Source of the DNA: a virus
Virus record (IMG/VR): IMGVR_UViG_3300033552_000015
Location: 1-49,943 of that record
Length of the DNA stretch: 49,943 nt
Strand: one strand, 5' to 3'
Position numbers and translations under genes: made by a program. Below are positions 1 through 49,943 of this stretch, in pieces. The notes below the pieces were generated by a model. It had not been told where the DNA came from and made no database searches. It saw only the letters and a program-made list of their open reading frames with translations. Every line of letters begins with the position of its first letter. Within the stretch, counting starts at the first letter, position 1.

Positions 1-759
1 TCCCGAAGCAAGATCAAAATCATCGTAATAATCAAATTGATAAATATAACTTGCCAATAACGGTCTATCACTTGTGGCATAAATACCGGAGGCATTCTGA
101 TTTAATTGTGCGTTTACTAATTGCCTGGTTACTTGAATTTGTTGAGGTGAATAATACGTTCCTTCAGGATTGGTGATAAAGCTTCTGTAAATATGAATTT
201 CAGTTGCCCACGCAAGTGAACCAAATGAAAGCGGAACGCTAAGATTAGCCGATGCACCAGCTGCCAAACTGCCGGAATTAACATGATTATCATTTGTATC
301 AACTAAAGCTCCTAAACTGTCATATCTACTGTGTCTAACTGCATATCCATGAGTTGTTGAGGCATCATAAAAAGCAGAAAGAAAATTGGCTGTTAATGTG
401 GCGTTAAATTCATCATCGGGAGGAAATACAACGCTAATATTTGAAGTGTCGCCCATTGTGTTTAATCCTCCATCGTTAAAAACAACTTTTTCGCCTGAAG
501 CATTAATTCTGTGCTTGCTAAAACGTGAGGTATTATGATGATTAATATTATATGAAAAAGGGGATGCACAACCTGCAAAGCCTTCATTTGCTCCGTCTTT
601 AACAACTAAAAGTCCATCTAAATAGAATAACGCTTTAATGTTTGCTCCGTATGCTGCAAGCTTTAAAGCTAATAAAGCATCATGTTTTACCACTCCAACG
701 TTATGAATTGGTAATGATGCGGCACCATTGTTTAGATATGCAGTTGCAGGCGCTCCCAT
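1..759 (-). CDS. Tail protein downstream of the fibre, copy A, 3'-truncated by the window
   Basis: This is the first 253 codons of a gene whose other copy (42230-43129) is complete at 299 aa. The start codon is ATG at 757-759, two bases after the fibre stop. The protein is rich in Ser, Asn, Ala and Tyr, has no membrane segment, and resembles no enzyme I know. Its place between the fibre gene and smaller tail genes suggests a distal tail or fibre-associated structural role. About twenty single-base differences from copy B are spread along it, so it belongs to the variable zone together with the fibre C-terminus. Function is inferred from position only. Confidence 0.8.
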   Translation of the reverse strand, partial: MGAPATAYLNNGAASLPIHNVGVVKHDALLALKLAAYGANIKALFYLDGLLVVKDGANEGFAGCASPFSYNINHHNTSRFSKHRINASGEKVVFNDGGLNTMGDTSNISVVFPPDDEFNATLTANFLSAFYDASTTHGYAVRHSRYDSLGALVDTNDNHVNSGSLAAGASANLSVPLSFGSLAWATEIHIYRSFITNPEGTYYSPQQIQVTRQLVNAQLNQNASGIYATSDRPLLASYIYQFDYYDDFDLASG

Positions 760-761
760 TA

Positions 762-3700
762 TTATGGTTGATAATAAAGTTCAACGGTTTGACCATTAGC
801 AACGCCGCCCGGTTTTACTGGAATTTGTAAAGATGATGTTGCTTTAATTGTTGGGGCGGTTATTGCTCCACTTACATATAAGTCATTATTTACTCTTACG
901 TGTTGATCTCCATCACCAACACTAAAAAGCTGTGTAGCCATATCCGAGTTATTATAAAACCTGGTTCCGCCATAACCAAAATAACCGCCTATCTTTATTC
1001 CTGTGTGAAAAGCTATTCTTAAATCAGGATAAGGATGTCCCCAACCACCTGCTTCTCTAAAAACAGCATAATCAGTTGTTTGACTACTGTTAAAGTACAT
1101 TCCAAATTCTATGTTGTCAGATACGGCGTTTGTGTTTACTACTCTTGTGGTTTGTATGTAGTTGCTAAAATATCCAGTTCCACCTACTGAAAGTTTATGT
1201 CCATTATCCGCGGCGTCAGAATACCCAAAAGCCGTATTTCCGCTTGCATAAAAATTAACGTGATTTGCTGCTTGCGTAACGTTGTATAATTGAAATCCTG
1301 TACCTCCATTGATTACTCTTTGCCCCAAATACCATTTAGCTATTCCAGAATCCTGCCAAACAAACATATTTTCTGTGTTTCCCACTCTATTTAATTCATG
1401 GTATGCGTGCGTTCCGCTACTAGCTTTATTTAGCTTTAATAATTGACTAAAATTAGCATTGCCGTCAAGCGATATATGAAGTCTTTCAACTCCGGCTGTA
1501 AATAGTTTTACTCCGTAATAGCCTGATAAAGTCGTTGCTACACCTCCAATATTTCCTAAACCGTAATATGGAATTGACGTTCCAGAACTTACAAAGTTAT
1601 CAGCTACATTAAAACCAAGCATATTGCCTGATGTGCTTATATTTCCATTTGCTGTAACCGTTCCAGCAAAAGCTGCATTGCCTAAACTATTTATTGAAGC
1701 TTTTGTAACAGTCAACCAACTAAATTCAAAATTCTGACCATTTTCCATATATATATATGTAGCCCCGGAACTGACACCGTTTGCGTTATTTCCGTTTGCG
1801 TTTTGAATAAAATAACTGTTAAAAGTTCCTGCGGTTAACTGTAAGTAAGAGTATAAGCCCGACGTAGAATTTATCCTGAAATTTTTATTATTTCCCTCTA
1901 ACAACATATTATTAGACGTTGTACTTCCCCTATTAGTAACACTTTGTAAAGTATCGCCTCCGGTTGGCATTCCTAAAAAGGCTTGAACTCCTGAGGCATT
2001 TACTTTTACAGCCTGGTTTGTTGTTGGAAAAATAGCCACTATTGAAGAAGGAGTAAAGGATTGAACTCCTACATTAAGAATCACTTCTCTTGCTTCAATA
2101 TCGCCGTTCACAGTTCTTTGAACTATTGAATTAGCCGTTGCTGCTTGTGATGCGTTTAAAAAGGCCGCTGAACCAAAAAAGGAATTGAGATTTGCGCTTG
2201 TTATATATTGTTGCCACCCTTGCCACCCTGCATTATATGGTGATGTTCTGTACCAAGAACCTCCGCTTGCATCAAAATAAACTTGTGTGTTTACGTGGCT
2301 GCCTAAACTGTAATAATCCATAACAGTTCCGTAATCCGAACCAAGCCCCGTTCCATTAAAATAGTTGTTCCACATTTTAACGGACATTGGGTTTAGTCCT
2401 AATCTCGGCGCTAATGCCGGGTTAAATTGTGTGCTTGTATAACTAAATTCAAATGCCCCAAAAGAAACTCCTGTATTTCCGTTTATTGATGCAAAGGCAT
2501 TAGATGTATAAGCATTAGAGCCTAATCCTAAAAAAGTTTGTACCTTATTTGCCGTAGCAGAACGGTGATAATTATCTCCAAACTTGCCAATCAAATAAGT
2601 TAATCCACCTGTTTCAACATTATCAGTTGTATTTACATAAGAACTAAATGAGTAGCGAGAAGATATATCTCCATCAACTGTTCTTTGAGCTATTGTGTTT
2701 CCAGTTGCTCCCTGTGATACTTCATCAGTTGTAATTAATCTTTTCCAAGTATTCCAAATTCCAGTGTCGCCATTTTTAGTTCTAAATGAAATTGCATTGC
2801 CGCCTCCGTAATTAGCATTTAATTGTAATCCGTAACCGCTTGCATCAAAGTGAGCTACTGGTCCAACATAAGGTGCGCCAAGTGCATAAGTAAAAGCACT
2901 TCTATTCCCTGCTAATGTATTTGCATCCGCTGTAAAAGTAGCGTATTGAAAGTATTTAGCGTCTGACTGATAAGCTGCTGAACCTAAACCTAACATTCCT
3001 TGAACATGACCAATATTAGATATATTTACTCCGCCGCCTACTGGATTTACTGTTAAAAATGAAGAATCTGAACCATTTTGAAAAACATTTAGGTTAGCTG
3101 ATCTACCTCCCCAATTTGTAGCACTTGCAGCGTTTCCGCTAATACCAATTCCCCAAGTGCCGCCATTGTTAGAAACAACTGCGTTACCTCCCAAAAATAC
3201 GCCTGACGGTAAATAAACATTGCCTCCGTCAAAGCCGTTAACGGTATTTATGTATAAATCAGCCCAAGCATTTAAAGCGTTATTATGTGCGCCAACTACT
3301 GCATTATTTGAGTAAGTACCTAAAAATACACTTCTATTATTTCCTGCATTTCTTACGCCAGTTCTTCCATACCAAGTTGCAGCGTTTCCTGAATGGTTAT
3401 TTGAAATTGTAAAATCCCCTTCACTTGATATTGAACTAAAAGAAACAACATCAGTCGTTCTCAACCTTTGATTTTCTAAAGGTTGAAACCTCGCATCACC
3501 TAAAGAGTTAAAATCAGTTATGCCATGCCCCGCAATAGTTGTTGGTTTGCTTGTTAGGCTTGCATAAGTGTGAGTGTGAGTCAAAACAGAATACAATCCC
3601 GCATGATTTCCATACGAAAAAGCATTATCCCAATTCGCTTTATTATATCCAGTAATCGCAACTAAACCAGCAAAATGGTTGTTTGTTTCCGCTTTGGTGT

Positions 3701-5717
3701 ACGCGTCAACAGGCGTTCCGCCAAAAGTAGCGGCTTTAAATTTATAGGTGTTTGAAAGGGCATGGTAGTACATGACGTCATCATCCGCAACCCCTGTAAC
3801 GTTAACATTTGCTAAATTTCCTAAGTTAAAAACAGCCGGAATTGCTGAACCACCTAAACCAGCGGCATCATAATAAAGTTGCGGTTTGTTGTTGGTGCCA
3901 GGATCATTACTTAGTACGGTAGGAATGGTTAAATATTCTGCAAAATTACCTCCTTTAACATGTAGCACAGCTCCGCTTTGGAAAGTGTTTTGGTTTTTAA
4001 TAAAAGCGTCAGACGATGCATTAATATATTGTGAAGGATTGCTTGCATTATAAGGAGTATAACCCAAAGCGGAAATTACCATTCCGTTATTTATGCCTGA
4101 AATGGGTGTAAAGCCCAAAGCAGAAATTACCTCAGCATTTGATGGAGTGTAGCTAATGGCTTTATAGATGCCTGCATGATTTCCCCATCCAAAGGCATTA
4201 TCCCAATTAGTTTTATTATAACCGGTTATTGATGTGACACCTCCAAAATAATTATTGATTTCTGATTTAGAATAAAAATTGCCGTTTAAATAATTTATTA
4301 AATCAGTTTGATTTATTATCGCACCAGATATTTGGCCCCAATTAGCTGTACCGCCGGCACCAGTGCCAGCATTCCAGTTGGCAATATCTGCTAAAGAAAT
4401 GCTTTTCACCCAACCCGGTACCGTTGGATCTGTTTCAGAAAAACCTTGTGTTGGATTGGCGGGATTTAGATTAAAAAAAAAACCGTCGATACCAACACCA
4501 TCTTCCAAATCGCCCTCGGTGTAGCAGTCATCATCAAATAAATATTTATAATCAAAATTTTGGGCGTATAGGCCGTTACCATCATTAACCTCAGCAATAT
4601 TCTTTGAGGTTACGGAAATTGGCAACAACTTGCCACCGGTGTATCTAAACTTAAAAGGAGAGAGGTAGAAATCTCTGTTAAAAGCTATTTCCCTACGGCT
4701 AACAAAACCTGTGGCACAACTAAAATCATTATTTAAAGAAATATCAAAATTTAGCCTGTCGCCTTTCTTTATGTCATCACCGGCTTTCCTAATCCGTTGC
4801 GCTTCTGATTGTATGATTTCAATTTTGGAACTCGCCTTGCCATAAGTCAGCAAAGTATTCACCGCTCCCCAGCTGTTCCAATAAGTAAAGTACCTTACAT
4901 ATTCTTTTAATTGGTAATCTAAAAAGAAAGTGCGGGTTTCTGATATTTTAGCAGCTGCAGTATTTTCTAACCATACCTCATACTTTTGGCAGGTTTTACC
5001 GGCAAGCTGTACGCTTGTGATGATCTGATCAAACTTTACATTAAACGCAAATTTGCTTAAAGCGGTTAAGCTGCCGGAGCATGGAGTTAATATTAGCGGA
5101 GTGCTGTTATCGGTAAAATAAAACTTAGCTTTTAAGCTTGCATTTGCTGTGGCCCTGGTATTTAAAAAGTATAAAAATTGAGGCTGATTGGTGCGGGTAA
5201 ATTGTGTGCCATTACCCTGGCGCAAAAATCTGTCTTTTGTAGCATCGCCAGCATCAGGCTGAATGGCCAATAATAAATTAGAGGAAAAAGAGCTTTGATA
5301 GCTTAACCCGCCATAAGCAACTGTAAAATCTACGGTTTGAGTTAAAGCGGCAACTACACCATCAACACTCTCGGCGTATTTTAAATAAAATTTCCTTACT
5401 GATTTTTTTACGGATAAAAAGGAGGTATCGGCAACGTCCATATAATCAGGCCCGGCATCTTCTAAAATTGCATGTAGCGTATCTTTTAAATCTGTTTGGG
5501 CTTGCCCTGCAGATGCAAAAATTAAAGGAAGGTTTTGTGTATTAATTAATTCAAAGGTAGTGTTGGCAGCATTCTGCACCCAAAGCTCTACATAAATGCG
5601 GTAGTTTTCTTTTTCAAAACCTAAGCCATCTAAATAACTATCACTCTGAAATTTTACCGGAATAAAATTTTTAGAGAAATTGATGGTTGCTGGGATGAGG
5701 ATAGTGGTTATTGCCAT
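762..5717 (-). CDS. Giant tail fibre / receptor-binding protein, allele A (1651 aa)
   Basis: A very long structural protein. The N-terminal third (about residues 1-450) is a non-repetitive, probably tail-attaching domain. After it come many short fibre modules with recurring LGLGSAAYQSD-like and GNHAGLY motifs, two segments resembling pyocin-knob domains (the NTWKRL type), and a conserved C-terminal stretch ending in VELYYQP. Start and stop overlap the neighbouring frames closely: the 159-aa gene stop and this ATG share one base (TAATG). Residues up to about 628 equal allele B. After residue about 775 the alleles are mosaics of shared and unrelated blocks. The likely role is host recognition at the tail tip. 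No reverse transcriptase, invertase or fibre chaperone gene was seen nearby. Confidence 0.85.
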   Translation of the reverse strand: MAITTILIPATINFSKNFIPVKFQSDSYLDGLGFEKENYRIYVELWVQNAANTTFELINTQNLPLIFASAGQAQTDLKDTLHAILEDAGPDYMDVADTSFLSVKKSVRKFYLKYAESVDGVVAALTQTVDFTVAYGGLSYQSSFSSNLLLAIQPDAGDATKDRFLRQGNGTQFTRTNQPQFLYFLNTRATANASLKAKFYFTDNSTPLILTPCSGSLTALSKFAFNVKFDQIITSVQLAGKTCQKYEVWLENTAAAKISETRTFFLDYQLKEYVRYFTYWNSWGAVNTLLTYGKASSKIEIIQSEAQRIRKAGDDIKKGDRLNFDISLNNDFSCATGFVSRREIAFNRDFYLSPFKFRYTGGKLLPISVTSKNIAEVNDGNGLYAQNFDYKYLFDDDCYTEGDLEDGVGIDGFFFNLNPANPTQGFSETDPTVPGWVKSISLADIANWNAGTGAGGTANWGQISGAIINQTDLINYLNGNFYSKSEINNYFGGVTSITGYNKTNWDNAFGWGNHAGIYKAISYTPSNAEVISALGFTPISGINNGMVISALGYTPYNASNPSQYINASSDAFIKNQNTFQSGAVLHVKGGNFAEYLTIPTVLSNDPGTNNKPQLYYDAAGLGGSAIPAVFNLGNLANVNVTGVADDDVMYYHALSNTYKFKAATFGGTPVDAYTKAETNNHFAGLVAITGYNKANWDNAFSYGNHAGLYSVLTHTHTYASLTSKPTTIAGHGITDFNSLGDARFQPLENQRLRTTDVVSFSSISSEGDFTISNNHSGNAATWYGRTGVRNAGNNRSVFLGTYSNNAVVGAHNNALNAWADLYINTVNGFDGGNVYLPSGVFLGGNAVVSNNGGTWGIGISGNAASATNWGGRSANLNVFQNGSDSSFLTVNPVGGGVNISNIGHVQGMLGLGSAAYQSDAKYFQYATFTADANTLAGNRSAFTYALGAPYVGPVAHFDASGYGLQLNANYGGGNAISFRTKNGDTGIWNTWKRLITTDEVSQGATGNTIAQRTVDGDISSRYSFSSYVNTTDNVETGGLTYLIGKFGDNYHRSATANKVQTFLGLGSNAYTSNAFASINGNTGVSFGAFEFSYTSTQFNPALAPRLGLNPMSVKMWNNYFNGTGLGSDYGTVMDYYSLGSHVNTQVYFDASGGSWYRTSPYNAGWQGWQQYITSANLNSFFGSAAFLNASQAATANSIVQRTVNGDIEAREVILNVGVQSFTPSSIVAIFPTTNQAVKVNASGVQAFLGMPTGGDTLQSVTNRGSTTSNNMLLEGNNKNFRINSTSGLYSYLQLTAGTFNSYFIQNANGNNANGVSSGATYIYMENGQNFEFSWLTVTKASINSLGNAAFAGTVTANGNISTSGNMLGFNVADNFVSSGTSIPYYGLGNIGGVATTLSGYYGVKLFTAGVERLHISLDGNANFSQLLKLNKASSGTHAYHELNRVGNTENMFVWQDSGIAKWYLGQRVINGGTGFQLYNVTQAANHVNFYASGNTAFGYSDAADNGHKLSVGGTGYFSNYIQTTRVVNTNAVSDNIEFGMYFNSSQTTDYAVFREAGGWGHPYPDLRIAFHTGIKIGGYFGYGGTRFYNNSDMATQLFSVGDGDQHVRVNNDLYVSGAITAPTIKATSSLQIPVKPGGVANGQTVELYYQP

Positions 5718-6196
5718 TAGCTCAAGTCCTCCCAGTCTGTTGCTTTAACTTCGGCATCATAGCCTTGGTCTAAATTAAAAGTAACAACCCATCCAAATAA
5801 GCCATCAGTTAACGGTCCTATAATCCCTTCATCTGTTTTAGTGATCTGGCTTCCAAAAAGGGTAGGGGCATCAGTGTTAATGCGGTTATAAATTTGGTCG
5901 GCAATGGTTTTGCATTGGTGTGTAATTACCGCTTTAGATAAATTGTCTTTTGGCATTAAAACCATAAATGCACTTTCCACCTCTTCGTATTTACTATCGC
6001 TTTCACCAGCTTTAGAAAATGAAGGGGTTTGTAAAAAAAGGCATGGAAATTTTAAACCATTTTTAAGAGCTGCATGAATATCCTCAAAATCAAAATTCAG
6101 GAAAGCAGTATTTCTTTCATCATTAGGAATATGGCGTAGGTTTTTATTTTGCTGAGCGTAAAATTCAAACCGATTTACAAATTCTTCGATATCCAT
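5717..6196 (-). CDS. Conserved phage structural protein, 159 aa, possible tail-completion protein
   Basis: An acidic 159-aa protein without signal or membrane segment. It begins MDIEEFVNRF and ends with GWVVTFNLDQGYDAE. It is the first gene of the fibre operon, translationally coupled to the fibre by a one-base overlap, and is preceded by the late-promoter element at 6201-6236, whose spacing places this ATG at or near +1. Size and position would suit a tail-terminator or tail-completion protein, but I recognise no diagnostic motif. Copy B (47883-48362) encodes an identical protein. Confidence 0.75.
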   Translation of the reverse strand: MDIEEFVNRFEFYAQQNKNLRHIPNDERNTAFLNFDFEDIHAALKNGLKFPCLFLQTPSFSKAGESDSKYEEVESAFMVLMPKDNLSKAVITHQCKTIADQIYNRINTDAPTLFGSQITKTDEGIIGPLTDGLFGWVVTFNLDQGYDAEVKATDWEDLS

Positions 6197-6200
6197 TGTC

Positions 6201-6236
6201 CGAATATCGAAGAATCAAAAATGCCAATAAACGACA
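6201..6236 (-). promoter_or_regulatory. Late promoter P1 (TGTCGTTTA element plus -7 box)
   Basis: Minus strand: TGTCGTTTA at 6236-6228, a 19-nt spacer, then GATATTCG (compare the Bacteroidetes -7 consensus TAnnTTTG), four more bases, then the ATG at 6196. The motif-to-ATG distance of 31 nt recurs at P2, P3 and P4. It lies in the gap after the 286-aa gene and would start the fibre/tail operon. Confidence 0.6.
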
Positions 6237-6243
6237 GTAGATT

Positions 6244-7104
6244 TTAAACTCTACTATTAGCTTTTGCTTCTTCAAAAGCGATGTGTTGCTCTTCTAAACC
6301 ATCAAGCACAAACATAGCATTGGTATATTTTAATTGCTCTGTAGTTCCCCACTTTGGACCTAGTAATTCTCTAAAAACAGTCATCCAGTCGGTAATATTT
6401 CCTTTTGTTTCTTCTGTTTCTTTCTCTGGAGCAGTTTCAGCTTCTTCGGGGGTTTTAATTGCTTTAGGAAAAACGCGTTGCCTGGCATCCATTACAGAAA
6501 GTAATGCAGATGAAAACCAGGTTATTACAGCAGTTTTATAGGGTGATGGAATTGAAGCAACGTCAAAGGCGTGTTTATAAAGTAAGTTTTCATTGAAAAT
6601 GTATCTCAAATCTCCCGTGTAATTCAAATTATTTTCATTTTGTTTAGGATCAGCAACCCGATACAGCGTAGCGATGAGCATGTTTAAGTATTTATCATCC
6701 TTAAACTCGTAATACAATTGGTAAAACTGATAAGCAAAACACCATTCGCCAAAACAAATATTACTTAAATCATCATTTGGGGCAATACATTCTTTTTTAT
6801 TGATTTTAAGTTTCGGAAATTTATTAATCACCGGTGGTCTGGTGTTTAATATAAAATCAATTAATGGCATCAATGCATAAAGCTGCTCATCATCAAAATA
6901 GGTAAGAATATGAAAGTTCTTTTGCTCAAACAATAATGAAATAAGGGAAACAAATACAGTGTCTTTATCTGCTTTGGCGTAGGTGAGAATTTGAAGTACA
7001 GAGGCGTATTGTTGCGGATTTAATTCTTCCCAATTTTCGGCAATGCTAACTTCATAATCGGTTAAATTTCCTAATCGCTGAAAGGTTCCGCTTACTTTTT
7101 TCAT
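6244..7104 (-). CDS. Conserved phage protein of unknown function, 286 aa
   Basis: A soluble protein, rich in Leu, Phe and Tyr, with an acidic insert (EEAETAPEKETEETKG, about residues 220-235). The C-terminal 50 residues (LLGPKWGTTEQL to ANSRV) form a helical tail. The start overlaps the spanin stop by one base (TGATG). It closes the operon that begins with the portal group and lies just before promoter P1. Being one gene before the tail genes, it might be a tail-assembly factor, but nothing in the sequence proves that. Copy B (48410-49270) encodes an identical protein. Confidence 0.7.
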   Translation of the reverse strand: MKKVSGTFQRLGNLTDYEVSIAENWEELNPQQYASVLQILTYAKADKDTVFVSLISLLFEQKNFHILTYFDDEQLYALMPLIDFILNTRPPVINKFPKLKINKKECIAPNDDLSNICFGEWCFAYQFYQLYYEFKDDKYLNMLIATLYRVADPKQNENNLNYTGDLRYIFNENLLYKHAFDVASIPSPYKTAVITWFSSALLSVMDARQRVFPKAIKTPEEAETAPEKETEETKGNITDWMTVFRELLGPKWGTTEQLKYTNAMFVLDGLEEQHIAFEEAKANSRV

Positions 7105-7643
7105 CAGATGGTTTTTTTAACAAGTATTATAAAAATTAAGATGATTAAGCCACCCAACCAAACGTACCAGGGAATACTTTGCATAATTCCATCGGTTACA
7201 ATTTCCTTTCTCTTTTGCTCTTTATTTTCTTGTTTTTGTTCTGCTGTTTTTTTAGCAGATGATTTCCCTGTTTTCTCATCTGTCCATTTTTCCTCAATAG
7301 TTGGCAGTTTGCCTTTTGATGCTGCATCAACCATATCTCTAAAATCTGCTTTTAGATCTTTAACAGTACTTTCTAGTTCCTTGGAGTTTAAATTTAATAC
7401 GGTTAAACTATTGAGTTTCTCAGTAAATTTTATTCCTTCAGATGTTATAAACGGATTGCTTACACCTCCGTAAGTAATCTTGCTATAAGTTTTAAAAGTT
7501 GATGTGTCTATTTCAGACTCTTCAACTGTTTTTTCCTCCTTAATTTCCGTTACAGTATTATCAATGGTCTTTTCTTTATTTTTAAAAAGAGCACAGCTGC
7601 TAAAAAAAAGCAATCCAATTAATATTACAAAAAGGTTTTTCAT
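7104..7643 (-). CDS. Predicted unimolecular spanin (outer-membrane lipoprotein with C-terminal TM helix)
   Basis: Residues 1-17 form a lipoprotein signal with lipobox LFFSSC, so Cys17 would be acylated. Residues about 20-155 are hydrophilic, charged and helix-forming (a Lys/Glu-rich stretch at 120-145). Residues about 158-175 are a strong membrane helix followed by KK. An N-terminal outer-membrane anchor and a C-terminal inner-membrane anchor in one chain is the architecture of u-spanins such as T1 gp11, which fuse the two membranes at the end of lysis. It lies directly behind the endolysin, holin and coiled-coil genes. Alternative: an unrelated lipoprotein that happens to carry a C-terminal helix. 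Confidence 0.75.
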   Translation of the reverse strand: MKNLFVILIGLLFFSSCALFKNKEKTIDNTVTEIKEEKTVEESEIDTSTFKTYSKITYGGVSNPFITSEGIKFTEKLNSLTVLNLNSKELESTVKDLKADFRDMVDAASKGKLPTIEEKWTDEKTGKSSAKKTAEQKQENKEQKRKEIVTDGIMQSIPWYVWLGGLIILIFIILVKKTI

Positions 7644-7653
7644 TTTATTTAAA

Positions 7654-7953
7654 TTATTCTTTATTTAAAAGTTTATCCAGTTTCATATTTATGATGATAA
7701 TGTCCGCCTTATTTAAACTTATGTTTTGCTTGTTCAGCTCGGCGGTTACGTTTAAAGTTTTTAACTCGGTTTTAATAATAGAAAATTCTTGTTTTTGCTC
7801 GGTGGTAAGTTCTTTCTTTTCAGTTTTCATATCCGCCAATTTTTCACCAAGCTTGTCAATTTTATTGTCCATTGTAACAATAAAAACAATAAACGTTACC
7901 AAATAAATCACGTACTGTATAATGTCTTTTGCTTTAATATTTAATGTTTCCAT
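7654..7953 (-). CDS. Small membrane-anchored coiled-coil lysis protein
   Basis: 99 aa. A single membrane helix (about residues 11-28, IIQYVIYLVTFIVFIV) is followed by a long heptad-like helix rich in Lys, Glu and Leu. This is the layout of XhlA/haemolysin-type accessory lysis proteins and also of inner-membrane spanin subunits. It sits between the holin-like gene (two bases downstream of its start) and the u-spanin, so a role in holin regulation or lysis is likely. The family is not certain. Confidence 0.65.
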   Translation of the reverse strand: METLNIKAKDIIQYVIYLVTFIVFIVTMDNKIDKLGEKLADMKTEKKELTTEQKQEFSIIKTELKTLNVTAELNKQNISLNKADIIIINMKLDKLLNKE

Positions 7954-7955
7954 AA

Positions 7956-8315
7956 TTATTCAACCTGTGTAATTTCTGTTTCTGTCTTAGTTGTAGCTGT
8001 TACCTTAATAGGTTCAGCAGTTCCTTTAAAAGCCCTAATGCCTTCATTAATATTTTGCACCGTTACAATTCCGAATATTAATAATATGGTTACGTTATAA
8101 ATTACTATCAACCATATTAAAGCCCACAAAGCTTTTACCGCTTCCGGGTTTGTTACTTTTTCTTTTATGATCCAAGTAACCAAATAAAGCACCCCGACTG
8201 ACAGGATCGTATTTAATATTACATACCAAACATTTGTTAAAGCCCTTGCAGAAGCTTTCCCGTCTTGCCCTTCCATTGATGGTTTTAGCCATTTAATTAA
8301 GTTCATATTATCCAT
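7956..8315 (-). CDS. Putative holin
   Basis: About 119 aa from ATG at 8313-8315; a second ATG at 8304-8306 is equally possible. The longer reading frame to 8384 would overlap the endolysin heavily and is unlikely. There are two membrane helices (NVWYVILNTILSVGVLYLV and ALWALIWLIVIYNVTILL) joined by a short charged loop, then a hydrophilic tail rich in Thr and Lys. Small size, two helices and position next to the endolysin fit a class II-like holin that permeabilises the inner membrane to time lysis. Confidence 0.65.
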   Translation of the reverse strand: MDNMNLIKWLKPSMEGQDGKASARALTNVWYVILNTILSVGVLYLVTWIIKEKVTNPEAVKALWALIWLIVIYNVTILLIFGIVTVQNINEGIRAFKGTAEPIKVTATTKTETEITQVE

Positions 8316-8757
8316 TCCAAATGCGTGAAGGTCCAACATCAATATGTACAAAGCCTGGATAAATCCCAACGCCACCTTTATCATTAATGTCTAAGGCAAT
8401 TTTTGCTAATCTTTTCACTTTATGATTTTCTACATCCATATCAATTGCATTTCCCAGCATGTGCTGAGATGCCGTTGCCTTGCTTTTAGATTTGTTATAA
8501 TCTTCGTTTCTGTAAGTAGAGCTTGGCGTTATTTCTTCTCCAAACTCATCTCTTATGAGTTGCAGTCTGATCAATGCCAACAAATTCAATTTGGTGTAGC
8601 TGTCTTCAGTATTTTTAGTCAGCAACTCACATAATGTGAAATTCTTTAAAACATAAAAATCCAAAGGTGCGGTATTGTCAAAAACCAAATAATTGCCTTG
8701 TACAAATCCGTTTCCTAATTCACGCTGAATAAAATTCTTTAAATCATTAGTTGTCAT
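8308..8757 (-). CDS. Endolysin, M15A-family peptidase
   Basis: 149 aa. It carries the metallopeptidase signature SxHxxGxAxD (SQHMLGNAID, His99 and Asp106) and the HxD motif GFVHIDVG (His138, Asp140), which bind the zinc in M15A enzymes. These cleave peptide cross-links in peptidoglycan, and related stand-alone proteins are common endolysins in Bacteroidetes phages. There is no signal peptide, so export would depend on the holin encoded next. The gene overlaps the holin start by a few bases and follows the 326-aa structural gene. Confidence 0.88.
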   Translation of the reverse strand: MTTNDLKNFIQRELGNGFVQGNYLVFDNTAPLDFYVLKNFTLCELLTKNTEDSYTKLNLLALIRLQLIRDEFGEEITPSSTYRNEDYNKSKSKATASQHMLGNAIDMDVENHKVKRLAKIALDINDKGGVGIYPGFVHIDVGPSRIWNG

Positions 8758-8766
8758 AGCAAAGGT

Positions 8767-9747
8767 TTAGTGTTTAAAAATTCCTTGAGTTCTGTCGTTA
8801 GGCTTGCCAAACCTTTTCTTAATCACTGGTTCGGTATAATCCGGGAAGTCGGCTAAATTTTTATTGATATATTCAATACCGCTCTGGAGATATTCATTAC
8901 CGTCAATATCTAATTGGTTGGTGATGTCCTGAATTTGAAATTTCGTTAAAGCTGCGCTCTCCTGGTTGTTTTCAAAGTCTCCTTTAAAATTGAATTGGGC
9001 AACGCCATTTTTGAAAGTTACCTGGCGTTCAATAATTGCTTTAGATCCTGTAAGTATGGCAATGCCAGGCTTAATATATTCATTAACTAAAATCGAGTTT
9101 TTACCTGTAGGAATGGTGGTTTTTAAAATGTTGAAGAAATCTACACCGTAAATTTTCTTTACCACTTGGTCTTCAATACGCTTCATCAGGTAACAGATGT
9201 TTGCAAAAACAAACCTGGATCCTCCAATATTAAAGTGCTGATTAAAATCGTGAGCGGCCTTAATCAAAAACTGTTTTTGAATCTGGTATTCTGGTGAAGC
9301 TGCGTATTTATCAAATACTAAAGGTTTGCTTTCTAAAAGCTCAAGCAAATCTTCAATACTATTAAAGCCAATTTCCTGCAAGCTGTCTTTAACCTCGGTA
9401 ACCTGCCATTGAAAAGCTGATTTAGATTCTTCATTATGAATAACCTTAATGCCTGTACTTCCCATGCTCACATTTAGCATTGGTATTGCCGATAGGTAAC
9501 CAAGGTTTGAAGCTATTTTTTGGCAGATTAAAACAGCCTCTTTGATGTCAGCATCAATAATGTTTTCGGCATTTCTATTTGCAGCAATATAAGCAGCTGT
9601 TAAATCAGCAGTTTCTAAACCTCCAATTAATTTTGATATGTAAAGATTTTCTGATTTCTCAATATGAGATTTAAGCACATTGATGCTATTAGTCATATTG
9701 ATGGCTACATGCTGGCCTACTTCTGCTATGTTGGTTAAAAATTTCAT
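8767..9747 (-). CDS. Head-associated phage protein, 326 aa (DUF6712-like)
   Basis: A soluble mixed alpha/beta protein directly behind the portal gene (three-base gap). It resembles, from memory, the Bacteroidetes phage family DUF6712, whose role is not established. Position suggests a head-tail connector, adaptor or internal head protein. Residues 1-75 look helical (KSHIEKSENLYISKLIGG), and the C-terminus is basic (KKRFGKPNDRTQGIFKH). No catalytic motif is visible. Structural function is inferred from neighbours only. Confidence 0.65.
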   Translation of the reverse strand: MKFLTNIAEVGQHVAINMTNSINVLKSHIEKSENLYISKLIGGLETADLTAAYIAANRNAENIIDADIKEAVLICQKIASNLGYLSAIPMLNVSMGSTGIKVIHNEESKSAFQWQVTEVKDSLQEIGFNSIEDLLELLESKPLVFDKYAASPEYQIQKQFLIKAAHDFNQHFNIGGSRFVFANICYLMKRIEDQVVKKIYGVDFFNILKTTIPTGKNSILVNEYIKPGIAILTGSKAIIERQVTFKNGVAQFNFKGDFENNQESAALTKFQIQDITNQLDIDGNEYLQSGIEYINKNLADFPDYTEPVIKKRFGKPNDRTQGIFKH

Positions 9748-9750
9748 GGC

Positions 9751-11121
9751 TTAGCTTGCTTCAGTAAAAATGGATGCTCCAGTATCTAGAGTTGCCAGGG
9801 CGGTATCTTCAACACCTAGTTTTAAATTAGGATCTAAACCGTTGCATAACTTGATAAAATCAAAAAATGAGTAGATGATATCACGGTCAACTTTTAACAT
9901 GGACCGCATCACTTCTAAAGATTCACGAATGTTTGAACCTCCGTTGTTGGCGCCTCCGGAGCTGGTGCCGCCAGTGTTGCCTTGCCCTGTAGTTGCAGGG
10001 TTAACCAACATTGAAAATAAAATCTCCGAGTTTGCTGCAGCTGCATCCGGCAGATAGGCATCATTACGCATTTTATCATCAATAACCTTTATAACCCATT
10101 GGCCAACGGGTTTTCCATCTTTTCCGGTAGAGTAAAAAGACATCAATGCTTTTTGTGCATTTTCGGCACCGGTCAGGCAATCTAAAATCTCATCATATAA
10201 TTCATCAATAAGCGTGTCTTGCTTATCTTCTGAAAGCGTGTTCCAGTTTTCGTATCTGAGTTTAAAATATTCCATTGGGATTTGGATATCATACTTCAGC
10301 GACATTTGATTTTTAAATAAAGCCTTTTTGTAAGCAGGAATTGAAGTGGCAATATCTAACCATCCTGATGCCCGGGCGCTATCCCAATAAACTACAGGGT
10401 AGTAATCATTCAACGGATCAGGCCAACGGATAGGGAAAGCATATTTAAAATCTTTTAAGTTTGATTTTATGCTTTCTACCTGTGAAGGGAATTGAAGATC
10501 ATCAATTACGGGTAATTCTAAACATTCACTAACCTTAGCCGCTGGGAAATTCCCTGATACATAAACAAAAGGAATACAGCCTGATTTTTCATCGATAGGA
10601 GCAAGGCGGCAATGAGAAACTTTATGGTAATTGATAGACCAAATCTTTTCCTTATTGCCATTAAAAATGAGCTCAGGTACGCACCAGCCAAAAAATGCAT
10701 AATCTTGTAAAAGTCCAACCCTGACTTTATTAAAGTTGCTTCGGTTTAAAATATCCTGCCATTCTTGAACGAATACTTTCTTAATTTTTACTTGTCCGGT
10801 TTTTTCATCAAATTGCTCTGTATAGGTAAAAAGACGTTGTCCGTATAAAGCTTTGGTGAATAAATGCAGGGCAGATCTACCAACTGTACTCTTTCTGATC
10901 AGTTGTATAATTTCTTTAGGGAAATTATCGCTAGCACCCCAAAGTATCCATTTATTTTTTCCTTGTTCTTCTTCTTCAGATGCTTTTCCGCTTTTATAAG
11001 TTCCTCCAGAGCTAGAAGCTTTAGCTGATGAATTTACACCAGTAATAACAGCTTGGGCGCCGCTTCTATAAACCAACAGGGGTTCGCCTCCCGTACCTCT
11101 TTTGATAACAGATTTGCTCAT
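9751..11121 (-). CDS. Portal protein
   Basis: 456 aa. After a Ser/Gly-rich N-terminus comes a portal-like core beginning WGASDNFPKEIIQLIRKS and continuing through an ALYGQRL segment. The C-terminal part has a Gly/Ser/Asn-rich flexible segment (about residues 373-390) before a final helical region. This is the pattern of portal proteins in Bacteroidetes prophages: a dodecameric ring at one capsid vertex through which TerL pumps DNA. Start and upstream stop overlap by four bases (ATGA). The gene is separated from the terminase by the inserted 11.5-14.6 kb island. Confidence 0.75.
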   Translation of the reverse strand: MSKSVIKRGTGGEPLLVYRSGAQAVITGVNSSAKASSSGGTYKSGKASEEEEQGKNKWILWGASDNFPKEIIQLIRKSTVGRSALHLFTKALYGQRLFTYTEQFDEKTGQVKIKKVFVQEWQDILNRSNFNKVRVGLLQDYAFFGWCVPELIFNGNKEKIWSINYHKVSHCRLAPIDEKSGCIPFVYVSGNFPAAKVSECLELPVIDDLQFPSQVESIKSNLKDFKYAFPIRWPDPLNDYYPVVYWDSARASGWLDIATSIPAYKKALFKNQMSLKYDIQIPMEYFKLRYENWNTLSEDKQDTLIDELYDEILDCLTGAENAQKALMSFYSTGKDGKPVGQWVIKVIDDKMRNDAYLPDAAAANSEILFSMLVNPATTGQGNTGGTSSGGANNGGSNIRESLEVMRSMLKVDRDIIYSFFDFIKLCNGLDPNLKLGVEDTALATLDTGASIFTEAS

Positions 11122-11390
11122 ACCCAGTATATTTCTTGTTTATTGTATTGAAAAATCAACCTGTTATGCACAGCGTATTTCTTACCAGTTTCCAGGTCTT
11201 TAATACCTCGCATATCATGAGTTTTGCAGTTTGGGGGTAAACCGCATTTGCAAGCGTTTACTAAAGAGATCAATTCGCCGCCAGTTTTGCGGTTAACATC
11301 ACAAGTCATAAAAACGAGGGCAAAGCTTCCGTTACCGTCTCTAAAATCTCGTTTATCAATTTCCCGAATTGCTTCTTTAAATGCTATCAC
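11118..11390 (-). CDS. Small Cys-containing late protein, 90 aa, GTG start
   Basis: A short basic protein with a central CKCGLPPNC segment and an upstream Cys, possibly metal-binding. The start is GTG at 11388-11390. The choice is supported by promoter P2, which places this codon exactly 31 nt after the TGTCGTTTA element, as at the ATGs of P1, P3 and P4. The stop overlaps the portal ATG by four bases, so the two genes are coupled. Function unknown. Confidence 0.7.
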   Translation of the reverse strand: MIAFKEAIREIDKRDFRDGNGSFALVFMTCDVNRKTGGELISLVNACKCGLPPNCKTHDMRGIKDLETGKKYAVHNRLIFQYNKQEIYWV

Positions 11391-11394
11391 GGTT

Positions 11395-11430
11395 TAAATA
11401 TCCGCACCTTAATTTTTTTGATAAACGACA
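11395..11430 (-). promoter_or_regulatory. Late promoter P2
   Basis: TGTCGTTTA at 11430-11422 on the minus strand, 19-nt spacer, GATATTTA as -7 box, and the GTG start codon 31 nt after the motif. It would drive the portal, adaptor and lysis operon through the 286-aa gene. It is back to back with the plus-strand HEPN-gene promoter. Confidence 0.6.
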
Positions 11431-11484
11431 TCAAAAAACAGGGAGATGAAAACAAAAAAGACAGAAAGAAATATTTGTTAAATC

Positions 11485-11516
11485 AGTTGCGTATTTGCAA
11501 CTAAATATTATATTTG
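11485..11516 (+). promoter_or_regulatory. Promoter and palindromic operator of the HEPN-gene cassette
   Basis: The inverted repeat AGTTGC-N6-GCAACT (11485-11502) overlaps a -33 TTG (11487-11489). After 19 bases comes TATATTTG (11509-11516), a perfect TAnnTTTG -7 box. The ATG at 11538 is about 21 nt further on. The 20-bp core AGTTGCGTATTTGCAACTAA recurs with one change at 14641-14660, again over a -33 box, so one repressor probably controls both promoters. Confidence 0.65.
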
Positions 11517-11537
11517 GTGTTTAGTTCAGATATTTAA

Positions 11538-12203
11538 ATGAGAGAATTCATACATAAGTTAGATAAGAAAAACTTTTTTTACGAATTGGTTACCCTCTTA
11601 GCCTACACACAGTTCGGTGTAAATGAATTATTTAATAGAGGGTTCATAATTAAGGCAAAAAGTAAATATCGTATTCCAGTTGATTTCTATGATTATATAG
11701 ATAGTCGTGGTTTTCCTAATGATGTAATACAACAAATTTACAATTATAAAACCTTTACTCCTTTAATATTTGTACCAGGCTTTACAACAAAAGATAAGCA
11801 AAGAACTTATGAATTTAATCCTAATCAATCTGCTATTGAATATTTAAATGATACCGGAGGAATCTCACCTGCTAATTGGATATTAACATATATGACAATA
11901 ATTTCTGCATTTGTGAAGATTGATGGCTTAAACTTAAGCGGTCCTACGTATGAATTCTTTAGACATCTACGAAATGCAGCTGCACACAACGGGAAGTTTA
12001 AGATTGGGGAAAAAGTTATAAATAAAGATGGCGAATTACAAAAGCCCGCAAAGTGGAGGAATTTTGAAATAAAAGCATCTTATAACGATATGGAGTTAAT
12101 TCTAAAACATAAAGAAGATACTGAAGCTTTTTTTGATCAAGGTGATTTGGTGGAATTTTTGCTAGATTTTGAAAACCATTATCCCGAAATAAAATTGAAA
12201 TAA
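11538..12203 (+). CDS. HEPN-like protein, candidate abortive-infection or toxin RNase
   Basis: 221 aa on the plus strand, against the direction of all surrounding structural genes. Residues 139-155 read EFFRHLRNAAAHNGKF and contain RNAAAH (Arg145 to His150), the Rx4H motif of HEPN-domain ribonucleases. The motif lies in a predicted helix after another hydrophobic helix (about 113-128), as in that fold. HEPN proteins are frequent in abortive-infection and toxin-antitoxin systems. It has its own promoter and operator and heads a plus-strand group ending at a terminator. It could be a superinfection-exclusion toxin carried by the prophage. The family assignment rests mainly on this motif. Confidence 0.6.
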   Translation: MREFIHKLDKKNFFYELVTLLAYTQFGVNELFNRGFIIKAKSKYRIPVDFYDYIDSRGFPNDVIQQIYNYKTFTPLIFVPGFTTKDKQRTYEFNPNQSAIEYLNDTGGISPANWILTYMTIISAFVKIDGLNLSGPTYEFFRHLRNAAAHNGKFKIGEKVINKDGELQKPAKWRNFEIKASYNDMELILKHKEDTEAFFDQGDLVEFLLDFENHYPEIKLK

Positions 12204-12208
12204 TATTA

Positions 12209-12406
12209 ATGATGAACACTAAAGAAGCCTTTGAAAATCTTTGCCTAAATCAAGAAAAATGCGAAAGCATTGGTTTAAATGATAGCACACGCAAATCTTA
12301 TTTACGCCGTTTGCGGTTAAAACAAACATTGTCATTAGATAAGATGGAAGAAATATTAATTAAAGCCGATTATGAAGTAAAACAGGAAAAATTATGGAAG
12401 AATTAG
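12209..12406 (+). CDS. Small putative DNA-binding or antitoxin-like protein, 65 aa
   Basis: A short basic protein with a helical central part (TRKSYLRRLRLKQTLSLDK) and a C-terminal IKADYEVKQEKLW segment. It follows the HEPN-type gene by five bases, so co-transcription is likely. The start may be the ATG at 12209 or the next codon, 12212. Size and charge would suit a helix-turn-helix regulator or an antitoxin for the gene before it, but no motif settles this. Confidence 0.6.
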   Translation: MMNTKEAFENLCLNQEKCESIGLNDSTRKSYLRRLRLKQTLSLDKMEEILIKADYEVKQEKLWKN

Positions 12407-12645
12407 AAAACGAAAATAATTTTAAAATCCAAATAGAATTGGGTGATGGTAATACTGAAGCTTCAGTTGTTACGTCATTAATAGATGAAGGTAAAACTTC
12501 ATTGTTTTCTGTTTTTGTTACTGGAGTAAAAATTGCCGAATTACAAATGGATTCAAGTACACGGCAGTGGATCAGCAAATACGGTTTTGTAACCAATGAT
12601 ACGATACAAAGTATTGGTGAAAAAATTGAGAATTATTTTGATTAA
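12394..12645 (+). CDS. Small acidic protein of unknown function, 83 aa
   Basis: Overlaps the preceding gene by 13 bases in another frame, typical of a coupled operon. It is acidic (EELENENNFKIQIELGDG) with a short beta-rich middle and no Cys, signal or membrane segment. It is the third gene of the plus-strand cassette. Function unknown; a nucleic-acid mimic or inhibitor role would be guesswork. Confidence 0.55.
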   Translation: MEELENENNFKIQIELGDGNTEASVVTSLIDEGKTSLFSVFVTGVKIAELQMDSSTRQWISKYGFVTNDTIQSIGEKIENYFD

Positions 12646-12671
12646 TCATTATCCAAACTCAAAAAACTAAT

Positions 12672-12842
12672 ATGGAAAAGTTAAAAAAAGTAACTCAAAG
12701 TTTAAAAAACTGTAGCCAATCTATGAAAGAATTCGCCCTACGATTAAAAGAGGTAACGAAAGCTGTTCAAGATTTTGAAAAAATTAAAATCAACTACTTA
12801 CTACCTAAAAAGAATTTAGATTTTTTAAAACAAAGAATTTAA
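12672..12842 (+). CDS. Small helical protein, 56 aa
   Basis: Begins MEKLKKVTQSLKNCSQSMKE and ends FLKQRI: a basic, heptad-like helix. It lies 26 bases after the 83-aa gene and 19 bases before a strong terminator, so it reads as the last gene of the plus-strand cassette. It is too short for a family call. Codon use matches the neighbours and the frame is intact. Confidence 0.5.
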   Translation: MEKLKKVTQSLKNCSQSMKEFALRLKEVTKAVQDFEKIKINYLLPKKNLDFLKQRI

Positions 12843-12860
12843 TCCCATGCCTAATTAACC

Positions 12861-12904
12861 AAAAAAAATCCCCTTCGGTTTTTCTCCGAAGAGGATTTTT
12901 TTTG
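12861..12904. terminator. Bidirectional intrinsic terminator
   Basis: A stem with arms AATCCCCTTCGG and CCGAAGAGGATT (one mismatch) is flanked by A8 on the left and T8 on the right, so it can terminate from both sides. It lies between the convergent plus-strand cassette (ends 12842) and the DUF932 gene (ends 12945). Confidence 0.9.
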
Positions 12905-12944
12905 AAAAGCCATACCGCCAAACTTTAAAGTTCAGCGGTATAAA

Positions 12945-13979
12945 TTAATTTAATACTATATCATCAGTTTTTGCAAATGTTTGACAAATATTAAAAGCGG
13001 CTTGGGTTTTATTGTATCCACTACCCATCAAAACAGATTTTAATTTACTTTCAGCATCCTTGTAAGATTTTACATTTTGCAAATATCCGGTTACGGCATT
13101 ATATGCGCCAAACAAAGTTCCTTTAGTGGTGGTCATTTGTTGGGTTTCGTTACTCATGGCATATTCAAAAGCATTTTCTGTGATGTTTTTAAAACTGGTA
13201 GAAAGCAATTCTCTTTTGCCTTCTTCAATTGCAAATAAAGCTTCTTTACTTGGCGCCAAAGCTTTTTCTATCAGCTGTAAAACTTGTTTATCTGTGATTT
13301 GAATTTTCGCCCAGTGATTAAAAATATCTTCCATTTCATTGGCTAACTGGTTACTAATCCCCATTATTTTATGAGCCTGTTTTAAAGTTTCGGTTGCACT
13401 TTGCGTATGTCTAATTTTAAAAACGTTGCTACAATTTGCTAAAGCTGCATTTAATGTGTTATTGCAAACTATTCTAATAGGGGTAAAAGCTGCGGTTATG
13501 CTTCCGCTTCCATCATGGCTGGTAGTTAAAAAAATATATTTCTCTATTAAATCATCAGAACCAACTTTAATATAATCTGGCAGTTTTGCAGTAATAAAAA
13601 TTTTTTCTCCTAATCCTAAAGCTCCTGCGGTTTCATAAAAAACGCCATCGTTTGTTCCTGTAATCGCGTCAAAAAACGTAAAGGCTTGTTTATTTTGCAC
13701 TATCTCGTAATCCTTTCCAACAACTCCCAAAATTTGGTTGGTGTCGGTCCTTACGGTTGCAAAATTATTTTGAAGTTCGGCATCAGGGGTAAAAAAATCA
13801 TTTCCATAAGTAAAGAGTTTTCGCTTCTCTACTTCAAAATTTAAACCTGCAAAGTTTAAAGCTTCTTCGCTTGTGGGATAATCTTCTACTATCTGACCTA
13901 AATTGTGCCATACTTTTTCCCTTACTGAAAAAAAACTGTGTTGCTGTGTTAATTCGTTAAAATATAGTTTATGCGCCAT
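12945..13979 (-). CDS. DUF932 family phage/plasmid-like protein
   Basis: 344 aa. It shows features typical of DUF932/TIGR03299 proteins: an N-terminal VREKVWHNLGQ segment, a central GDV-like core with VGKDYEIVQN and FITTSHDGSGS-type blocks, and the TPIRIVCNNTLNAAL motif about residues 167-182. These proteins are common on phages, plasmids and ICEs; their biochemical role is unknown. The start overlaps the 44-aa upstream gene by 11 bases. With that gene and the 139-aa gene it forms the minus-strand arm of the inserted island. Confidence 0.85.
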   Translation of the reverse strand: MAHKLYFNELTQQHSFFSVREKVWHNLGQIVEDYPTSEEALNFAGLNFEVEKRKLFTYGNDFFTPDAELQNNFATVRTDTNQILGVVGKDYEIVQNKQAFTFFDAITGTNDGVFYETAGALGLGEKIFITAKLPDYIKVGSDDLIEKYIFLTTSHDGSGSITAAFTPIRIVCNNTLNAALANCSNVFKIRHTQSATETLKQAHKIMGISNQLANEMEDIFNHWAKIQITDKQVLQLIEKALAPSKEALFAIEEGKRELLSTSFKNITENAFEYAMSNETQQMTTTKGTLFGAYNAVTGYLQNVKSYKDAESKLKSVLMGSGYNKTQAAFNICQTFAKTDDIVLN

Positions 13980-14103
13980 TACCGTAAGTATTTAGGAATA
14001 AGTCTAATTCAAAATTGAAAGCTTTTGGATTTTCTGTCGCTAGGTTTTCAGCGTAACCTTCCCAAAAAATTTGGTCGGTCAATTGTATAAAAAGTTCGTA
14101 CAT
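13969..14103 (-). CDS. Small acidic protein coupled to the DUF932 gene, 44 aa
   Basis: Begins MYELFIQLTDQIFWEGYAEN and ends NTYGNGA. The last 11 bases overlap the DUF932 start in another frame, an arrangement that favours translational coupling. It lies downstream of the 14140-14171 terminator hairpin, so the pair may need read-through or a promoter in the 36-base gap. Function unknown. Confidence 0.55.
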   Translation of the reverse strand: MYELFIQLTDQIFWEGYAENLATENPKAFNFELDLFLNTYGNGA

Positions 14104-14139
14104 TGGTTTTCTCTTAAAAAGTGTAACAATTAATTTAAA

Positions 14140-14171
14140 AAAAGCCCCTCGGTTGCAGCCTTGGGGCTTTT
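14140..14171 (-). terminator. Intrinsic terminator or attenuator after the 139-aa gene
   Basis: On the minus strand AAAAGCCCC pairs with GGGGCTTTT around a 14-nt loop and runs into seven T residues. It is four bases after the 139-aa gene stop and before the 44-aa/DUF932 pair. It may attenuate rather than end transcription, because no clear promoter follows. Confidence 0.75.
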
Positions 14172-14174
14172 GTT

Positions 14175-14594
14175 TTAGAGTTCTAAAGCAAGTTCGTTTT
14201 CTGCGGTTGCTCTTTTGTCTCCAATTTCAATCTTTAGCACATCAATAACTTTTTCAATTATTGATGTATTGTAGGTTTGAAACTTGTTTCCTTCTCCATC
14301 CATAATTTGTAAATTGTCTTTAACTCCATCTTTCCCCAGGTTAAAGCTGTCAAGATTTTTTTCCGTTTGGCTTAGCAATTCCAGCTTTTGTAAAATCACC
14401 CCTTTGTTTTGTACAAATTTGATTACCTCAAAGATGTTGCGCTTTTTAGATTCTTCAATCACTTGAAAATTTGCATCTTCTGTGTTGGTGGTTTCTTCTT
14501 CGGTTGCTATTACGCTTAAGCCTGTAACCGTTAAATGGTCTGTGTTTACCTCTGCTACTTTAGCAGGTGCGTTCTGTTGTCTGTTCTTGCTCAT
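14175..14594 (-). CDS. Island protein of unknown function, 139 aa
   Basis: A polar protein with a Thr/Glu-rich N-terminal region (ATEEETTNTED) and a more compact C-terminal half with IMDGEGNKFQTYNTS. No membrane or signal segment. It is the first gene of the minus-strand arm of the island, read from the operator-bearing promoter at 14626-14659 with a leader of about 30 nt. DUF932 genes often have such small neighbours, but I do not recognise this one. Confidence 0.65.
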   Translation of the reverse strand: MSKNRQQNAPAKVAEVNTDHLTVTGLSVIATEEETTNTEDANFQVIEESKKRNIFEVIKFVQNKGVILQKLELLSQTEKNLDSFNLGKDGVKDNLQIMDGEGNKFQTYNTSIIEKVIDVLKIEIGDKRATAENELALEL

Positions 14595-14625
14595 AATTTG
14601 CTCTTATTTAGTGATTTAACATACT

Positions 14626-14659
14626 TAAAGATACTATTTTAGTTGCGTATTCGCAACTA
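14626..14659 (-). promoter_or_regulatory. Promoter and palindromic operator of the minus-strand arm of the island
   Basis: A perfect inverted repeat TAGTTGCG-N4-CGCAACTA (14640-14659) contains a minus-strand -33 TTG (14656-14654). Twenty bases on is TATCTTTA (14633-14626), a near -7 box. It has the same 20-bp core and architecture as the operator at 11485-11502. The rest of the 14595-14938 gap holds only the hairpins at 14899-14965. Confidence 0.65.
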
Positions 14660-14898
14660 ATTAGTAAATTATTTCTACAGAAAATTTCATCTCAAATTTT
14701 TAAGGTTTTTTCTTTTTAATATTCTGGTTATTATTTTGTTACGCTTTTTGAGACTTTTTTCAAGTCTCAAAAATCTCTCTGATGAGTACTGCCTGCCCTG
14801 TCGGACTTTGGCAATTGCCTGTTTTCGCATTACACGGTATATGATAGCGCATACCGCAAGAAATTGCCATAAATTGAGCAAACTTTGGCACAAGGTGT

Positions 14899-14965
14899 GC
14901 CCCTTATAGCAGGGGCTTCATAGGATTTAGTGTGAAATTTATCGGCGGGTTCTTGCCCCTGCTAT
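14899..14965 (-). other. Competing hairpins at the 3' end of the large terminase gene
   Basis: On the minus strand three segments occur in order: ATAGCAGGGGC (14965-14955, inside terL), GCCCCTGCTAT (14916-14906) and AGGGGC (ending 14899). The middle one can pair with either neighbour (11 bp with the first, or GCCCCT/AGGGGC with the third), so two folds exclude each other. No T-tract follows. It may be an RNA-processing or attenuation element, or chance. Confidence 0.4.
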
Positions 14966-16438
14966 CTTAACCTTTCCGTTAAGACGGTCCGCGTACTTGC
15001 CCATGGCGATGGTATCATGAGCATCAGAGAAGTGAGTAGTAGTTCGTTGGTCGATCTTGTGATTCTTCTCATCGACCTTCTTCTTTTCATACCCGTTCTT
15101 GCCTTGTATAATCTCTGCACCATTTAAGGATATGATAAGGTATTTGCAATGATGTCTATTGTATTCAAAGATTGGTAGCTCGGGGTGATCATTCTTATGA
15201 GCATAGCCAAAGAACTTATATCTATCATCATGACCAGGCTGTTGACCAATGTACTGTTCAATAACAGTCCAACCATGGTTGCGTAATACTCGGCAAACTA
15301 TTATATAATACTCTTCTGACCTTGCATCAGGGTCTTTGGCGGTGTGATCATACCAATAGTGTACGGTTTTGCACTTGTGGAAGCGGTAGTAGTTGCACCA
15401 GCGTTCCAACAACTCATCGAAGCGTGAGTGCTCATCAATGGAGATGGCAGATAGGTAGCGGAATATGTTGTTATATTCCTGACAGGTTACTATGCCATTG
15501 AACCACGACCCGTAATCCATTGAGATTTCTAAAGGTTGATCGGATAATATATCAGAATCCTGTAATGATGTTAAATTGCTAAAAGTATCTACCTGATATC
15601 CGTTAGCATTGTCCAGCAATCCTGTTAAGTAATCATTGTTGAACTCGGTATAAGTATGTTTTTTATCATCAAAAAAGGGATAAAACCCGCCTACTACTTT
15701 TTTAGGTCTGATGTTAAGAATCTCGGCTTCGTATTCACTTGGCATCAATATTCGTCTCTGATCAGTAAACCAATCTGGTGGGAGGTTGTGTCTGTTTATC
15801 GCAGAAGGTCCAGAAATAAAGAGGTATTTATCAGGCTCTTTTTTAGCGAATTCCTCATAATTAAAAACCCATTCCCCTTTACGAGTTCTCGGCATAGAAC
15901 AAGCCAACAATAAACTACGATAGTGTTTATTGTTTTTTAGTTTTTCATATTCTAACCTCATGGTAGGTAATACCTGAGATTCAAATTTATGCTGATCTAA
16001 GTCCTGCGCTTCATCTCCAACGCCGCTGGCGTAATTTGCGCCCCTGCTGTTGGTGTCTTGAGATAAAATATCGTAAACAGTTCCGTTATAAAAAAAAATT
16101 GAATGCTTTGGATCCTCCGGAGCTTCATAACATTTTGGCCATTTCCATTTGGGTGGGGGTAACCTGCCAACAAAAAAGTGAAGGTCTTTTTTAAAGCCAA
16201 TTCTATCTAATGCATTAATGGTACTCGGAAGAGTTTTAGTAAGGGCTTGCTGATAAGTTCCGCTAATAATAAAGTTTTTCGACCGAGGCATATCATAAAC
16301 CACGTTTTTAATTTTAAAGCCAATGATAAAGGATTTACCACCTCCCCGGCCAACTTGCACAATGATGTAAGACTGGGGGGCAATCTCAACCAATATTTGC
16401 ATTGGGTTTAATATAATAGTTGAATCAGCTTTATTCAT
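14939..16438 (-). CDS. terL: Terminase large subunit (ATPase and nuclease)
   Basis: 499 aa from ATG 16438; a TTG six bases earlier is less likely. The ATPase domain has a Walker A-like VGRGGGKS (residues 29-36) and a Walker B with catalytic Glu in GVGDEAQ (about 142-145). The C-terminal RNase H-like nuclease shows Asp308 (ISMDYGS), Asp364 (WYDHT) and the final acidic pair Asp472/Asp475 (FSDAHD). It cuts concatemers and pumps DNA through the portal into the prohead. It overlaps the putative terS by eight bases. Unusually, it lies downstream of the capsid genes and is parted from the portal by a 3.5-kb island. Confidence 0.92.
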   Translation of the reverse strand: MNKADSTIILNPMQILVEIAPQSYIIVQVGRGGGKSFIIGFKIKNVVYDMPRSKNFIISGTYQQALTKTLPSTINALDRIGFKKDLHFFVGRLPPPKWKWPKCYEAPEDPKHSIFFYNGTVYDILSQDTNSRGANYASGVGDEAQDLDQHKFESQVLPTMRLEYEKLKNNKHYRSLLLACSMPRTRKGEWVFNYEEFAKKEPDKYLFISGPSAINRHNLPPDWFTDQRRILMPSEYEAEILNIRPKKVVGGFYPFFDDKKHTYTEFNNDYLTGLLDNANGYQVDTFSNLTSLQDSDILSDQPLEISMDYGSWFNGIVTCQEYNNIFRYLSAISIDEHSRFDELLERWCNYYRFHKCKTVHYWYDHTAKDPDARSEEYYIIVCRVLRNHGWTVIEQYIGQQPGHDDRYKFFGYAHKNDHPELPIFEYNRHHCKYLIISLNGAEIIQGKNGYEKKKVDEKNHKIDQRTTTHFSDAHDTIAMGKYADRLNGKVKIAGARTRR

Positions 16439-17000
16439 TTTCAATAGTTACATCAGTTGCATCCTCAGCAATGTGATCAACCATATCAGAAAAATCAACT
16501 CTACCTGTTTTTATCATAGATTTTAATAAGTCTAAAACTCCATCAGGTAAAACAATTTGGAAGTTGTGAGGCTCTAAAGCTTCAAAATTAATGGCATCAG
16601 GATCTAAAATGTTTACACCGTTAATTTTTGCTATTGCATTAGCCCCCTTGATCATCGCATCATAATCATTGTTATTTCTAGCCATATCAATGGCATCTCT
16701 CGCTATTTCTGTAGATAAATGACGAATACCTTCTTTGGTTGTTTTTGAAATATCCCCAATTAAAGCGATTGCATTTGCAATATCTCGATAAGCTGTTGGT
16801 CTGCTTAATTCAGGAAAACGCTTCATTAATATAGCCACAGCATCAGCCATGCTATTATAATTTCTCATAATGGTAAATGCTTCCATCCATCGGATGATAA
16901 CTTTTTTATCATGTTCGGTTAAACCTGTTTCATCCCCTTCAGGATCTTTCATGAAGGCAACAATCTTTTCGTATTGCGAGACTTTACCTATAAGTTTCAT
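16431..17000 (-). CDS. terS: Terminase small subunit (putative)
   Basis: 189 aa, immediately upstream of and overlapping terL. The segment RPTAYRDIANAIALIGDIS (about residues 77-95) with the preceding helices looks like a helix-turn-helix that could recognise the packaging site. The middle is helical (oligomerisation) and the C-terminus acidic (IAEDATDVTIENE), as in many TerS proteins that contact TerL. The assignment depends on position and general architecture. Confidence 0.7.
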   Translation of the reverse strand: MKLIGKVSQYEKIVAFMKDPEGDETGLTEHDKKVIIRWMEAFTIMRNYNSMADAVAILMKRFPELSRPTAYRDIANAIALIGDISKTTKEGIRHLSTEIARDAIDMARNNNDYDAMIKGANAIAKINGVNILDPDAINFEALEPHNFQIVLPDGVLDLLKSMIKTGRVDFSDMVDHIAEDATDVTIENE

Positions 17001-17272
17001 CGTTTTTTTAGATCATCTAATTTTACATCTTCAGCTAAAGCTTTTTCAAGCGCCATTGCTGGTGATGATAACTGATTAGAAAGCTGTATCAATTTTTCAT
17101 TGTATTCTGCTTTTCTAATCAAACGCCCCTTATGAAATGCCATATAAACAGCGTGTCCTTCTTCTTTAAATAAATCAAGTTCAACACCAGTGACCAAAGC
17201 AATTTCATTAATCCTTAGATATCGGTAAGAAAAATCTTCTATTTCCTTGAGTTTTACATCATCAATTAGCAT
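16997..17272 (-). CDS. Small packaging-operon protein, 91 aa
   Basis: A helical, charged protein (IEDFSYRYLRINEIALVTGV) that overlaps terS by four bases and the PLD-like gene by 11. The short INEIALVTGVELDLF segment could be a helix-turn-helix, so it might assist terminase in DNA recognition; that is inference. No Cys clusters or membrane segments. Confidence 0.6.
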   Translation of the reverse strand: MLIDDVKLKEIEDFSYRYLRINEIALVTGVELDLFKEEGHAVYMAFHKGRLIRKAEYNEKLIQLSNQLSSPAMALEKALAEDVKLDDLKKR

Positions 17273-17840
17273 TGATAGCCTCCTTTATCCATTTTATATT
17301 TTCATTGGCAAGCTCATCATCCCAAATAATTATCCCAACTTCAGTTCGTGGATTTCTAGTGTAATTAGCAGAAGTTAGCAAAGTGATTTTATGGGTATCA
17401 TTTTCTATAATTGTGATTTTTGCATGTAGTGCAGTAAATTTTAAATTCTCAAACATGGCAACCGCACTCTGATAAATCTCAGGCTTTCTGTTTCTCAAAC
17501 CATTATCAATGATTGTATAGAGATTTTTGATTTGTCCGGTTTCTTTCCAAACGTTAAAACGCCTAATGGCTTCTTCAGAAATTGACCAGGTACATAAGTA
17601 AACATTTGCTTCACCCGTTTGCTTAAGCAAGTATTCTAATATTTCTATGTTAGACCACGCCCCATCAGTTCTAAAGAATTTGCAAAAACCCTTTTTAAGT
17701 TGATTTATGCTTATTTCCAATTCTTTTTTGGAACGCCCATTTACAAAACTTCCCTTATATGGAAATTCTAATGAAGCTGATTTATTGATTTCATCTGCAG
17801 TATTATTTTTATTGATTTCTGATATACTAAAGAGACTCAT
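17262..17840 (-). CDS. Phospholipase-D-like protein, probable nuclease
   Basis: 192 aa with one HKD-type half-site: His139-x-Lys141 (LHAKITII), then Asn159 (TSANYT) and Glu167 (RTEVGI). Single-motif PLD proteins such as Nuc work as dimers and cut DNA or RNA. It lies in the packaging operon directly upstream of the terminase genes, so a role in processing DNA ends, or in degrading host or competitor nucleic acid, is plausible. The first ~45 residues are low in motif content. Overlaps at both ends (14 and 11 bases) indicate tight coupling. Confidence 0.75.
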   Translation of the reverse strand: MSLFSISEINKNNTADEINKSASLEFPYKGSFVNGRSKKELEISINQLKKGFCKFFRTDGAWSNIEILEYLLKQTGEANVYLCTWSISEEAIRRFNVWKETGQIKNLYTIIDNGLRNRKPEIYQSAVAMFENLKFTALHAKITIIENDTHKITLLTSANYTRNPRTEVGIIIWDDELANENIKWIKEAINAN

Positions 17841-18510
17841 TCGCCATCCTTTCTTTGATCAGTTTTAAACGATATTCTCGATCTTGCAGGCGTTTTGCAA
17901 CATCTGCCTGTTTTTTGGGTTCGGTTAAATTTTTAAGTTTAGTTCGATCCTTTGAAATATTAGGCTTTAAGTTATTAAGCTCTTTATAAAGTTGAGAGGT
18001 GGTAAGCTCTGATACATCTGTTTCAGTTACCTCTTTCTCAAGCTCTCTAATTCGGCCGTTATCTTTCCATTCATTAATAGCACTCCACGCATCGTAAACA
18101 TATTCCATATGTTTTATTAGCTGTAAACCAGCTTCTAATCGATGCTCCTGGTTATCCATTATCCTAATACTTTCATGGAGTTTTCTCGCCCTGGCATAAT
18201 GATCATTTTTATTTTTAATGATTTCTTGAATGGCTTCTGGAGCCGATTCATAATCAACACCGTATTTGCCCCCAATTTCTTTAGTGGTTGCAATTACATC
18301 AGGAATAGTGATTTGCTTAGGTTCTAAATTGGCAAGTTTGTTTAAATCCTCCAGAGCCAACAGAAGTTTTTTAAAGTGGAAGTTGGTAGATCCTGTTTTA
18401 AAAAGAGTTTGTAAAGTTTTGCTTTCCCCGTACTGCTCATATAGCAACCTGCCGTTATGATAGTTTTTTTCTTTAGAATTTAACCAATTAGTAATGGATG
18501 CAATTGCCAT
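17827..18510 (-). CDS. Conserved helical protein heading the packaging operon, 227 aa
   Basis: Start at ATG 18510 rather than the ATG at 18525: promoter P3 puts the former exactly 31 nt after its TGTCGTTTA element. The protein is largely alpha-helical and highly charged, with a C-terminal coiled-coil-like stretch (DVAKRLQDREYRLKLIKE). No enzyme motif is visible. It overlaps the PLD-like gene by 14 bases. It might be a packaging accessory or scaffold-like factor; unknown. Confidence 0.65.
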   Translation of the reverse strand: MAIASITNWLNSKEKNYHNGRLLYEQYGESKTLQTLFKTGSTNFHFKKLLLALEDLNKLANLEPKQITIPDVIATTKEIGGKYGVDYESAPEAIQEIIKNKNDHYARARKLHESIRIMDNQEHRLEAGLQLIKHMEYVYDAWSAINEWKDNGRIRELEKEVTETDVSELTTSQLYKELNNLKPNISKDRTKLKNLTEPKKQADVAKRLQDREYRLKLIKERMANESL

Positions 18511-18514
18511 AATG

Positions 18515-18550
18515 CAATGATGCAAAAAGGAAATTGCCCGTTAAACGACA
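18515..18550 (-). promoter_or_regulatory. Late promoter P3
   Basis: TGTCGTTTA at 18550-18542 follows the stop codon of the 82-aa gene directly. It has a 19-nt spacer, CATCATTG as -7 box, and the ATG (18510) 31 nt after the motif. It would drive the terminase operon down to 14939. Confidence 0.6.
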
Positions 18551-18799
18551 TTAAAAAACCGAATCATTTAAAAGCCAATATGCTTTTAAATTATGCTCAT
18601 TAATTTTTTGAGGCAAAGCCATTTGAGTAAGTAAAGCATTTAGCTTTTCAGTATCATTAAATAAGTTTGGGAACTTTTTATTGAGTTTAATAGATAACTG
18701 AATAGTGGTGAGTATATGAGCCGAATTTGTCCAATCATCACCAGGAGAAAAAACTTCCTCAATGCGTTGGATAAGTTGTATGTCTGATAACTGGGTCAT
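18551..18799 (-). CDS. Small protein between the nested repeat and P3, 82 aa
   Basis: ATG at 18797-18799. An in-frame GTG at 18826 lies inside the structured repeat and is less likely. A helical protein, TQLSDIQLIQRIEEV to LKAYWLLNDSVF. It is transcribed separately from the head operon, which ends at the 18942-18971 terminator. Function unknown; proximity to the terminase genes suggests a packaging or regulatory role. Confidence 0.55.
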   Translation of the reverse strand: MTQLSDIQLIQRIEEVFSPGDDWTNSAHILTTIQLSIKLNKKFPNLFNDTEKLNALLTQMALPQKINEHNLKAYWLLNDSVF

Positions 18800-18812
18800 A
18801 TAAGCAAGGGAT

Positions 18813-18928
18813 TGCTCACAAGACACGTAATGCCTGCATCGGCCTTATTTGCATAGCTTATTCGACCGGCCCCTTGCTATGAGATAAGTCACAGCTGGGC
18901 AAGCATTACATATTTTATCTTGTGAGCA
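18813..18928. repeat. Nested imperfect inverted repeat, 116 bp, in a non-coding gap
   Basis: Outer arms TGCTCACAAGA (18813-18823) and TCTTGTGAGCA (18918-18928); next GTAATGC (18827-18833) and GCATTAC (18903-18909); inner CATAGC (18852-18857) and GCTATG (18876-18881), extended by CTTAT/ATAAG. All arms are collinear, so either strand folds into one long hairpin. It lies between a terminator and an 82-aa gene, upstream of the terminase operon. Candidates: packaging (pac/cos) site, structured 5' leader, or a small non-autonomous element. Confidence 0.75.
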
Positions 18929-18941
18929 TTGCAAACATACA

Positions 18942-18971
18942 AAAAAACCCAGCCTACACGAGACCGGGTTT
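18942..18971 (-). terminator. Intrinsic terminator of the head operon
   Basis: On the minus strand AAACCC and GGGTTT close a stem-loop with a partly paired loop, followed by a run of seven T residues. It lies 23 bases after the stop of the 66-aa gene, the last gene of the P4 operon. Confidence 0.7.
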
Positions 18972-18994
18972 AAACAAAAACAAAAAATCAAATC

Positions 18995-19195
18995 TTAAGG
19001 TTTTTCTACAGAAGCATTACTTTTCTTTCTTTTCACTAGAAAAGGCATCTCTAGTGCAAAGTAAGCATCAGCTTCGGGCAAAGTCATTTCTGCAAAATCA
19101 ACGGTACCAAAACCGTTAATTTCATAATTGCCAACTTCAAGCCCCTTTAACTGGTAATGCTCCTCAACTTCTGGTAATAATGTTTTCTTAGCCAT
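18995..19195 (-). CDS. Small structural-operon protein, 66 aa
   Basis: Begins MAKKTLLPEVEEHYQLKGLE and ends with a basic KRKKSNASVEKP tail; the middle (TVDFAEMTLPEADAYFALEM) is acidic. It is the last gene of the capsid operon, ten bases after the tail-tube-like gene and before the terminator. Small genes in this position after a tube or capsid gene are common in Bacteroidetes prophages. Role unknown. Confidence 0.6.
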   Translation of the reverse strand: MAKKTLLPEVEEHYQLKGLEVGNYEINGFGTVDFAEMTLPEADAYFALEMPFLVKRKKSNASVEKP

Positions 19196-19205
19196 AGTTT
19201 AAATT

Positions 19206-19751
19206 TTAAACTGCTGGCACCAATAAGGTATCAATAGTTAAGTGATAAATTGGTGCTGATGTTGCGCCTGCGGCTTTAAACATCAACATTGTTTTACGTC
19301 CATCAGCATTTTTCTTACCTGATGTTTCAGAATCAGTTTCCAAAAATGCAGGATCATTTAAAGATCCAACAATTCTTACCTTTCTGTTTTTTTCTAAAAC
19401 TGCAAATATCATCTGGCGATTTGAAGAAGCTGCTTTAAAGCCTAAGAAAGCTGCTTCACTACCGGGGAATGAAATCTCAATAGAGTTTTCACGAGATTTG
19501 CCATCTCTAGGGCCTACCATTTCTGATTTTACTTCTCCTTCTTCCAAAGTGCAATAAATCTCTTTAAAGGATTTACCACTTTTCATCAAAATTGGAGCTG
19601 CGAATAAAACCAATGATTCAAAGGTTGTGGCAGTTTCAGGATCAGCTAATGTTGGGAATGTTGCTACATCCTCAGCAAAAGCAAAAAGAACACGAGAAAC
19701 GCCCCCTGGGTTGTAACGGCCTTGAGGCCATGTTATATTTGCTGCATTCAT
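19206..19751 (-). CDS. Putative tail tube or other major virion protein, 181 aa
   Basis: A beta-rich protein without signal or membrane segment. It resembles a type of Bacteroidetes prophage protein with the pattern 'EIY' then 'DGKS..NSIEISFPG' then 'GFKAASSNRQMIF' then 'VGSLNDPAF' (here about residues 64-134), found among virion genes. Size and fold would suit a major tail (tube) protein, or a head decoration protein as it lies behind the capsid gene. Which of these is correct cannot be told from sequence alone. Confidence 0.55.
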   Translation of the reverse strand: MNAANITWPQGRYNPGGVSRVLFAFAEDVATFPTLADPETATTFESLVLFAAPILMKSGKSFKEIYCTLEEGEVKSEMVGPRDGKSRENSIEISFPGSEAAFLGFKAASSNRQMIFAVLEKNRKVRIVGSLNDPAFLETDSETSGKKNADGRKTMLMFKAAGATSAPIYHLTIDTLLVPAV

Positions 19752-19796
19752 TTTTTTAAGTATTATATCTGCGTTAGCAGATGGTGATTAATTTAA

Positions 19797-20252
19797 TTAA
19801 AGAGGTAAAATAGCCCCCGAACCTTTTGTAATCATTTCTTTTAGCAAGGTTTCGTCTTTTGCTAAATCTTCGGCAGAATACTCACCGTTAACGGTTTGAA
19901 ACTTATTACCAACAATTTGGTAATCCTTTTTATCTACAGTTACCTGAAGATTAGGATTGCCTCTATTCTCTTCAGCTTTGTTAAGCTTAGCGCTCAATTC
20001 AGCAACTATTTCATTAGAAGCCTCTAGTTCTTCATTAGCTGTTGCTAACTCTGCATTTACAGTTTCTAATTTTTCTTCCCTTGCTAATACTTCAGCATTT
20101 AAGCGGTCAATCAGCGTTTGTTTTTCTGATTCAGTAGCCTCATAAACCTTTAAAGTTTCAATAGCTTGTGATGCCACAGATTGTACAGCTTCTAACGTTA
20201 TTGCTTTCTCAAAAGCCGCCATTATTGCTGTTACTAATATTATTTTCGACAT
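19797..20252 (-). CDS. Coiled-coil head-operon protein, 151 aa
   Basis: Residues about 35-97 form a long alanine- and glutamate-rich coiled coil (TVNAELATANEELEASNEIV). The C-terminal 45 residues form a compact module with TVDKKDYQIVGNKFQTVNGEY and a hydrophobic end (SGAILPL). It follows the capsid gene by 58 bases. The helical region resembles the scaffold part of the protease fusion upstream, so it could be a second scaffold, a decoration protein or a head-completion protein. Confidence 0.6.
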   Translation of the reverse strand: MSKIILVTAIMAAFEKAITLEAVQSVASQAIETLKVYEATESEKQTLIDRLNAEVLAREEKLETVNAELATANEELEASNEIVAELSAKLNKAEENRGNPNLQVTVDKKDYQIVGNKFQTVNGEYSAEDLAKDETLLKEMITKGSGAILPL

Positions 20253-20310
20253 GATATTATTATTAATGCTCCTATCAATTAAGATAGGAGCGGGTTTTAA
20301 ATTTGATTAA

Positions 20311-21447
20311 TTAAACAAGGTCAACATCATTTTGGTAGATGTATTCTGGAATCCAGAAACCAACACCTTTCATAAAATCTGTATAGAATTTTATGCTTCT
20401 GTCAACCTTTTCTACTTCAAAAACATTTTGGTTTTCCGGAGCTTTTAAACCGCACTCACGGTTCCAGGCTGGTGTTGCCCAAATCTTAGTAGAGGTGGCA
20501 TGAGAGTTTAATCCAACAATCTTAACATCAGTGTCAACAACAGTAACTAAGTCGGTTTGAGCATAATTCATGTTGTACTTAATACGCATGCCTTCTTTAA
20601 ACTTTCTCATTAAAGCCTTACTCATGTTCCACTGATCTATTTCCTCAAACAAACTCTCATTTGCTGATTGACCTAACTTGGTCATATCTTCCATGTACTT
20701 AACAAACAAAAGAGGGTCTGTTGGTACAGCGCCCATGGTTAAGGTTAAAGTTTTACCCGCAGCGTGATTATCATTCAATTGCTTTCTAATTCCTAGAATG
20801 TTAGTTCCAGCTACAGTTGCAGTACCTGGTGTAATTATTCCGGGTACGCCTCCCCAAATTTCAAACTTTTCAAAATCTGCAATTGCTTGTTCCATCAATT
20901 GCATACCATGCCATTTAGCAAATGGCCATTGGGTTCTGTCTAAATTGTTATCAGTTAAAAAGCCTAACCAAGTTTCATATAAATCATCAGGCGTTTCTAA
21001 TGAATCTATTTTTAAGCGATAAAGCTGAATTTTTTGAGGCTTAAAAGTAACGCCGCCAATTGGGGTAAATCCTTTTTGAAAACGTTGTAAAACTCTAGAG
21101 TATTCAGAGCTAACTTTTTCTAAAATGGTTTGTGTAGTTACGCGTCTTTTAAAAATTGCCTCAGTCTCGGCTTTCATTCTAAGTTTAGCAATAATGTCTG
21201 TTGGCTTCTGCCCCTGGTTACGGTACAAGGCGCCCCATTCTGTTACTACATCAGTTGCGGTGATGGTCATCAACGTTGCTTTTAAATCTCCCTTTGGGAT
21301 TAAGGTGAAAGAGGCAAATGCAGTACCTACGGGCATAGCTAATTCAGGTGCGCCCCAAGCGGTTGCCATAAATGCACCAAAGGTAAATGCTAAAACAACC
21401 AATAAGACTGTTTTTAGGGTAAGGTTTAAGAGTTTTAAGGGTTTCAT
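20311..21447 (-). CDS. Major capsid protein (putative) with an N-terminal hydrophobic segment
   Basis: 378 aa, directly after the protease-scaffold gene, the classic place of the major capsid gene. The body (from about residue 50) is soluble and capsid-like in size, with TRQWPFAKWHGMQLMEQAI-type helices and a C-terminal VGFWIPEYIYQNDVDLV. Residues about 8-32 are strongly hydrophobic (TVLLVVLAFTFGAFMATAW), like a signal anchor, which is odd for a cytoplasmic capsid protein. Protease trimming of this N-terminus during head maturation is one explanation. Alternative: a different, abundant head protein. Confidence 0.7.
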   Translation of the reverse strand: MKPLKLLNLTLKTVLLVVLAFTFGAFMATAWGAPELAMPVGTAFASFTLIPKGDLKATLMTITATDVVTEWGALYRNQGQKPTDIIAKLRMKAETEAIFKRRVTTQTILEKVSSEYSRVLQRFQKGFTPIGGVTFKPQKIQLYRLKIDSLETPDDLYETWLGFLTDNNLDRTQWPFAKWHGMQLMEQAIADFEKFEIWGGVPGIITPGTATVAGTNILGIRKQLNDNHAAGKTLTLTMGAVPTDPLLFVKYMEDMTKLGQSANESLFEEIDQWNMSKALMRKFKEGMRIKYNMNYAQTDLVTVVDTDVKIVGLNSHATSTKIWATPAWNRECGLKAPENQNVFEVEKVDRSIKFYTDFMKGVGFWIPEYIYQNDVDLV

Positions 21448-21489
21448 TGTGTATTAAAATTTAAAGGTTAATTTTTAGGATTTAAGGAT

Positions 21490-22860
21490 TTAAGAGTTTA
21501 AAGTTTTGTCAGCAGCTCTATTATGGGCCAAGCCTGCAAGAATAGTGGCTGTATCTTCCGCATCTCCTGGAGGCGTGTCTTCGCCAGGCTTTAGAGTGTG
21601 TATTGAACCAGCGTTTTTACCAAAAGCTTCAACTTTTGCCGACAAATCAGCAATTGTAGTTGCGTTAGTTGCAATCGCAGCATTAGCAGTAGCTAATGCA
21701 GTTTCTGCAGTAGTTTTTGCAGTGGTTAATTCTACAATAGATGCATTTGCAGCAGCTAAATCTGTGGTTACCTGTGCAGCTTCAGTAATAAAACTTTCTT
21801 CTACCAGGGTTACTTTGGTAATTCCCGCTTCAGTTAGATCTGCGTTAGCTAAATCTATTTTCTCTGTTGTTGGAGCATCAACCCCAACTAGAGCAGTTAA
21901 ATTTTCAAATTTCATATTATTCGGATTGTTGATTGGTGACGATGGTGTTGCTTTTATAATTTGCCCCTTCTGTAGTGAGGAAACTAATTCTTGAAAGGAT
22001 AGAATTCCATCAATTAAGCCTATTTCTAAAGATTCTTGAGCGGTGAAAACTTTGCCAGTATTCCAGCTGTCGTTTTTTAATTTGCCCGCTCGGTTTTCTG
22101 CAAATGCTTCTCTGAATGATAATGCCAAATTGGCGATATCCTCTTTTATGAGGGTATCATCATTTTTTTCAAATATGTCTCGGTAGCCTTTATTTTTATC
22201 CTTACTTACATCCGGATAAACAGTTTTAATTTTTATACCGGCTTTTTCATAGTAGCCATCAAAATTGGCTAGGGTGGTGTAAGCGCCAATACTTCCAAAA
22301 CCACAATGTTTATCGGCACAGTAAATTAAATCATGGCCACTAGCAACCCAAGCTCCAGCGCTGTAAGCTCCGCCAGAGATAAAAGCAACCGTAGGTTTTT
22401 GAATAGATTTTATAAAATCCGCGTATTGTGGAGTTCCATCAGCTTGCCCACCAGGAGAATCAATCCAGTTGATTACGGCTACAATGTTTGGATGATTGGC
22501 AAGCTCAGCAGCCCAACCGGTTCTTTTAATAATACCAGGTTCGCCACAACCGCCGTTATATTTCATTACCGGACCGATAAATGGAACAACTCCCACACTT
22601 CCGGGGGTTATTAATGAGGTATTGATATGCAATCCTTTTTCCCTGGTGTAATACCAAACATTTACTCTTTTACCAGAAGCATCAATTATGTAAGGATCTT
22701 CTGTTTCTCCGCTTCCTGTTAAAGTTTCATTGCCATTAAGTTGAGGATTAAAGTTAGCACCTGTTAAAATCGAAGTTACTAATGGCAGATAGGATTCAGC
22801 GGCTTCCTGGCTGATAAGCCAAGCGCCTCTTAATATTGCCGATAGGGTATGATTAAACAT
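21490..22860 (-). CDS. Head maturation protease (S49/SppA-like) fused to a scaffold domain
   Basis: 456 aa. Residues about 85-300 form an S49/ClpP-like fold: WIDSPGGQADG (132-142), then the nucleophile Ser167 in SGGAYSAGAW, and a downstream Lys-rich region. Residues about 340-415 are an Ala/Thr-rich coiled coil (TTDLAAANASIVELTTAKTT), typical of an internal scaffold. This is the lambda C/Nu3 plan, where protease and scaffold share a gene. An in-frame ATG at residue 316 (21913-21915) could start a separate scaffold protein. Promoter P4 fixes the start at 22860. The capsid gene follows. Confidence 0.85.
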   Translation of the reverse strand: MFNHTLSAILRGAWLISQEAAESYLPLVTSILTGANFNPQLNGNETLTGSGETEDPYIIDASGKRVNVWYYTREKGLHINTSLITPGSVGVVPFIGPVMKYNGGCGEPGIIKRTGWAAELANHPNIVAVINWIDSPGGQADGTPQYADFIKSIQKPTVAFISGGAYSAGAWVASGHDLIYCADKHCGFGSIGAYTTLANFDGYYEKAGIKIKTVYPDVSKDKNKGYRDIFEKNDDTLIKEDIANLALSFREAFAENRAGKLKNDSWNTGKVFTAQESLEIGLIDGILSFQELVSSLQKGQIIKATPSSPINNPNNMKFENLTALVGVDAPTTEKIDLANADLTEAGITKVTLVEESFITEAAQVTTDLAAANASIVELTTAKTTAETALATANAAIATNATTIADLSAKVEAFGKNAGSIHTLKPGEDTPPGDAEDTATILAGLAHNRAADKTLNS

Positions 22861-22864
22861 ATCC

Positions 22865-22900
22865 CAAAGGTGCGCTTAGCATCCAAACGCATAAACGACA
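22865..22900 (-). promoter_or_regulatory. Late promoter P4
   Basis: TGTCGTTTA at 22900-22892 on the minus strand, 19-nt spacer, CACCTTTG as -7 box (good TTTG half), ATG at 22860 exactly 31 nt after the motif. It starts the protease, capsid and tube operon. It lies in the 45-base gap after the 157-aa gene. Confidence 0.6.
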
Positions 22901-22905
22901 TGTTT

Positions 22906-23379
22906 TTACAGATACTTTGGCGCTCTAAAAACGGACCGACCAGCAAATTTAAAGTTGTAACCTTTGGCATCGCTTCTTTGTCCGCCAGAGTCAAAGTCAG
23001 CGCTAAATTCTAAAGGTTCTAGTGGGTAACCAACTAATTTTTTTAAACTTCTATCATTAACAATCACAAAAAACTTCTTTACCTGCTCCATTTCAGCAAT
23101 TAGCGTTTTCAATTCGTGTGAATCCCCTGGCATAAAGCCTGTAATTAACTGCTCGAAAACGTCTCCCTGCTCACTATCCTTTACAGTTTCTCTAAATCGT
23201 AAGCTTTCATGTGTTGCGTAGCCATTAAGCCATGTTTTACCAGTAAATAAAGTTAAAGCTGTGATTAAAGCATTATTAATTACCTGAGGGAAGGTTATAA
23301 CCTGGAATGCGGGAACAAATTGAAAACTACTTAGGCCACCTAAGTTTTGTTTTGGATTTGCAGGAAAATTAGTGATCAT
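22906..23379 (-). CDS. Conserved virion-type protein, 157 aa
   Basis: A soluble beta-rich protein with PLEPLEFSADFDSGGQRSD (about residues 118-136) near its C-terminus. This pattern occurs in a recurring Bacteroidetes prophage protein found among structural genes; its role is not known to me. It lies between the putative regulator and P4, so it may be transcribed with the regulator rather than from P4. Possible minor head or tail component. Confidence 0.6.
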   Translation of the reverse strand: MITNFPANPKQNLGGLSSFQFVPAFQVITFPQVINNALITALTLFTGKTWLNGYATHESLRFRETVKDSEQGDVFEQLITGFMPGDSHELKTLIAEMEQVKKFFVIVNDRSLKKLVGYPLEPLEFSADFDSGGQRSDAKGYNFKFAGRSVFRAPKYL

Positions 23380-23456
23380 AATTTTAGATTAATTTTGATA
23401 AACTTTATGTTTTTTATTCATTTTTTACATTACCGACAATTTCGTGAGTAATTATT

Positions 23457-23924
23457 TCACGCTGATTTACAAAGCTTTACCGTTTTATTTTTACGCTCCC
23501 AAATCTTTTCCATGGTTTTGTAGCCCAACTCATCCTCACTGATCTGATATTTTTCCCTAAACAAAAGCAGGTTTTTTCTAATGTCTCCTTTTGCACCAGT
23601 ATTGTTTTCATTGATGCGCTCAATCATCCTTTCAACAAATTCTTCATACAGGTAATTGTTAAACCGGTATTGGTGGCGTTCGCTAATGATAAATCCCATG
23701 TTTCGCTCATAATGCTCGGGGATAGCAATTTTTAATTTTACCGTGTTGGGGATGCTATAATTGTGAGGTAAATCTTCCTGTTCTTTTTTATGCCGTAAAG
23801 AGTTGATGAGGAATATCCCGAACCTGTTTTTTTCGGTAAGAACAAAATGAGGGTCTATTTTTACATAGTGAGCCATGTATTTTAGCATAGCTTTTTTTAC
23901 TGAAATGTTGTAACTCAAAAGCAT
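23457..23924 (-). CDS. Putative transcription regulator, candidate late-gene activator, 155 aa
   Basis: A basic protein with an N-terminal helical part, a middle NTVKLKIAIPEHYERN strand region, and a C-terminal LLLFREKYQISEDELGYKTM segment with the spacing of a helix-turn-helix. Proteins of this general make-up are common regulators on Bacteroidetes mobile elements. Its promoter region carries a repressor-type operator at 23964-23983, identical in arms and spacing to one in the lysis-lysogeny switch. It lies just before the late genes, so it is the best candidate for an activator of the TGTCGTTTA promoters. That last step is inference. Confidence 0.55.
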   Translation of the reverse strand: MLLSYNISVKKAMLKYMAHYVKIDPHFVLTEKNRFGIFLINSLRHKKEQEDLPHNYSIPNTVKLKIAIPEHYERNMGFIISERHQYRFNNYLYEEFVERMIERINENNTGAKGDIRKNLLLFREKYQISEDELGYKTMEKIWERKNKTVKLCKSA

Positions 23925-23963
23925 AGAACGATTTTCTTTAAAGATAAATATTCCTATGCAAAA

Positions 23964-23983
23964 GTGATAAATTTATTTATCAC
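23964..23983. promoter_or_regulatory. Operator GTGATAAAT-N2-ATTTATCAC upstream of the putative regulator gene
   Basis: A perfect 9-bp inverted repeat with a 2-bp centre, identical in arms and spacing to the operator at 33247-33266. A further half-site follows (TTTATCAC to 23993). It is 40 bases upstream of the 155-aa gene start. This suggests direct control by the phage repressor. Confidence 0.75.
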
Positions 23984-24032
23984 TTTTTATCACTTTAAAG
24001 CAGCTTGCTTTTACATGCAATTTTTCAATAAC

Positions 24033-24253
24033 TTATTAACTCGTTAATTTCTGCATTTCTGTAAAGTGAGGCCGTATTTACTAACTCATCAATCATTAAC
24101 CATTCTGAACCATCTTATTAACCCGTTTTATGGTTAATAAACTTTATTAACTTTCTTATATAGTTAATAAAATTAAATTAACTTATTAACTTGTAAACCT
24201 TTAACAATCAGCCTTTCATATTAGAATTTAATAAGCAGTTAACAAGTTAATAA
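24033..24253. repeat. GTTAATAA/TTATTAAC repeat cluster, possible replication origin
   Basis: Seven copies of TTATTAAC or its complement: 24033, 24115, 24133, 24144, 24163, 24183 and 24246 (start positions, both orientations). Two form the perfect palindrome GTTAATAAACTTTATTAAC at 24133-24151. The surrounding 23925-24367 gap (443 bases) is extremely AT-rich and has no credible gene. Iteron-like repeats beside AT-rich DNA suggest an origin, or else a site bound by a regulator. Confidence 0.5.
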
Positions 24254-24367
24254 AATTGGCACAATTTTAAAATATAACAAAGGGTTAAAGGGAAGGCAAA
24301 AAAGCGGTTTGCCTGAAAAGAAATAATTAGGCTGACCTACCGGGCATTTTGTTTATTAACCAATTCT

Positions 24368-24655
24368 ATGATGGGAAAGAATGAAGAAGATTTAATTAGC
24401 GATTTATTCCCTTATACCAGGGCAGAAATAAAGCATTTAATAAGCGCTTTGAAAGATGATGATCTGAGTTATGTTGATTTAATCAGTCTCTACCAGGAGT
24501 TGGATTTGTTACACCCACGGGTAAAGTTTAAGAGCTGTTTTAAGGGTTACTTTTCTATAATGGAACAATTACGCCTGGATAAAAATTTAAAAGGAACTAA
24601 AGCGGCAAGTTTATTTATGGCCACAGCATTAAGGTTGTATTTACATGCTTTATAA
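24368..24655 (+). CDS. Small plus-strand protein of unknown function, 95 aa
   Basis: Begins with two Met codons (24368 and 24371). A helical, charged protein, EEDLISDLFPYTRAEIKHL to ATALRLYLHAL. It lies right after the repeat-rich gap and ends before a terminator shared with the converging gene. Its proximity to the possible origin could mean a replication or regulatory role, but no motif shows one. Confidence 0.55.
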   Translation: MMGKNEEDLISDLFPYTRAEIKHLISALKDDDLSYVDLISLYQELDLLHPRVKFKSCFKGYFSIMEQLRLDKNLKGTKAASLFMATALRLYLHAL

Positions 24656-24678
24656 GTGCCTGAGCATTGGATAAAAAA

Positions 24679-24706
24679 AATATCCTGACCGATTGGCCAG
24701 GATATT
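24679..24706 (-). terminator. Intrinsic terminator between convergent genes
   Basis: Arms AATATCCTG and CAGGATATT (9 bp, perfect). On the minus strand eight T residues follow, so it ends the zinc-ribbon gene. The plus-strand gene stops 23 bases before it. Confidence 0.85.
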
Positions 24707-24725
24707 AAAAGCTGCGAGCTTTAAA

Positions 24726-24923
24726 TCAATTTAAACTTTGGATAATGTTCTCTAACTCTAAAATTCTTTGATTGTTGACTGCAATGGATTCTTCTTGTTT
24801 TAAATGTAATTGTTGCTTATCCAAACATTTATCACATTTAGGGATAGGGAAAGCATGACTTTCAGGTGGTTCAATTGCATGGCCACAAAAGAGGCATTTG
24901 AGAACATTAGGTTTTGATGTCAT
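24726..24923 (-). CDS. Small zinc-ribbon protein, 65 aa
   Basis: Two Cys pairs, CLFC (Cys10, Cys13) and CDKC (Cys30, Cys33), with His in between, form a zinc ribbon or treble-clef-like site. The C-terminal half is a coiled-coil-like helix (NNQRILELENIIQSLN). Such proteins are frequent in phage accessory regions and may bind DNA or a host protein. It is a single-gene unit with its own terminator. Confidence 0.65.
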   Translation of the reverse strand: MTSKPNVLKCLFCGHAIEPPESHAFPIPKCDKCLDKQQLHLKQEESIAVNNQRILELENIIQSLN

Positions 24924-25006
24924 AAATTAATGATTAAGGTTTTAGATTACCAATGCGATGGTTTCCTAAAATATTTAAAAGAAATTAAATATTTAGCATA
25001 TAGAAA

Positions 25007-25147
25007 GTTAACGGTAAAATTTTTCCTAGGGCACCTTTCGGAAATTCCGTTAACGCTGAAGGGCGCAAAACGAAACGTTCCGATAACAGTCAACTTGCGA
25101 AAGATGCCGATTTATAAATCGCATAAGGGCATCCTTGGCAAGTTTTT
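25007..25147. other. Palindrome-rich non-coding segment upstream of the DUF488 genes
   Basis: In the 338-base gap (24924-25261): GTTAACGG (25007) pairs with CCGTTAAC (25047); CGGAAATTCCG is a perfect 11-bp palindrome (25039-25049); and 25092-25144 folds into a long hairpin (AACTTGC/GCAAGTT then GATGCC/GGCATC) with CGATTTATAAATCG, a perfect 14-bp palindrome, overlapping its inner stem and loop, followed by T5. It could be a small RNA, a terminator, or the end of an inserted cassette. Confidence 0.5.
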
Positions 25148-25249
25148 ATGTTGCCTGCAATGCGTTGACACCCTACAAAATTCGGCATAACAATCATCAC
25201 TTTAACTCACAAAATTCACCTTTCGCTGAAACCTTAAAGAGTATTTTCG

Positions 25250-25257
25250 TACTTTTG
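25250..25257 (+). promoter_or_regulatory. -7 box of the DUF488 operon
   Basis: TACTTTTG matches TAnnTTTG exactly and ends four bases before the ATG at 25262, so transcription would begin at or next to the start codon (leaderless). I see no convincing -33 TTTG at 19-21 bases, so the box is only suggestive. Confidence 0.4.
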
Positions 25258-25261
25258 TAAT

Positions 25262-26146
25262 ATGTTTTACAGACGAAAAATTATATTAGGCCTGATGCAA
25301 GCTTTTGACGGAAATTTGCCTAAAATATCCTTGCAAAAACTGCTTTTTTTGTTTGCAAATAGACAATCCAAGCCTGATTATGATTTTGTTCCTTATAAGT
25401 ACGGCTGCTATTCATTTTCAGCTAATGCCGACCTTACAGCAATGGTTGGACATGGGCAATTATCGGAAGATCAAACGAGTTTTACAAAAATTGGTTCAGT
25501 TGACTATGTAAAAACGTTAAACGAAAAGGATAAAAAAATCTTGATTGACATTAAAACTACTTATGGTAAGTTGACAACTAATTCTTTGATGAAATTAACT
25601 TACTTGAACTACCAGTATTATGCAATCAATAGCGTTAAGGCAAAAGAAATTTTAAATGAAGAACAATATGGCAAGGTTTTAAAAGCAAAACCAATCAATG
25701 CTAATACAATCCTTTATACGATTGGCTACGAAGGAATTTCGTTAGAAGAGTATTTAAATCGGTTGATTAAAAATGATGTAAAGGTTTTAGTGGATGTTAG
25801 AAACAATGCCCTAAGCATGAAATTTGGTTTTTCAAAAACACAATTAAAAACTTTTTGTGCCAGCTTAAACATTGAATATTTGCATATACCAGAAGTTGGT
25901 ATTCAATCTAACCAAAGACAGGAATTAAAAACACAGACCGATTACGACAATCTTTTTGACATTTATAAAAAGCAGAATTTAAAGAAAACTACAAGCCAGC
26001 AACAACAAATTTTAAGCTTATTAAAAGAGAAAAAGAGAATTGCTTTAACTTGCTTTGAAGCGAATATTTGCCAATGCCACAGAAAACATTTAGCGGAAGC
26101 AATTATAACATTACCTGAATGGAATTATGAATTAAAACATATTTAG
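25262..26146 (+). CDS. Antitoxin-like (Panacea/SocA-like) domain fused to a DUF488 domain
   Basis: 294 aa. Residues 1-140 resemble the SocA/DUF4065 (Panacea) fold (KISLQKLLFLFAN, DFVPYKYGCYSF). Residues 150-285 are a DUF488 domain: YTIGYEG (152-158), LVDVR (176-180), GFSK, and the signature CFEANICQCHR (264-274), where Cys and His could bind metal or act in catalysis. DUF488 function is not established; it is common in accessory DNA. The gene is on the plus strand against the phage operons and is followed three bases later by a partner gene. A defence or DNA-modification-related cassette is plausible. Confidence 0.7.
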   Translation: MFYRRKIILGLMQAFDGNLPKISLQKLLFLFANRQSKPDYDFVPYKYGCYSFSANADLTAMVGHGQLSEDQTSFTKIGSVDYVKTLNEKDKKILIDIKTTYGKLTTNSLMKLTYLNYQYYAINSVKAKEILNEEQYGKVLKAKPINANTILYTIGYEGISLEEYLNRLIKNDVKVLVDVRNNALSMKFGFSKTQLKTFCASLNIEYLHIPEVGIQSNQRQELKTQTDYDNLFDIYKKQNLKKTTSQQQQILSLLKEKKRIALTCFEANICQCHRKHLAEAIITLPEWNYELKHI

Positions 26147-26149
26147 TTT

Positions 26150-26971
26150 ATGGCGTTGACCAAAGTTCTTATTGCTGTTAAAACATACCCTACTCTTTCA
26201 AGCAAGTATGACGAACTTGTTTGCACGGCAGGTTTTCTTGAAGATGGGCGTTGGATAAGGGTTTACCCAATTCCATTTCGGAAACTTGAATATGATAAGC
26301 AATACAGTAAATATGATTGGGTTGAAGTTGACCTTGAAAGAAATAATTCTGACTTCCGTTTAGAAAGCCATAAACCTAAAGCAATCGAAACCGCTTTTAC
26401 AATTGTTGACCATTTAGGAACAGAAGATGGTTGGAGATTTAGAAAAGAAATTGTACTCAAAAATGTACACACCAACATGACTGACTTAATTGCGGAAGCA
26501 AAAGACCCGAAAAAATATACTTCGCTTGCCGTTTTTAAGCCCACCGAAATATTAAGCTTTGAAATTGAAAAGGCAGAAAGAGAATGGGATAAAGATAAAT
26601 TAGCTCAACTCAAAGCAAATGCCCAGCAACTTGACCTTTTTAAAAATTCAGACAACCCTTTTGAAGTAGTTAAAAAACTACCATACAAATTTTCGTATAA
26701 ATTTAAAAGTGAAGATGAAAAGGAAAGAACTTTAATGATTGAGGATTGGGAAATTGGACAACTATATTGGAATTGTTTGAGACGACACGAAGGCGATGAG
26801 GCAAAAGCTTGTGCAGATGTTAAGAAAAAATATTTCGATGACTTTGCAAAAACGAAAGACTTGTATTTATTCTTAGGAACAACGAGAGTACACCACCTTA
26901 GAGCACCAAATCCGTTTGTAATTATTGGAACATTCCATCCTAAGAAAATAGAACAGACTTCATTATTCTAA
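26150..26971 (+). CDS. Conserved partner of the DUF488 protein, 273 aa
   Basis: Begins with KVLIAVKTYPTLSSKYDELV; WIRVYPIPFRKL (about residues 35-46) is a recognisable conserved block. The C-terminal LFLGTTRVHHL and PFVIIGTFHPKK blocks are also of a type seen in accessory regions of many bacteria. No known catalytic motif. It starts three bases after the DUF488 gene stop, so the two are co-translated and probably work together. I recall similar proteins near DUF488 genes, but cannot name a system. Base composition seems slightly different from the phage genes, consistent with separate acquisition. Confidence 0.65.
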   Translation: MALTKVLIAVKTYPTLSSKYDELVCTAGFLEDGRWIRVYPIPFRKLEYDKQYSKYDWVEVDLERNNSDFRLESHKPKAIETAFTIVDHLGTEDGWRFRKEIVLKNVHTNMTDLIAEAKDPKKYTSLAVFKPTEILSFEIEKAEREWDKDKLAQLKANAQQLDLFKNSDNPFEVVKKLPYKFSYKFKSEDEKERTLMIEDWEIGQLYWNCLRRHEGDEAKACADVKKKYFDDFAKTKDLYLFLGTTRVHHLRAPNPFVIIGTFHPKKIEQTSLF

Positions 26972-27196
26972 CAAACAAGACAAGCACTCTGACCTAGCAC
27001 AGCAGGCAACAAAAGGTTTGGTAAAATACGGGCGGAAGGAAGTTACCTTCAGCATTTGTAATTCTGTTGTGCATTGGTTCGGGGCTGGACATTATCCATT
27101 TAGCTTTTTGTTGTTATTTTCAACAAAAGTTTTTCAATCAGCATTTGTTCCGGACTTGACCAGCTACTATTCCCGTACTTAGCCTAGCCTCTAACG
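26972..27196. other. Non-coding segment after the DUF488 cassette with direct and inverted repeats
   Basis: Contains the direct repeat TCAGCATTTGT at 27051-27061 and 27138-27148, a hairpin CTTTTTGTTG/CAACAAAAG (27104-27129), and CTAACGTTAAATT near its end (27191). No gene is visible. With the palindrome-rich segment on the other side, it brackets the DUF488 pair, suggesting a mobile or recombination-acquired cassette. An integron attC was considered, but the core boxes do not match well. Confidence 0.4.
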
Positions 27197-27322
27197 TTAA
27201 ATTGAATGCAGCACACCTTCTGGTTTGCGCTTATGCATAATCTTAATTTTCTCACAACTCCTAAAGCTCACAATCAACATGAGAATGGCTAAGCCTACGT
27301 AAACTATAATTTTAGGTTTCAT
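27197..27322 (-). CDS. Tiny membrane protein, 41 aa
   Basis: MKPKIIVYVGLAILMLIV is a single membrane helix with a basic start, followed by a hydrophilic basic tail (SCEKIKIMHKRKPEGV). It is the last gene of the early minus-strand operon. Phage early regions often end in such small membrane proteins, for example for superinfection exclusion; no specific role can be given. Confidence 0.5.
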   Translation of the reverse strand: MKPKIIVYVGLAILMLIVSFRSCEKIKIMHKRKPEGVLHSI

Positions 27323-27397
27323 ATATTTACTTAACAATAGTTATAAATTTAATATTTAATGTCCCTGGCCAATGATAAACGTTTAGTTTTCCTTCAT

Positions 27398-27640
27398 TCA
27401 TCTTGTTATTTGTTTAAGTTTTTTGTTTTTTATCAATCTTCTCATGGCATCAATAGGTACTTCTTTCACTTCATTGGTGTAAACAGAAAGTAATTTTACC
27501 TGCTGAGGCGGTTTAGATAAATCTTCAAAGTTGTAACCAGTGAAACCAATTACAACCATTTCTTTATTATCATCACTTTGGCGCCACCAAGTAAATTCTG
27601 TGATTTCCTCACGCTCGTGATCATGAACTATCAATGTCAT
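27398..27640 (-). CDS. Small early protein of unknown function, 80 aa
   Basis: Begins MTLIVHDHEREEITEFTWWR. It has a beta-rich first half and a basic C-terminus (DAMRRLIKNKKLKQITR) that could touch nucleic acid. It is separated from the zinc-ribbon gene by a single base, so the two are coupled. Unknown function. Confidence 0.6.
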   Translation of the reverse strand: MTLIVHDHEREEITEFTWWRQSDDNKEMVVIGFTGYNFEDLSKPPQQVKLLSVYTNEVKEVPIDAMRRLIKNKKLKQITR

Positions 27641-27641
27641 A

Positions 27642-27830
27642 TTATTTAAAATCTGATACTGTTAACTGTAAATGTTCTGTTAGCTCACTGCTATATAAAA
27701 AGCAGTTGCAATTTTTAACTACACACCTCCACCCATCTAAACCAAAAGGAAAGTTTACGTGTTCTATATAACCAGTTTGCTTGTTTTTACAACTAGGGCA
27801 AGTGATGGTAAAGGGTGTTTTAGCTTTCAT
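27642..27830 (-). CDS. Small zinc-binding protein, 62 aa
   Basis: CPSC (Cys11, Cys14) and a second cluster Cys36, Cys41 and Cys43 around GWRCVVKNCNC form a probable zinc ribbon, as in small phage DNA- or RNA-binding proteins. It lies three bases after the membrane-coil gene and one base before the 80-aa gene, in the early operon. Confidence 0.65.
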   Translation of the reverse strand: MKAKTPFTITCPSCKNKQTGYIEHVNFPFGLDGWRCVVKNCNCFLYSSELTEHLQLTVSDFK

Positions 27831-27833
27831 GGC

Positions 27834-28280
27834 TTATTTCAAATCTCCTTCCTGATCTAAATACTCAGCTTTCAATTTGAAAACCTTTTGTTTATGAAAC
27901 AACCCTTTTTCTTTATCGGGTTGTAGCGCTTCCAGTTCGGTTTTAAGGGATTCATACTTTTCAATTAACCGATCGTTAAGTGTGTTCAAATCTTTTCCAT
28001 GCCCTTTGTAAAATTCTATTACTTTTTTATTGTTGTTCACCTCATTTCTCAAAGCATCATTTTCAATAATAACTCTGTTTTTCAGCTCCAGATCACATTC
28101 CATCAGCTCATAGCGCTCTCTCATTTCTTTACTGGTTATAAAAACAGGAGTGCTACTTACCAAAAGTGCAGCTGCAAAAAAACTGAGTACTACAAAAGTG
28201 AGCGGGTGAAAGTTTAATAAAAAACCTGCTACCATTAATACGCAAAAGGCAATAAAGCCAGCTGTAATTTCTTTTTTCAT
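27834..28280 (-). CDS. Membrane-anchored coiled-coil protein, 148 aa
   Basis: ATG at 28278-28280; a TTG two codons earlier is less likely. There are two adjacent membrane helices (about residues 7-26 and 30-46, AGFIAFCVLMVAGFLL and LTFVVLSFFAAALLV), then a long charged coiled coil (LIEKYESLKTELEALQPD). Topology suggests an inner-membrane protein with a cytoplasmic helical domain. It is downstream of the primase and could be a host-takeover or exclusion factor, or a replication anchor; unknown. Confidence 0.6.
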   Translation of the reverse strand: MKKEITAGFIAFCVLMVAGFLLNFHPLTFVVLSFFAAALLVSSTPVFITSKEMRERYELMECDLELKNRVIIENDALRNEVNNNKKVIEFYKGHGKDLNTLNDRLIEKYESLKTELEALQPDKEKGLFHKQKVFKLKAEYLDQEGDLK

Positions 28281-28305
28281 TTTCAATTTTTCGTTTTTGT
28301 GTTTG

Positions 28306-31300
28306 TTAAAATATTTTATCTTCTAAATCGTCAACATTATCCGCCTGGAAGACTTTAAATACTGGCTCATTCGGAATGTCTGTTGGTATTTCATGACTGG
28401 TTTTAATGTAAAGCAGCTCTTTGGTTACTTTTTTAGCCTCTGAAATTTCTTTGTAAACGTTGGTGCGGTTATCATACTCGTATTGCGCTACCTTCTGCAT
28501 AATCTTGTTGTTTTTCCCTCTCAGCTCTAAAGGGTTAAATACGTAACCATAGTATTTGCAAAAAGCCTGTATTTTATCCCACCAGCCTTGTGGCGTAAGC
28601 TTATCAGGGTGTGATGTTTTATAATCTTTCATGGCGTGTTCTCTAATGATGGCTCGGTTTACGTTTTCTCCTTCTTCAGAGAAGTAAGCAATTGCCCAAT
28701 CATGAAAGTTGTTACCCATAATGGCAAAAAGGTTACGCTTAGTTACAGCACCCATTGCAGGACCTATTTTTTCTGTAGCGCTCAGGTAAAATTTAAGGCA
28801 ATAAGCCAAAGTGTTATAAAACTGGTTCCAGTCGGCTTCTTCCCAGTCATCAAATGGTCTGCGACCAAAATCATCTTTAGGCGTCCAGGTTTCAGAATAG
28901 TCAGTGGTTTCGCCTTTCTCGTGGAAATAATCTGAAAAAACGGTGTACAATAACCTACGCTCTGTAGAGCTGTCTAAATTGCGGGGCGTAAAATTACTGG
29001 TAAAGGCAAACTTGGCCGCCTTAGCAAACGGAATAGTAAATGGAGTGCCGCCTTTTGGGTTTACCTTAATAGATCCGGTTATCTCTGAAAAGAAGAAATC
29101 AAATTTTAGAAACTCATTGGCATCATCAACCAAAATATAACGGTGATGCTCTGTTAAGCCATCATACAGGAAATCGTTATCGGTAACTTTAGGGTTTCTA
29201 CCACTTATATAATGGTATTTATACATCAGATTTTCTGCCAGGGCATTTTTAAAAAGTAATGATTTTCCGCTACCACCGTATGATTTTCCGTCTTCATTTA
29301 AGCGGTTATCCATTGCAAAAACTGCCCAGGGCTTACTGCCATCTTTATACCGGTGCATAAGGTAGCCAATGGTGAAAATTTTATTTATTAGGTGGCGCTT
29401 TTGCTCTTGCACTTGCTCGTCACTTAATAATGGACCGGCAATGTTAAAGTGGTTTACTTTTTTGTAATCTACTTGCTCTGCTGGGGAAATACTTTTAATG
29501 AGTTCTTCTAACTCATCACGCCAGTGTACTCTGCTGGTTTGAATGAGGAAGTTTAAAAACTCCGATTCCTGGTGATTAACCACCAGCTTATATTCGCCAA
29601 CTTCATCTTTGGTAATGGTAAAAGGTTCTGGCGTTAACGCAAATTTATGCTCTACTACATCATCATCCCAAGTGTAGCGTTCTAAATCGCCTTTTTTAAA
29701 GGTTTTAATTTCGTCGCCACTTACTAAAACGGTACAGTTGGCAAAAAAAAGCAATTGCGAGTTTCTGTCATTATCGGTAAAATCAATTTCGGTAATATCT
29801 ATATTAGAGATAGAGCTTTCGCTGATTTGCGGACTTTTATACATCGCATTTTGCAAATCAATATCCATCATTCGTTCGGTTAAAAAATCGTGTAGAAACT
29901 TTTTAATACGCTGATGCTTGACTCTTTTTACAATGTTGCCATCAATTTCTATAAAGGATAAACCAGATTTTACACCGGCATCTTCAATTTGATAAAAGCC
30001 ATTCTTTTTCAAAAAATTATAGCCATGCACATTGTTAAACTCGTACTGAAAGCCTGTGCGAATTTTCTTATCACCACGGCCTTCGTATTTTGGTTTTAAA
30101 TCCCAAAAACGATAAGGCAAAGCAATTTTTATCAGTTTTTTGAAGTGATCTGCATCAAAATATTTAAGGTAATCTCTAAAATCATTACAATCATTCCCTC
30201 TAATATCTTTGTACTTTTTAAGTTGCTCTGGCAATTCAAGAGTCCGCAGATCTAAAAAATCCATAGCCATTTCATGCGATGCTTTTTTACCCGCAACATC
30301 AATATCATTCAGTTGGTAAATTTTATCAACCTTGATGGTAAGGTTAGTATATTGTTGCAGGGTGATTTTTTCCGTCTCGGAGTTTTTCCATATTACCCAA
30401 TAATCTAGCAAAGCGCAGTTAATAGCATCAGAGCCGCCACTCATAATAATAACTTCATCAAGCTTCAGTTTTACCTTACTTACTTCGGCAGAATGCTCAC
30501 CGTCATCTTCTCCGGCTGCAGCATGATCATTCATTACCTCGTCTTCACTACCTTCTTCCATTTGGCTTTTTTTGCGCCTGGCATACTCGGCCTCTATTTG
30601 TGCTAAGCCATGTAAAAAATGGACTGGCTTTTCGCCATGGTACATAAAGCGGTATTTCTTTTCGGGATTTAAGGGTTGGTAAATTTTTTGGTGAGAACCT
30701 TCGTCAATTAAAAAAATAGGATAGTTTTCTGATGCGGAAAACACATTTACGTTACGGTCTTTTACTATCGAATAATCTACCAGCGGGTAAAAGTGATATT
30801 TATCTAAAACGCTTCTTATCTTTCGGTAAGCCGAATCTCTTTTCTCTTTGTTTTTAGAATACCAGCCTGCATAAGCTAAGGCGTTTTTAGCAAACAGGGT
30901 TTCTATTTCTAAATCGGTAAAACTCATTTTACCATCTTTATCAACCCTTATTGTCCAGGCTTTATCACCAGGCTTTTCATCAGCAATAGCAGGGCGCCTG
31001 CTATATTCAGCGGTATGGGTTAATTTGGGTTCATCCTGAGGGCCAACGTTGTAAATGCCTGCTAATTGGGCACAGGCTGTTGCAAAATCAACCATCTTTT
31101 CTTCCATCCAGCAATCAATTCCGTTTTTTAAAGTTCCGGTATTGCCAAAATCTTTAATTTTCCAAACGGTTATTCCTCCATCATTAAATTCTTTTAAAGC
31201 AACTGAAGCCGTTTTATCAGAATCTCTGAGCTTGAATTTTTTATTTTTTTGGCTTACACAATCATAAGCCTGTGGGTATAGGTTCAGGATGATGTTTAAG

Positions 31301-31347
31301 CCACCATTACTTGCATTAAAAATGTCTTCTGTTTTGAAGAAGGGCAT
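28306..31347 (-). CDS. Phage primase-helicase (Toprim plus superfamily-3-type ATPase)
   Basis: 1013 aa. The N-terminus (1-100) is a possible primase module without visible zinc-binding Cys. Residues 298-360 hold a Toprim-like core: VIIMSGGSDAINC in place of EGxxDAL and NDIDVAGKKAS as the DxD block. From about 655, a helicase/ATPase domain follows with Walker A GGSGKS (691-696), Walker B ILVDDA (738-743), a polar TSN (783-785) and an RR pair (797-798) as possible arginine finger. Together these make a D5/gp4-like replicative primase-helicase that would open and prime the phage origin. It is the main replication gene of the early operon. Confidence 0.85.
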   Translation of the reverse strand: MPFFKTEDIFNASNGGLNIILNLYPQAYDCVSQKNKKFKLRDSDKTASVALKEFNDGGITVWKIKDFGNTGTLKNGIDCWMEEKMVDFATACAQLAGIYNVGPQDEPKLTHTAEYSRRPAIADEKPGDKAWTIRVDKDGKMSFTDLEIETLFAKNALAYAGWYSKNKEKRDSAYRKIRSVLDKYHFYPLVDYSIVKDRNVNVFSASENYPIFLIDEGSHQKIYQPLNPEKKYRFMYHGEKPVHFLHGLAQIEAEYARRKKSQMEEGSEDEVMNDHAAAGEDDGEHSAEVSKVKLKLDEVIIMSGGSDAINCALLDYWVIWKNSETEKITLQQYTNLTIKVDKIYQLNDIDVAGKKASHEMAMDFLDLRTLELPEQLKKYKDIRGNDCNDFRDYLKYFDADHFKKLIKIALPYRFWDLKPKYEGRGDKKIRTGFQYEFNNVHGYNFLKKNGFYQIEDAGVKSGLSFIEIDGNIVKRVKHQRIKKFLHDFLTERMMDIDLQNAMYKSPQISESSISNIDITEIDFTDNDRNSQLLFFANCTVLVSGDEIKTFKKGDLERYTWDDDVVEHKFALTPEPFTITKDEVGEYKLVVNHQESEFLNFLIQTSRVHWRDELEELIKSISPAEQVDYKKVNHFNIAGPLLSDEQVQEQKRHLINKIFTIGYLMHRYKDGSKPWAVFAMDNRLNEDGKSYGGSGKSLLFKNALAENLMYKYHYISGRNPKVTDNDFLYDGLTEHHRYILVDDANEFLKFDFFFSEITGSIKVNPKGGTPFTIPFAKAAKFAFTSNFTPRNLDSSTERRLLYTVFSDYFHEKGETTDYSETWTPKDDFGRRPFDDWEEADWNQFYNTLAYCLKFYLSATEKIGPAMGAVTKRNLFAIMGNNFHDWAIAYFSEEGENVNRAIIREHAMKDYKTSHPDKLTPQGWWDKIQAFCKYYGYVFNPLELRGKNNKIMQKVAQYEYDNRTNVYKEISEAKKVTKELLYIKTSHEIPTDIPNEPVFKVFQADNVDDLEDKIF

Positions 31348-31379
31348 AAGGTTTTAGGGTATAAAGGTTAAGGCTTTTT

Positions 31380-31520
31380 TTACTTCTGGTTATAAACCAA
31401 ATACATAAATATCATAGCTATTAAGGATCCGCTAAAGATTACTATCATCCAAAACTTAACCTGCTTATCTGTTAAGGTTTTGCCCTTTGGTTGCTTTTGA
31501 ACAGCGTAGTTTGATTTCAT
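31380..31520 (-). CDS. Small membrane protein, 46 aa
   Basis: A short hydrophilic basic N-terminus (QKQPKGKTLTDKQVK) is followed by one membrane helix (FWMIVIFSGSLIAMIFMYLV) and ends NQK. Its start overlaps the stop of the preceding 73-aa gene by four bases (ATGA). Part of the early operon ahead of the primase. No family recognised. Confidence 0.55.
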   Translation of the reverse strand: MKSNYAVQKQPKGKTLTDKQVKFWMIVIFSGSLIAMIFMYLVYNQK

Positions 31521-31738
31521 AGTTCAGGATATTCTAAGTAGTCAATTGAATCAAGCAAGTCATTTATTTCAGTAAAGTGATCAGACCATTCAGTCCCGTT
31601 TTCTGACTCCTGCCATTTCTCTGATTTGTATTCCCACCATTGTTCTTTTTCTTCTAATGTTTCACGCATTTCTTCTGCAATTGCTTTTAGATTTTCAATT
31701 GCATCGGTAAGCTTTTTTAAGTTTTTAAGTTTTGCCAT
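31517..31738 (-). CDS. Small highly charged helical protein, 73 aa
   Basis: Starts MAKLKNLKKLTDAIENLKAI and is almost all Lys, Glu and Leu helix, then an acidic C-terminus (TEINDLLDSIDYLEYPEL) with several Trp residues. A coiled-coil-like or acidic-mimic protein; early-operon member. Role unknown. Confidence 0.55.
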   Translation of the reverse strand: MAKLKNLKKLTDAIENLKAIAEEMRETLEEKEQWWEYKSEKWQESENGTEWSDHFTEINDLLDSIDYLEYPEL

Positions 31739-31771
31739 GATTTTTAGTTTCTGTTTATTGATCGTTTCTCT

Positions 31772-31837
31772 TTAAAAACTGGCGCAAACCACTAGGATTG
31801 CTATAAAAACTACCAGTAATATTAATTTCTCTTTCAT
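31772..31837 (-). CDS. Possible 21-aa membrane peptide
   Basis: MKEKLILLVVFIAILVVCAS is a single hydrophobic helix with a charged start. Its small size makes it uncertain, but it lies in the early operon beside two other tiny membrane-type proteins and has the same orientation. It could also be a leader peptide or chance. Confidence 0.3.
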   Translation of the reverse strand: MKEKLILLVVFIAILVVCASF

Positions 31838-31902
31838 GTGTTTATTTAGTTTTAGTTACTGCCTGCGGAGTGATGGATTACCCAAATACCGAAGGACTTA
31901 TT

Positions 31903-31949
31903 TAGCGGAGTGGAGAGGATTCGAACCTTCCCAAATTGACCAACACTCC
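31903..31949 (-). other. tRNA-like acceptor/T-arm fragment
   Basis: Minus strand: GGTTCGAATCC gives a canonical T-loop (TTCGAAT) and part of a T stem. GGAGTGT (31949-31943) can pair with CCACTCC (31913-31907) as a 7-position acceptor stem with one mismatch, followed by G and CTA instead of CCA. The D and anticodon arms are missing: only about 20 bases lie between the 5' acceptor strand and the T arm. It is probably a remnant of a tRNA carried with phage DNA, or a short tRNA-like structure, in the gap between two early genes. Confidence 0.5.
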
Positions 31950-31988
31950 TAATTATACACGCATCAAGCAGGCTCACGACTTCCTCGC

Positions 31989-32426
31989 CTAATATTTTTG
32001 AGCAAACGCCCTCACTTTTTCTGGTCTGCAGAAATGAAGTATAGGGAGAATTACTTTTTCGAAATGATTGTAGTGGCTGCTTTTACCACCAGGAGCAAGC
32101 TCCATAAATTGAGCTTCGTGGTTAAATACAAACTTTTGTATTTGATGAAAGCTTGCATCAGAAAAGGTTTGCAAATGGTGAATTAATACTTCAGTATCTG
32201 CAATTTGATTTCGGTAATCACGCAAACCCAATGCGTACTGGCGTTGCTTTAGCCAACTCATTAAATGGCTGGAGATGTAATTTCTGTTTCTGAAATACAT
32301 TACCCTTTCAGCTTCAGCAATCGTGTTTACATACACATTACTAAGCTGCTCTTTTACCGTTTCCGGAGTGATAAATTCTACTAAGAATTTACCTTCATTA
32401 ATTGGAGATACTTTTGCAATTATCAT
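31989..32426 (-). CDS. Early protein of unknown function, 145 aa
   Basis: ATG at 32424-32426; a TTG six codons earlier overlaps the LuxR-type gene and is less likely. The protein starts MIIAKVSPINEGKFLVEFIT and is helical after that, with His-rich spots (EVLIHHLQTFSDASFHQIQ). It follows the LuxR-type gene in the early operon. No motif recognised. Confidence 0.6.
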   Translation of the reverse strand: MIIAKVSPINEGKFLVEFITPETVKEQLSNVYVNTIAEAERVMYFRNRNYISSHLMSWLKQRQYALGLRDYRNQIADTEVLIHHLQTFSDASFHQIQKFVFNHEAQFMELAPGGKSSHYNHFEKVILPILHFCRPEKVRAFAQKY

Positions 32427-32436
32427 GATGATTTTA

Positions 32437-32976
32437 TTAAGCAATACCTAATTCAATCGCTTTCACTGCTACATGAGCCTTTCGCTCTACATTTAATTTT
32501 AGTCTGATATTTTGCTCATGAACTCTAAGCGTGTTGGGAGAAATTCCCATCATTGCCGCTATTTCTTTATCAAAAAAGCCAGCTCTGATATATGCGGTAA
32601 CCCGCAGCTCACTCATGGTTAAATGAGTGCCATTTTTTAAATGAATAACTCTGCAAAGCTTTCCTTCAAATTGGCATTTGCCTCTAAAAACGCATTTGCA
32701 GTATTCGTTCTGAAACTTGCCATCCTTTAAATCCGGAGTAAAATCATAGGATGAAGCGTTACATTTAAGAAACTGATTGATTTGCTCGTGAAAATCTAAC
32801 AAGCCCCAACTCATTAAACTTTTACGCTGCAAATCATCAATGGCCATGTCAACCATTTTTAAGATTGGCGTAGGCAAATCTTTAATTTCAATGTGATTGC
32901 CTTCATGTTTAGCAATCATTCTTTTCTCGAATTCAAAGAATTCAGTCTCGCCAGCTTTTATCCCTACAGGTATCAT
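32437..32976 (-). CDS. LuxR-type regulator with a four-Cys cluster
   Basis: 179 aa. The C-terminal 60 residues (about 119-179) form a LuxR/GerE helix-turn-helix: LTMSELRVTAYIRAGFFDKE, then IAAMMGISPNTLRVHEQNI. Upstream, CKCVFRGKCQFEGKLC places four Cys (93, 95, 101, 108) as a possible zinc or iron-sulfur site, which might sense metal or redox. It is second in the early operon and overlaps the Cro-like gene by four bases, so it is expressed once the repressor is lifted. It could control middle or late promoters or a host response. Confidence 0.7.
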   Translation of the reverse strand: MIPVGIKAGETEFFEFEKRMIAKHEGNHIEIKDLPTPILKMVDMAIDDLQRKSLMSWGLLDFHEQINQFLKCNASSYDFTPDLKDGKFQNEYCKCVFRGKCQFEGKLCRVIHLKNGTHLTMSELRVTAYIRAGFFDKEIAAMMGISPNTLRVHEQNIRLKLNVERKAHVAVKAIELGIA

Positions 32977-33221
32977 AGCGACTTAACTTTTATGTGAAGT
33001 TCTTCTTCTCTTTCTTCCTCTAAACGAGCTACTTCAAAGCCAGCTTCAATTACATCAATATCCCAATCTGATAAATTTATATTACACACTTGAGATATTT
33101 TTCCAATGCTTACAGTAATGCCTTTTAATTCTAAATAGTCTTTAATAGACTTCACAAAGCCCTTTGGAAGTACCTCATTGAGCTTTTGTTTAGTATTAAT
33201 TCTTTTTTGTTCTGGTGTCAT
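32973..33221 (-). CDS. Cro-like early regulator, 82 aa
   Basis: The segment ELKGITVSIGKISQVCNINL (about residues 31-50) has the spacing of a helix-turn-helix; ends are highly charged (ARLEEEREEELHIKVKS). It is the first gene of the leftward operon, divergent from the repressor gene with all operators in between. This is the place of cro in lambdoid-type switches. Cro function is inferred from position. Confidence 0.6.
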   Translation of the reverse strand: MTPEQKRINTKQKLNEVLPKGFVKSIKDYLELKGITVSIGKISQVCNINLSDWDIDVIEAGFEVARLEEEREEELHIKVKSL

Positions 33222-33246
33222 TTCTAGTACTTAAATAGTATATAAA

Positions 33247-33266
33247 GTGATAAATACATTTATCAC
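33247..33266. promoter_or_regulatory. Operator O1 (GTGATAAAT-N2-ATTTATCAC)
   Basis: A perfect inverted repeat with 9-bp arms and AC as centre, 25 bases upstream of the Cro-like gene start. Arms and spacing equal those of the operator at 23964-23983. Confidence 0.8.
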
Positions 33267-33286
33267 ATTGCAAGTATATGAAAAGA

Positions 33287-33326
33287 AATGATAAATAATG
33301 ATAAATAATGATAAATAATGATAAAT
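33287..33326. repeat. Four phased operator half-sites (10-bp tandem repeat)
   Basis: AATGATAAAT is repeated four times head to tail, exactly 10 bp apart. Each unit holds TGATAAAT, eight of the nine bases of the operator half-site, all in one orientation. The 10-bp period puts all sites on one DNA face, which would favour cooperative binding. The array lies between O1 and O2 in the control region. Confidence 0.75.
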
Positions 33327-33329
33327 AAA

Positions 33330-33349
33330 TTGACAAATAAGTTTATCAC
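33330..33349. promoter_or_regulatory. Operator O2 (degenerate) in front of the repressor gene
   Basis: TTGACAAAT-AA-GTTTATCAC: 9-bp arms and 2-bp centre like O1, with several changes in the left arm. It is 21 bases before the repressor ATG (33371) and would allow autoregulation. Confidence 0.6.
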
Positions 33350-33370
33350 TTGTATTTACACCTTTATACC

Positions 33371-33736
33371 ATGAAAATCAATGTCGGGGATATTGTGTCT
33401 AATGCTGTTCATCAGCAAAAGCTTAAAAACATTACGCAAATAGCAGGTGAAATTGGGATAACCAGAGTAACGCTTAATTCAATTTTAAAAAGCGATCAAA
33501 TGGAGGTTAAATACATTATCGCGATAGGTAAATCTTTGCAGATAGATTTCTCTAAATTCTTTAAAGAATTATCGGGTCCTAATAGTGTAAATATTGTTGA
33601 AGACCCTGGAGAGCTTTACAGGTCTAATATAAAATTGCGGGAGAAATACGAAACCCTTTTGGAAGAAAATAAAGACTTACAAAATCGCTACATAGAGATG
33701 ATGGAAAAGTACATAAAATCAAAAAAGCGGATGTGA
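33371..33736 (+). CDS. Phage repressor, XRE-family helix-turn-helix
   Basis: 121 aa from ATG 33371; an earlier in-frame TTG (33350) overlaps O2 and is unlikely. Residues about 17-40 (LKNITQIAGEIGITRVTL) form an XRE helix-turn-helix. Residues about 85-115 form a coiled coil (KLREKYETLLEENKDLQNRY) suited to dimerisation. There is no RecA-cleavage (LexA/S24) domain, so induction probably does not use self-cleavage. It is divergent from the Cro-like gene and next to the integrase, the usual place of a lysogeny repressor. It probably binds GTGATAAAT sites, including the distant one at 23964. Confidence 0.75.
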   Translation: MKINVGDIVSNAVHQQKLKNITQIAGEIGITRVTLNSILKSDQMEVKYIIAIGKSLQIDFSKFFKELSGPNSVNIVEDPGELYRSNIKLREKYETLLEENKDLQNRYIEMMEKYIKSKKRM

Positions 33737-33737
33737 T

Positions 33738-33919
33738 TTACTCCGAACATTTTTTTAAAACATTATATATTAATGAGTTACAACCAATTTTTTTGTTCGG
33801 CGCCGGGTACAATAAGCATCTCACGAACAGTCAAAGGGAATAACATCCCTTTACTGGATGCTTTAAATAAGCATTACACACACGCATCATGTAGGGTTTA
33901 CTCCGAACTTACTCCGAAC
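33738..33919. other. Probable attP region with integrase arm-type repeats
   Basis: TTACTCCGAAC occurs at 33738-33748, 33898-33908 and 33909-33919 (the last two head to tail, 11 bp apart). An inverted GTTCGG occurs at 33795-33800 next to the palindrome CGGCGCCG. The repeats flank about 150 bases between the repressor and integrase genes, which is where attP usually lies and how arm-type sites are arranged. The core and the crossover sequence are not visible without a host sequence. Confidence 0.55.
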
Positions 33920-33921
33920 CT

Positions 33922-35139
33922 ATGAAACAGGCAACGGATATGTATCGATTCTCTAGTAAACTATGGTTTAATAAGCGAGCTGTTAACGCCAGCGGCGAAG
34001 CTTCGCTTTATCTTCAAGTAGTCATTGATAGTAAGCATCGTGAGTTTAATTTAAAACTTCGGTGGGCTATTAAATTCATTGATCAAATTCAAGGTAAATT
34101 ATTACCAAGGTTTAAAAACGACCCTGATTTAAATACTTATACTGTATTTATTAACACAGAAATAAGCAAGCATAATGAAATTAACAGGGCTTTTCTTCTT
34201 AGAAAAGAAACTTTAGATATTCAAAAGTTTACGCTTCAAACTTCATTTTTTAATGAGAAAGAAAGCTTTGCGGCTTATTTAGATAATGAGGCAAAAAGGA
34301 GGTACCAGAAAAAAGAAATAGATCTAATTACTTATAAAAATGCAAAGTCGGTTTTAAGGGCTATAGAGCGATATGATAAAGAGCCTTTGTTTCCTAAAAT
34401 CAATAAGAAGTGGATGCATGGTTTGGAAATCTACTTGAGAAATACAGAATATAAAATTGGGAAAAAGTATAAACAATCAACAATATGGTCATTCTTAAAA
34501 GTGGCTAAGACATATTTAAAATTAGCATCTGCAGAACCTTTGATTTATGTAAATGAGGATGCAATTACTTACGAAAATCCTACTCCAATACCTGAAACCG
34601 ATTATTTAGAAAGAGATGAGCTAAGGCGATTATTGATCATACAAAATAACGGGGTGTTAACTGATCTTGAATCAAGAGTTTTAAAGGGATTTTTGTTCCA
34701 GTGTTACACCGGATTGCGAATATCAGATTTGTATTTAGCAAACAACCAGTGGAAAGCTTCAGATGATTATTTATATTTTTTGCCATATAAGAATAGAAAA
34801 AAAGGTGTTTGGTTGCAAATTCCTTTAATGGGCCCAGCAAAAAATATTGTAAAACGAGCTACAGATACTTTTTTTGATTTGCCTAATAGGGCTCAGTTTA
34901 ATGAAACCCTAAAAGGTTTGGCCCGCAAAGCTGAAATTAATAAAAGGTTAATTAGCCACATGGGGAGGCACACATTTGGATTTTTATTTATGACAAGTAT
35001 TGGTAATATATTAGCCTTAAAAGAACTTTTAGGCCATAAGAAAATTGAAGCTACCCAGCGTTATGCTCATTTAAATAATGAGTATAAACTCCAGAGTGTT
35101 CGTAAAATGGCAGAAAGCTTTATGGATTATACTATATAA
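33922..35139 (+). CDS. int: Tyrosine recombinase, phage integrase
   Basis: 405 aa. An N-terminal arm-binding-like domain (1-100), a core-binding helical domain (about 110-215) and a catalytic domain with Arg266 (CYTGLRISDL), Lys293/294, His346-x-x-Arg349 (SHMGRHTF), His372 (LLGHKK) and nucleophile Tyr381 (QRYAHL): the full RKHRHY set. It is the Bacteroidetes type of integrase found in prophages and ICEs. The start follows the tandem TTACTCCGAAC repeats by two bases, so integrase may bind its own promoter region. Confidence 0.92.
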   Translation: MKQATDMYRFSSKLWFNKRAVNASGEASLYLQVVIDSKHREFNLKLRWAIKFIDQIQGKLLPRFKNDPDLNTYTVFINTEISKHNEINRAFLLRKETLDIQKFTLQTSFFNEKESFAAYLDNEAKRRYQKKEIDLITYKNAKSVLRAIERYDKEPLFPKINKKWMHGLEIYLRNTEYKIGKKYKQSTIWSFLKVAKTYLKLASAEPLIYVNEDAITYENPTPIPETDYLERDELRRLLIIQNNGVLTDLESRVLKGFLFQCYTGLRISDLYLANNQWKASDDYLYFLPYKNRKKGVWLQIPLMGPAKNIVKRATDTFFDLPNRAQFNETLKGLARKAEINKRLISHMGRHTFGFLFMTSIGNILALKELLGHKKIEATQRYAHLNNEYKLQSVRKMAESFMDYTI

Positions 35140-35142
35140 AGT

Positions 35143-35167
35143 AAAAAGCTCCGCATAGGAGCTTTTT
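35143..35167. terminator. Bidirectional terminator after the integrase gene
   Basis: Perfect 10-bp stem AAAAAGCTCC/GGAGCTTTTT with loop GCATA. It ends the integrase transcript and, from the other side, overlaps the stop codon of the converging 75-aa gene. Confidence 0.9.
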
Positions 35168-35393
35168 ATTTCTTCCCGCTATACTGAATTAGTTGATCAT
35201 CGCTTGCAAAGCCAAATCCAACCCTCTTTTCTTCAGCATTATCATTTTTAGGGTCTTTCGCTTGACTTCTTCTTAAGATTTCTAAAGATATTTCTACTTG
35301 TTTAGAAGTTTTTGAGGCAATTTGCCATACTTTGACTAAAAGTATGATTGAGTAGGTTAATACTATTAACCCAATAAACACTGAATCTTCCAT
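35166..35393 (-). CDS. Small membrane protein after the tape measure gene, 75 aa
   Basis: One membrane helix (about residues 5-27, IGLIVLTYSIILLVKVWQIA), then a charged tail (AKDPKNDNAEEKRVG). The last gene of the tape-measure operon, ending inside a terminator hairpin. Could be a tail accessory, exclusion or lysis-related membrane protein; not identified. Confidence 0.6.
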   Translation of the reverse strand: MEDSVFIGLIVLTYSIILLVKVWQIASKTSKQVEISLEILRRSQAKDPKNDNAEEKRVGFGFASDDQLIQYSGKK

Positions 35394-35427
35394 TTTTAAG
35401 TTTTTGTTTTCCTAAAGTATAAAAAAA

Positions 35428-38400
35428 TTAACCACTCGCATCATTTTTAACTTGAATCCTTTTTGAACTTTCGTCTTCAAAAACTCTTTGAGAAAAAACA
35501 ATTGGTTTTTCCATTTCAGCCTGTTGTACTTTCATCAAATTTTCCATCATCATTTCTAACCTATCCAATTTGTCAGATTTATTTGACTGACTAAATTTTG
35601 GCGTTTCTGTTTTAGAAGTTTGTTCACTATTAAAACCGCCCAAAGCAAAGCTCCGCTTATCCAGCCTAGCCATTTCCAAATTATTTATGATGCCGCTAAA
35701 CCTTGGGTCGGTAAGCATCCAATTTGGAGCAATCCATTCTTTACCTGCTTCGCCAGCAATAAACGGACGCCCACTCGCACTATTATTAAACATGGTGCTT
35801 GATGAAACATAACCTGCTGGGTCTTTATTAGTCATTCCACCACCAGCAAATTTAGGGGCTTTTTGCGCCACAATTACCGCAGTTTGAGCTAATGCAGCTG
35901 CACCAGCAAAAACAGCTAAGGGAATATTTGGTAAGGCTTTTACAACTGCCAAAGCTCCATTTATTATCGCTTGGCCAATAGCTGCTGCTTTTTCAGCTTT
36001 CCATGCTCTAAGCCTTTCTGCTCTGGCTTGAGCTTCGTACTTCTCATTTATTGTTTGCTTTTGAGCCTCTGTTAATCGTTTGTTTGATAATTCAGCGTTT
36101 CTTTGCTGTTCTATATTATTTAAAGTTTCTTGACTTTGAGCTTGTTGACCATTTCTAATGATACTAAAAACAGTATCAGATACTAATTCTGCATATTGAA
36201 TAATAGTGTCCTTTTTTTCCTTTTCAGTTTTATCATTCCATTTCTTTTTAACTGCAGCTATCCTACTTTGTAAGTTTTCCTGAAGTTGAATTTCTATCTC
36301 TGCAAACTGAGCATCAGTTATAACTTTCGCTTCATGGAAAGCATATAATTGTTTCCAGGCACTCTCATATTTATCGCCCTCATTAGCAACCTCTATTTGC
36401 TCCGGAGTAAAATCTTTTCTAAAATCTGTTACATCAATTTCATTTTGCAACTCATTTTTAAACTTTACAAACTCCTTCAGCTTTTCTTCATATTCTTTTT
36501 TGGTTTTATCTGCAGCTTGTTTTTGAAACTTTAAGCCTATGGCTTCAATTTCATCAAACTCCTTTTTGTAAAGCTGGGAGATCAGCTCCTTATTTCCATG
36601 AGCAAGCTCAGCAAGCTTTTGATATTTTACACCAGCTTCATAAACCTCTTTATCAAAACCCTCTAATTGGTCTTTAGCAATGTCCTGGTTTATTTTTAGT
36701 AATTCATCTTTAAGCTTTTCTTGGTCTGCTTTTATCTTATCCCTTTTTTTCTTAGCCTCGTCAATTTCTTTTTTTGACGCACTGGATCCACTAGATCCTC
36801 CACCACCTAACAATTCTGGATTTGTATTAGGCACATCAAAACCACCGGTTAAAAACTTATTAATACCATTGCCTTGTGTAGCGGTTATAGATTTTAACCT
36901 TGCATTATTTTGATCAACTAATTCTTTTCTCTTCTCGCCCTTAATGGTATTGTAAGAACCTCCGGATAAATAGCCGCCAATTATTTCACCGTAACCAACT
37001 TCAACATCACCTCCATTTTGTAGATCAATGTTTTCTTGAAGCAATTTCTTTTTTAAGTTATAGGCAGCTTCGGCCATTAATTTTGCATCCAAATTTTTAA
37101 TATAGGCGGCAATCGCTGCAGATCCTTTATTGGTTAAAATTTCTTCATCACTTAAACCTTTTAAATAGTCTCCAGTAAGCTCCCTCAACTGCTCTAACAG
37201 TTTTTTCTTCTCTGCTGTTTCTAAGTTTTGATTTGCTAATGCATCCGTAATTGCTTTAATTCTATCCTTTTGTTCTACCGTATTTTTTAAAGCTTCGGCT
37301 TCAATAGCCTCTAAGTCTTTTAATTGTCTTTGGGCATCTGTTACACTGCTACCATATAAGTAAAATGCGGCTGCTAATGCAGTAATTGCCGCTAATGCAA
37401 TTCCCCAGGGGTTTGCATTCATTAATACCATTAATAGTTTTAATTCTTGCCTTGCTTTAGATAAGTTTCCAGTAAAAACAGCGGTTATCAAGCCCATTGC
37501 AGTAGTTCTGGCAATTTGTAAGTTTTCTAATACGGCTGCTGATATTAAACTACTAATCCAAGCCTTTTTCTGTGTTGTAGCTAAAAATGTGGCAAGGTTA
37601 TAAGCCCCCCAGGCAATAACTGCAATCACCAAAACTTTGGCAATTGATTTTATTGCAGCCATGCTTTTCTCAACGCCTTCAATAAATGATAAACTACCTT
37701 TTACTAAGCTGGTAAATAAGTTTACTAAGGTTACATTGGTTGTTAAGCGGTTAAATGCTTTACTCAACCTGTCTAGCGTACCTCCAAGGGTTTCATTTTT
37801 TAAGGCAAAAGCCGCATTAATTTCGGCAGTTTCTTGTATTGCATCTTTACCAGCTTCAATTTTGCCTCTCATAAAATCGGCATTGGTACCTATTGTTGCA
37901 ATGGTTGTAATTACTCTTTGCCCTTCTTCTCCGGCATCTTTAAAAGCTTTGGCTACTTCAGAAAAAGCATTTTTGTTTGCAACCAAACCTTGCGAGTACC
38001 TGATCAATGCTTCATCAGGACTATTATCAAATATTTGCTTAAATTCTTTGAATCCCATGCCTGCAACCTTTGCAGCAGCTGGCAGATTTACAGCAATATC
38101 TGATAACACTTTTTGTATCGCAGTTGATGAGCTTTCACTTCTTTGTCCTAATTCTTCCAATCCGGCACCTAATCCAACAACAGCGCCCAGGCTAAATCCT
38201 GCAGTTTTTGTAAGAGAGGAAACCCGTTGAGTAAAGTCGGCCATAAATGCACCGGTAGCCACACCATCATTGGCTAACTTTATAAAAGCGTTACCAAGTT
38301 TGGATATGTTTTCGCCGTTAACTTCGCCATCAAAAACATTTAATATTTTACCTAATTGAGTGGTTATTTGGTCGGCATTACCTAATTCATCTCCTAAAGA

Positions 38401-38940
38401 AACTACCAGTTTATCTGTAGCTTGTGTAAAACCTAAAATCTCATTTTTGGCCACACCAAGTTTACCAGCAACAATAGCAATATCCCTTAAACCGGAAAGG
38501 CTTGTTCTGGTATCAATAGTTTTAAAGCTTTTGTTTAGCTTCATCACCTCTTGCTCCGTAAGGCCAGCAACTCTACGCAAATCTGCAAGGCTATCAGATA
38601 GCTTTGCATTGCTCATAATGATGTTAGTGAATTGGCTGGTTATAAATTGTAGTCCTAAATAGCCAGCTGCTAAAGCGCCAAACTTGCCGACTTCTGTTTT
38701 TAACCATCCAAATGCACCGCCAACTCCTTTTATTTCATTCTGAATATCTTGCAGGTACTTTTTATTAGCCTGCACTTCTTTCATTTTTCTATTCCAAGCA
38801 TCAGTACCTATTTCGAGGCTTTTTAGCTCTTTAGAAAGTGAGCGGCTTACTTGCTCAACGTTTTTTAAGGAAGATTCCGCAGGCTTGCCATCAATATAGA
38901 GGGTTGCCTTAACGGATTTAGGTACTGTACCAGTTGCCAT
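35428..38940 (-). CDS. Tail tape measure protein (TP901-type)
   Basis: 1170 aa. The N-terminal third has TP901-type repeats: LRRVAGLTEQEVMKL, then LSGLRDIAIVAGKLG and SLTKTAGFSLGAVVG. Hydrophobic segments at about 435-460, 503-525 and 990-1025 could cross the host membrane during DNA entry. The middle and C-terminal parts are long coiled coils rich in Lys, Glu and Gln. The protein sets tail length and occupies the tube. Its length indicates a long tail, hence a siphovirus-like virion. It is coupled to the 144-aa gene upstream by a four-base gap. Confidence 0.88.
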   Translation of the reverse strand: MATGTVPKSVKATLYIDGKPAESSLKNVEQVSRSLSKELKSLEIGTDAWNRKMKEVQANKKYLQDIQNEIKGVGGAFGWLKTEVGKFGALAAGYLGLQFITSQFTNIIMSNAKLSDSLADLRRVAGLTEQEVMKLNKSFKTIDTRTSLSGLRDIAIVAGKLGVAKNEILGFTQATDKLVVSLGDELGNADQITTQLGKILNVFDGEVNGENISKLGNAFIKLANDGVATGAFMADFTQRVSSLTKTAGFSLGAVVGLGAGLEELGQRSESSSTAIQKVLSDIAVNLPAAAKVAGMGFKEFKQIFDNSPDEALIRYSQGLVANKNAFSEVAKAFKDAGEEGQRVITTIATIGTNADFMRGKIEAGKDAIQETAEINAAFALKNETLGGTLDRLSKAFNRLTTNVTLVNLFTSLVKGSLSFIEGVEKSMAAIKSIAKVLVIAVIAWGAYNLATFLATTQKKAWISSLISAAVLENLQIARTTAMGLITAVFTGNLSKARQELKLLMVLMNANPWGIALAAITALAAAFYLYGSSVTDAQRQLKDLEAIEAEALKNTVEQKDRIKAITDALANQNLETAEKKKLLEQLRELTGDYLKGLSDEEILTNKGSAAIAAYIKNLDAKLMAEAAYNLKKKLLQENIDLQNGGDVEVGYGEIIGGYLSGGSYNTIKGEKRKELVDQNNARLKSITATQGNGINKFLTGGFDVPNTNPELLGGGGSSGSSASKKEIDEAKKKRDKIKADQEKLKDELLKINQDIAKDQLEGFDKEVYEAGVKYQKLAELAHGNKELISQLYKKEFDEIEAIGLKFQKQAADKTKKEYEEKLKEFVKFKNELQNEIDVTDFRKDFTPEQIEVANEGDKYESAWKQLYAFHEAKVITDAQFAEIEIQLQENLQSRIAAVKKKWNDKTEKEKKDTIIQYAELVSDTVFSIIRNGQQAQSQETLNNIEQQRNAELSNKRLTEAQKQTINEKYEAQARAERLRAWKAEKAAAIGQAIINGALAVVKALPNIPLAVFAGAAALAQTAVIVAQKAPKFAGGGMTNKDPAGYVSSSTMFNNSASGRPFIAGEAGKEWIAPNWMLTDPRFSGIINNLEMARLDKRSFALGGFNSEQTSKTETPKFSQSNKSDKLDRLEMMMENLMKVQQAEMEKPIVFSQRVFEDESSKRIQVKNDASG

Positions 38941-38944
38941 GAAA

Positions 38945-39379
38945 TTAACGGATTAGAATTTTTTGAATACGAGCAATAACTTTATCGCCGTGGTAGTCTA
39001 CAATGATGTTTGCCAGGTCGGGGAATTGGTTTTCAACTATAGGATTAAACCAGGGTTTAGCCACCCTTTTACCGGTGCCCATTTTGCCTGAACTTGTAGC
39101 GCTTGTTTTGCTTTTACCTCCTGAAGAGTTAGTAAATTGCTTACTGATGGATCCACCGTAACCACGCCCAGCGCCTTTATGTACAAACACTAAATAATAA
39201 GGGAAAGCAAATGATATTTTAGAAGCTTCGCCAGCATACTTAGCAGTTTTTACATTTACACCTTCTTTACCTTGACCGCTGTAAACAGCTGTAAGTTGTA
39301 TAAATTCCTTTTTAAGCTTTAGCCTGGTGTCTCTAGCCCAATTACTTACTTCTCGGTTATAAATATCTACTCTAGCCAT
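38945..39379 (-). CDS. Conserved tail-module protein upstream of the tape measure, 144 aa
   Basis: A basic protein with conserved blocks SKISFAFPYYLVFVHKGAGR (about residues 53-72), a Ser/Gly/Lys-rich loop (SGGKSKTSATSSGKMGTG) and AKPWFNPIVENQF. In Bacteroidetes prophages such a protein often precedes the tape measure gene; it may be a tail-completion or minor tail protein. It is the first gene after the late element at 39402-39437. Confidence 0.65.
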   Translation of the reverse strand: MARVDIYNREVSNWARDTRLKLKKEFIQLTAVYSGQGKEGVNVKTAKYAGEASKISFAFPYYLVFVHKGAGRGYGGSISKQFTNSSGGKSKTSATSSGKMGTGKRVAKPWFNPIVENQFPDLANIIVDYHGDKVIARIQKILIR

Positions 39380-39401
39380 AAAAAAAGCGATGATTCTATT
39401 A

Positions 39402-39437
39402 CGAATATCGCTGTAGGCTAATCATTGGTAAACGACA
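39402..39437 (-). promoter_or_regulatory. Late promoter P5 (49-nt version)
   Basis: TGTCGTTTA at 39437-39429, 19-nt spacer, GATATTCG as -7 box (same as P1). The ATG at 39379 is 49 nt from the motif instead of 31, so an 18-nt leader is predicted. The gap 39380-39543 also holds a purine-rich tract with repeated AAGGAG (39450-39497). Confidence 0.5.
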
Positions 39438-39543
39438 AAAGGTTTTGTAAGGAGAAAGGAGCTGTTAAGAGATGAAGGAGTAAGGAGCAAGGAATAAAGA
39501 CTTAGCAAATCATCCTTAATCCTTGTTCTTTTATCCCAAAAAA

Positions 39544-41415
39544 CTAAAACACAATTTGAAATCCTAAGTAGAAAACGCCATTAAGTGGGGCGAAGCTGTA
39601 AGTTCCATTAAACGTAAAATTTGTTTTATTGCCGTTTTGCTCATAATAGCGGGGCTGCCCTGTTAAAATCCTTAGCTCATAAGTTTGTCTCACCGGTCTA
39701 TCACTAGGTAAATTTACACTGGCTCTTTCGCCCAAAGTACCAAAGCTGTCACAACTTCTGGTAAAACTATGTTCATATATTTTAGTGTAAATGCCATCTA
39801 AAATTGCATAAACCTGAATATCAATTTTATTGAATAAAGCCTGGTTAAACTGGCAAAGCAAATAGGTTAGAAAAAAGCCGGCTGTTACGGTTGGCACTTC
39901 AATACTTGCCTTTCTGTTTACTCTATCATTGGCAATTACCGAAAATTCGCATTTAATGCGGCTTGCGTTATTGTTTAAATCAAAGGCGTTTTTTTCTATT
40001 AAATAAGTGCCGTATTCGCCCTCTTTAGAGATAAAAGCCACCCTGTCATTTTCTGTAATCTGGCTCAATAAATAAGAAGGTAGCGTGGCAACAACTCTTA
40101 ATCTTTTTGCCTGAGTTGACCAAGTATAATACAACAAATCATCGGGCCCTAACTCATCAGGTTCGCTCTCGGGCCATACATCTGTACCGCCTATGTTTAC
40201 CATGCCGTTAAAATTTACCACTCTGGTAATGGTTTCCAGCTTAAAATCATTGCCTGTAAAATCGTGATAAACTTCTTTTTTAAACTTTACCGATTTAGAA
40301 AGCCCAACTACATGAGGTTTTAATGTGGAGATATTTAACTCTAAATTCTGATCAGCCTCGGCAACCTTTAAATAATTGGTAGGTAGTGATTGTGTATTGT
40401 CCGCATCGGTTTCAACACTAAAAAACGCATCATCGGCATCGGGTTTTAAATTAACGTTGTAACCCTTGTTGTTTACAATTTCAATTTCGCTAATCTCCTC
40501 CACAAATTCGCTGATATCAAAAACCTTTGATTGCTTAAGCAGAAATTTAAAAGTGTCTATTTTAGCGATTTTAGTTTCGTAATTAAATGAAAACGATAGG
40601 TGGTACCTGTCTCTGATTTTCTTTAAAAACTCGCCCACCTTTTCATCCCTAACCATGTAAAATAAAGAATTAACCCTGTCTTTATTGCTGCCTACATTAC
40701 CCGTGTTGGGATGATTTATAAAAATGTATTTTTTCTTAAATTTTGGATCTGTAAAAATGCTTCCCTCGGCTTTAAAGCCTAAATATTTAATAATCTTTTC
40801 TATAATATAGTTTAGGCGATAGTAAAAGCCTATAACATAATTAATTCTGGATGATGGAAACGCTGCTGGGTTTTGCGCAAAAAACTTCTGACTATTTACG
40901 CTCCAAAAATTAACATAATCATACCCTTTACTCTCGCGGTTGGCCAGGGGATTGTACACCGGAAAATAGGCCACAGGGTAATCATCGGGGTTTACACAAG
41001 TATCTTTCATGTACGCCTCAAATGCTGAGGTCGAAAGCGTGTTTAATAAAGCATCATTAATGCGGATATCAACCACATCAGTAATGGCGGCTTTATTGGC
41101 TACCGATGCAAAATTTTGCTTTAGTGTAAAAGAAAAGTTGTTTTTTAAAACCCGATAGGAGAGTGTTCCTGCAAAAAAGAAATTGTTATTAACCAATAAT
41201 TTCACCTCTAACTCATAAGCCTGGTTGCTGGCACTTACCAAATGGCCAAACTGAAAAAACAATTTATTGCCAGGCGTAAAAGGTGCACTGCCGCTGTAGC
41301 TAACATCCATCAGTAACTGCCCTGACGGATTAAACAGCGCATTATTTTTCTCAACAGGGATATTGCCATAAGCAAAATCCATAACCAAGCCTTTAGAGTT
41401 AATGATTTCTAACAT
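39544..41415 (-). CDS. Large tail/baseplate protein, 623 aa
   Basis: A beta-rich protein without signal or membrane segment, starting MLEIINSKGLVMDFAYGNIP. It has several repeats of structural type and a segment LRVVATLPSYLLSQITENDR about two-thirds in, of a kind seen in hub or Dit/Tal-like tail proteins of Bacteroidetes prophages. It lies between small tail genes and the tape-measure group, so a distal-tail or baseplate role is likely. No peptidase motif is visible. Confidence 0.6.
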   Translation of the reverse strand: MLEIINSKGLVMDFAYGNIPVEKNNALFNPSGQLLMDVSYSGSAPFTPGNKLFFQFGHLVSASNQAYELEVKLLVNNNFFFAGTLSYRVLKNNFSFTLKQNFASVANKAAITDVVDIRINDALLNTLSTSAFEAYMKDTCVNPDDYPVAYFPVYNPLANRESKGYDYVNFWSVNSQKFFAQNPAAFPSSRINYVIGFYYRLNYIIEKIIKYLGFKAEGSIFTDPKFKKKYIFINHPNTGNVGSNKDRVNSLFYMVRDEKVGEFLKKIRDRYHLSFSFNYETKIAKIDTFKFLLKQSKVFDISEFVEEISEIEIVNNKGYNVNLKPDADDAFFSVETDADNTQSLPTNYLKVAEADQNLELNISTLKPHVVGLSKSVKFKKEVYHDFTGNDFKLETITRVVNFNGMVNIGGTDVWPESEPDELGPDDLLYYTWSTQAKRLRVVATLPSYLLSQITENDRVAFISKEGEYGTYLIEKNAFDLNNNASRIKCEFSVIANDRVNRKASIEVPTVTAGFFLTYLLCQFNQALFNKIDIQVYAILDGIYTKIYEHSFTRSCDSFGTLGERASVNLPSDRPVRQTYELRILTGQPRYYEQNGNKTNFTFNGTYSFAPLNGVFYLGFQIVF

Positions 41416-41418
41416 TTT

Positions 41419-41826
41419 CTAATTATCCTTTACCAACCAAAATTGTAAAAATCTGCGTTCGCCAAAACTTATAGCCGAGCCATCAACGCTGGCATTAAAT
41501 TGTTTTAAGGTAAAAATAGCAACGTCATTTTTTTCTAAAGAAGTAACGGTATTTGTAATAGCGTCCTGAAAATCATAAAACAAAGGGTGCGAGTTATCTA
41601 CTACCTCTAATTTATCTAAGTTGTTATTTTTATAAAACTCAGTTTGCGCCGCTTGTAATATTTGTTGGTTTACTTCTAATTTTTTTAGCAATGCCTCGAT
41701 ACGTTGCACATCTGCATAGGTTGGCACTTTAAATATACCCAGGGCATTGCCTAATTGTAAAGAAACACCTAAACCAATTTTAGGTTCCTCTTTTTTTAGA
41801 TATGGCTTTATTGTTTTCCTAGTCAT
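41419..41826 (-). CDS. Small tail-module protein, 135 aa
   Basis: A basic N-terminus (MTRKTIKPYLKKEEPKIG), a helical middle (DVQRIEALLKKLEVNQQ), and a C-terminal half ending RRFLQFWLVKDN. It shares one base with the stop of the 126-aa gene (coupled) and is three bases before the 623-aa gene. A structural role is inferred from position. Confidence 0.6.
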   Translation of the reverse strand: MTRKTIKPYLKKEEPKIGLGVSLQLGNALGIFKVPTYADVQRIEALLKKLEVNQQILQAAQTEFYKNNNLDKLEVVDNSHPLFYDFQDAITNTVTSLEKNDVAIFTLKQFNASVDGSAISFGERRFLQFWLVKDN

Positions 41827-42206
41827 TATACCGCCTCCCTTACATTTTCAATTTCGTAATTAGCAACTATTGCAAGGGCAAAAGCATTTTGAACATTTAC
41901 CAAGCAAACTTTCCAAATGTCAAATTTTGCTTGTGTTTTAGCTTTAATAGCTTTTTCTTCATTTGTTCTTATTGGCATTGTTGGAAGTAAAGCTTCCAAT
42001 TCAGCTAAACGAACATCAATTTGATTTAATGGTACATCAACCTTTTGACCACCAACAATAGAAAGGGTTTGCTTTCCGGTAATGCTTAAATTACCTTCAG
42101 ATAAAGCATCGCCATTCATTGTAGGTTGAAAGTTGATGTTAATTGAGTGGGCTTGAACCACCGCTTCAGTTCCTTGTACTGAAAGCGCAACTTTAAAATT
42201 TTCCAT
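41826..42206 (-). CDS. Small tail-module protein, 126 aa
   Basis: A beta-rich first half (KVALSVQGTEAVVQAHSINI), a helical second half (TNEEKAIKAKTQAKFDIWKV) and no signal. It follows the 299-aa gene by 23 bases. Only copy B of this region is visible in full; in copy A it lies beyond the window. Possible fibre-attachment or tail protein; unknown. Confidence 0.55.
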   Translation of the reverse strand: MENFKVALSVQGTEAVVQAHSININFQPTMNGDALSEGNLSITGKQTLSIVGGQKVDVPLNQIDVRLAELEALLPTMPIRTNEEKAIKAKTQAKFDIWKVCLVNVQNAFALAIVANYEIENVREAV

Positions 42207-42229
42207 TGTTATTTATTTATATTTATTAG

Positions 42230-43129
42230 TTAAAAAATATGCGGGTTTCCATTATTAGCAGCAAATACTTCATGATTTAAAATGTTTATTGGTGAAGGTC
42301 CATAACCTGTATTTAAAAATATTGGCTGGAAATATGATCCTTGCATTCCCCCTGCTGGAATAGTTGAACTTCCCGAAGCAAGATCAAAATCATCGTAATA
42401 ATCAAATTGATAAATATAACTTGCCAATAACGGTCTATCACTTGTGGCATAAATACCGGAGGCATTCTGATTTAATTGTGCGTTTACTAATTGCCTAGTT
42501 ACTTGAATTTGTTGTGGTGAATAATACGTTCCTTCAGGATTCGTAATAAAGCTTCTGTAAATATGAATTTCAGTTGCCCACGCAAGTGAACCAAATGAAA
42601 GCGGAACGCTAAGATTAGCCGATGCACCAGCCGCCAAACTGCCGGAATTAACATGATTATCATTTGTATCAACTAAAGCTCCTAAACTGTCATATCTACT
42701 GTGTCTAACCGCATATCCATGAGTTGTTGAGGCATCATAAAAAGCAGAAAGAAAATTGGCTGTTAATGTGGCGTTAAATTCATCATTTGGAGGGAATACA
42801 ACGCTAACATTTGAAGTGTCGCCCATTGTGTTTAATCCTCCATCGTTAAAAACAACTTTTTCGCCTGAAGCATTAATTCTGTGCTTACTCCAACGTGAGG
42901 TATTATGATGATTAATATTATATGAAAAAGGGGATGCACAACCTGCAAAGCCTTCATTTGCTCCGTCTTTAACAACTAAAAGTCCATCTAAGTAGAATAA
43001 CGTTTTGATGTTTACTCCGTATGCTGCAAGCTTTAAAGCTAATAAAGCATCATGTTTCACCACTCCAACGTTATGAATTGGTAATGATGCAGCACCATTG
43101 TTTAGATATGCAGTTGCAGGCGCTCCCAT
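42230..43129 (-). CDS. Tail protein downstream of the fibre, copy B, complete (299 aa)
   Basis: The full version of the gene truncated at 1-759. The start shares one base with the fibre stop (TAATG); in copy A three extra bases remove this overlap. The C-terminus (FLNTGYGPSPINILNHEVF) is followed by 23 bases to the 126-aa gene. Rich in Ser, Asn, Ala and Tyr, like a fibre or tip component. About twenty substitutions separate it from copy A, several changing residues (for example Trp against Lys near residue 80). Confidence 0.8.
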   Translation of the reverse strand: MGAPATAYLNNGAASLPIHNVGVVKHDALLALKLAAYGVNIKTLFYLDGLLVVKDGANEGFAGCASPFSYNINHHNTSRWSKHRINASGEKVVFNDGGLNTMGDTSNVSVVFPPNDEFNATLTANFLSAFYDASTTHGYAVRHSRYDSLGALVDTNDNHVNSGSLAAGASANLSVPLSFGSLAWATEIHIYRSFITNPEGTYYSPQQIQVTRQLVNAQLNQNASGIYATSDRPLLASYIYQFDYYDDFDLASGSSTIPAGGMQGSYFQPIFLNTGYGPSPINILNHEVFAANNGNPHIF

Positions 43130-46100
43130 TATGGTTGATAATAAAGTTCAACGGTTTGACCATTAGCAACGCCGCCCGGTTTTACTGGAATTTGTAAAGA
43201 TGATGTTGCTCTAATTGTTGGGGCGGTTATTGCTCCGCTTACATATAAGTCATTAAATACTCTTACGTGGTTATCGCTATCACCAACACTAAAAATTTGA
43301 GTAGCCATATCCGAGTTATTATAAAACCTTGTTCCACCATAACCAAAATAGGCACCTAACTTTATTCCTGTGTGAAAAGCTATTCTTAAATCAGGATAAG
43401 GGTGTGTCCAAGCACCTGCTTCTCTATAAATAGCATAATCAGCTGTTTGACTACTGTTAAAGTACATTCCAAAAGTATTATCTGTATCAACTGATACAGT
43501 GTTTACTAATCTCGGAGTTTGTATGTAGTTGCTAAAATATCCAGTTCCGTTTACTGAAAGTTTGTGTCCATTATCAGCACTATCAGCATACCCAAAAGCC
43601 GTATTTCCGCTTGCATAAAAATTAACGTGATTTGTTCCTTGCGTAGCGTTGTATAATTGAAATCCTGTGCCTCCGTTGATTACTCTTTGCCCTAAATACC
43701 ATTTAGCTATTCCAGAATCATTCCAAACAAACATATTCTCATTAGGACTTACCCTATTTAATTGATGATATGAGTGACCTGAATTAGCTGCGTTTAATAT
43801 TAAAACACCACTTGCTGTAACTGTTCCACCGACAACTAAACCGGCGGCGTTTAGATAATAACTTGAACCATCGTAATAAAGATATTTAATGTCCGATGCT
43901 CCAAAATAAATAACCCCTGTTCCGTCACCTCTGTTTGCTCTAATATCTCTTGCTGTTAAATTTCCAGCAAAATAACCTGTTCCATTAACGGATAGTTTGT
44001 AGCCTTGATTAGCTATATAACCAATTTGTACATTTCCACCGCTAGGGTTTAATTTTAATAATTCATTACCCTGCGCTTGTAAATTAGTTCCATCTGCAAC
44101 AAATTGTAAATAACCATTTCTAACAGTTCCAGCAGTATTATAACCACTTATGTAAGCTGCATCTGCATTTATTCTTAAAGCTTCTGTTGTTGACGAGTAT
44201 ATTGTTGTGCTTGTTGAATTTCCTCTACTAATAACACTTTGCAAAGTATCTCCGCCGCTTGGCATTCCTAAAAACGCTTGTACCTTATTTGCCGTAGCTG
44301 AACGGTGATAATTATCTCCAAACTTGCCAATCAAATAAGTTAATCCACCTGTTTCAACATTATCAGTTGTATTTACATAAGAACTAAATGAGTAGCGAGA
44401 AGATATATCTCCATCAACTGTTCTTTGAGCTATTGTGTTTCCAGTTGCTCCCTGTGATAAATCGTCAGTAGTAATTACTCTTTTCCAAGGATTCCAAGTT
44501 CCACTATCTCCATTTCTAGCTCTAAATGCTAATGCTCCAATAGAAGCGTTATATGTAGCATTTAATTGTAAGCCATAACCACTAGCCTCAAAGTGAGCTA
44601 TCGGACCGTTATATGGAGCGTTAATTTGATAAGTAAAAGCACTTCTATTTCCTGCTAATGTATTTGCATCCGCTGTAAAAGTAGCGTATTGAAAGTATTT
44701 AGCGTCTGACTGATAAGCTGCTGTTCCTAAACCTAAGAATGTTCTTACACCTCCAGCATCAGAAGTTCTATAATAGTTGTCACTTGCTTTTGCTATAATA
44801 CCAGTTACTTGTCCTGCTCCAATTAAACCATCTGACATATTAATATAAGTGCCGTTTATATAACCACTTGAGTCACGTTGCGCAATAGAATTAGCTAATG
44901 CACCTTGTGAAGCATTCAAGTAAGCTGCTGAACCTAATTCGTCTTTAAATTGGACTTCTCTCCAAGCAGACCATACATTCCCCCAAAAAACTCTTGTTTT
45001 GAAAGTTCCATTATTTGTATAATGATTTTGAGCGTAACTATAACCGCTTTCAGAACCAACTTGCGTTAAAATTCCATAAGTATCAGGGTAATTACTATTT
45101 CCAGTTCCATTTCCTGTTGTGTTAAGAACAACCCCGTCAGTAGTGAATGAATTAGCATTAGAATTAGATGCAATATTTCCTAAGTATTTAAAATATCTAT
45201 TGTCTGATTGATAAGCAGCTGAACCTAAACCTAAGAATGATTGCATTTGAGAAGACGAGGCAACACCTTGTCTATTATTAACTCCATCATATACCATTGT
45301 AAACCCAACAGAACCAGCTAATGCAGAACCGGAGTAATTTAACCCATTCCATTGTGTAGAATTAGTTGCACTATTTGCATTACCATTTAAGGCTCCAACA
45401 AATGTTGGGGCTGTAACTGTAACTCCAAAAGTTGCTGCTCCTGTTGGCGCAAAAGAAAGTCTTGTAATATACGCAGAAACACCGTCCCATATTTTTATTC
45501 CTCGATTGCCGCCACCATCAATTTGTATATTATTAAAAGTAGCTATTCCTGTTATTATGTCTAAAGTGTTCCCTGTTAAAGCCCCACCAAAAACTCCTGT
45601 TCCAAAACTGACATTATTTCCAACGCTCAACCTTTGATTTTCTAAAGGCTGAAACCTTGCATCACCTAAAGAGTTAAAATCAGTAATTCCATAACCTGCA
45701 ATAGTTGTTGGTTTGCTTGTTAGGCTTGCATAAGTGTGAGTGTGAGCTAATAGCGAATACAATCCCGCATGATTTCCATACGAAAAAGCATTATCCCAAT
45801 TCGCTTTATTATAACCAGTAATCGCAACTAAACCAGCAAAATGGTTGTTTGTTTCCGATTTAGTGTAAGCATCAACAGGCGTTCCGCCAAAAGTAGCGGC
45901 TTTAAATTTATAGGTGTTTGAAAGGGCATGATAGTACATGACGTAATCATCCGCAACCCCTGTAACGTTAACATTTGCTAAATTTCCTAAGTTAAAAATA
46001 GCCGGAATTGCTGAACCACCTAAACCAGCGGCATCATAATAAAGTTGCGGTTTGTTGTTGGTGCCAGGATCATTACTTAGTACGGTAGGAATGGTTAAAT

Positions 46101-47883
46101 ATTCTGCAAAATTACCTCCTTTAACATGTAGCACAGCTCCGCTTTGGAAAGTGTTTTGGTTTTTAATAAAAGCGTCAGACGATGCATTAATATATTGTGA
46201 AGGATTGCTTGCATTATAAGGAGTATAACCCAAAGCGGAAATTACCATTCCGTTATTTATGCCTGAAATGGGTGTAAAGCCCAAAGCAGAAATTACCTCA
46301 GCATTTGATGGAGTGTAGCTAATGGCTTTATAGATGCCTGCATGATTTCCCCATCCAAAGGCATTATCCCAATTAGTTTTATTATAACCGGTTATTGATG
46401 TGACACCTCCAAAATAATTATTGATTTCTGATTTAGAATAAAAATTGCCGTTTAAATAATTTATTAAATCAGTTTGATTTATTATCGCACCAGATATTTG
46501 GCCCCAATTAGCTGTACCGCCGGCACCAGTGCCAGCATTCCAGTTGGCAATATCTGCTAAAGAAATGCTTTTCACCCAACCCGGTACCGTTGGATCTGTT
46601 TCAGAAAAACCTTGTGTTGGATTGGCGGGATTTAGATTAAAAAAAAAACCGTCGATACCAACACCATCTTCCAAATCGCCCTCGGTGTAGCAGTCATCAT
46701 CAAATAAATATTTATAATCAAAATTTTGGGCGTATAGGCCGTTACCATCATTAACCTCAGCAATATTCTTTGAGGTTACGGAAATTGGCAACAACTTGCC
46801 ACCGGTGTATCTAAACTTAAAAGGAGAGAGGTAGAAATCTCTGTTAAAAGCTATTTCCCTACGGCTAACAAAACCTGTGGCACAACTAAAATCATTATTT
46901 AAAGAAATATCAAAATTTAGCCTGTCGCCTTTCTTTATGTCATCACCGGCTTTCCTAATCCGTTGCGCTTCTGATTGTATGATTTCAATTTTGGAACTCG
47001 CCTTGCCATAAGTCAGCAAAGTATTCACCGCTCCCCAGCTGTTCCAATAAGTAAAGTACCTTACATATTCTTTTAATTGGTAATCTAAAAAGAAAGTGCG
47101 GGTTTCTGATATTTTAGCAGCTGCAGTATTTTCTAACCATACCTCATACTTTTGGCAGGTTTTACCGGCAAGCTGTACGCTTGTGATGATCTGATCAAAC
47201 TTTACATTAAACGCAAATTTGCTTAAAGCGGTTAAGCTGCCGGAGCATGGAGTTAATATTAGCGGAGTGCTGTTATCGGTAAAATAAAACTTAGCTTTTA
47301 AGCTTGCATTTGCTGTGGCCCTGGTATTTAAAAAGTATAAAAATTGAGGCTGATTGGTGCGGGTAAATTGTGTGCCATTACCCTGGCGCAAAAATCTGTC
47401 TTTTGTAGCATCGCCAGCATCAGGCTGAATGGCCAATAATAAATTAGAGGAAAAAGAGCTTTGATAGCTTAACCCGCCATAAGCAACTGTAAAATCTACG
47501 GTTTGAGTTAAAGCGGCAACTACACCATCAACACTCTCGGCGTATTTTAAATAAAATTTCCTTACTGATTTTTTTACGGATAAAAAGGAGGTATCGGCAA
47601 CGTCCATATAATCAGGCCCGGCATCTTCTAAAATTGCATGTAGCGTATCTTTTAAATCTGTTTGGGCTTGCCCTGCAGATGCAAAAATTAAAGGAAGGTT
47701 TTGTGTATTAATTAATTCAAAGGTAGTGTTGGCAGCATTCTGCACCCAAAGCTCTACATAAATGCGGTAGTTTTCTTTTTCAAAACCTAAGCCATCTAAA
47801 TAACTATCACTCTGAAATTTTACCGGAATAAAATTTTTAGAGAAATTGATGGTTGCTGGGATGAGGATAGTGGTTATTGCCAT
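43129..47883 (-). CDS. Giant tail fibre / receptor-binding protein, allele B (1584 aa)
   Basis: Same N-terminal ~628 residues as allele A, a few substitutions to residue about 775, then a different series of modules. B carries a full pyocin-knob-like block (NNGTFKTRVFWGNVWSAW) and others absent from A, shares the block SQGATGNTIAQRTVDGDISS and neighbours with A, and ends with a similar C-terminal ~190 residues with scattered changes. It is 67 residues shorter than A. The pattern is recombination between related fibre genes, with the most change where receptor contact would be expected. Confidence 0.85.
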   Translation of the reverse strand: MAITTILIPATINFSKNFIPVKFQSDSYLDGLGFEKENYRIYVELWVQNAANTTFELINTQNLPLIFASAGQAQTDLKDTLHAILEDAGPDYMDVADTSFLSVKKSVRKFYLKYAESVDGVVAALTQTVDFTVAYGGLSYQSSFSSNLLLAIQPDAGDATKDRFLRQGNGTQFTRTNQPQFLYFLNTRATANASLKAKFYFTDNSTPLILTPCSGSLTALSKFAFNVKFDQIITSVQLAGKTCQKYEVWLENTAAAKISETRTFFLDYQLKEYVRYFTYWNSWGAVNTLLTYGKASSKIEIIQSEAQRIRKAGDDIKKGDRLNFDISLNNDFSCATGFVSRREIAFNRDFYLSPFKFRYTGGKLLPISVTSKNIAEVNDGNGLYAQNFDYKYLFDDDCYTEGDLEDGVGIDGFFFNLNPANPTQGFSETDPTVPGWVKSISLADIANWNAGTGAGGTANWGQISGAIINQTDLINYLNGNFYSKSEINNYFGGVTSITGYNKTNWDNAFGWGNHAGIYKAISYTPSNAEVISALGFTPISGINNGMVISALGYTPYNASNPSQYINASSDAFIKNQNTFQSGAVLHVKGGNFAEYLTIPTVLSNDPGTNNKPQLYYDAAGLGGSAIPAIFNLGNLANVNVTGVADDYVMYYHALSNTYKFKAATFGGTPVDAYTKSETNNHFAGLVAITGYNKANWDNAFSYGNHAGLYSLLAHTHTYASLTSKPTTIAGYGITDFNSLGDARFQPLENQRLSVGNNVSFGTGVFGGALTGNTLDIITGIATFNNIQIDGGGNRGIKIWDGVSAYITRLSFAPTGAATFGVTVTAPTFVGALNGNANSATNSTQWNGLNYSGSALAGSVGFTMVYDGVNNRQGVASSSQMQSFLGLGSAAYQSDNRYFKYLGNIASNSNANSFTTDGVVLNTTGNGTGNSNYPDTYGILTQVGSESGYSYAQNHYTNNGTFKTRVFWGNVWSAWREVQFKDELGSAAYLNASQGALANSIAQRDSSGYINGTYINMSDGLIGAGQVTGIIAKASDNYYRTSDAGGVRTFLGLGTAAYQSDAKYFQYATFTADANTLAGNRSAFTYQINAPYNGPIAHFEASGYGLQLNATYNASIGALAFRARNGDSGTWNPWKRVITTDDLSQGATGNTIAQRTVDGDISSRYSFSSYVNTTDNVETGGLTYLIGKFGDNYHRSATANKVQAFLGMPSGGDTLQSVISRGNSTSTTIYSSTTEALRINADAAYISGYNTAGTVRNGYLQFVADGTNLQAQGNELLKLNPSGGNVQIGYIANQGYKLSVNGTGYFAGNLTARDIRANRGDGTGVIYFGASDIKYLYYDGSSYYLNAAGLVVGGTVTASGVLILNAANSGHSYHQLNRVSPNENMFVWNDSGIAKWYLGQRVINGGTGFQLYNATQGTNHVNFYASGNTAFGYADSADNGHKLSVNGTGYFSNYIQTPRLVNTVSVDTDNTFGMYFNSSQTADYAIYREAGAWTHPYPDLRIAFHTGIKLGAYFGYGGTRFYNNSDMATQIFSVGDSDNHVRVFNDLYVSGAITAPTIRATSSLQIPVKPGGVANGQTVELYYQP

Positions 47884-48362
47884 TAGCTCAAGTCCTCCCA
47901 GTCTGTTGCTTTAACTTCGGCATCATAGCCTTGGTCTAAATTAAAAGTAACAACCCATCCAAATAAGCCATCAGTTAACGGTCCTATAATCCCTTCATCT
48001 GTTTTAGTGATCTGGCTTCCAAAAAGGGTAGGGGCATCAGTGTTAATGCGGTTATAAATTTGGTCGGCAATGGTTTTGCATTGGTGTGTAATTACCGCTT
48101 TAGATAAATTGTCTTTTGGCATTAAAACCATAAATGCACTTTCCACCTCTTCGTATTTACTATCGCTTTCACCAGCTTTAGAAAATGAAGGGGTTTGTAA
48201 AAAAAGGCATGGAAATTTTAAACCATTTTTAAGAGCTGCATGAATATCCTCAAAATCAAAATTCAGGAAAGCAGTATTTCTTTCATCATTAGGAATATGG
48301 CGTAGGTTTTTATTTTGCTGAGCGTAAAATTCAAACCGATTTACAAATTCTTCGATATCCAT
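47883..48362 (-). CDS. Conserved phage structural protein, copy B (159 aa)
   Basis: Identical in protein to 5717-6196 and in the same arrangement: one-base overlap with fibre allele B, and promoter element P1 in front (48367-48402). See the copy A entry for the features. Confidence 0.75.
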   Translation of the reverse strand: MDIEEFVNRFEFYAQQNKNLRHIPNDERNTAFLNFDFEDIHAALKNGLKFPCLFLQTPSFSKAGESDSKYEEVESAFMVLMPKDNLSKAVITHQCKTIADQIYNRINTDAPTLFGSQITKTDEGIIGPLTDGLFGWVVTFNLDQGYDAEVKATDWEDLS

Positions 48363-48366
48363 TGTC

Positions 48367-48402
48367 CGAATATCGAAGAATCAAAAATGCCAATAAACGA
48401 CA
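48367..48402 (-). promoter_or_regulatory. Late promoter P1, copy B
   Basis: The duplicate of 6201-6236: TGTCGTTTA at 48402-48394 with the same -7 box and 31-nt distance to the ATG at 48362. Not an independent occurrence of the motif. Confidence 0.6.
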
Positions 48403-48409
48403 GTAGATT

Positions 48410-49270
48410 TTAAACTCTACTATTAGCTTTTGCTTCTTCAAAAGCGATGTGTTGCTCTTCTAAACCATCAAGCACAAACATAGCATTGGTATATTTTAAT
48501 TGCTCTGTAGTTCCCCACTTTGGACCTAGTAATTCTCTAAAAACAGTCATCCAGTCGGTAATATTTCCTTTTGTTTCTTCTGTTTCTTTCTCTGGAGCAG
48601 TTTCAGCTTCTTCGGGGGTTTTAATTGCTTTAGGAAAAACGCGTTGCCTGGCATCCATTACAGAAAGTAATGCAGATGAAAACCAGGTTATTACAGCAGT
48701 TTTATAGGGTGATGGAATTGAAGCAACGTCAAAGGCGTGTTTATAAAGTAAGTTTTCATTGAAAATGTATCTCAAATCTCCCGTGTAATTCAAATTATTT
48801 TCATTTTGTTTAGGATCAGCAACCCGATACAGCGTAGCGATGAGCATGTTTAAGTATTTATCATCCTTAAACTCGTAATACAATTGGTAAAACTGATAAG
48901 CAAAACACCATTCGCCAAAACAAATATTACTTAAATCATCATTTGGGGCAATACATTCTTTTTTATTGATTTTAAGTTTCGGAAATTTATTAATCACCGG
49001 TGGTCTGGTGTTTAATATAAAATCAATTAATGGCATCAATGCATAAAGCTGCTCATCATCAAAATAGGTAAGAATATGAAAGTTCTTTTGCTCAAACAAT
49101 AATGAAATAAGGGAAACAAATACAGTGTCTTTATCTGCTTTGGCGTAGGTGAGAATTTGAAGTACAGAGGCGTATTGTTGCGGATTTAATTCTTCCCAAT
49201 TTTCGGCAATGCTAACTTCATAATCGGTTAAATTTCCTAATCGCTGAAAGGTTCCGCTTACTTTTTTCAT
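48410..49270 (-). CDS. Conserved phage protein, copy B (286 aa)
   Basis: Identical in protein to 6244-7104, with the same one-base overlap with the spanin gene. No differences seen. Confidence 0.7.
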   Translation of the reverse strand: MKKVSGTFQRLGNLTDYEVSIAENWEELNPQQYASVLQILTYAKADKDTVFVSLISLLFEQKNFHILTYFDDEQLYALMPLIDFILNTRPPVINKFPKLKINKKECIAPNDDLSNICFGEWCFAYQFYQLYYEFKDDKYLNMLIATLYRVADPKQNENNLNYTGDLRYIFNENLLYKHAFDVASIPSPYKTAVITWFSSALLSVMDARQRVFPKAIKTPEEAETAPEKETEETKGNITDWMTVFRELLGPKWGTTEQLKYTNAMFVLDGLEEQHIAFEEAKANSRV

Positions 49271-49809
49271 CAGATGGTTTTTTTAACAAGTATTATAAAA
49301 ATTAAGATGATTAAGCCACCCAACCAAACGTACCAGGGAATACTTTGCATAATTCCATCGGTTACAATTTCCTTTCTCTTTTGCTCTTTATTTTCTTGTT
49401 TTTGTTCTGCTGTTTTTTTAGCAGATGATTTCCCTGTTTTCTCATCTGTCCATTTTTCCTCAATAGTTGGCAGTTTGCCTTTTGATGCTGCATCAACCAT
49501 ATCTCTAAAATCTGCTTTTAGATCTTTAACAGTACTTTCTAGTTCCTTGGAGTTTAAATTTAATACGGTTAAACTATTGAGTTTCTCAGTAAATTTTATT
49601 CCTTCAGATGTTATAAACGGATTGCTTACACCTCCGTAAGTAATCTTGCTATAAGTTTTAAAAGTTGATGTGTCTATTTCAGACTCTTCAACTGTTTTTT
49701 CCTCCTTAATTTCCGTTACAGTATTATCAATGGTCTTTTCTTTATTTTTAAAAAGAGCACAGCTGCTAAAAAAAAGCAATCCAATTAATATTACAAAAAG
49801 GTTTTTCAT
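49270..49809 (-). CDS. Predicted u-spanin, copy B
   Basis: Identical to 7104-7643: lipobox Cys17 and a C-terminal membrane helix. See the copy A entry. Confidence 0.75.
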   Translation of the reverse strand: MKNLFVILIGLLFFSSCALFKNKEKTIDNTVTEIKEEKTVEESEIDTSTFKTYSKITYGGVSNPFITSEGIKFTEKLNSLTVLNLNSKELESTVKDLKADFRDMVDAASKGKLPTIEEKWTDEKTGKSSAKKTAEQKQENKEQKRKEIVTDGIMQSIPWYVWLGGLIILIFIILVKKTI

Positions 49810-49819
49810 TTTATTTAAA

Positions 49820-49943
49820 TTATTCTTTATTTAAAAGTTTATCCAGTTTCATATTTATGATGATAATGTCCGCCTTATTTAAACTTATGTTTTGCTTGTT
49901 CAGCTCGGCGGTTACGTTTAAAGTTTTTAACTCGGTTTTAATA
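49820..49943 (-). CDS. Coiled-coil lysis protein, copy B, 5'-truncated by the window
   Basis: The last 40 codons and stop of the 99-aa gene seen complete at 7654-7953. The membrane helix lies beyond the window edge. Confidence 0.8.
   Translation of the reverse strand, partial: IKTELKTLNVTAELNKQNISLNKADIIIINMKLDKLLNKE

Follow-up and report, generated by a model that had tools for sequence, protein, structure and literature searches.

The window, the whole stretch of DNA analyzed here (49,943 nucleotides; positions 1–49,943 of IMGVR_UViG_3300033552_000015), represents a temperate phage of ~42 kb, probably with a Pedobacter-like host. Several of its late operons are headed by the nonamer TGTCGTTTA in one orientation, and the element is absent elsewhere in the window. 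What is this element, and what reads it? Our main reading, to which we assign a probability of roughly 0.72, is that the sites are late promoters with a phage-encoded reader, most likely a 155-aa protein. The narrower proposal of the initial annotation, a phage-specific late promoter class, is very likely correct, with no expression, transcript-end or reporter data behind it; the tests of it that can be computed were met.

The nonamer and its downstream box

Six exact copies of TGTCGTTTA occur in the window, all on the minus (late) strand, against 0.34 expected, and none of 100 shuffles reached six. Allowing one mismatch gave 15 matches versus 13 expected; therefore, only the exact nonamer is informative. 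The copy at 48394–48402 (minus strand) repeats the one at 6228–6236 within the terminal repeat of the contig and is not independent. For this reason, and because matrix scores set five sites apart, the window is counted as holding five distinct sites (P1–P5). The scoring matrix was built on 63 sites from other phages, leaving out all window sites, G013 (the same phage as G004), a minus-strand copy in G012 outside the prophage, and the doubled upstream copy in G011. Window sites scored 13.9–30.9; the highest score elsewhere in the window was 2.6, and the top score in 20 Markov simulations of one strand was 7.7. The motif lies strictly between genes, and nowhere else in the window scores near it.

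All five putative promoters and their first genes are on the minus strand. P1 (6228–6236; box GATATTCG at 6201–6208) precedes the start at 6196 of a 159-aa gene (5717–6196) of the fibre operon. P2 (11422–11430; box GATATTTA at 11395–11402) precedes a GTG start at 11390, which opens a 90-aa gene (11118–11390) followed by the portal gene (phrog_11226). P3 (18542–18550; box CATCATTG at 18515–18522) precedes the start at 18510 of a 227-aa gene (17827–18510) in the operon of the endonuclease and terminase (phrog_2). P4 (22892–22900; box CACCTTTG at 22865–22872) stands before the head maturation protease (phrog_53; 21490–22860), which starts at 22860. P5 (39429–39437; box GATATTCG at 39402–39409) precedes the start at 39379 of a 144-aa gene (38945–39379) ahead of the tape measure gene (phrog_25337). 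The motif lies 31 nt from the start codons at 6196, 11390, 18510 and 22860 and 49 nt from that at 39379. The box begins 19 nt after the motif at all five sites, and its end is 4 nt from the start codon wherever the motif-to-start distance is 31 nt. P5 is thus no exception to the promoter reading, since its motif–box spacing is kept and an 18-nt leader is predicted. A slot ahead of a ~158-aa gene, present in most relatives, holds no such site before position 23379 in the window.

These results bear on several claims of the initial annotation. Its five minus-strand motif coordinates were exact; its distances of 31 nt at four sites and 49 nt at the fifth, its list of boxes 19 nt after the motif, and its estimate that the nonamer is expected less than once by chance all held. 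The sixth copy, the terminal-repeat duplicate, is an addition. Frequent occurrence inside genes, which would have counted as a refutation, was not seen, as the window copies are only intergenic.

A logo of 59 sites, with the second window copy dropped, yielded the box consensus NANNTTNG, a relaxed form of TAnnTTTG. The sigma-A −7 positions A2 (49/59), T5 (56/59), T6 (58/59) and G8 (52/59) are kept; T1 is not (G 38, C 16, T 3, A 2), and position 7 is C or T. The −33 element TTTG is absent: the exact motif has TTTA, by construction of the search, and other classes have CTTT, ACAA or TTAA. In the same logo, C precedes TGTCGTTTA in 48 of the 59 sites, and A/T-rich stretches lie 5–8 and 14–18 nt upstream.

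The octamer-to-box distance is 19–20 nt and is retained when the start codon is 44–74 nt away. Of 166 leaderless-type sites, 92% have the TT of the box at +32, as do 89% of 62 leadered ones. Because this spacing is fixed while the start codon moves, the element is a promoter and not a translation signal; motif and box belong together wherever the start codon lies. The box is at +28 in 17 of the 34 octamer sites that lack an open ATG within 74 nt, so some octamers may be chance matches. Inverted repeats overlap some sites in relatives. The spacing and inverted-repeat sets omitted the second window copy, G013 and, in G012, the minus-strand copy that lies beyond the prophage.

Sigma-A boxes of Flavobacterium psychrophilum occupy −12 to −5 (PMC9723704). 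With the phage box in that position, +1 coincides with the start codon at most Pedobacter-type sites. Leaderless mRNA at most window sites is therefore likely, a start-site inference from position without measured 5′ ends; to this extent the leaderless or nearly leaderless messages proposed by the initial annotation are supported. Such mRNAs are rare in the hosts, at 5.5% in F. psychrophilum, and Bacteroides leaders shorter than 10 nt make up about 3.7% (PMC7366714).

Conservation and octamer classes in relatives

Eleven related records hold 54 further copies of TGTCGTTTA, all 54 confined to one strand per record and mostly preceding orthologous genes. Eight of these near relatives were first found through the motif itself, and a terminase profile returns those too; the other three were found by protein similarity alone. 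Searched at the DNA level, phage records gave no close match, and a match in a Roseibacillus MAG looks like chance. The layout is kept, as TGTCGTTT or TGTCCTTT, in phages with terminase identity down to ~26%. Conservation of motif and spacing in relatives, on which the initial annotation had staked its proposal, thus held, both in the three records found by protein similarity alone and in the wide terminase-profile set.

In 60 terminase-relative loci, TGTC[GC]TTT had 164 forward and 45 reverse sites, and an ATG opening at least 40 codons lay 38, 39, 40 or 41 nt from it in 9, 26, 55 and 8 cases, respectively. Across 300 letter permutations, the mean number of cases at 40 nt was 0.43. These loci (L079–L138) include near-copies, so the counts are not independent. 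A C-type pattern scan, without a control scan behind it, returned at least 78 new loci. A match whose ATG opens at least 40 codons was present in 71 of the 78; other TGTCCTTT copies in them numbered 38 on the same strand and 11 on the opposite one, and 10 loci, many of the 78 being short, had a homologue of the 155-aa protein.

The Flavobacterium phages laban6-1 and 6H repeat other octamers instead: TGTCACAA occurs five times on the late strand of laban6-1 and TGTCTTAA four times on that of 6H, with none on the opposite strand in either. Both emerged on listing the upstream regions of these phages; a de novo search for 7-mers in the two genomes recovered no motif. Repetition of an octamer with a strict box was matched in 0 of 100 simulations for laban6-1, MT835542 and Yong924-1, 1 for 6H, 2 for BT-TP2, 4 for Ingeline_1, 5 for 022a and 88 for Leef_1. 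Leef_1, with the strict box at only one of its six TGTCCTTT sites, is therefore no better than simulation.

One octamer class per phage was found in the set checked. Among 64 phages that carry a 155-aa homologue, none combines G and C types at its near-start sites; the count leaves out loci L002, L003 and L070–L078, which are the same records as G001–G011. In five of the 64, isolated near-start sites have A or T as the fifth letter. Locus L123 combines three near-start sites of C type with a G-type site on the other strand; a 155-aa homologue was not found in the sequence searched for it. No repeated octamer was seen in the searched sequence of L101, L121, L125, L126 or L131, all of which carry the 155-aa gene.

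Host genomes and the candidate reader

In 399 host-family genomes, the pattern occurred at four places outside multi-copy prophage clusters, and a reversed control at 19. Three of the four single matches look like chance; the fourth, in G222, shares an identical 43 bases with phage locus L079 and most likely represents a prophage. Such a prophage is carried by Pedobacter terrae DSM 17933 and by Pedobacter sp. Leaf250. Leaving prophages aside, these genomes contain the motif no more often than expected by chance, which makes its use by the host polymerase alone improbable. This lack supports, without showing, the need for an activator that the initial annotation also thought probable: a phage factor is likely required, an inference without reporter data.

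The candidate late activator, a role inferred only, is a 155-aa protein of unknown function encoded at 23457–23924 (minus strand), on the border of the early and head genes. By blastp clusters its family is present in 12 of 12 near-complete records, in which it and the integrase are the sole shared families outside the late block. An HMM found it in 13 of 13 records (one phage counted twice), and a wider profile found one copy in each of 17 records; a sister profile searched against reversed proteins found none. Matches in three named phages are weak and restricted to the C-terminal half (BT-TP2, E = 1.5e-5; 6H, 2.2e-5; Ingeline_1, 2.5e-4), and Leef_1 also has a homologue; tblastn of the protein against named phages found none, and only family profiles detected homologues.

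The co-occurrence of gene and element is established; it could also reflect shared descent. On the 155-aa tree, computed without G013 and one other identical protein, the G/C switch occurred once, which leaves no recurrent joint change of reader and site. The family matched nothing in Pfam, its profile found no relative among PDB sequences at E 0.001 (the four matches obtained up to E 10 include no transcription factor, and their lowest E is 0.019), and a PDB fold search with the models gave no clear match. DNA binding by the protein is therefore not shown. A model with pLDDT 93 has strand-helix-helix twice. A ribbon-helix-helix fold was not borne out by the better model: the first model aligned to an F relaxosome chain with Z 5.0, and this hit is missing from the list of the better one, for which no PDB alignment exceeds Z 4.7. 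Its residues from about 94 align to several helix-turn-helix chains with Z 2–4.7, too weak to use. On balance, we lean toward the 155-aa protein as the reader of the TGTC element, an identity inferred without binding data.

Mechanism, alternatives and known systems

We propose that the RNA polymerase of the host, carrying the primary sigma factor of Bacteroidota, would contact the −7 box, and that a phage DNA-binding protein would read the octamer TGTC+NNNN at −40 to −33, replacing the host −33 element. The reader would most likely be the ~155-aa protein encoded at the early/late junction, and late operons would fire only once it is made; late timing is itself inferred from sequence alone. In Pedobacter-type phages, transcription would start on the start codon at most sites, giving leaderless mRNA. 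A leader of ~10–30 nt is predicted at the tape-measure site and at most listed sites of the two Bacteroidales phages BT-TP2 and 022a and of 6H and laban6-1. A bolder reading, which could as readily prove wrong as right, is a Bacteroidota-wide late-transcription system of phages, in which a new protein family replaces sigma −33 recognition and reads TGTC plus a clade-specific GTTT, CTTT, ACAA or TTAA, diverging in specificity at one geometry, with leaderless late mRNAs in many lineages.

The rival that survives best is a possible one: the same promoters, read by a 179-aa regulator encoded at 32437–32976 (minus strand). In its favor, this protein has a recognized C-terminal LuxR/GerE helix-turn-helix domain (PF00196, 39 bits against a cut-off of 23.5); its gene sits in the early operon, with relatives in Flavobacterium and other phages, and a LuxR-type regulator is annotated in GenBank for 6H, Leef_1, laban6-1 and Ingeline_1. 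Against it, the regulator is present in only 6 of 10 Pedobacter-clade records, some perhaps cut there (8 of 12 with prophages counted). PF00196 was found in four of seven named phages, three above the cut-off, in a search that missed the annotated regulator of Leef_1; it had no match in BT-TP2 or 022a, both with the TGTCCTTT octamer and box.

Less plausibly, the element is a diverged host-type promoter used by the host holoenzyme alone, TGTC+NNNN being merely a −33 element preferred by phages. The box keeps sigma-A A2, T5, T6 and G8 at the right distance, and the A/T-rich upstream stretches resemble polymerase contacts. We consider this unlikely: host DNA other than prophages holds the element no more often than chance would give, the first box position is G or C instead of T at 54 of the 59 sites, and in the sets checked each phage keeps to one octamer while different phages have different ones, a pattern not expected from a host factor common to them. 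A phage-encoded sigma factor reading octamer and box would fit a two-part promoter with fixed spacing but is very improbable, as a Sigma70_r2 search at E 1 came up empty in all 10 records, whereas 11 of 14 control genomes match, and the box remains similar to the −7 box of the host. A translation or packaging signal, favored by the tight start-codon spacing at most sites and by the inverted repeats overlapping some sites of relatives, is all but excluded by the octamer–box spacing kept at distant start codons and by the four or five dispersed sites per genome ahead of different late operons.

The preferred reading remains late promoters with a phage-encoded reader. The shared layout with an own octamer per virus points to a common, little-studied switch for assembly genes. 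If this is true, the late operons of many phages from the environment and the gut could be recognized from sequence, an uncharacterized protein family would gain a testable role, and Bacteroidota would gain switchable promoters. Matched sites and readers would form a natural set for studying how promoter specificity changes, and the structural genes would be expected to have leaderless mRNA in hosts where it is scarcely used.

A partial search of open-access literature found no late promoter or activator of these Bacteroidota phages, which is no proof of absence since subscription journals mostly lay outside it; in PMC8776804 the word "promoter" does not occur. The start-associated sequences of mycobacteriophages, a loose analogy drawn by the initial annotation, are repeated motifs near start codons; the repeat described here differs in being a −40 promoter element with a box. 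Small phage activators of the Mu Mor/C type turn on several dispersed late promoters, and late activation by Mu C has been described (PMC4461284); the parallel is by analogy, without a known sequence relation, and host and site geometry differ here. Bacteroidota primary sigma promoters consist of −33 TTTG and −7 TAnnTTTG (PMC9723704, PMC7366714). The phage sites resemble them in having a box at −12 to −5 with A2, T5, T6 and G8, and differ in that T1 is mostly G or C, T7 is C or T, and a phage-specific octamer occupies the −33 region. By sequence and spacing only, the sites resemble T4 middle promoters, which keep a host −10-type box and carry a phage element over the −35 region, there read by a small phage protein, the role proposed here for the reader. 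T4 middle transcription works by sigma appropriation, in which a phage protein remodels sigma region 4. The MotA box ends in TGCTTtA (PMC2988021), and a PHROGs scan that covered 40 of the window's 96 ORFs gave no match to MotA or AsiA. The two systems differ in the spacing between element and box, which is 12 ± 1 in T4 middle promoters and 19–20 here; moreover, the T4 promoters are middle and these are late, with predicted leaderless starts and a host of another phylum.

The promoter motif and its genome

The nine-base motif TGTCGTTTA very likely marks a real, conserved class of late promoter. The initial annotation had placed it on the minus strand at five sites heading late operons (P1–P5; 6228-6236, 11422-11430, 18542-18550, 22892-22900 and 39429-39437), 31 nt before the start codon at the first four and 49 nt at the fifth, with an 8-base box 19 nt past each motif that resembles the end of TAnnTTTG. 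Checked on the window sequence, all of these positions, boxes and distances held, and the late-promoter account extends well past the window. Six copies are present in all, on the minus strand only, against 0.34 expected on average by shuffling (six or more in 0 of 100 shuffles). A site matrix trained on 63 sites of other phages scored the window sites at 13.9–30.9 and every other window position at 2.6 or less; the maximum in control simulations (20, one strand) was 7.7.

The sixth copy (48394-48402) is a duplicate produced by an exact repeat, in which 4501-7777 recurs 42,166 bases further on with 0 mismatches. This repeat suggests that the contig is probably a phage genome of ~42 kb read beyond closure. 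The contig ends, 1-7777 and 42167-49943, repeat each other and are 97.5% alike over 1-760. The fibre-gene part, 1421-3459, is only 29–63% alike between the copies (ungapped comparison); probably the genome is circular and two alleles of the fibre gene entered the assembly, or that gene is variable.

The window, a 49,943-base virus record from IMG/VR, has genes for integrase, head protease, portal, terminase and tape measure as well as a DUF5906 primase-like gene. Related prophages reside in the genomes of Pedobacter terrae DSM 17933 and Pedobacter sp. Leaf250; its own host is not known. Two opposite-strand genes at 25262-26971 (+), encoding a DUF488 protein and a phrog_25907 protein, lie between the early and late regions and may be a passenger pair. 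A DUF932 protein (12945-13979, minus strand) sits between the terminase and portal genes in an otherwise structural region, and a small opposite-strand ORF (12209-12406, plus strand) adjoining the portal operon is matched by related ORFs in 9 of the 12 near-complete records.

Conservation among related phages

Three records recovered purely by protein similarity (protease 31%, terminase 60% and 66%) carry the motif, with box and spacing as in the window. Eight further records were found by a strict motif, box and ATG pattern, so that the motif was a condition of finding them; the same eight were also returned by a terminase profile, which is blind to the motif. These eleven near relatives hold 54 copies, all on one strand per record; the promoter slots are orthologous. 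The start codon lies 30–34 nt past the motif in 41 of the 54, and exactly 31 nt in 34; the remaining 13 come mainly from the tape-measure slot (45–57 nt), from the protease slot of three records (60–63 nt) and from a doubled copy in one record (G011). Prophage regions carry 5 (Leaf250), 6 (P. terrae, a duplicate of record G004) and 5 copies (G048); the Leaf250 stretch has one extra copy that lies on the opposite strand and does not belong to the pattern.

Inverted repeats were also seen at some slots. One, GCAATTGCCAT / ATGGCAATTGC, spans the box and start codon at the P3 slot of several relatives (e.g. loci L052-L054, L019 and L025) and could conceivably be an operator or packaging site. At the tape-measure promoter of relatives, inverted repeats of differing sequence overlap the box and leader; 6 of 13 such sites (one of the 13 being a doubled copy of another slot) reach p ≤0.05 against shuffles, compared with 10 of 56 at other slots. 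The window's own tape-measure repeat (39380-39412) was not significant against shuffles (p 0.17).

The element is probably not one of the hosts' own, judging from a scan of 399 Pedobacter-family genomes drawn from a larger group. The pattern TGTCGTTTA-N23-TTNG-N4-ATG occurred at 13 places in 7 genomes, nine of them in three multi-copy genomes and four single, one of the latter sharing 43 identical bases with a phage locus (L079); a reversed control pattern occurred 19 times in these 399 genomes.

The terminase profile returned 71 loci, at identities from 67% down to 22%. Few loci past the near relatives still have the exact 9-mer; among 8-mers at a fixed ATG offset, TGTCGTTT, TGTCCTTT and overlapping words appeared in about a dozen of 33 loci. 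The octamer TGTC[GC]TTT has 164 forward and 45 reverse sites in 60 loci (L079-L138, near-copies included). An ATG opening at least 40 codons lies 38, 39, 40 or 41 nt past it in 9, 26, 55 and 8 cases, respectively, versus 0–6 at other offsets. Random permutations of the octamer (300) averaged 0.43 at offset 40, even with the near-identical TGTSCTTT (50) included; the next highest gave 7, and 14 words altered at the fifth or eighth letter gave 0 or 1 each at 39–41 nt. Two such sites were seen down to a terminase identity of 26% (L117).

Microcystis phage Mea-Yong924-1 (MZ447863.1), whose terminase matches the window's at 30% and that of locus L118 at 40%, carries TGTCCTTT promoters and a homologue of the 155-aa protein discussed below; its recorded cyanobacterial host may be wrong.

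Octamer sites with an ATG at 37–43 nt (n=166) were compared with those having one only at 44–74 nt (n=62). TT stands at +32 in 92% and 89%, respectively, and mostly in ≤22% at other offsets, the exceptions neighbouring 31 and 33. The full box lies at +27 to +29 in 135 sites of the first group and 51 of the second, with ≤7 at any other offset, and at +28 in 17 of 34 octamer sites without an open ATG in reach. Because the octamer–box spacing is kept in both groups, element and box very likely form a joint unit from which the start codon is free to shift, as in a promoter and unlike a start-codon signal. Several start codons in phages BT-TP2 and 022a lie 55–57 nt from the octamer, leaving a predicted leader of about 15–17 nt.

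Specificity classes and a candidate reader

Among 64 phages that have a 155-aa homologue, none combines octamers with G and with C as fifth letter at sites 37–43 nt before the start. Ten of the 64 have neither type at near-start sites; in three of these (L120, L138 and BT-TP2), TGTCCTTT was found once longer leaders were allowed. On the late strand, Flavobacterium phage laban6-1 carries five copies of TGTCACAA and phage 6H four of TGTCTTAA; neither phage has its word on the opposite strand, and the copies likewise lie 19–20 nt ahead of box-like sequence. Simulations equalled this repeat with a strict box never for laban6-1 (0 of 100) and once for 6H (1 of 100); phage Leef_1 fails the test (88 of 100 reach it). 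By sequence pattern, a TGTC core with a second half fixed within a phage and variable between phages is as expected for a phage-encoded reader.

Clustering of 12 near-complete records with blastp, which would miss diverged genes such as primase, gave 18 families common to all; the only two of these not encoded in the late block are the integrase and an uncharacterised 155-aa protein. The latter, our candidate reader, is encoded at 23457-23924 (minus strand), with early genes on one side and the first late promoter on the other. A first profile detected its family in all 13 records searched; members also lie upstream of head genes in many loci only distantly related by terminase; a 38-row profile matched 17 of 17 records, the matches in 6H, Ingeline_1 and BT-TP2 being weak. 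A sister profile gave 0 matches among reversed control proteins. Ten members scanned matched no Pfam family at cut-off, and those of 6H and laban6-1 belong to PHROG 21888, whose function is unknown. The AlphaFold model (pLDDT 93) had no standout match in a PDB fold comparison; at E 0.001, the sole match among viral models was the Leef_1 homologue (E 7e-7, TM 0.77). On a 62-row tree of the family, 21 G-type proteins form one group with support 100/99, and therefore the G/C class changed once on that tree. The LuxR-type protein, another candidate reader, turned up in 6 of 10 records, and of 7 named phages 4 gave a match to it; no sigma region 2 was found in ten records searched. In the absence of bench data, the identity of the activator and the transcript start sites are inferred.

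Predicted transcript start and comparison with the hosts

In a logo of 59 sites, C-TGTCGTTTA-YCA is followed by ~15 loosely conserved bases, then C-GAYATTYG, another four bases and the ATG; stretches rich in A/T lie 5–8 and 14–18 nt upstream of the element. The sigma-A box TAnnTTTG occupies -12 to -5 in Flavobacterium psychrophilum (PMC9723704). With GAYATTYG aligned to that position, +1 is predicted to coincide with the start codon's first base; the same alignment would put TGTCGTTTA at -40 to -32, covering the -33 region. Unlike these predicted phage late mRNAs, host transcripts are seldom leaderless: 5.5% in F. psychrophilum, while about 3.7% of 5' leaders in Bacteroides are shorter than 10 nt (PMC7366714).

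Follow-up and report, generated by a model that had tools for sequence, protein, structure and literature searches.

A candidate defence gene pair in a phage genome is probably the cargo of an integron-type cassette from the Bacteroidota

The window analysed here is the whole of a 49,943-base IMG/VR virus record, which carries terminase, portal, tape-measure and integrase genes. Within it, two open reading frames of the + strand, here called A and B, are separated by a gap of three bases and run against the phage operons of the - strand, as the ORF coordinates confirm and as a preliminary description of this DNA had reported. The features on which the following argument draws are these (positions are those of the window):

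25007-25054, + strand: second left hairpin, GTTAACGG...CCGTTAAC, outside the cassette (folding z -1.6)
25092-25144, + strand: hairpin left of the cassette and outside it (I18; folding z -2.1)
25150-25163, + strand: left core and 5' end of the cassette, G/TTGCCTGCAATGC, the complement of GCACAGCAGGCAAC at 26997-27010 (inverted repeat I19)
25151-27196, + strand: putative integron-type gene cassette of 2,046 bp, cut at G/TT on both sides, with a 5' end that complements its own R''
25250-25257, + strand: box of the Bacteroidota promoter type TAnnTTTG (TACTTTTG), inside the cassette and just 5' of the start codon
25262-26146, + strand: gene A (PDC-M19A), 294 aa, with a DarG-C-terminal/Panacea-like domain at residues ~1-145 and DUF488 at residues 161-280
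25742-26101, + strand: DUF488 domain of A, with invariant D178, R180, H208, R219, C264, E266, C272, H273 and R274
26150-26971, + strand: gene B (PDC-M19B), 273 aa, with predicted tandem OB folds
27002-27202, + strand: attC-like site, from R'' GCAGGCAAC (27002-27010) to R' GTTAAAT (27196-27202)
27197-27322, - strand: small phage ORF of 41 aa, outside the cassette, whose stop codon abuts the cassette end

Two further features of the window lie away from the pair. A strong intrinsic terminator-like hairpin at 24679-24706, with 12 pairs and a T tail on the - strand, sits between the ORFs at 24368-24655 and 24726-24923. The ends of the window (1-7777 and 42371-49943) repeat each other, with 99.5% identity over 4.3 kb, except that a large - strand gene has diverged between them (1651 versus 1584 aa, ~89-94% where alignable); the repetition points either to an assembly that joined two strains or to a tail gene that varies.

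A and B each match one component of PDC-M19, a PADLOC candidate defence system, along almost the whole protein (E 9e-130 and 3e-128), and both component genes are present and adjacent. Such candidates, or PDCs, were proposed through guilt-by-embedding and are mostly unvalidated (PMC12988326). In a sample of relatives made up of 13 viral loci and the best 80 of 503 genomic matches, an A-type gene was found directly upstream of B in all 92 relatives with upstream DNA, mostly at a distance of 0-3 bases, so the conserved pairing on which the preliminary description relied holds throughout. Homologues of the pair were far commoner in bacterial genomes than in viral contigs. Among more distant relatives, B adjoins a stand-alone DUF488 gene on plasmids of Pseudomonas, Burkholderia, Massilia and Fischerella. 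These DUF488 genes are without the N-terminal domain of A that is described below, which argues that this domain is an accessory and that DUF488 and B form the core. On a Sulfolobus plasmid, the neighbour of the B homologue is a 168-aa protein without a Pfam match. A distant homologue of B in Gordonia phage Eviarto (genes 43-44), near the phage integrase, overlaps an annotated 'immunity repressor', an HTH protein without DUF488.

The DUF488 domain of A (residues 161-280, E 6.5e-25) retains its aspartate, arginine, histidine, cysteine and glutamate signature residues, listed above, in 44/44 aligned A sequences. These include Cys264, Cys272 and His273, the residues singled out in the preliminary description, and with the whole set conserved the domain looks, from its sequence, catalytically intact. 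The same description had called A a fusion of a Panacea-like domain to DUF488. The DUF488 part of this proposal stands, but the N-terminus scores 14.2 bits against the SocA/Panacea Pfam family, short of its cut-off of 25.7. A structural model of A (pLDDT 94) matched chains B and D of 7yk3, a DarTG complex, with probability 1.0, TM 0.53-0.55 by target and 13-15% identity; these chains we take to be the DarG half of the complex, that is, the partner-binding domain of DarG. DarG profiles also match this N-terminus weakly by sequence, which is consistent with the fold match, and on both counts, sequence and modelled fold, DarG is a better match than Panacea. The N-terminus is therefore probably antitoxin-like, as had been suggested, in the sense that its predicted fold resembles the DarG C-terminal domain, but it does not belong to the core of the system, since the stand-alone DUF488 genes beside B lack it. 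Searches of Pfam, NCBIfam and PDB sequences gave no match for B, and among the PHROGs it matches phrog_25907, a family without known function. Its model (pLDDT 86) found its best fold match in the tandem OB domains of Teb1, at E 5.6e-4 and probability 0.99 but with a TM of only ~0.3, and on the basis of this predicted fold B likely binds nucleic acid.

When an integron cassette is excised as a circle, the first bases of its linear form complete its own attC site and must therefore be complementary to the R'' box at the 3' end of that same cassette, a rule that nothing would impose on ordinary hairpins. We took this complementarity as the decisive test. Other scans were less informative: a strict search for RYYYAAC/GTTRRRY misses known elements, a loose stem scan of the 350 bp 3' of the pair gave few clear sites among relatives, and the folding z-score is the wrong test, because even a clear host attC gives only z -0.6. 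In the window, the cassette begins with GTTGCCTGC, which complements the R'' box 3' of gene B exactly, with 9/9 agreement in the core and 12/14 overall, a result reached in 2 of 2000 shuffles. The element to which this box belongs is an imperfect palindrome with the arrangement R''-L''...L'-R', and its stem score was equalled by none of 200 shuffles. A and B are both read in the orientation of this site, which follows B, and the unit is bounded by G/TT on either side. The rule is also obeyed, with the same cassette boundary 109-112 nt 5' of the start codon, in three unrelated genomes (L017, L064 and L069), and similarity between the window and its relatives begins at ~25150. TAnnTTTG is the Bacteroidota promoter consensus, and sequence similar to the region of this box precedes gene A in close relatives. 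The preliminary description had suggested that the phage acquired a cassette, and this idea is borne out in a stricter sense than was claimed, namely that of integron-cassette ends; of the span then given, 25007-27196, the right end is exactly the cassette end, but the left end has to be moved to 25151.

Less survives of the claim that more than 200 bases of palindromic, repeat-rich DNA flank the pair on both sides. The whole flanks fold like their shuffles (z -1.1 and -0.1), and we rejected the idea that they are generally structured DNA, since their folding is at chance level. What the left flank has is short hairpins, and the right flank a single long attC-like element, so that the extent of structure was overstated. 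Symmetric structured flanks are not supported either, as only the right element belongs to the cassette and both left hairpins lie outside the mobile unit. The hairpin at 25092-25144 scored well in the stem scan and was considered as a second attC, a candidate that we set aside because the hairpin lies outside the cassette and has no repeats in 25 host genomes. It may be a terminator-like hairpin of the phage or the remnant attC of a lost cassette. The phage has one secure attC site, the right one; with at least two it would be a CALIN. An exact viral match to part of this left hairpin lies inside an unrelated gene and was dismissed as coincidence.

The right element has relatives in bacterial chromosomes. 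Searching 25 Bacteroidota genomes with positions 26984-27200 recovered copies of up to 89% identity in a Ferruginibacter MAG (G007), together with two copies at 76-79% in a Sediminibacterium MAG (G005). The genes 5' of these copies include a GNAT gene, a type III restriction gene, a VIT-family gene and others. The right flank therefore occurs in Bacteroidota chromosomes after unrelated genes and is not confined to this phage family, a restriction that the preliminary description had named as contrary to its reading. The stem of the window site, GTTTGGTAAAATACGGG/CCCGTACTTAGCCTAGCC, is a diverged form of the stem in the chromosomal copies. In an alignment containing this site, 84.8% of cells pair, a share that drops to 49% or less once the alignment is slid; covariation taken alone is only moderate. 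In the Sediminibacterium MAG (G005:C1:10500-24500), the type III restriction gene and the VIT-family gene each precede a copy of the right-end element of the window, raising the possibility that restriction genes travel as such cassettes.

A gene pair 97% identical to that of the window stands in a chromosomal cassette array on a Ferruginibacter MAG contig (L015). It is followed, all on one strand, by genes for SnoaL-like, cytidine-deaminase-family, HTH-WYL regulator, Cass2, DUF1801 and GNAT-like proteins, of which Cass2 is an integron-associated effector-binding family, and these genes are separated at intervals by imperfect palindromes of the type TAACA...CGTTA. Eight elements from seven loci could be aligned as one subtype, R1, with a 10-bp stem inside a TAAC/GTTA clamp. 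The R1 stem shows compensatory changes, with a covariation score reached by none of 500 shuffles, and the pairing of the alignment (78%) falls to 48% or less when slid. A model of R1 does not recognise the window site, which is of another subtype, and both subtypes are present in the L015 array. Across four arrays the cassette rule was obeyed at 9/9 positions by 9 of the 10 cassettes (87/90 bases), and none of 20,000 permutations was as good; within L015, the 5' ends of three cassettes match their own R'' at 8, 9 and 9 of 9 positions. Bases 1-725 of L015 are GC-rich DNA of another character that cuts into gene A at 725. This stretch is probably an assembly chimera, and for this reason the 5' cassette end of the pair is not visible there.

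The same pair also lies between short attC-like elements (CACATACGCCTGAAGGCG) in two viral contigs, L009 (4950-5140 and 6800-7300) and L010. These have another boundary and a different, short attC type, and their 5' end agrees with R'' at 12/14 positions. The two contigs look like copies of one element, which is a second route of phage carriage. Since most chromosomal PDC-M19 loci show no cassette ends, the pair is only sometimes a cassette.

Taken together, these comparisons of sequence lead us to put at roughly 0.87 the probability that the gene pair is the cargo of an integron-type mobile cassette, drawn from a Bacteroidota pool and inserted in the phage. The pair could instead be an ordinary phage moron, a defence pair that illegitimate or homologous recombination brought in and whose flanks contain hairpins by chance. 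Such an origin would suit the many homologues without cassette ends, the chance-level folding of the whole flanks and the other genes that a related phage (G018) has in the same region, but it is made very improbable by the complementarity of the 5' end to the cassette's own R'', by the boundary shared with three unrelated genomes and by the repetition of the 3' element after unrelated genes. A mobile element of some other kind with hairpin ends, for instance a transposase-dependent single-strand element or a MITE-like one, is scarcely credible, for although the 3' element is repeated, bears a hairpin and has no recombinase gene of its own, the repeat comes after genes one by one in same-strand arrays, every cassette start complements its own R'', and the gene that adjoins the arrays encodes a tyrosine recombinase, not a transposase.

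If the pair is indeed integron-type cargo, the unit would once have been a circle, joining ...TCTAACG to TTGCCTGC, in which the two ends met in one folded site; this would explain why the 5' end and R'' are complementary. A host tyrosine recombinase of the array type would have excised the cassette through its folded site and inserted it into a non-array (attG-like) site of the phage, at a G/TT core that adjoins a stop codon, that of a small gene of the phage. Events of this attG type, with insertion at a G/TT core away from an array, are known for IntI1, according to work cited in PMC12901181. In the window, the left cut comes right after ...GGCAAGTTTTTATG, adjoining the hairpin, and the right cut leaves TTAAATTG..., in which TTA is the stop codon of the 41-aa ORF. 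The empty joint that this predicts, ...GGCAAGTTTTTATG/TTAAATTGAATGC, had no exact match in viral contigs. G018 shares structural genes and the integrase with the phage of the window, and no empty site was found in it, the cassette region being too different. The phage's own integrase was considered as the mover and rejected, as it falls outside the array-linked family (31 bits to TIGR02249).

To what extent do the hosts possess such a recombinase? Among 148 genomes of the phylum Bacteroidota, R1-type attC-like sites occur in 47 (E 1e-8 or better) and the array-type integrase family in 51 (E 1e-70 or better). Within genomes for which sites were listed, 16 of the 33 integrases lie no more than 15 kb from a site, compared with ~0.6 expected if sites were unclustered, and integrase genes are thus found beside cassette arrays. 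All 12 same-strand integrases are upstream of the array, and four others are divergent from it. Matches to the integron-integrase profile TIGR02249, all below the cut-off, stand beside arrays in five of the first genomes, and the four array-linked integrases scanned score 176-201 bits, against the 265 needed. The IntI additional domain is absent from all 11 array-linked integrases compared, with ~41 residues of IntI1 missing, and the long-form proteins carry an extra N-terminal stretch. In a phylogenetic tree, read without the row 'short_G021' (wrong frame), the array-linked integrases form a cluster distinct from the Xer proteins of the hosts and from IntI1, and support for it is modest (82/79). 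Shorter relatives of the integrase (G021:C1:2629439, G026:C2:1943240, G038:C33:59629 and G057:C33:386947) are divergent from attC-like sites, as in classical integrons and unlike the long form, which lies upstream on the same strand. On a plasmid of Chryseobacterium sp. SNU WT5 (NZ_CP041688.1), R1 sites lie 3' of the integrase (WP_143853951.1), which NCBI names 'site-specific tyrosine recombinase/integron integrase', with a group II intron among the sites, and this platform also holds Crp/Fnr, RidA and SRPBCC genes. Judged by these features, the host platform is a putative integron variant, integron-like in its working, which departs from integrons in one defining trait, the IntI domain. On balance we lean towards the broader view that the Bacteroidota hold a widespread, largely overlooked integron lineage with an Xer-type recombinase that does without a supposedly indispensable domain, and that phages of this phylum take up its cassettes, defence candidates included, and transfer them from host to host.

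A role in defence is plausible for the cargo, given its status as a PADLOC candidate and its presence in mobile elements and temperate phages. On one plasmid there is a neighbouring HEPN/Toprim gene, and this neighbour, the carriage by phages and plasmids and the promoter box of the cassette itself all fit a self-sufficient module for defence or superinfection exclusion. We therefore propose tentatively, with confidence a little short of even, that the pair is a module which acts against phages or excludes superinfection, with expression driven by the promoter inside the cassette. In such a module, the dual-OB protein B would bind nucleic acid produced in the course of infection, the catalytic effector would be the DUF488 domain of A, acting through the conserved D-R, H, R and CxE...CHR residues, and the DarG-like N-domain of A would keep the complex inactive until infection. 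An unlikely though not far-fetched alternative is that the pair works like a toxin-antitoxin system and serves chiefly to maintain the cassette or prophage in the cell; DUF488 would then be a toxin restrained by the DarG-like domain or by B, and phage resistance would be secondary. The antitoxin fold in A and the wide spread of the pair on plasmids are in keeping with it, as is the observation that toxin-antitoxin cassettes typically have two genes and a promoter of their own (review PMC8618304); against this, the DarG-like domain is absent where a stand-alone DUF488 adjoins B, and toxicity is not known for the pair. That the pair benefits the phage directly, by controlling lysogeny or by countering host defences, seems improbable. 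The pair is present in several viral contigs and the Gordonia homologue of B overlaps an annotated immunity repressor close to an integrase, but this neighbour lacks DUF488, and the predominance of homologues in bacterial genomes points elsewhere.

IntegronFinder 2.0 (2022) recorded, among RefSeq complete genomes, one complete integron in the Bacteroidetes proper, that of Salinibacter, besides integrases without cassettes (PMC9024848), and reviews count the Bacteroidota among the phyla with integrons (PMC8618304). Against this reported near absence, about one-third of the Bacteroidota genomes sampled here hold attC-like sites of one recognisable subtype. If confirmed, this would open a large cassette pool to functional screening, would make the claimed need for the extra domain of IntI directly testable, and would show that phages transport such cassettes, with candidate defence genes among what they carry. 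In the freely accessible journal literature on DUF488, PDCs and Bacteroidota integrons, we found no description of this combination.

Set beside known systems, the phage pair does not differ from PDC-M19 at the protein level, and the cassette context is the new part. The DarTG and SocA-Panacea antitoxins would resemble it through the predicted DarG-like fold in the N-domain of A (7yk3); unlike DarTG, A has no macrodomain, there is no DarT, and the N-domain is fused to DUF488 instead. The best family match of the array-linked integrases is NCBIfam NF040815 ('site-specific tyrosine recombinase/integron integrase', XerA-like), which the four tested match at 198-219 bits, below the 220-bit cut-off, and NCBI uses the same name for a 63%-identical Chryseobacterium plasmid protein. 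Integrons are resembled in the tyrosine recombinase beside same-strand arrays of short cassettes and in attC-like sites that obey the circle rule. The differences are that the array-linked integrases lack the IntI additional domain and have an N-terminal extension, and that most lie upstream on the array strand rather than divergent from it. Integron gene cassettes and clusters of attC sites have been found in 21 phages with IntegronFinder and HattCI (Qi et al. 2023, PMC9892861), and the likeness to these phage cassettes lies in an attC cassette carried by a phage without an integron integrase. The text of that paper makes no mention of Bacteroidetes, whereas both the attC subtype and the host platform of the present case belong to the Bacteroidota. 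Phage-borne attC sites being already described, the cassette is an added case of a known kind.
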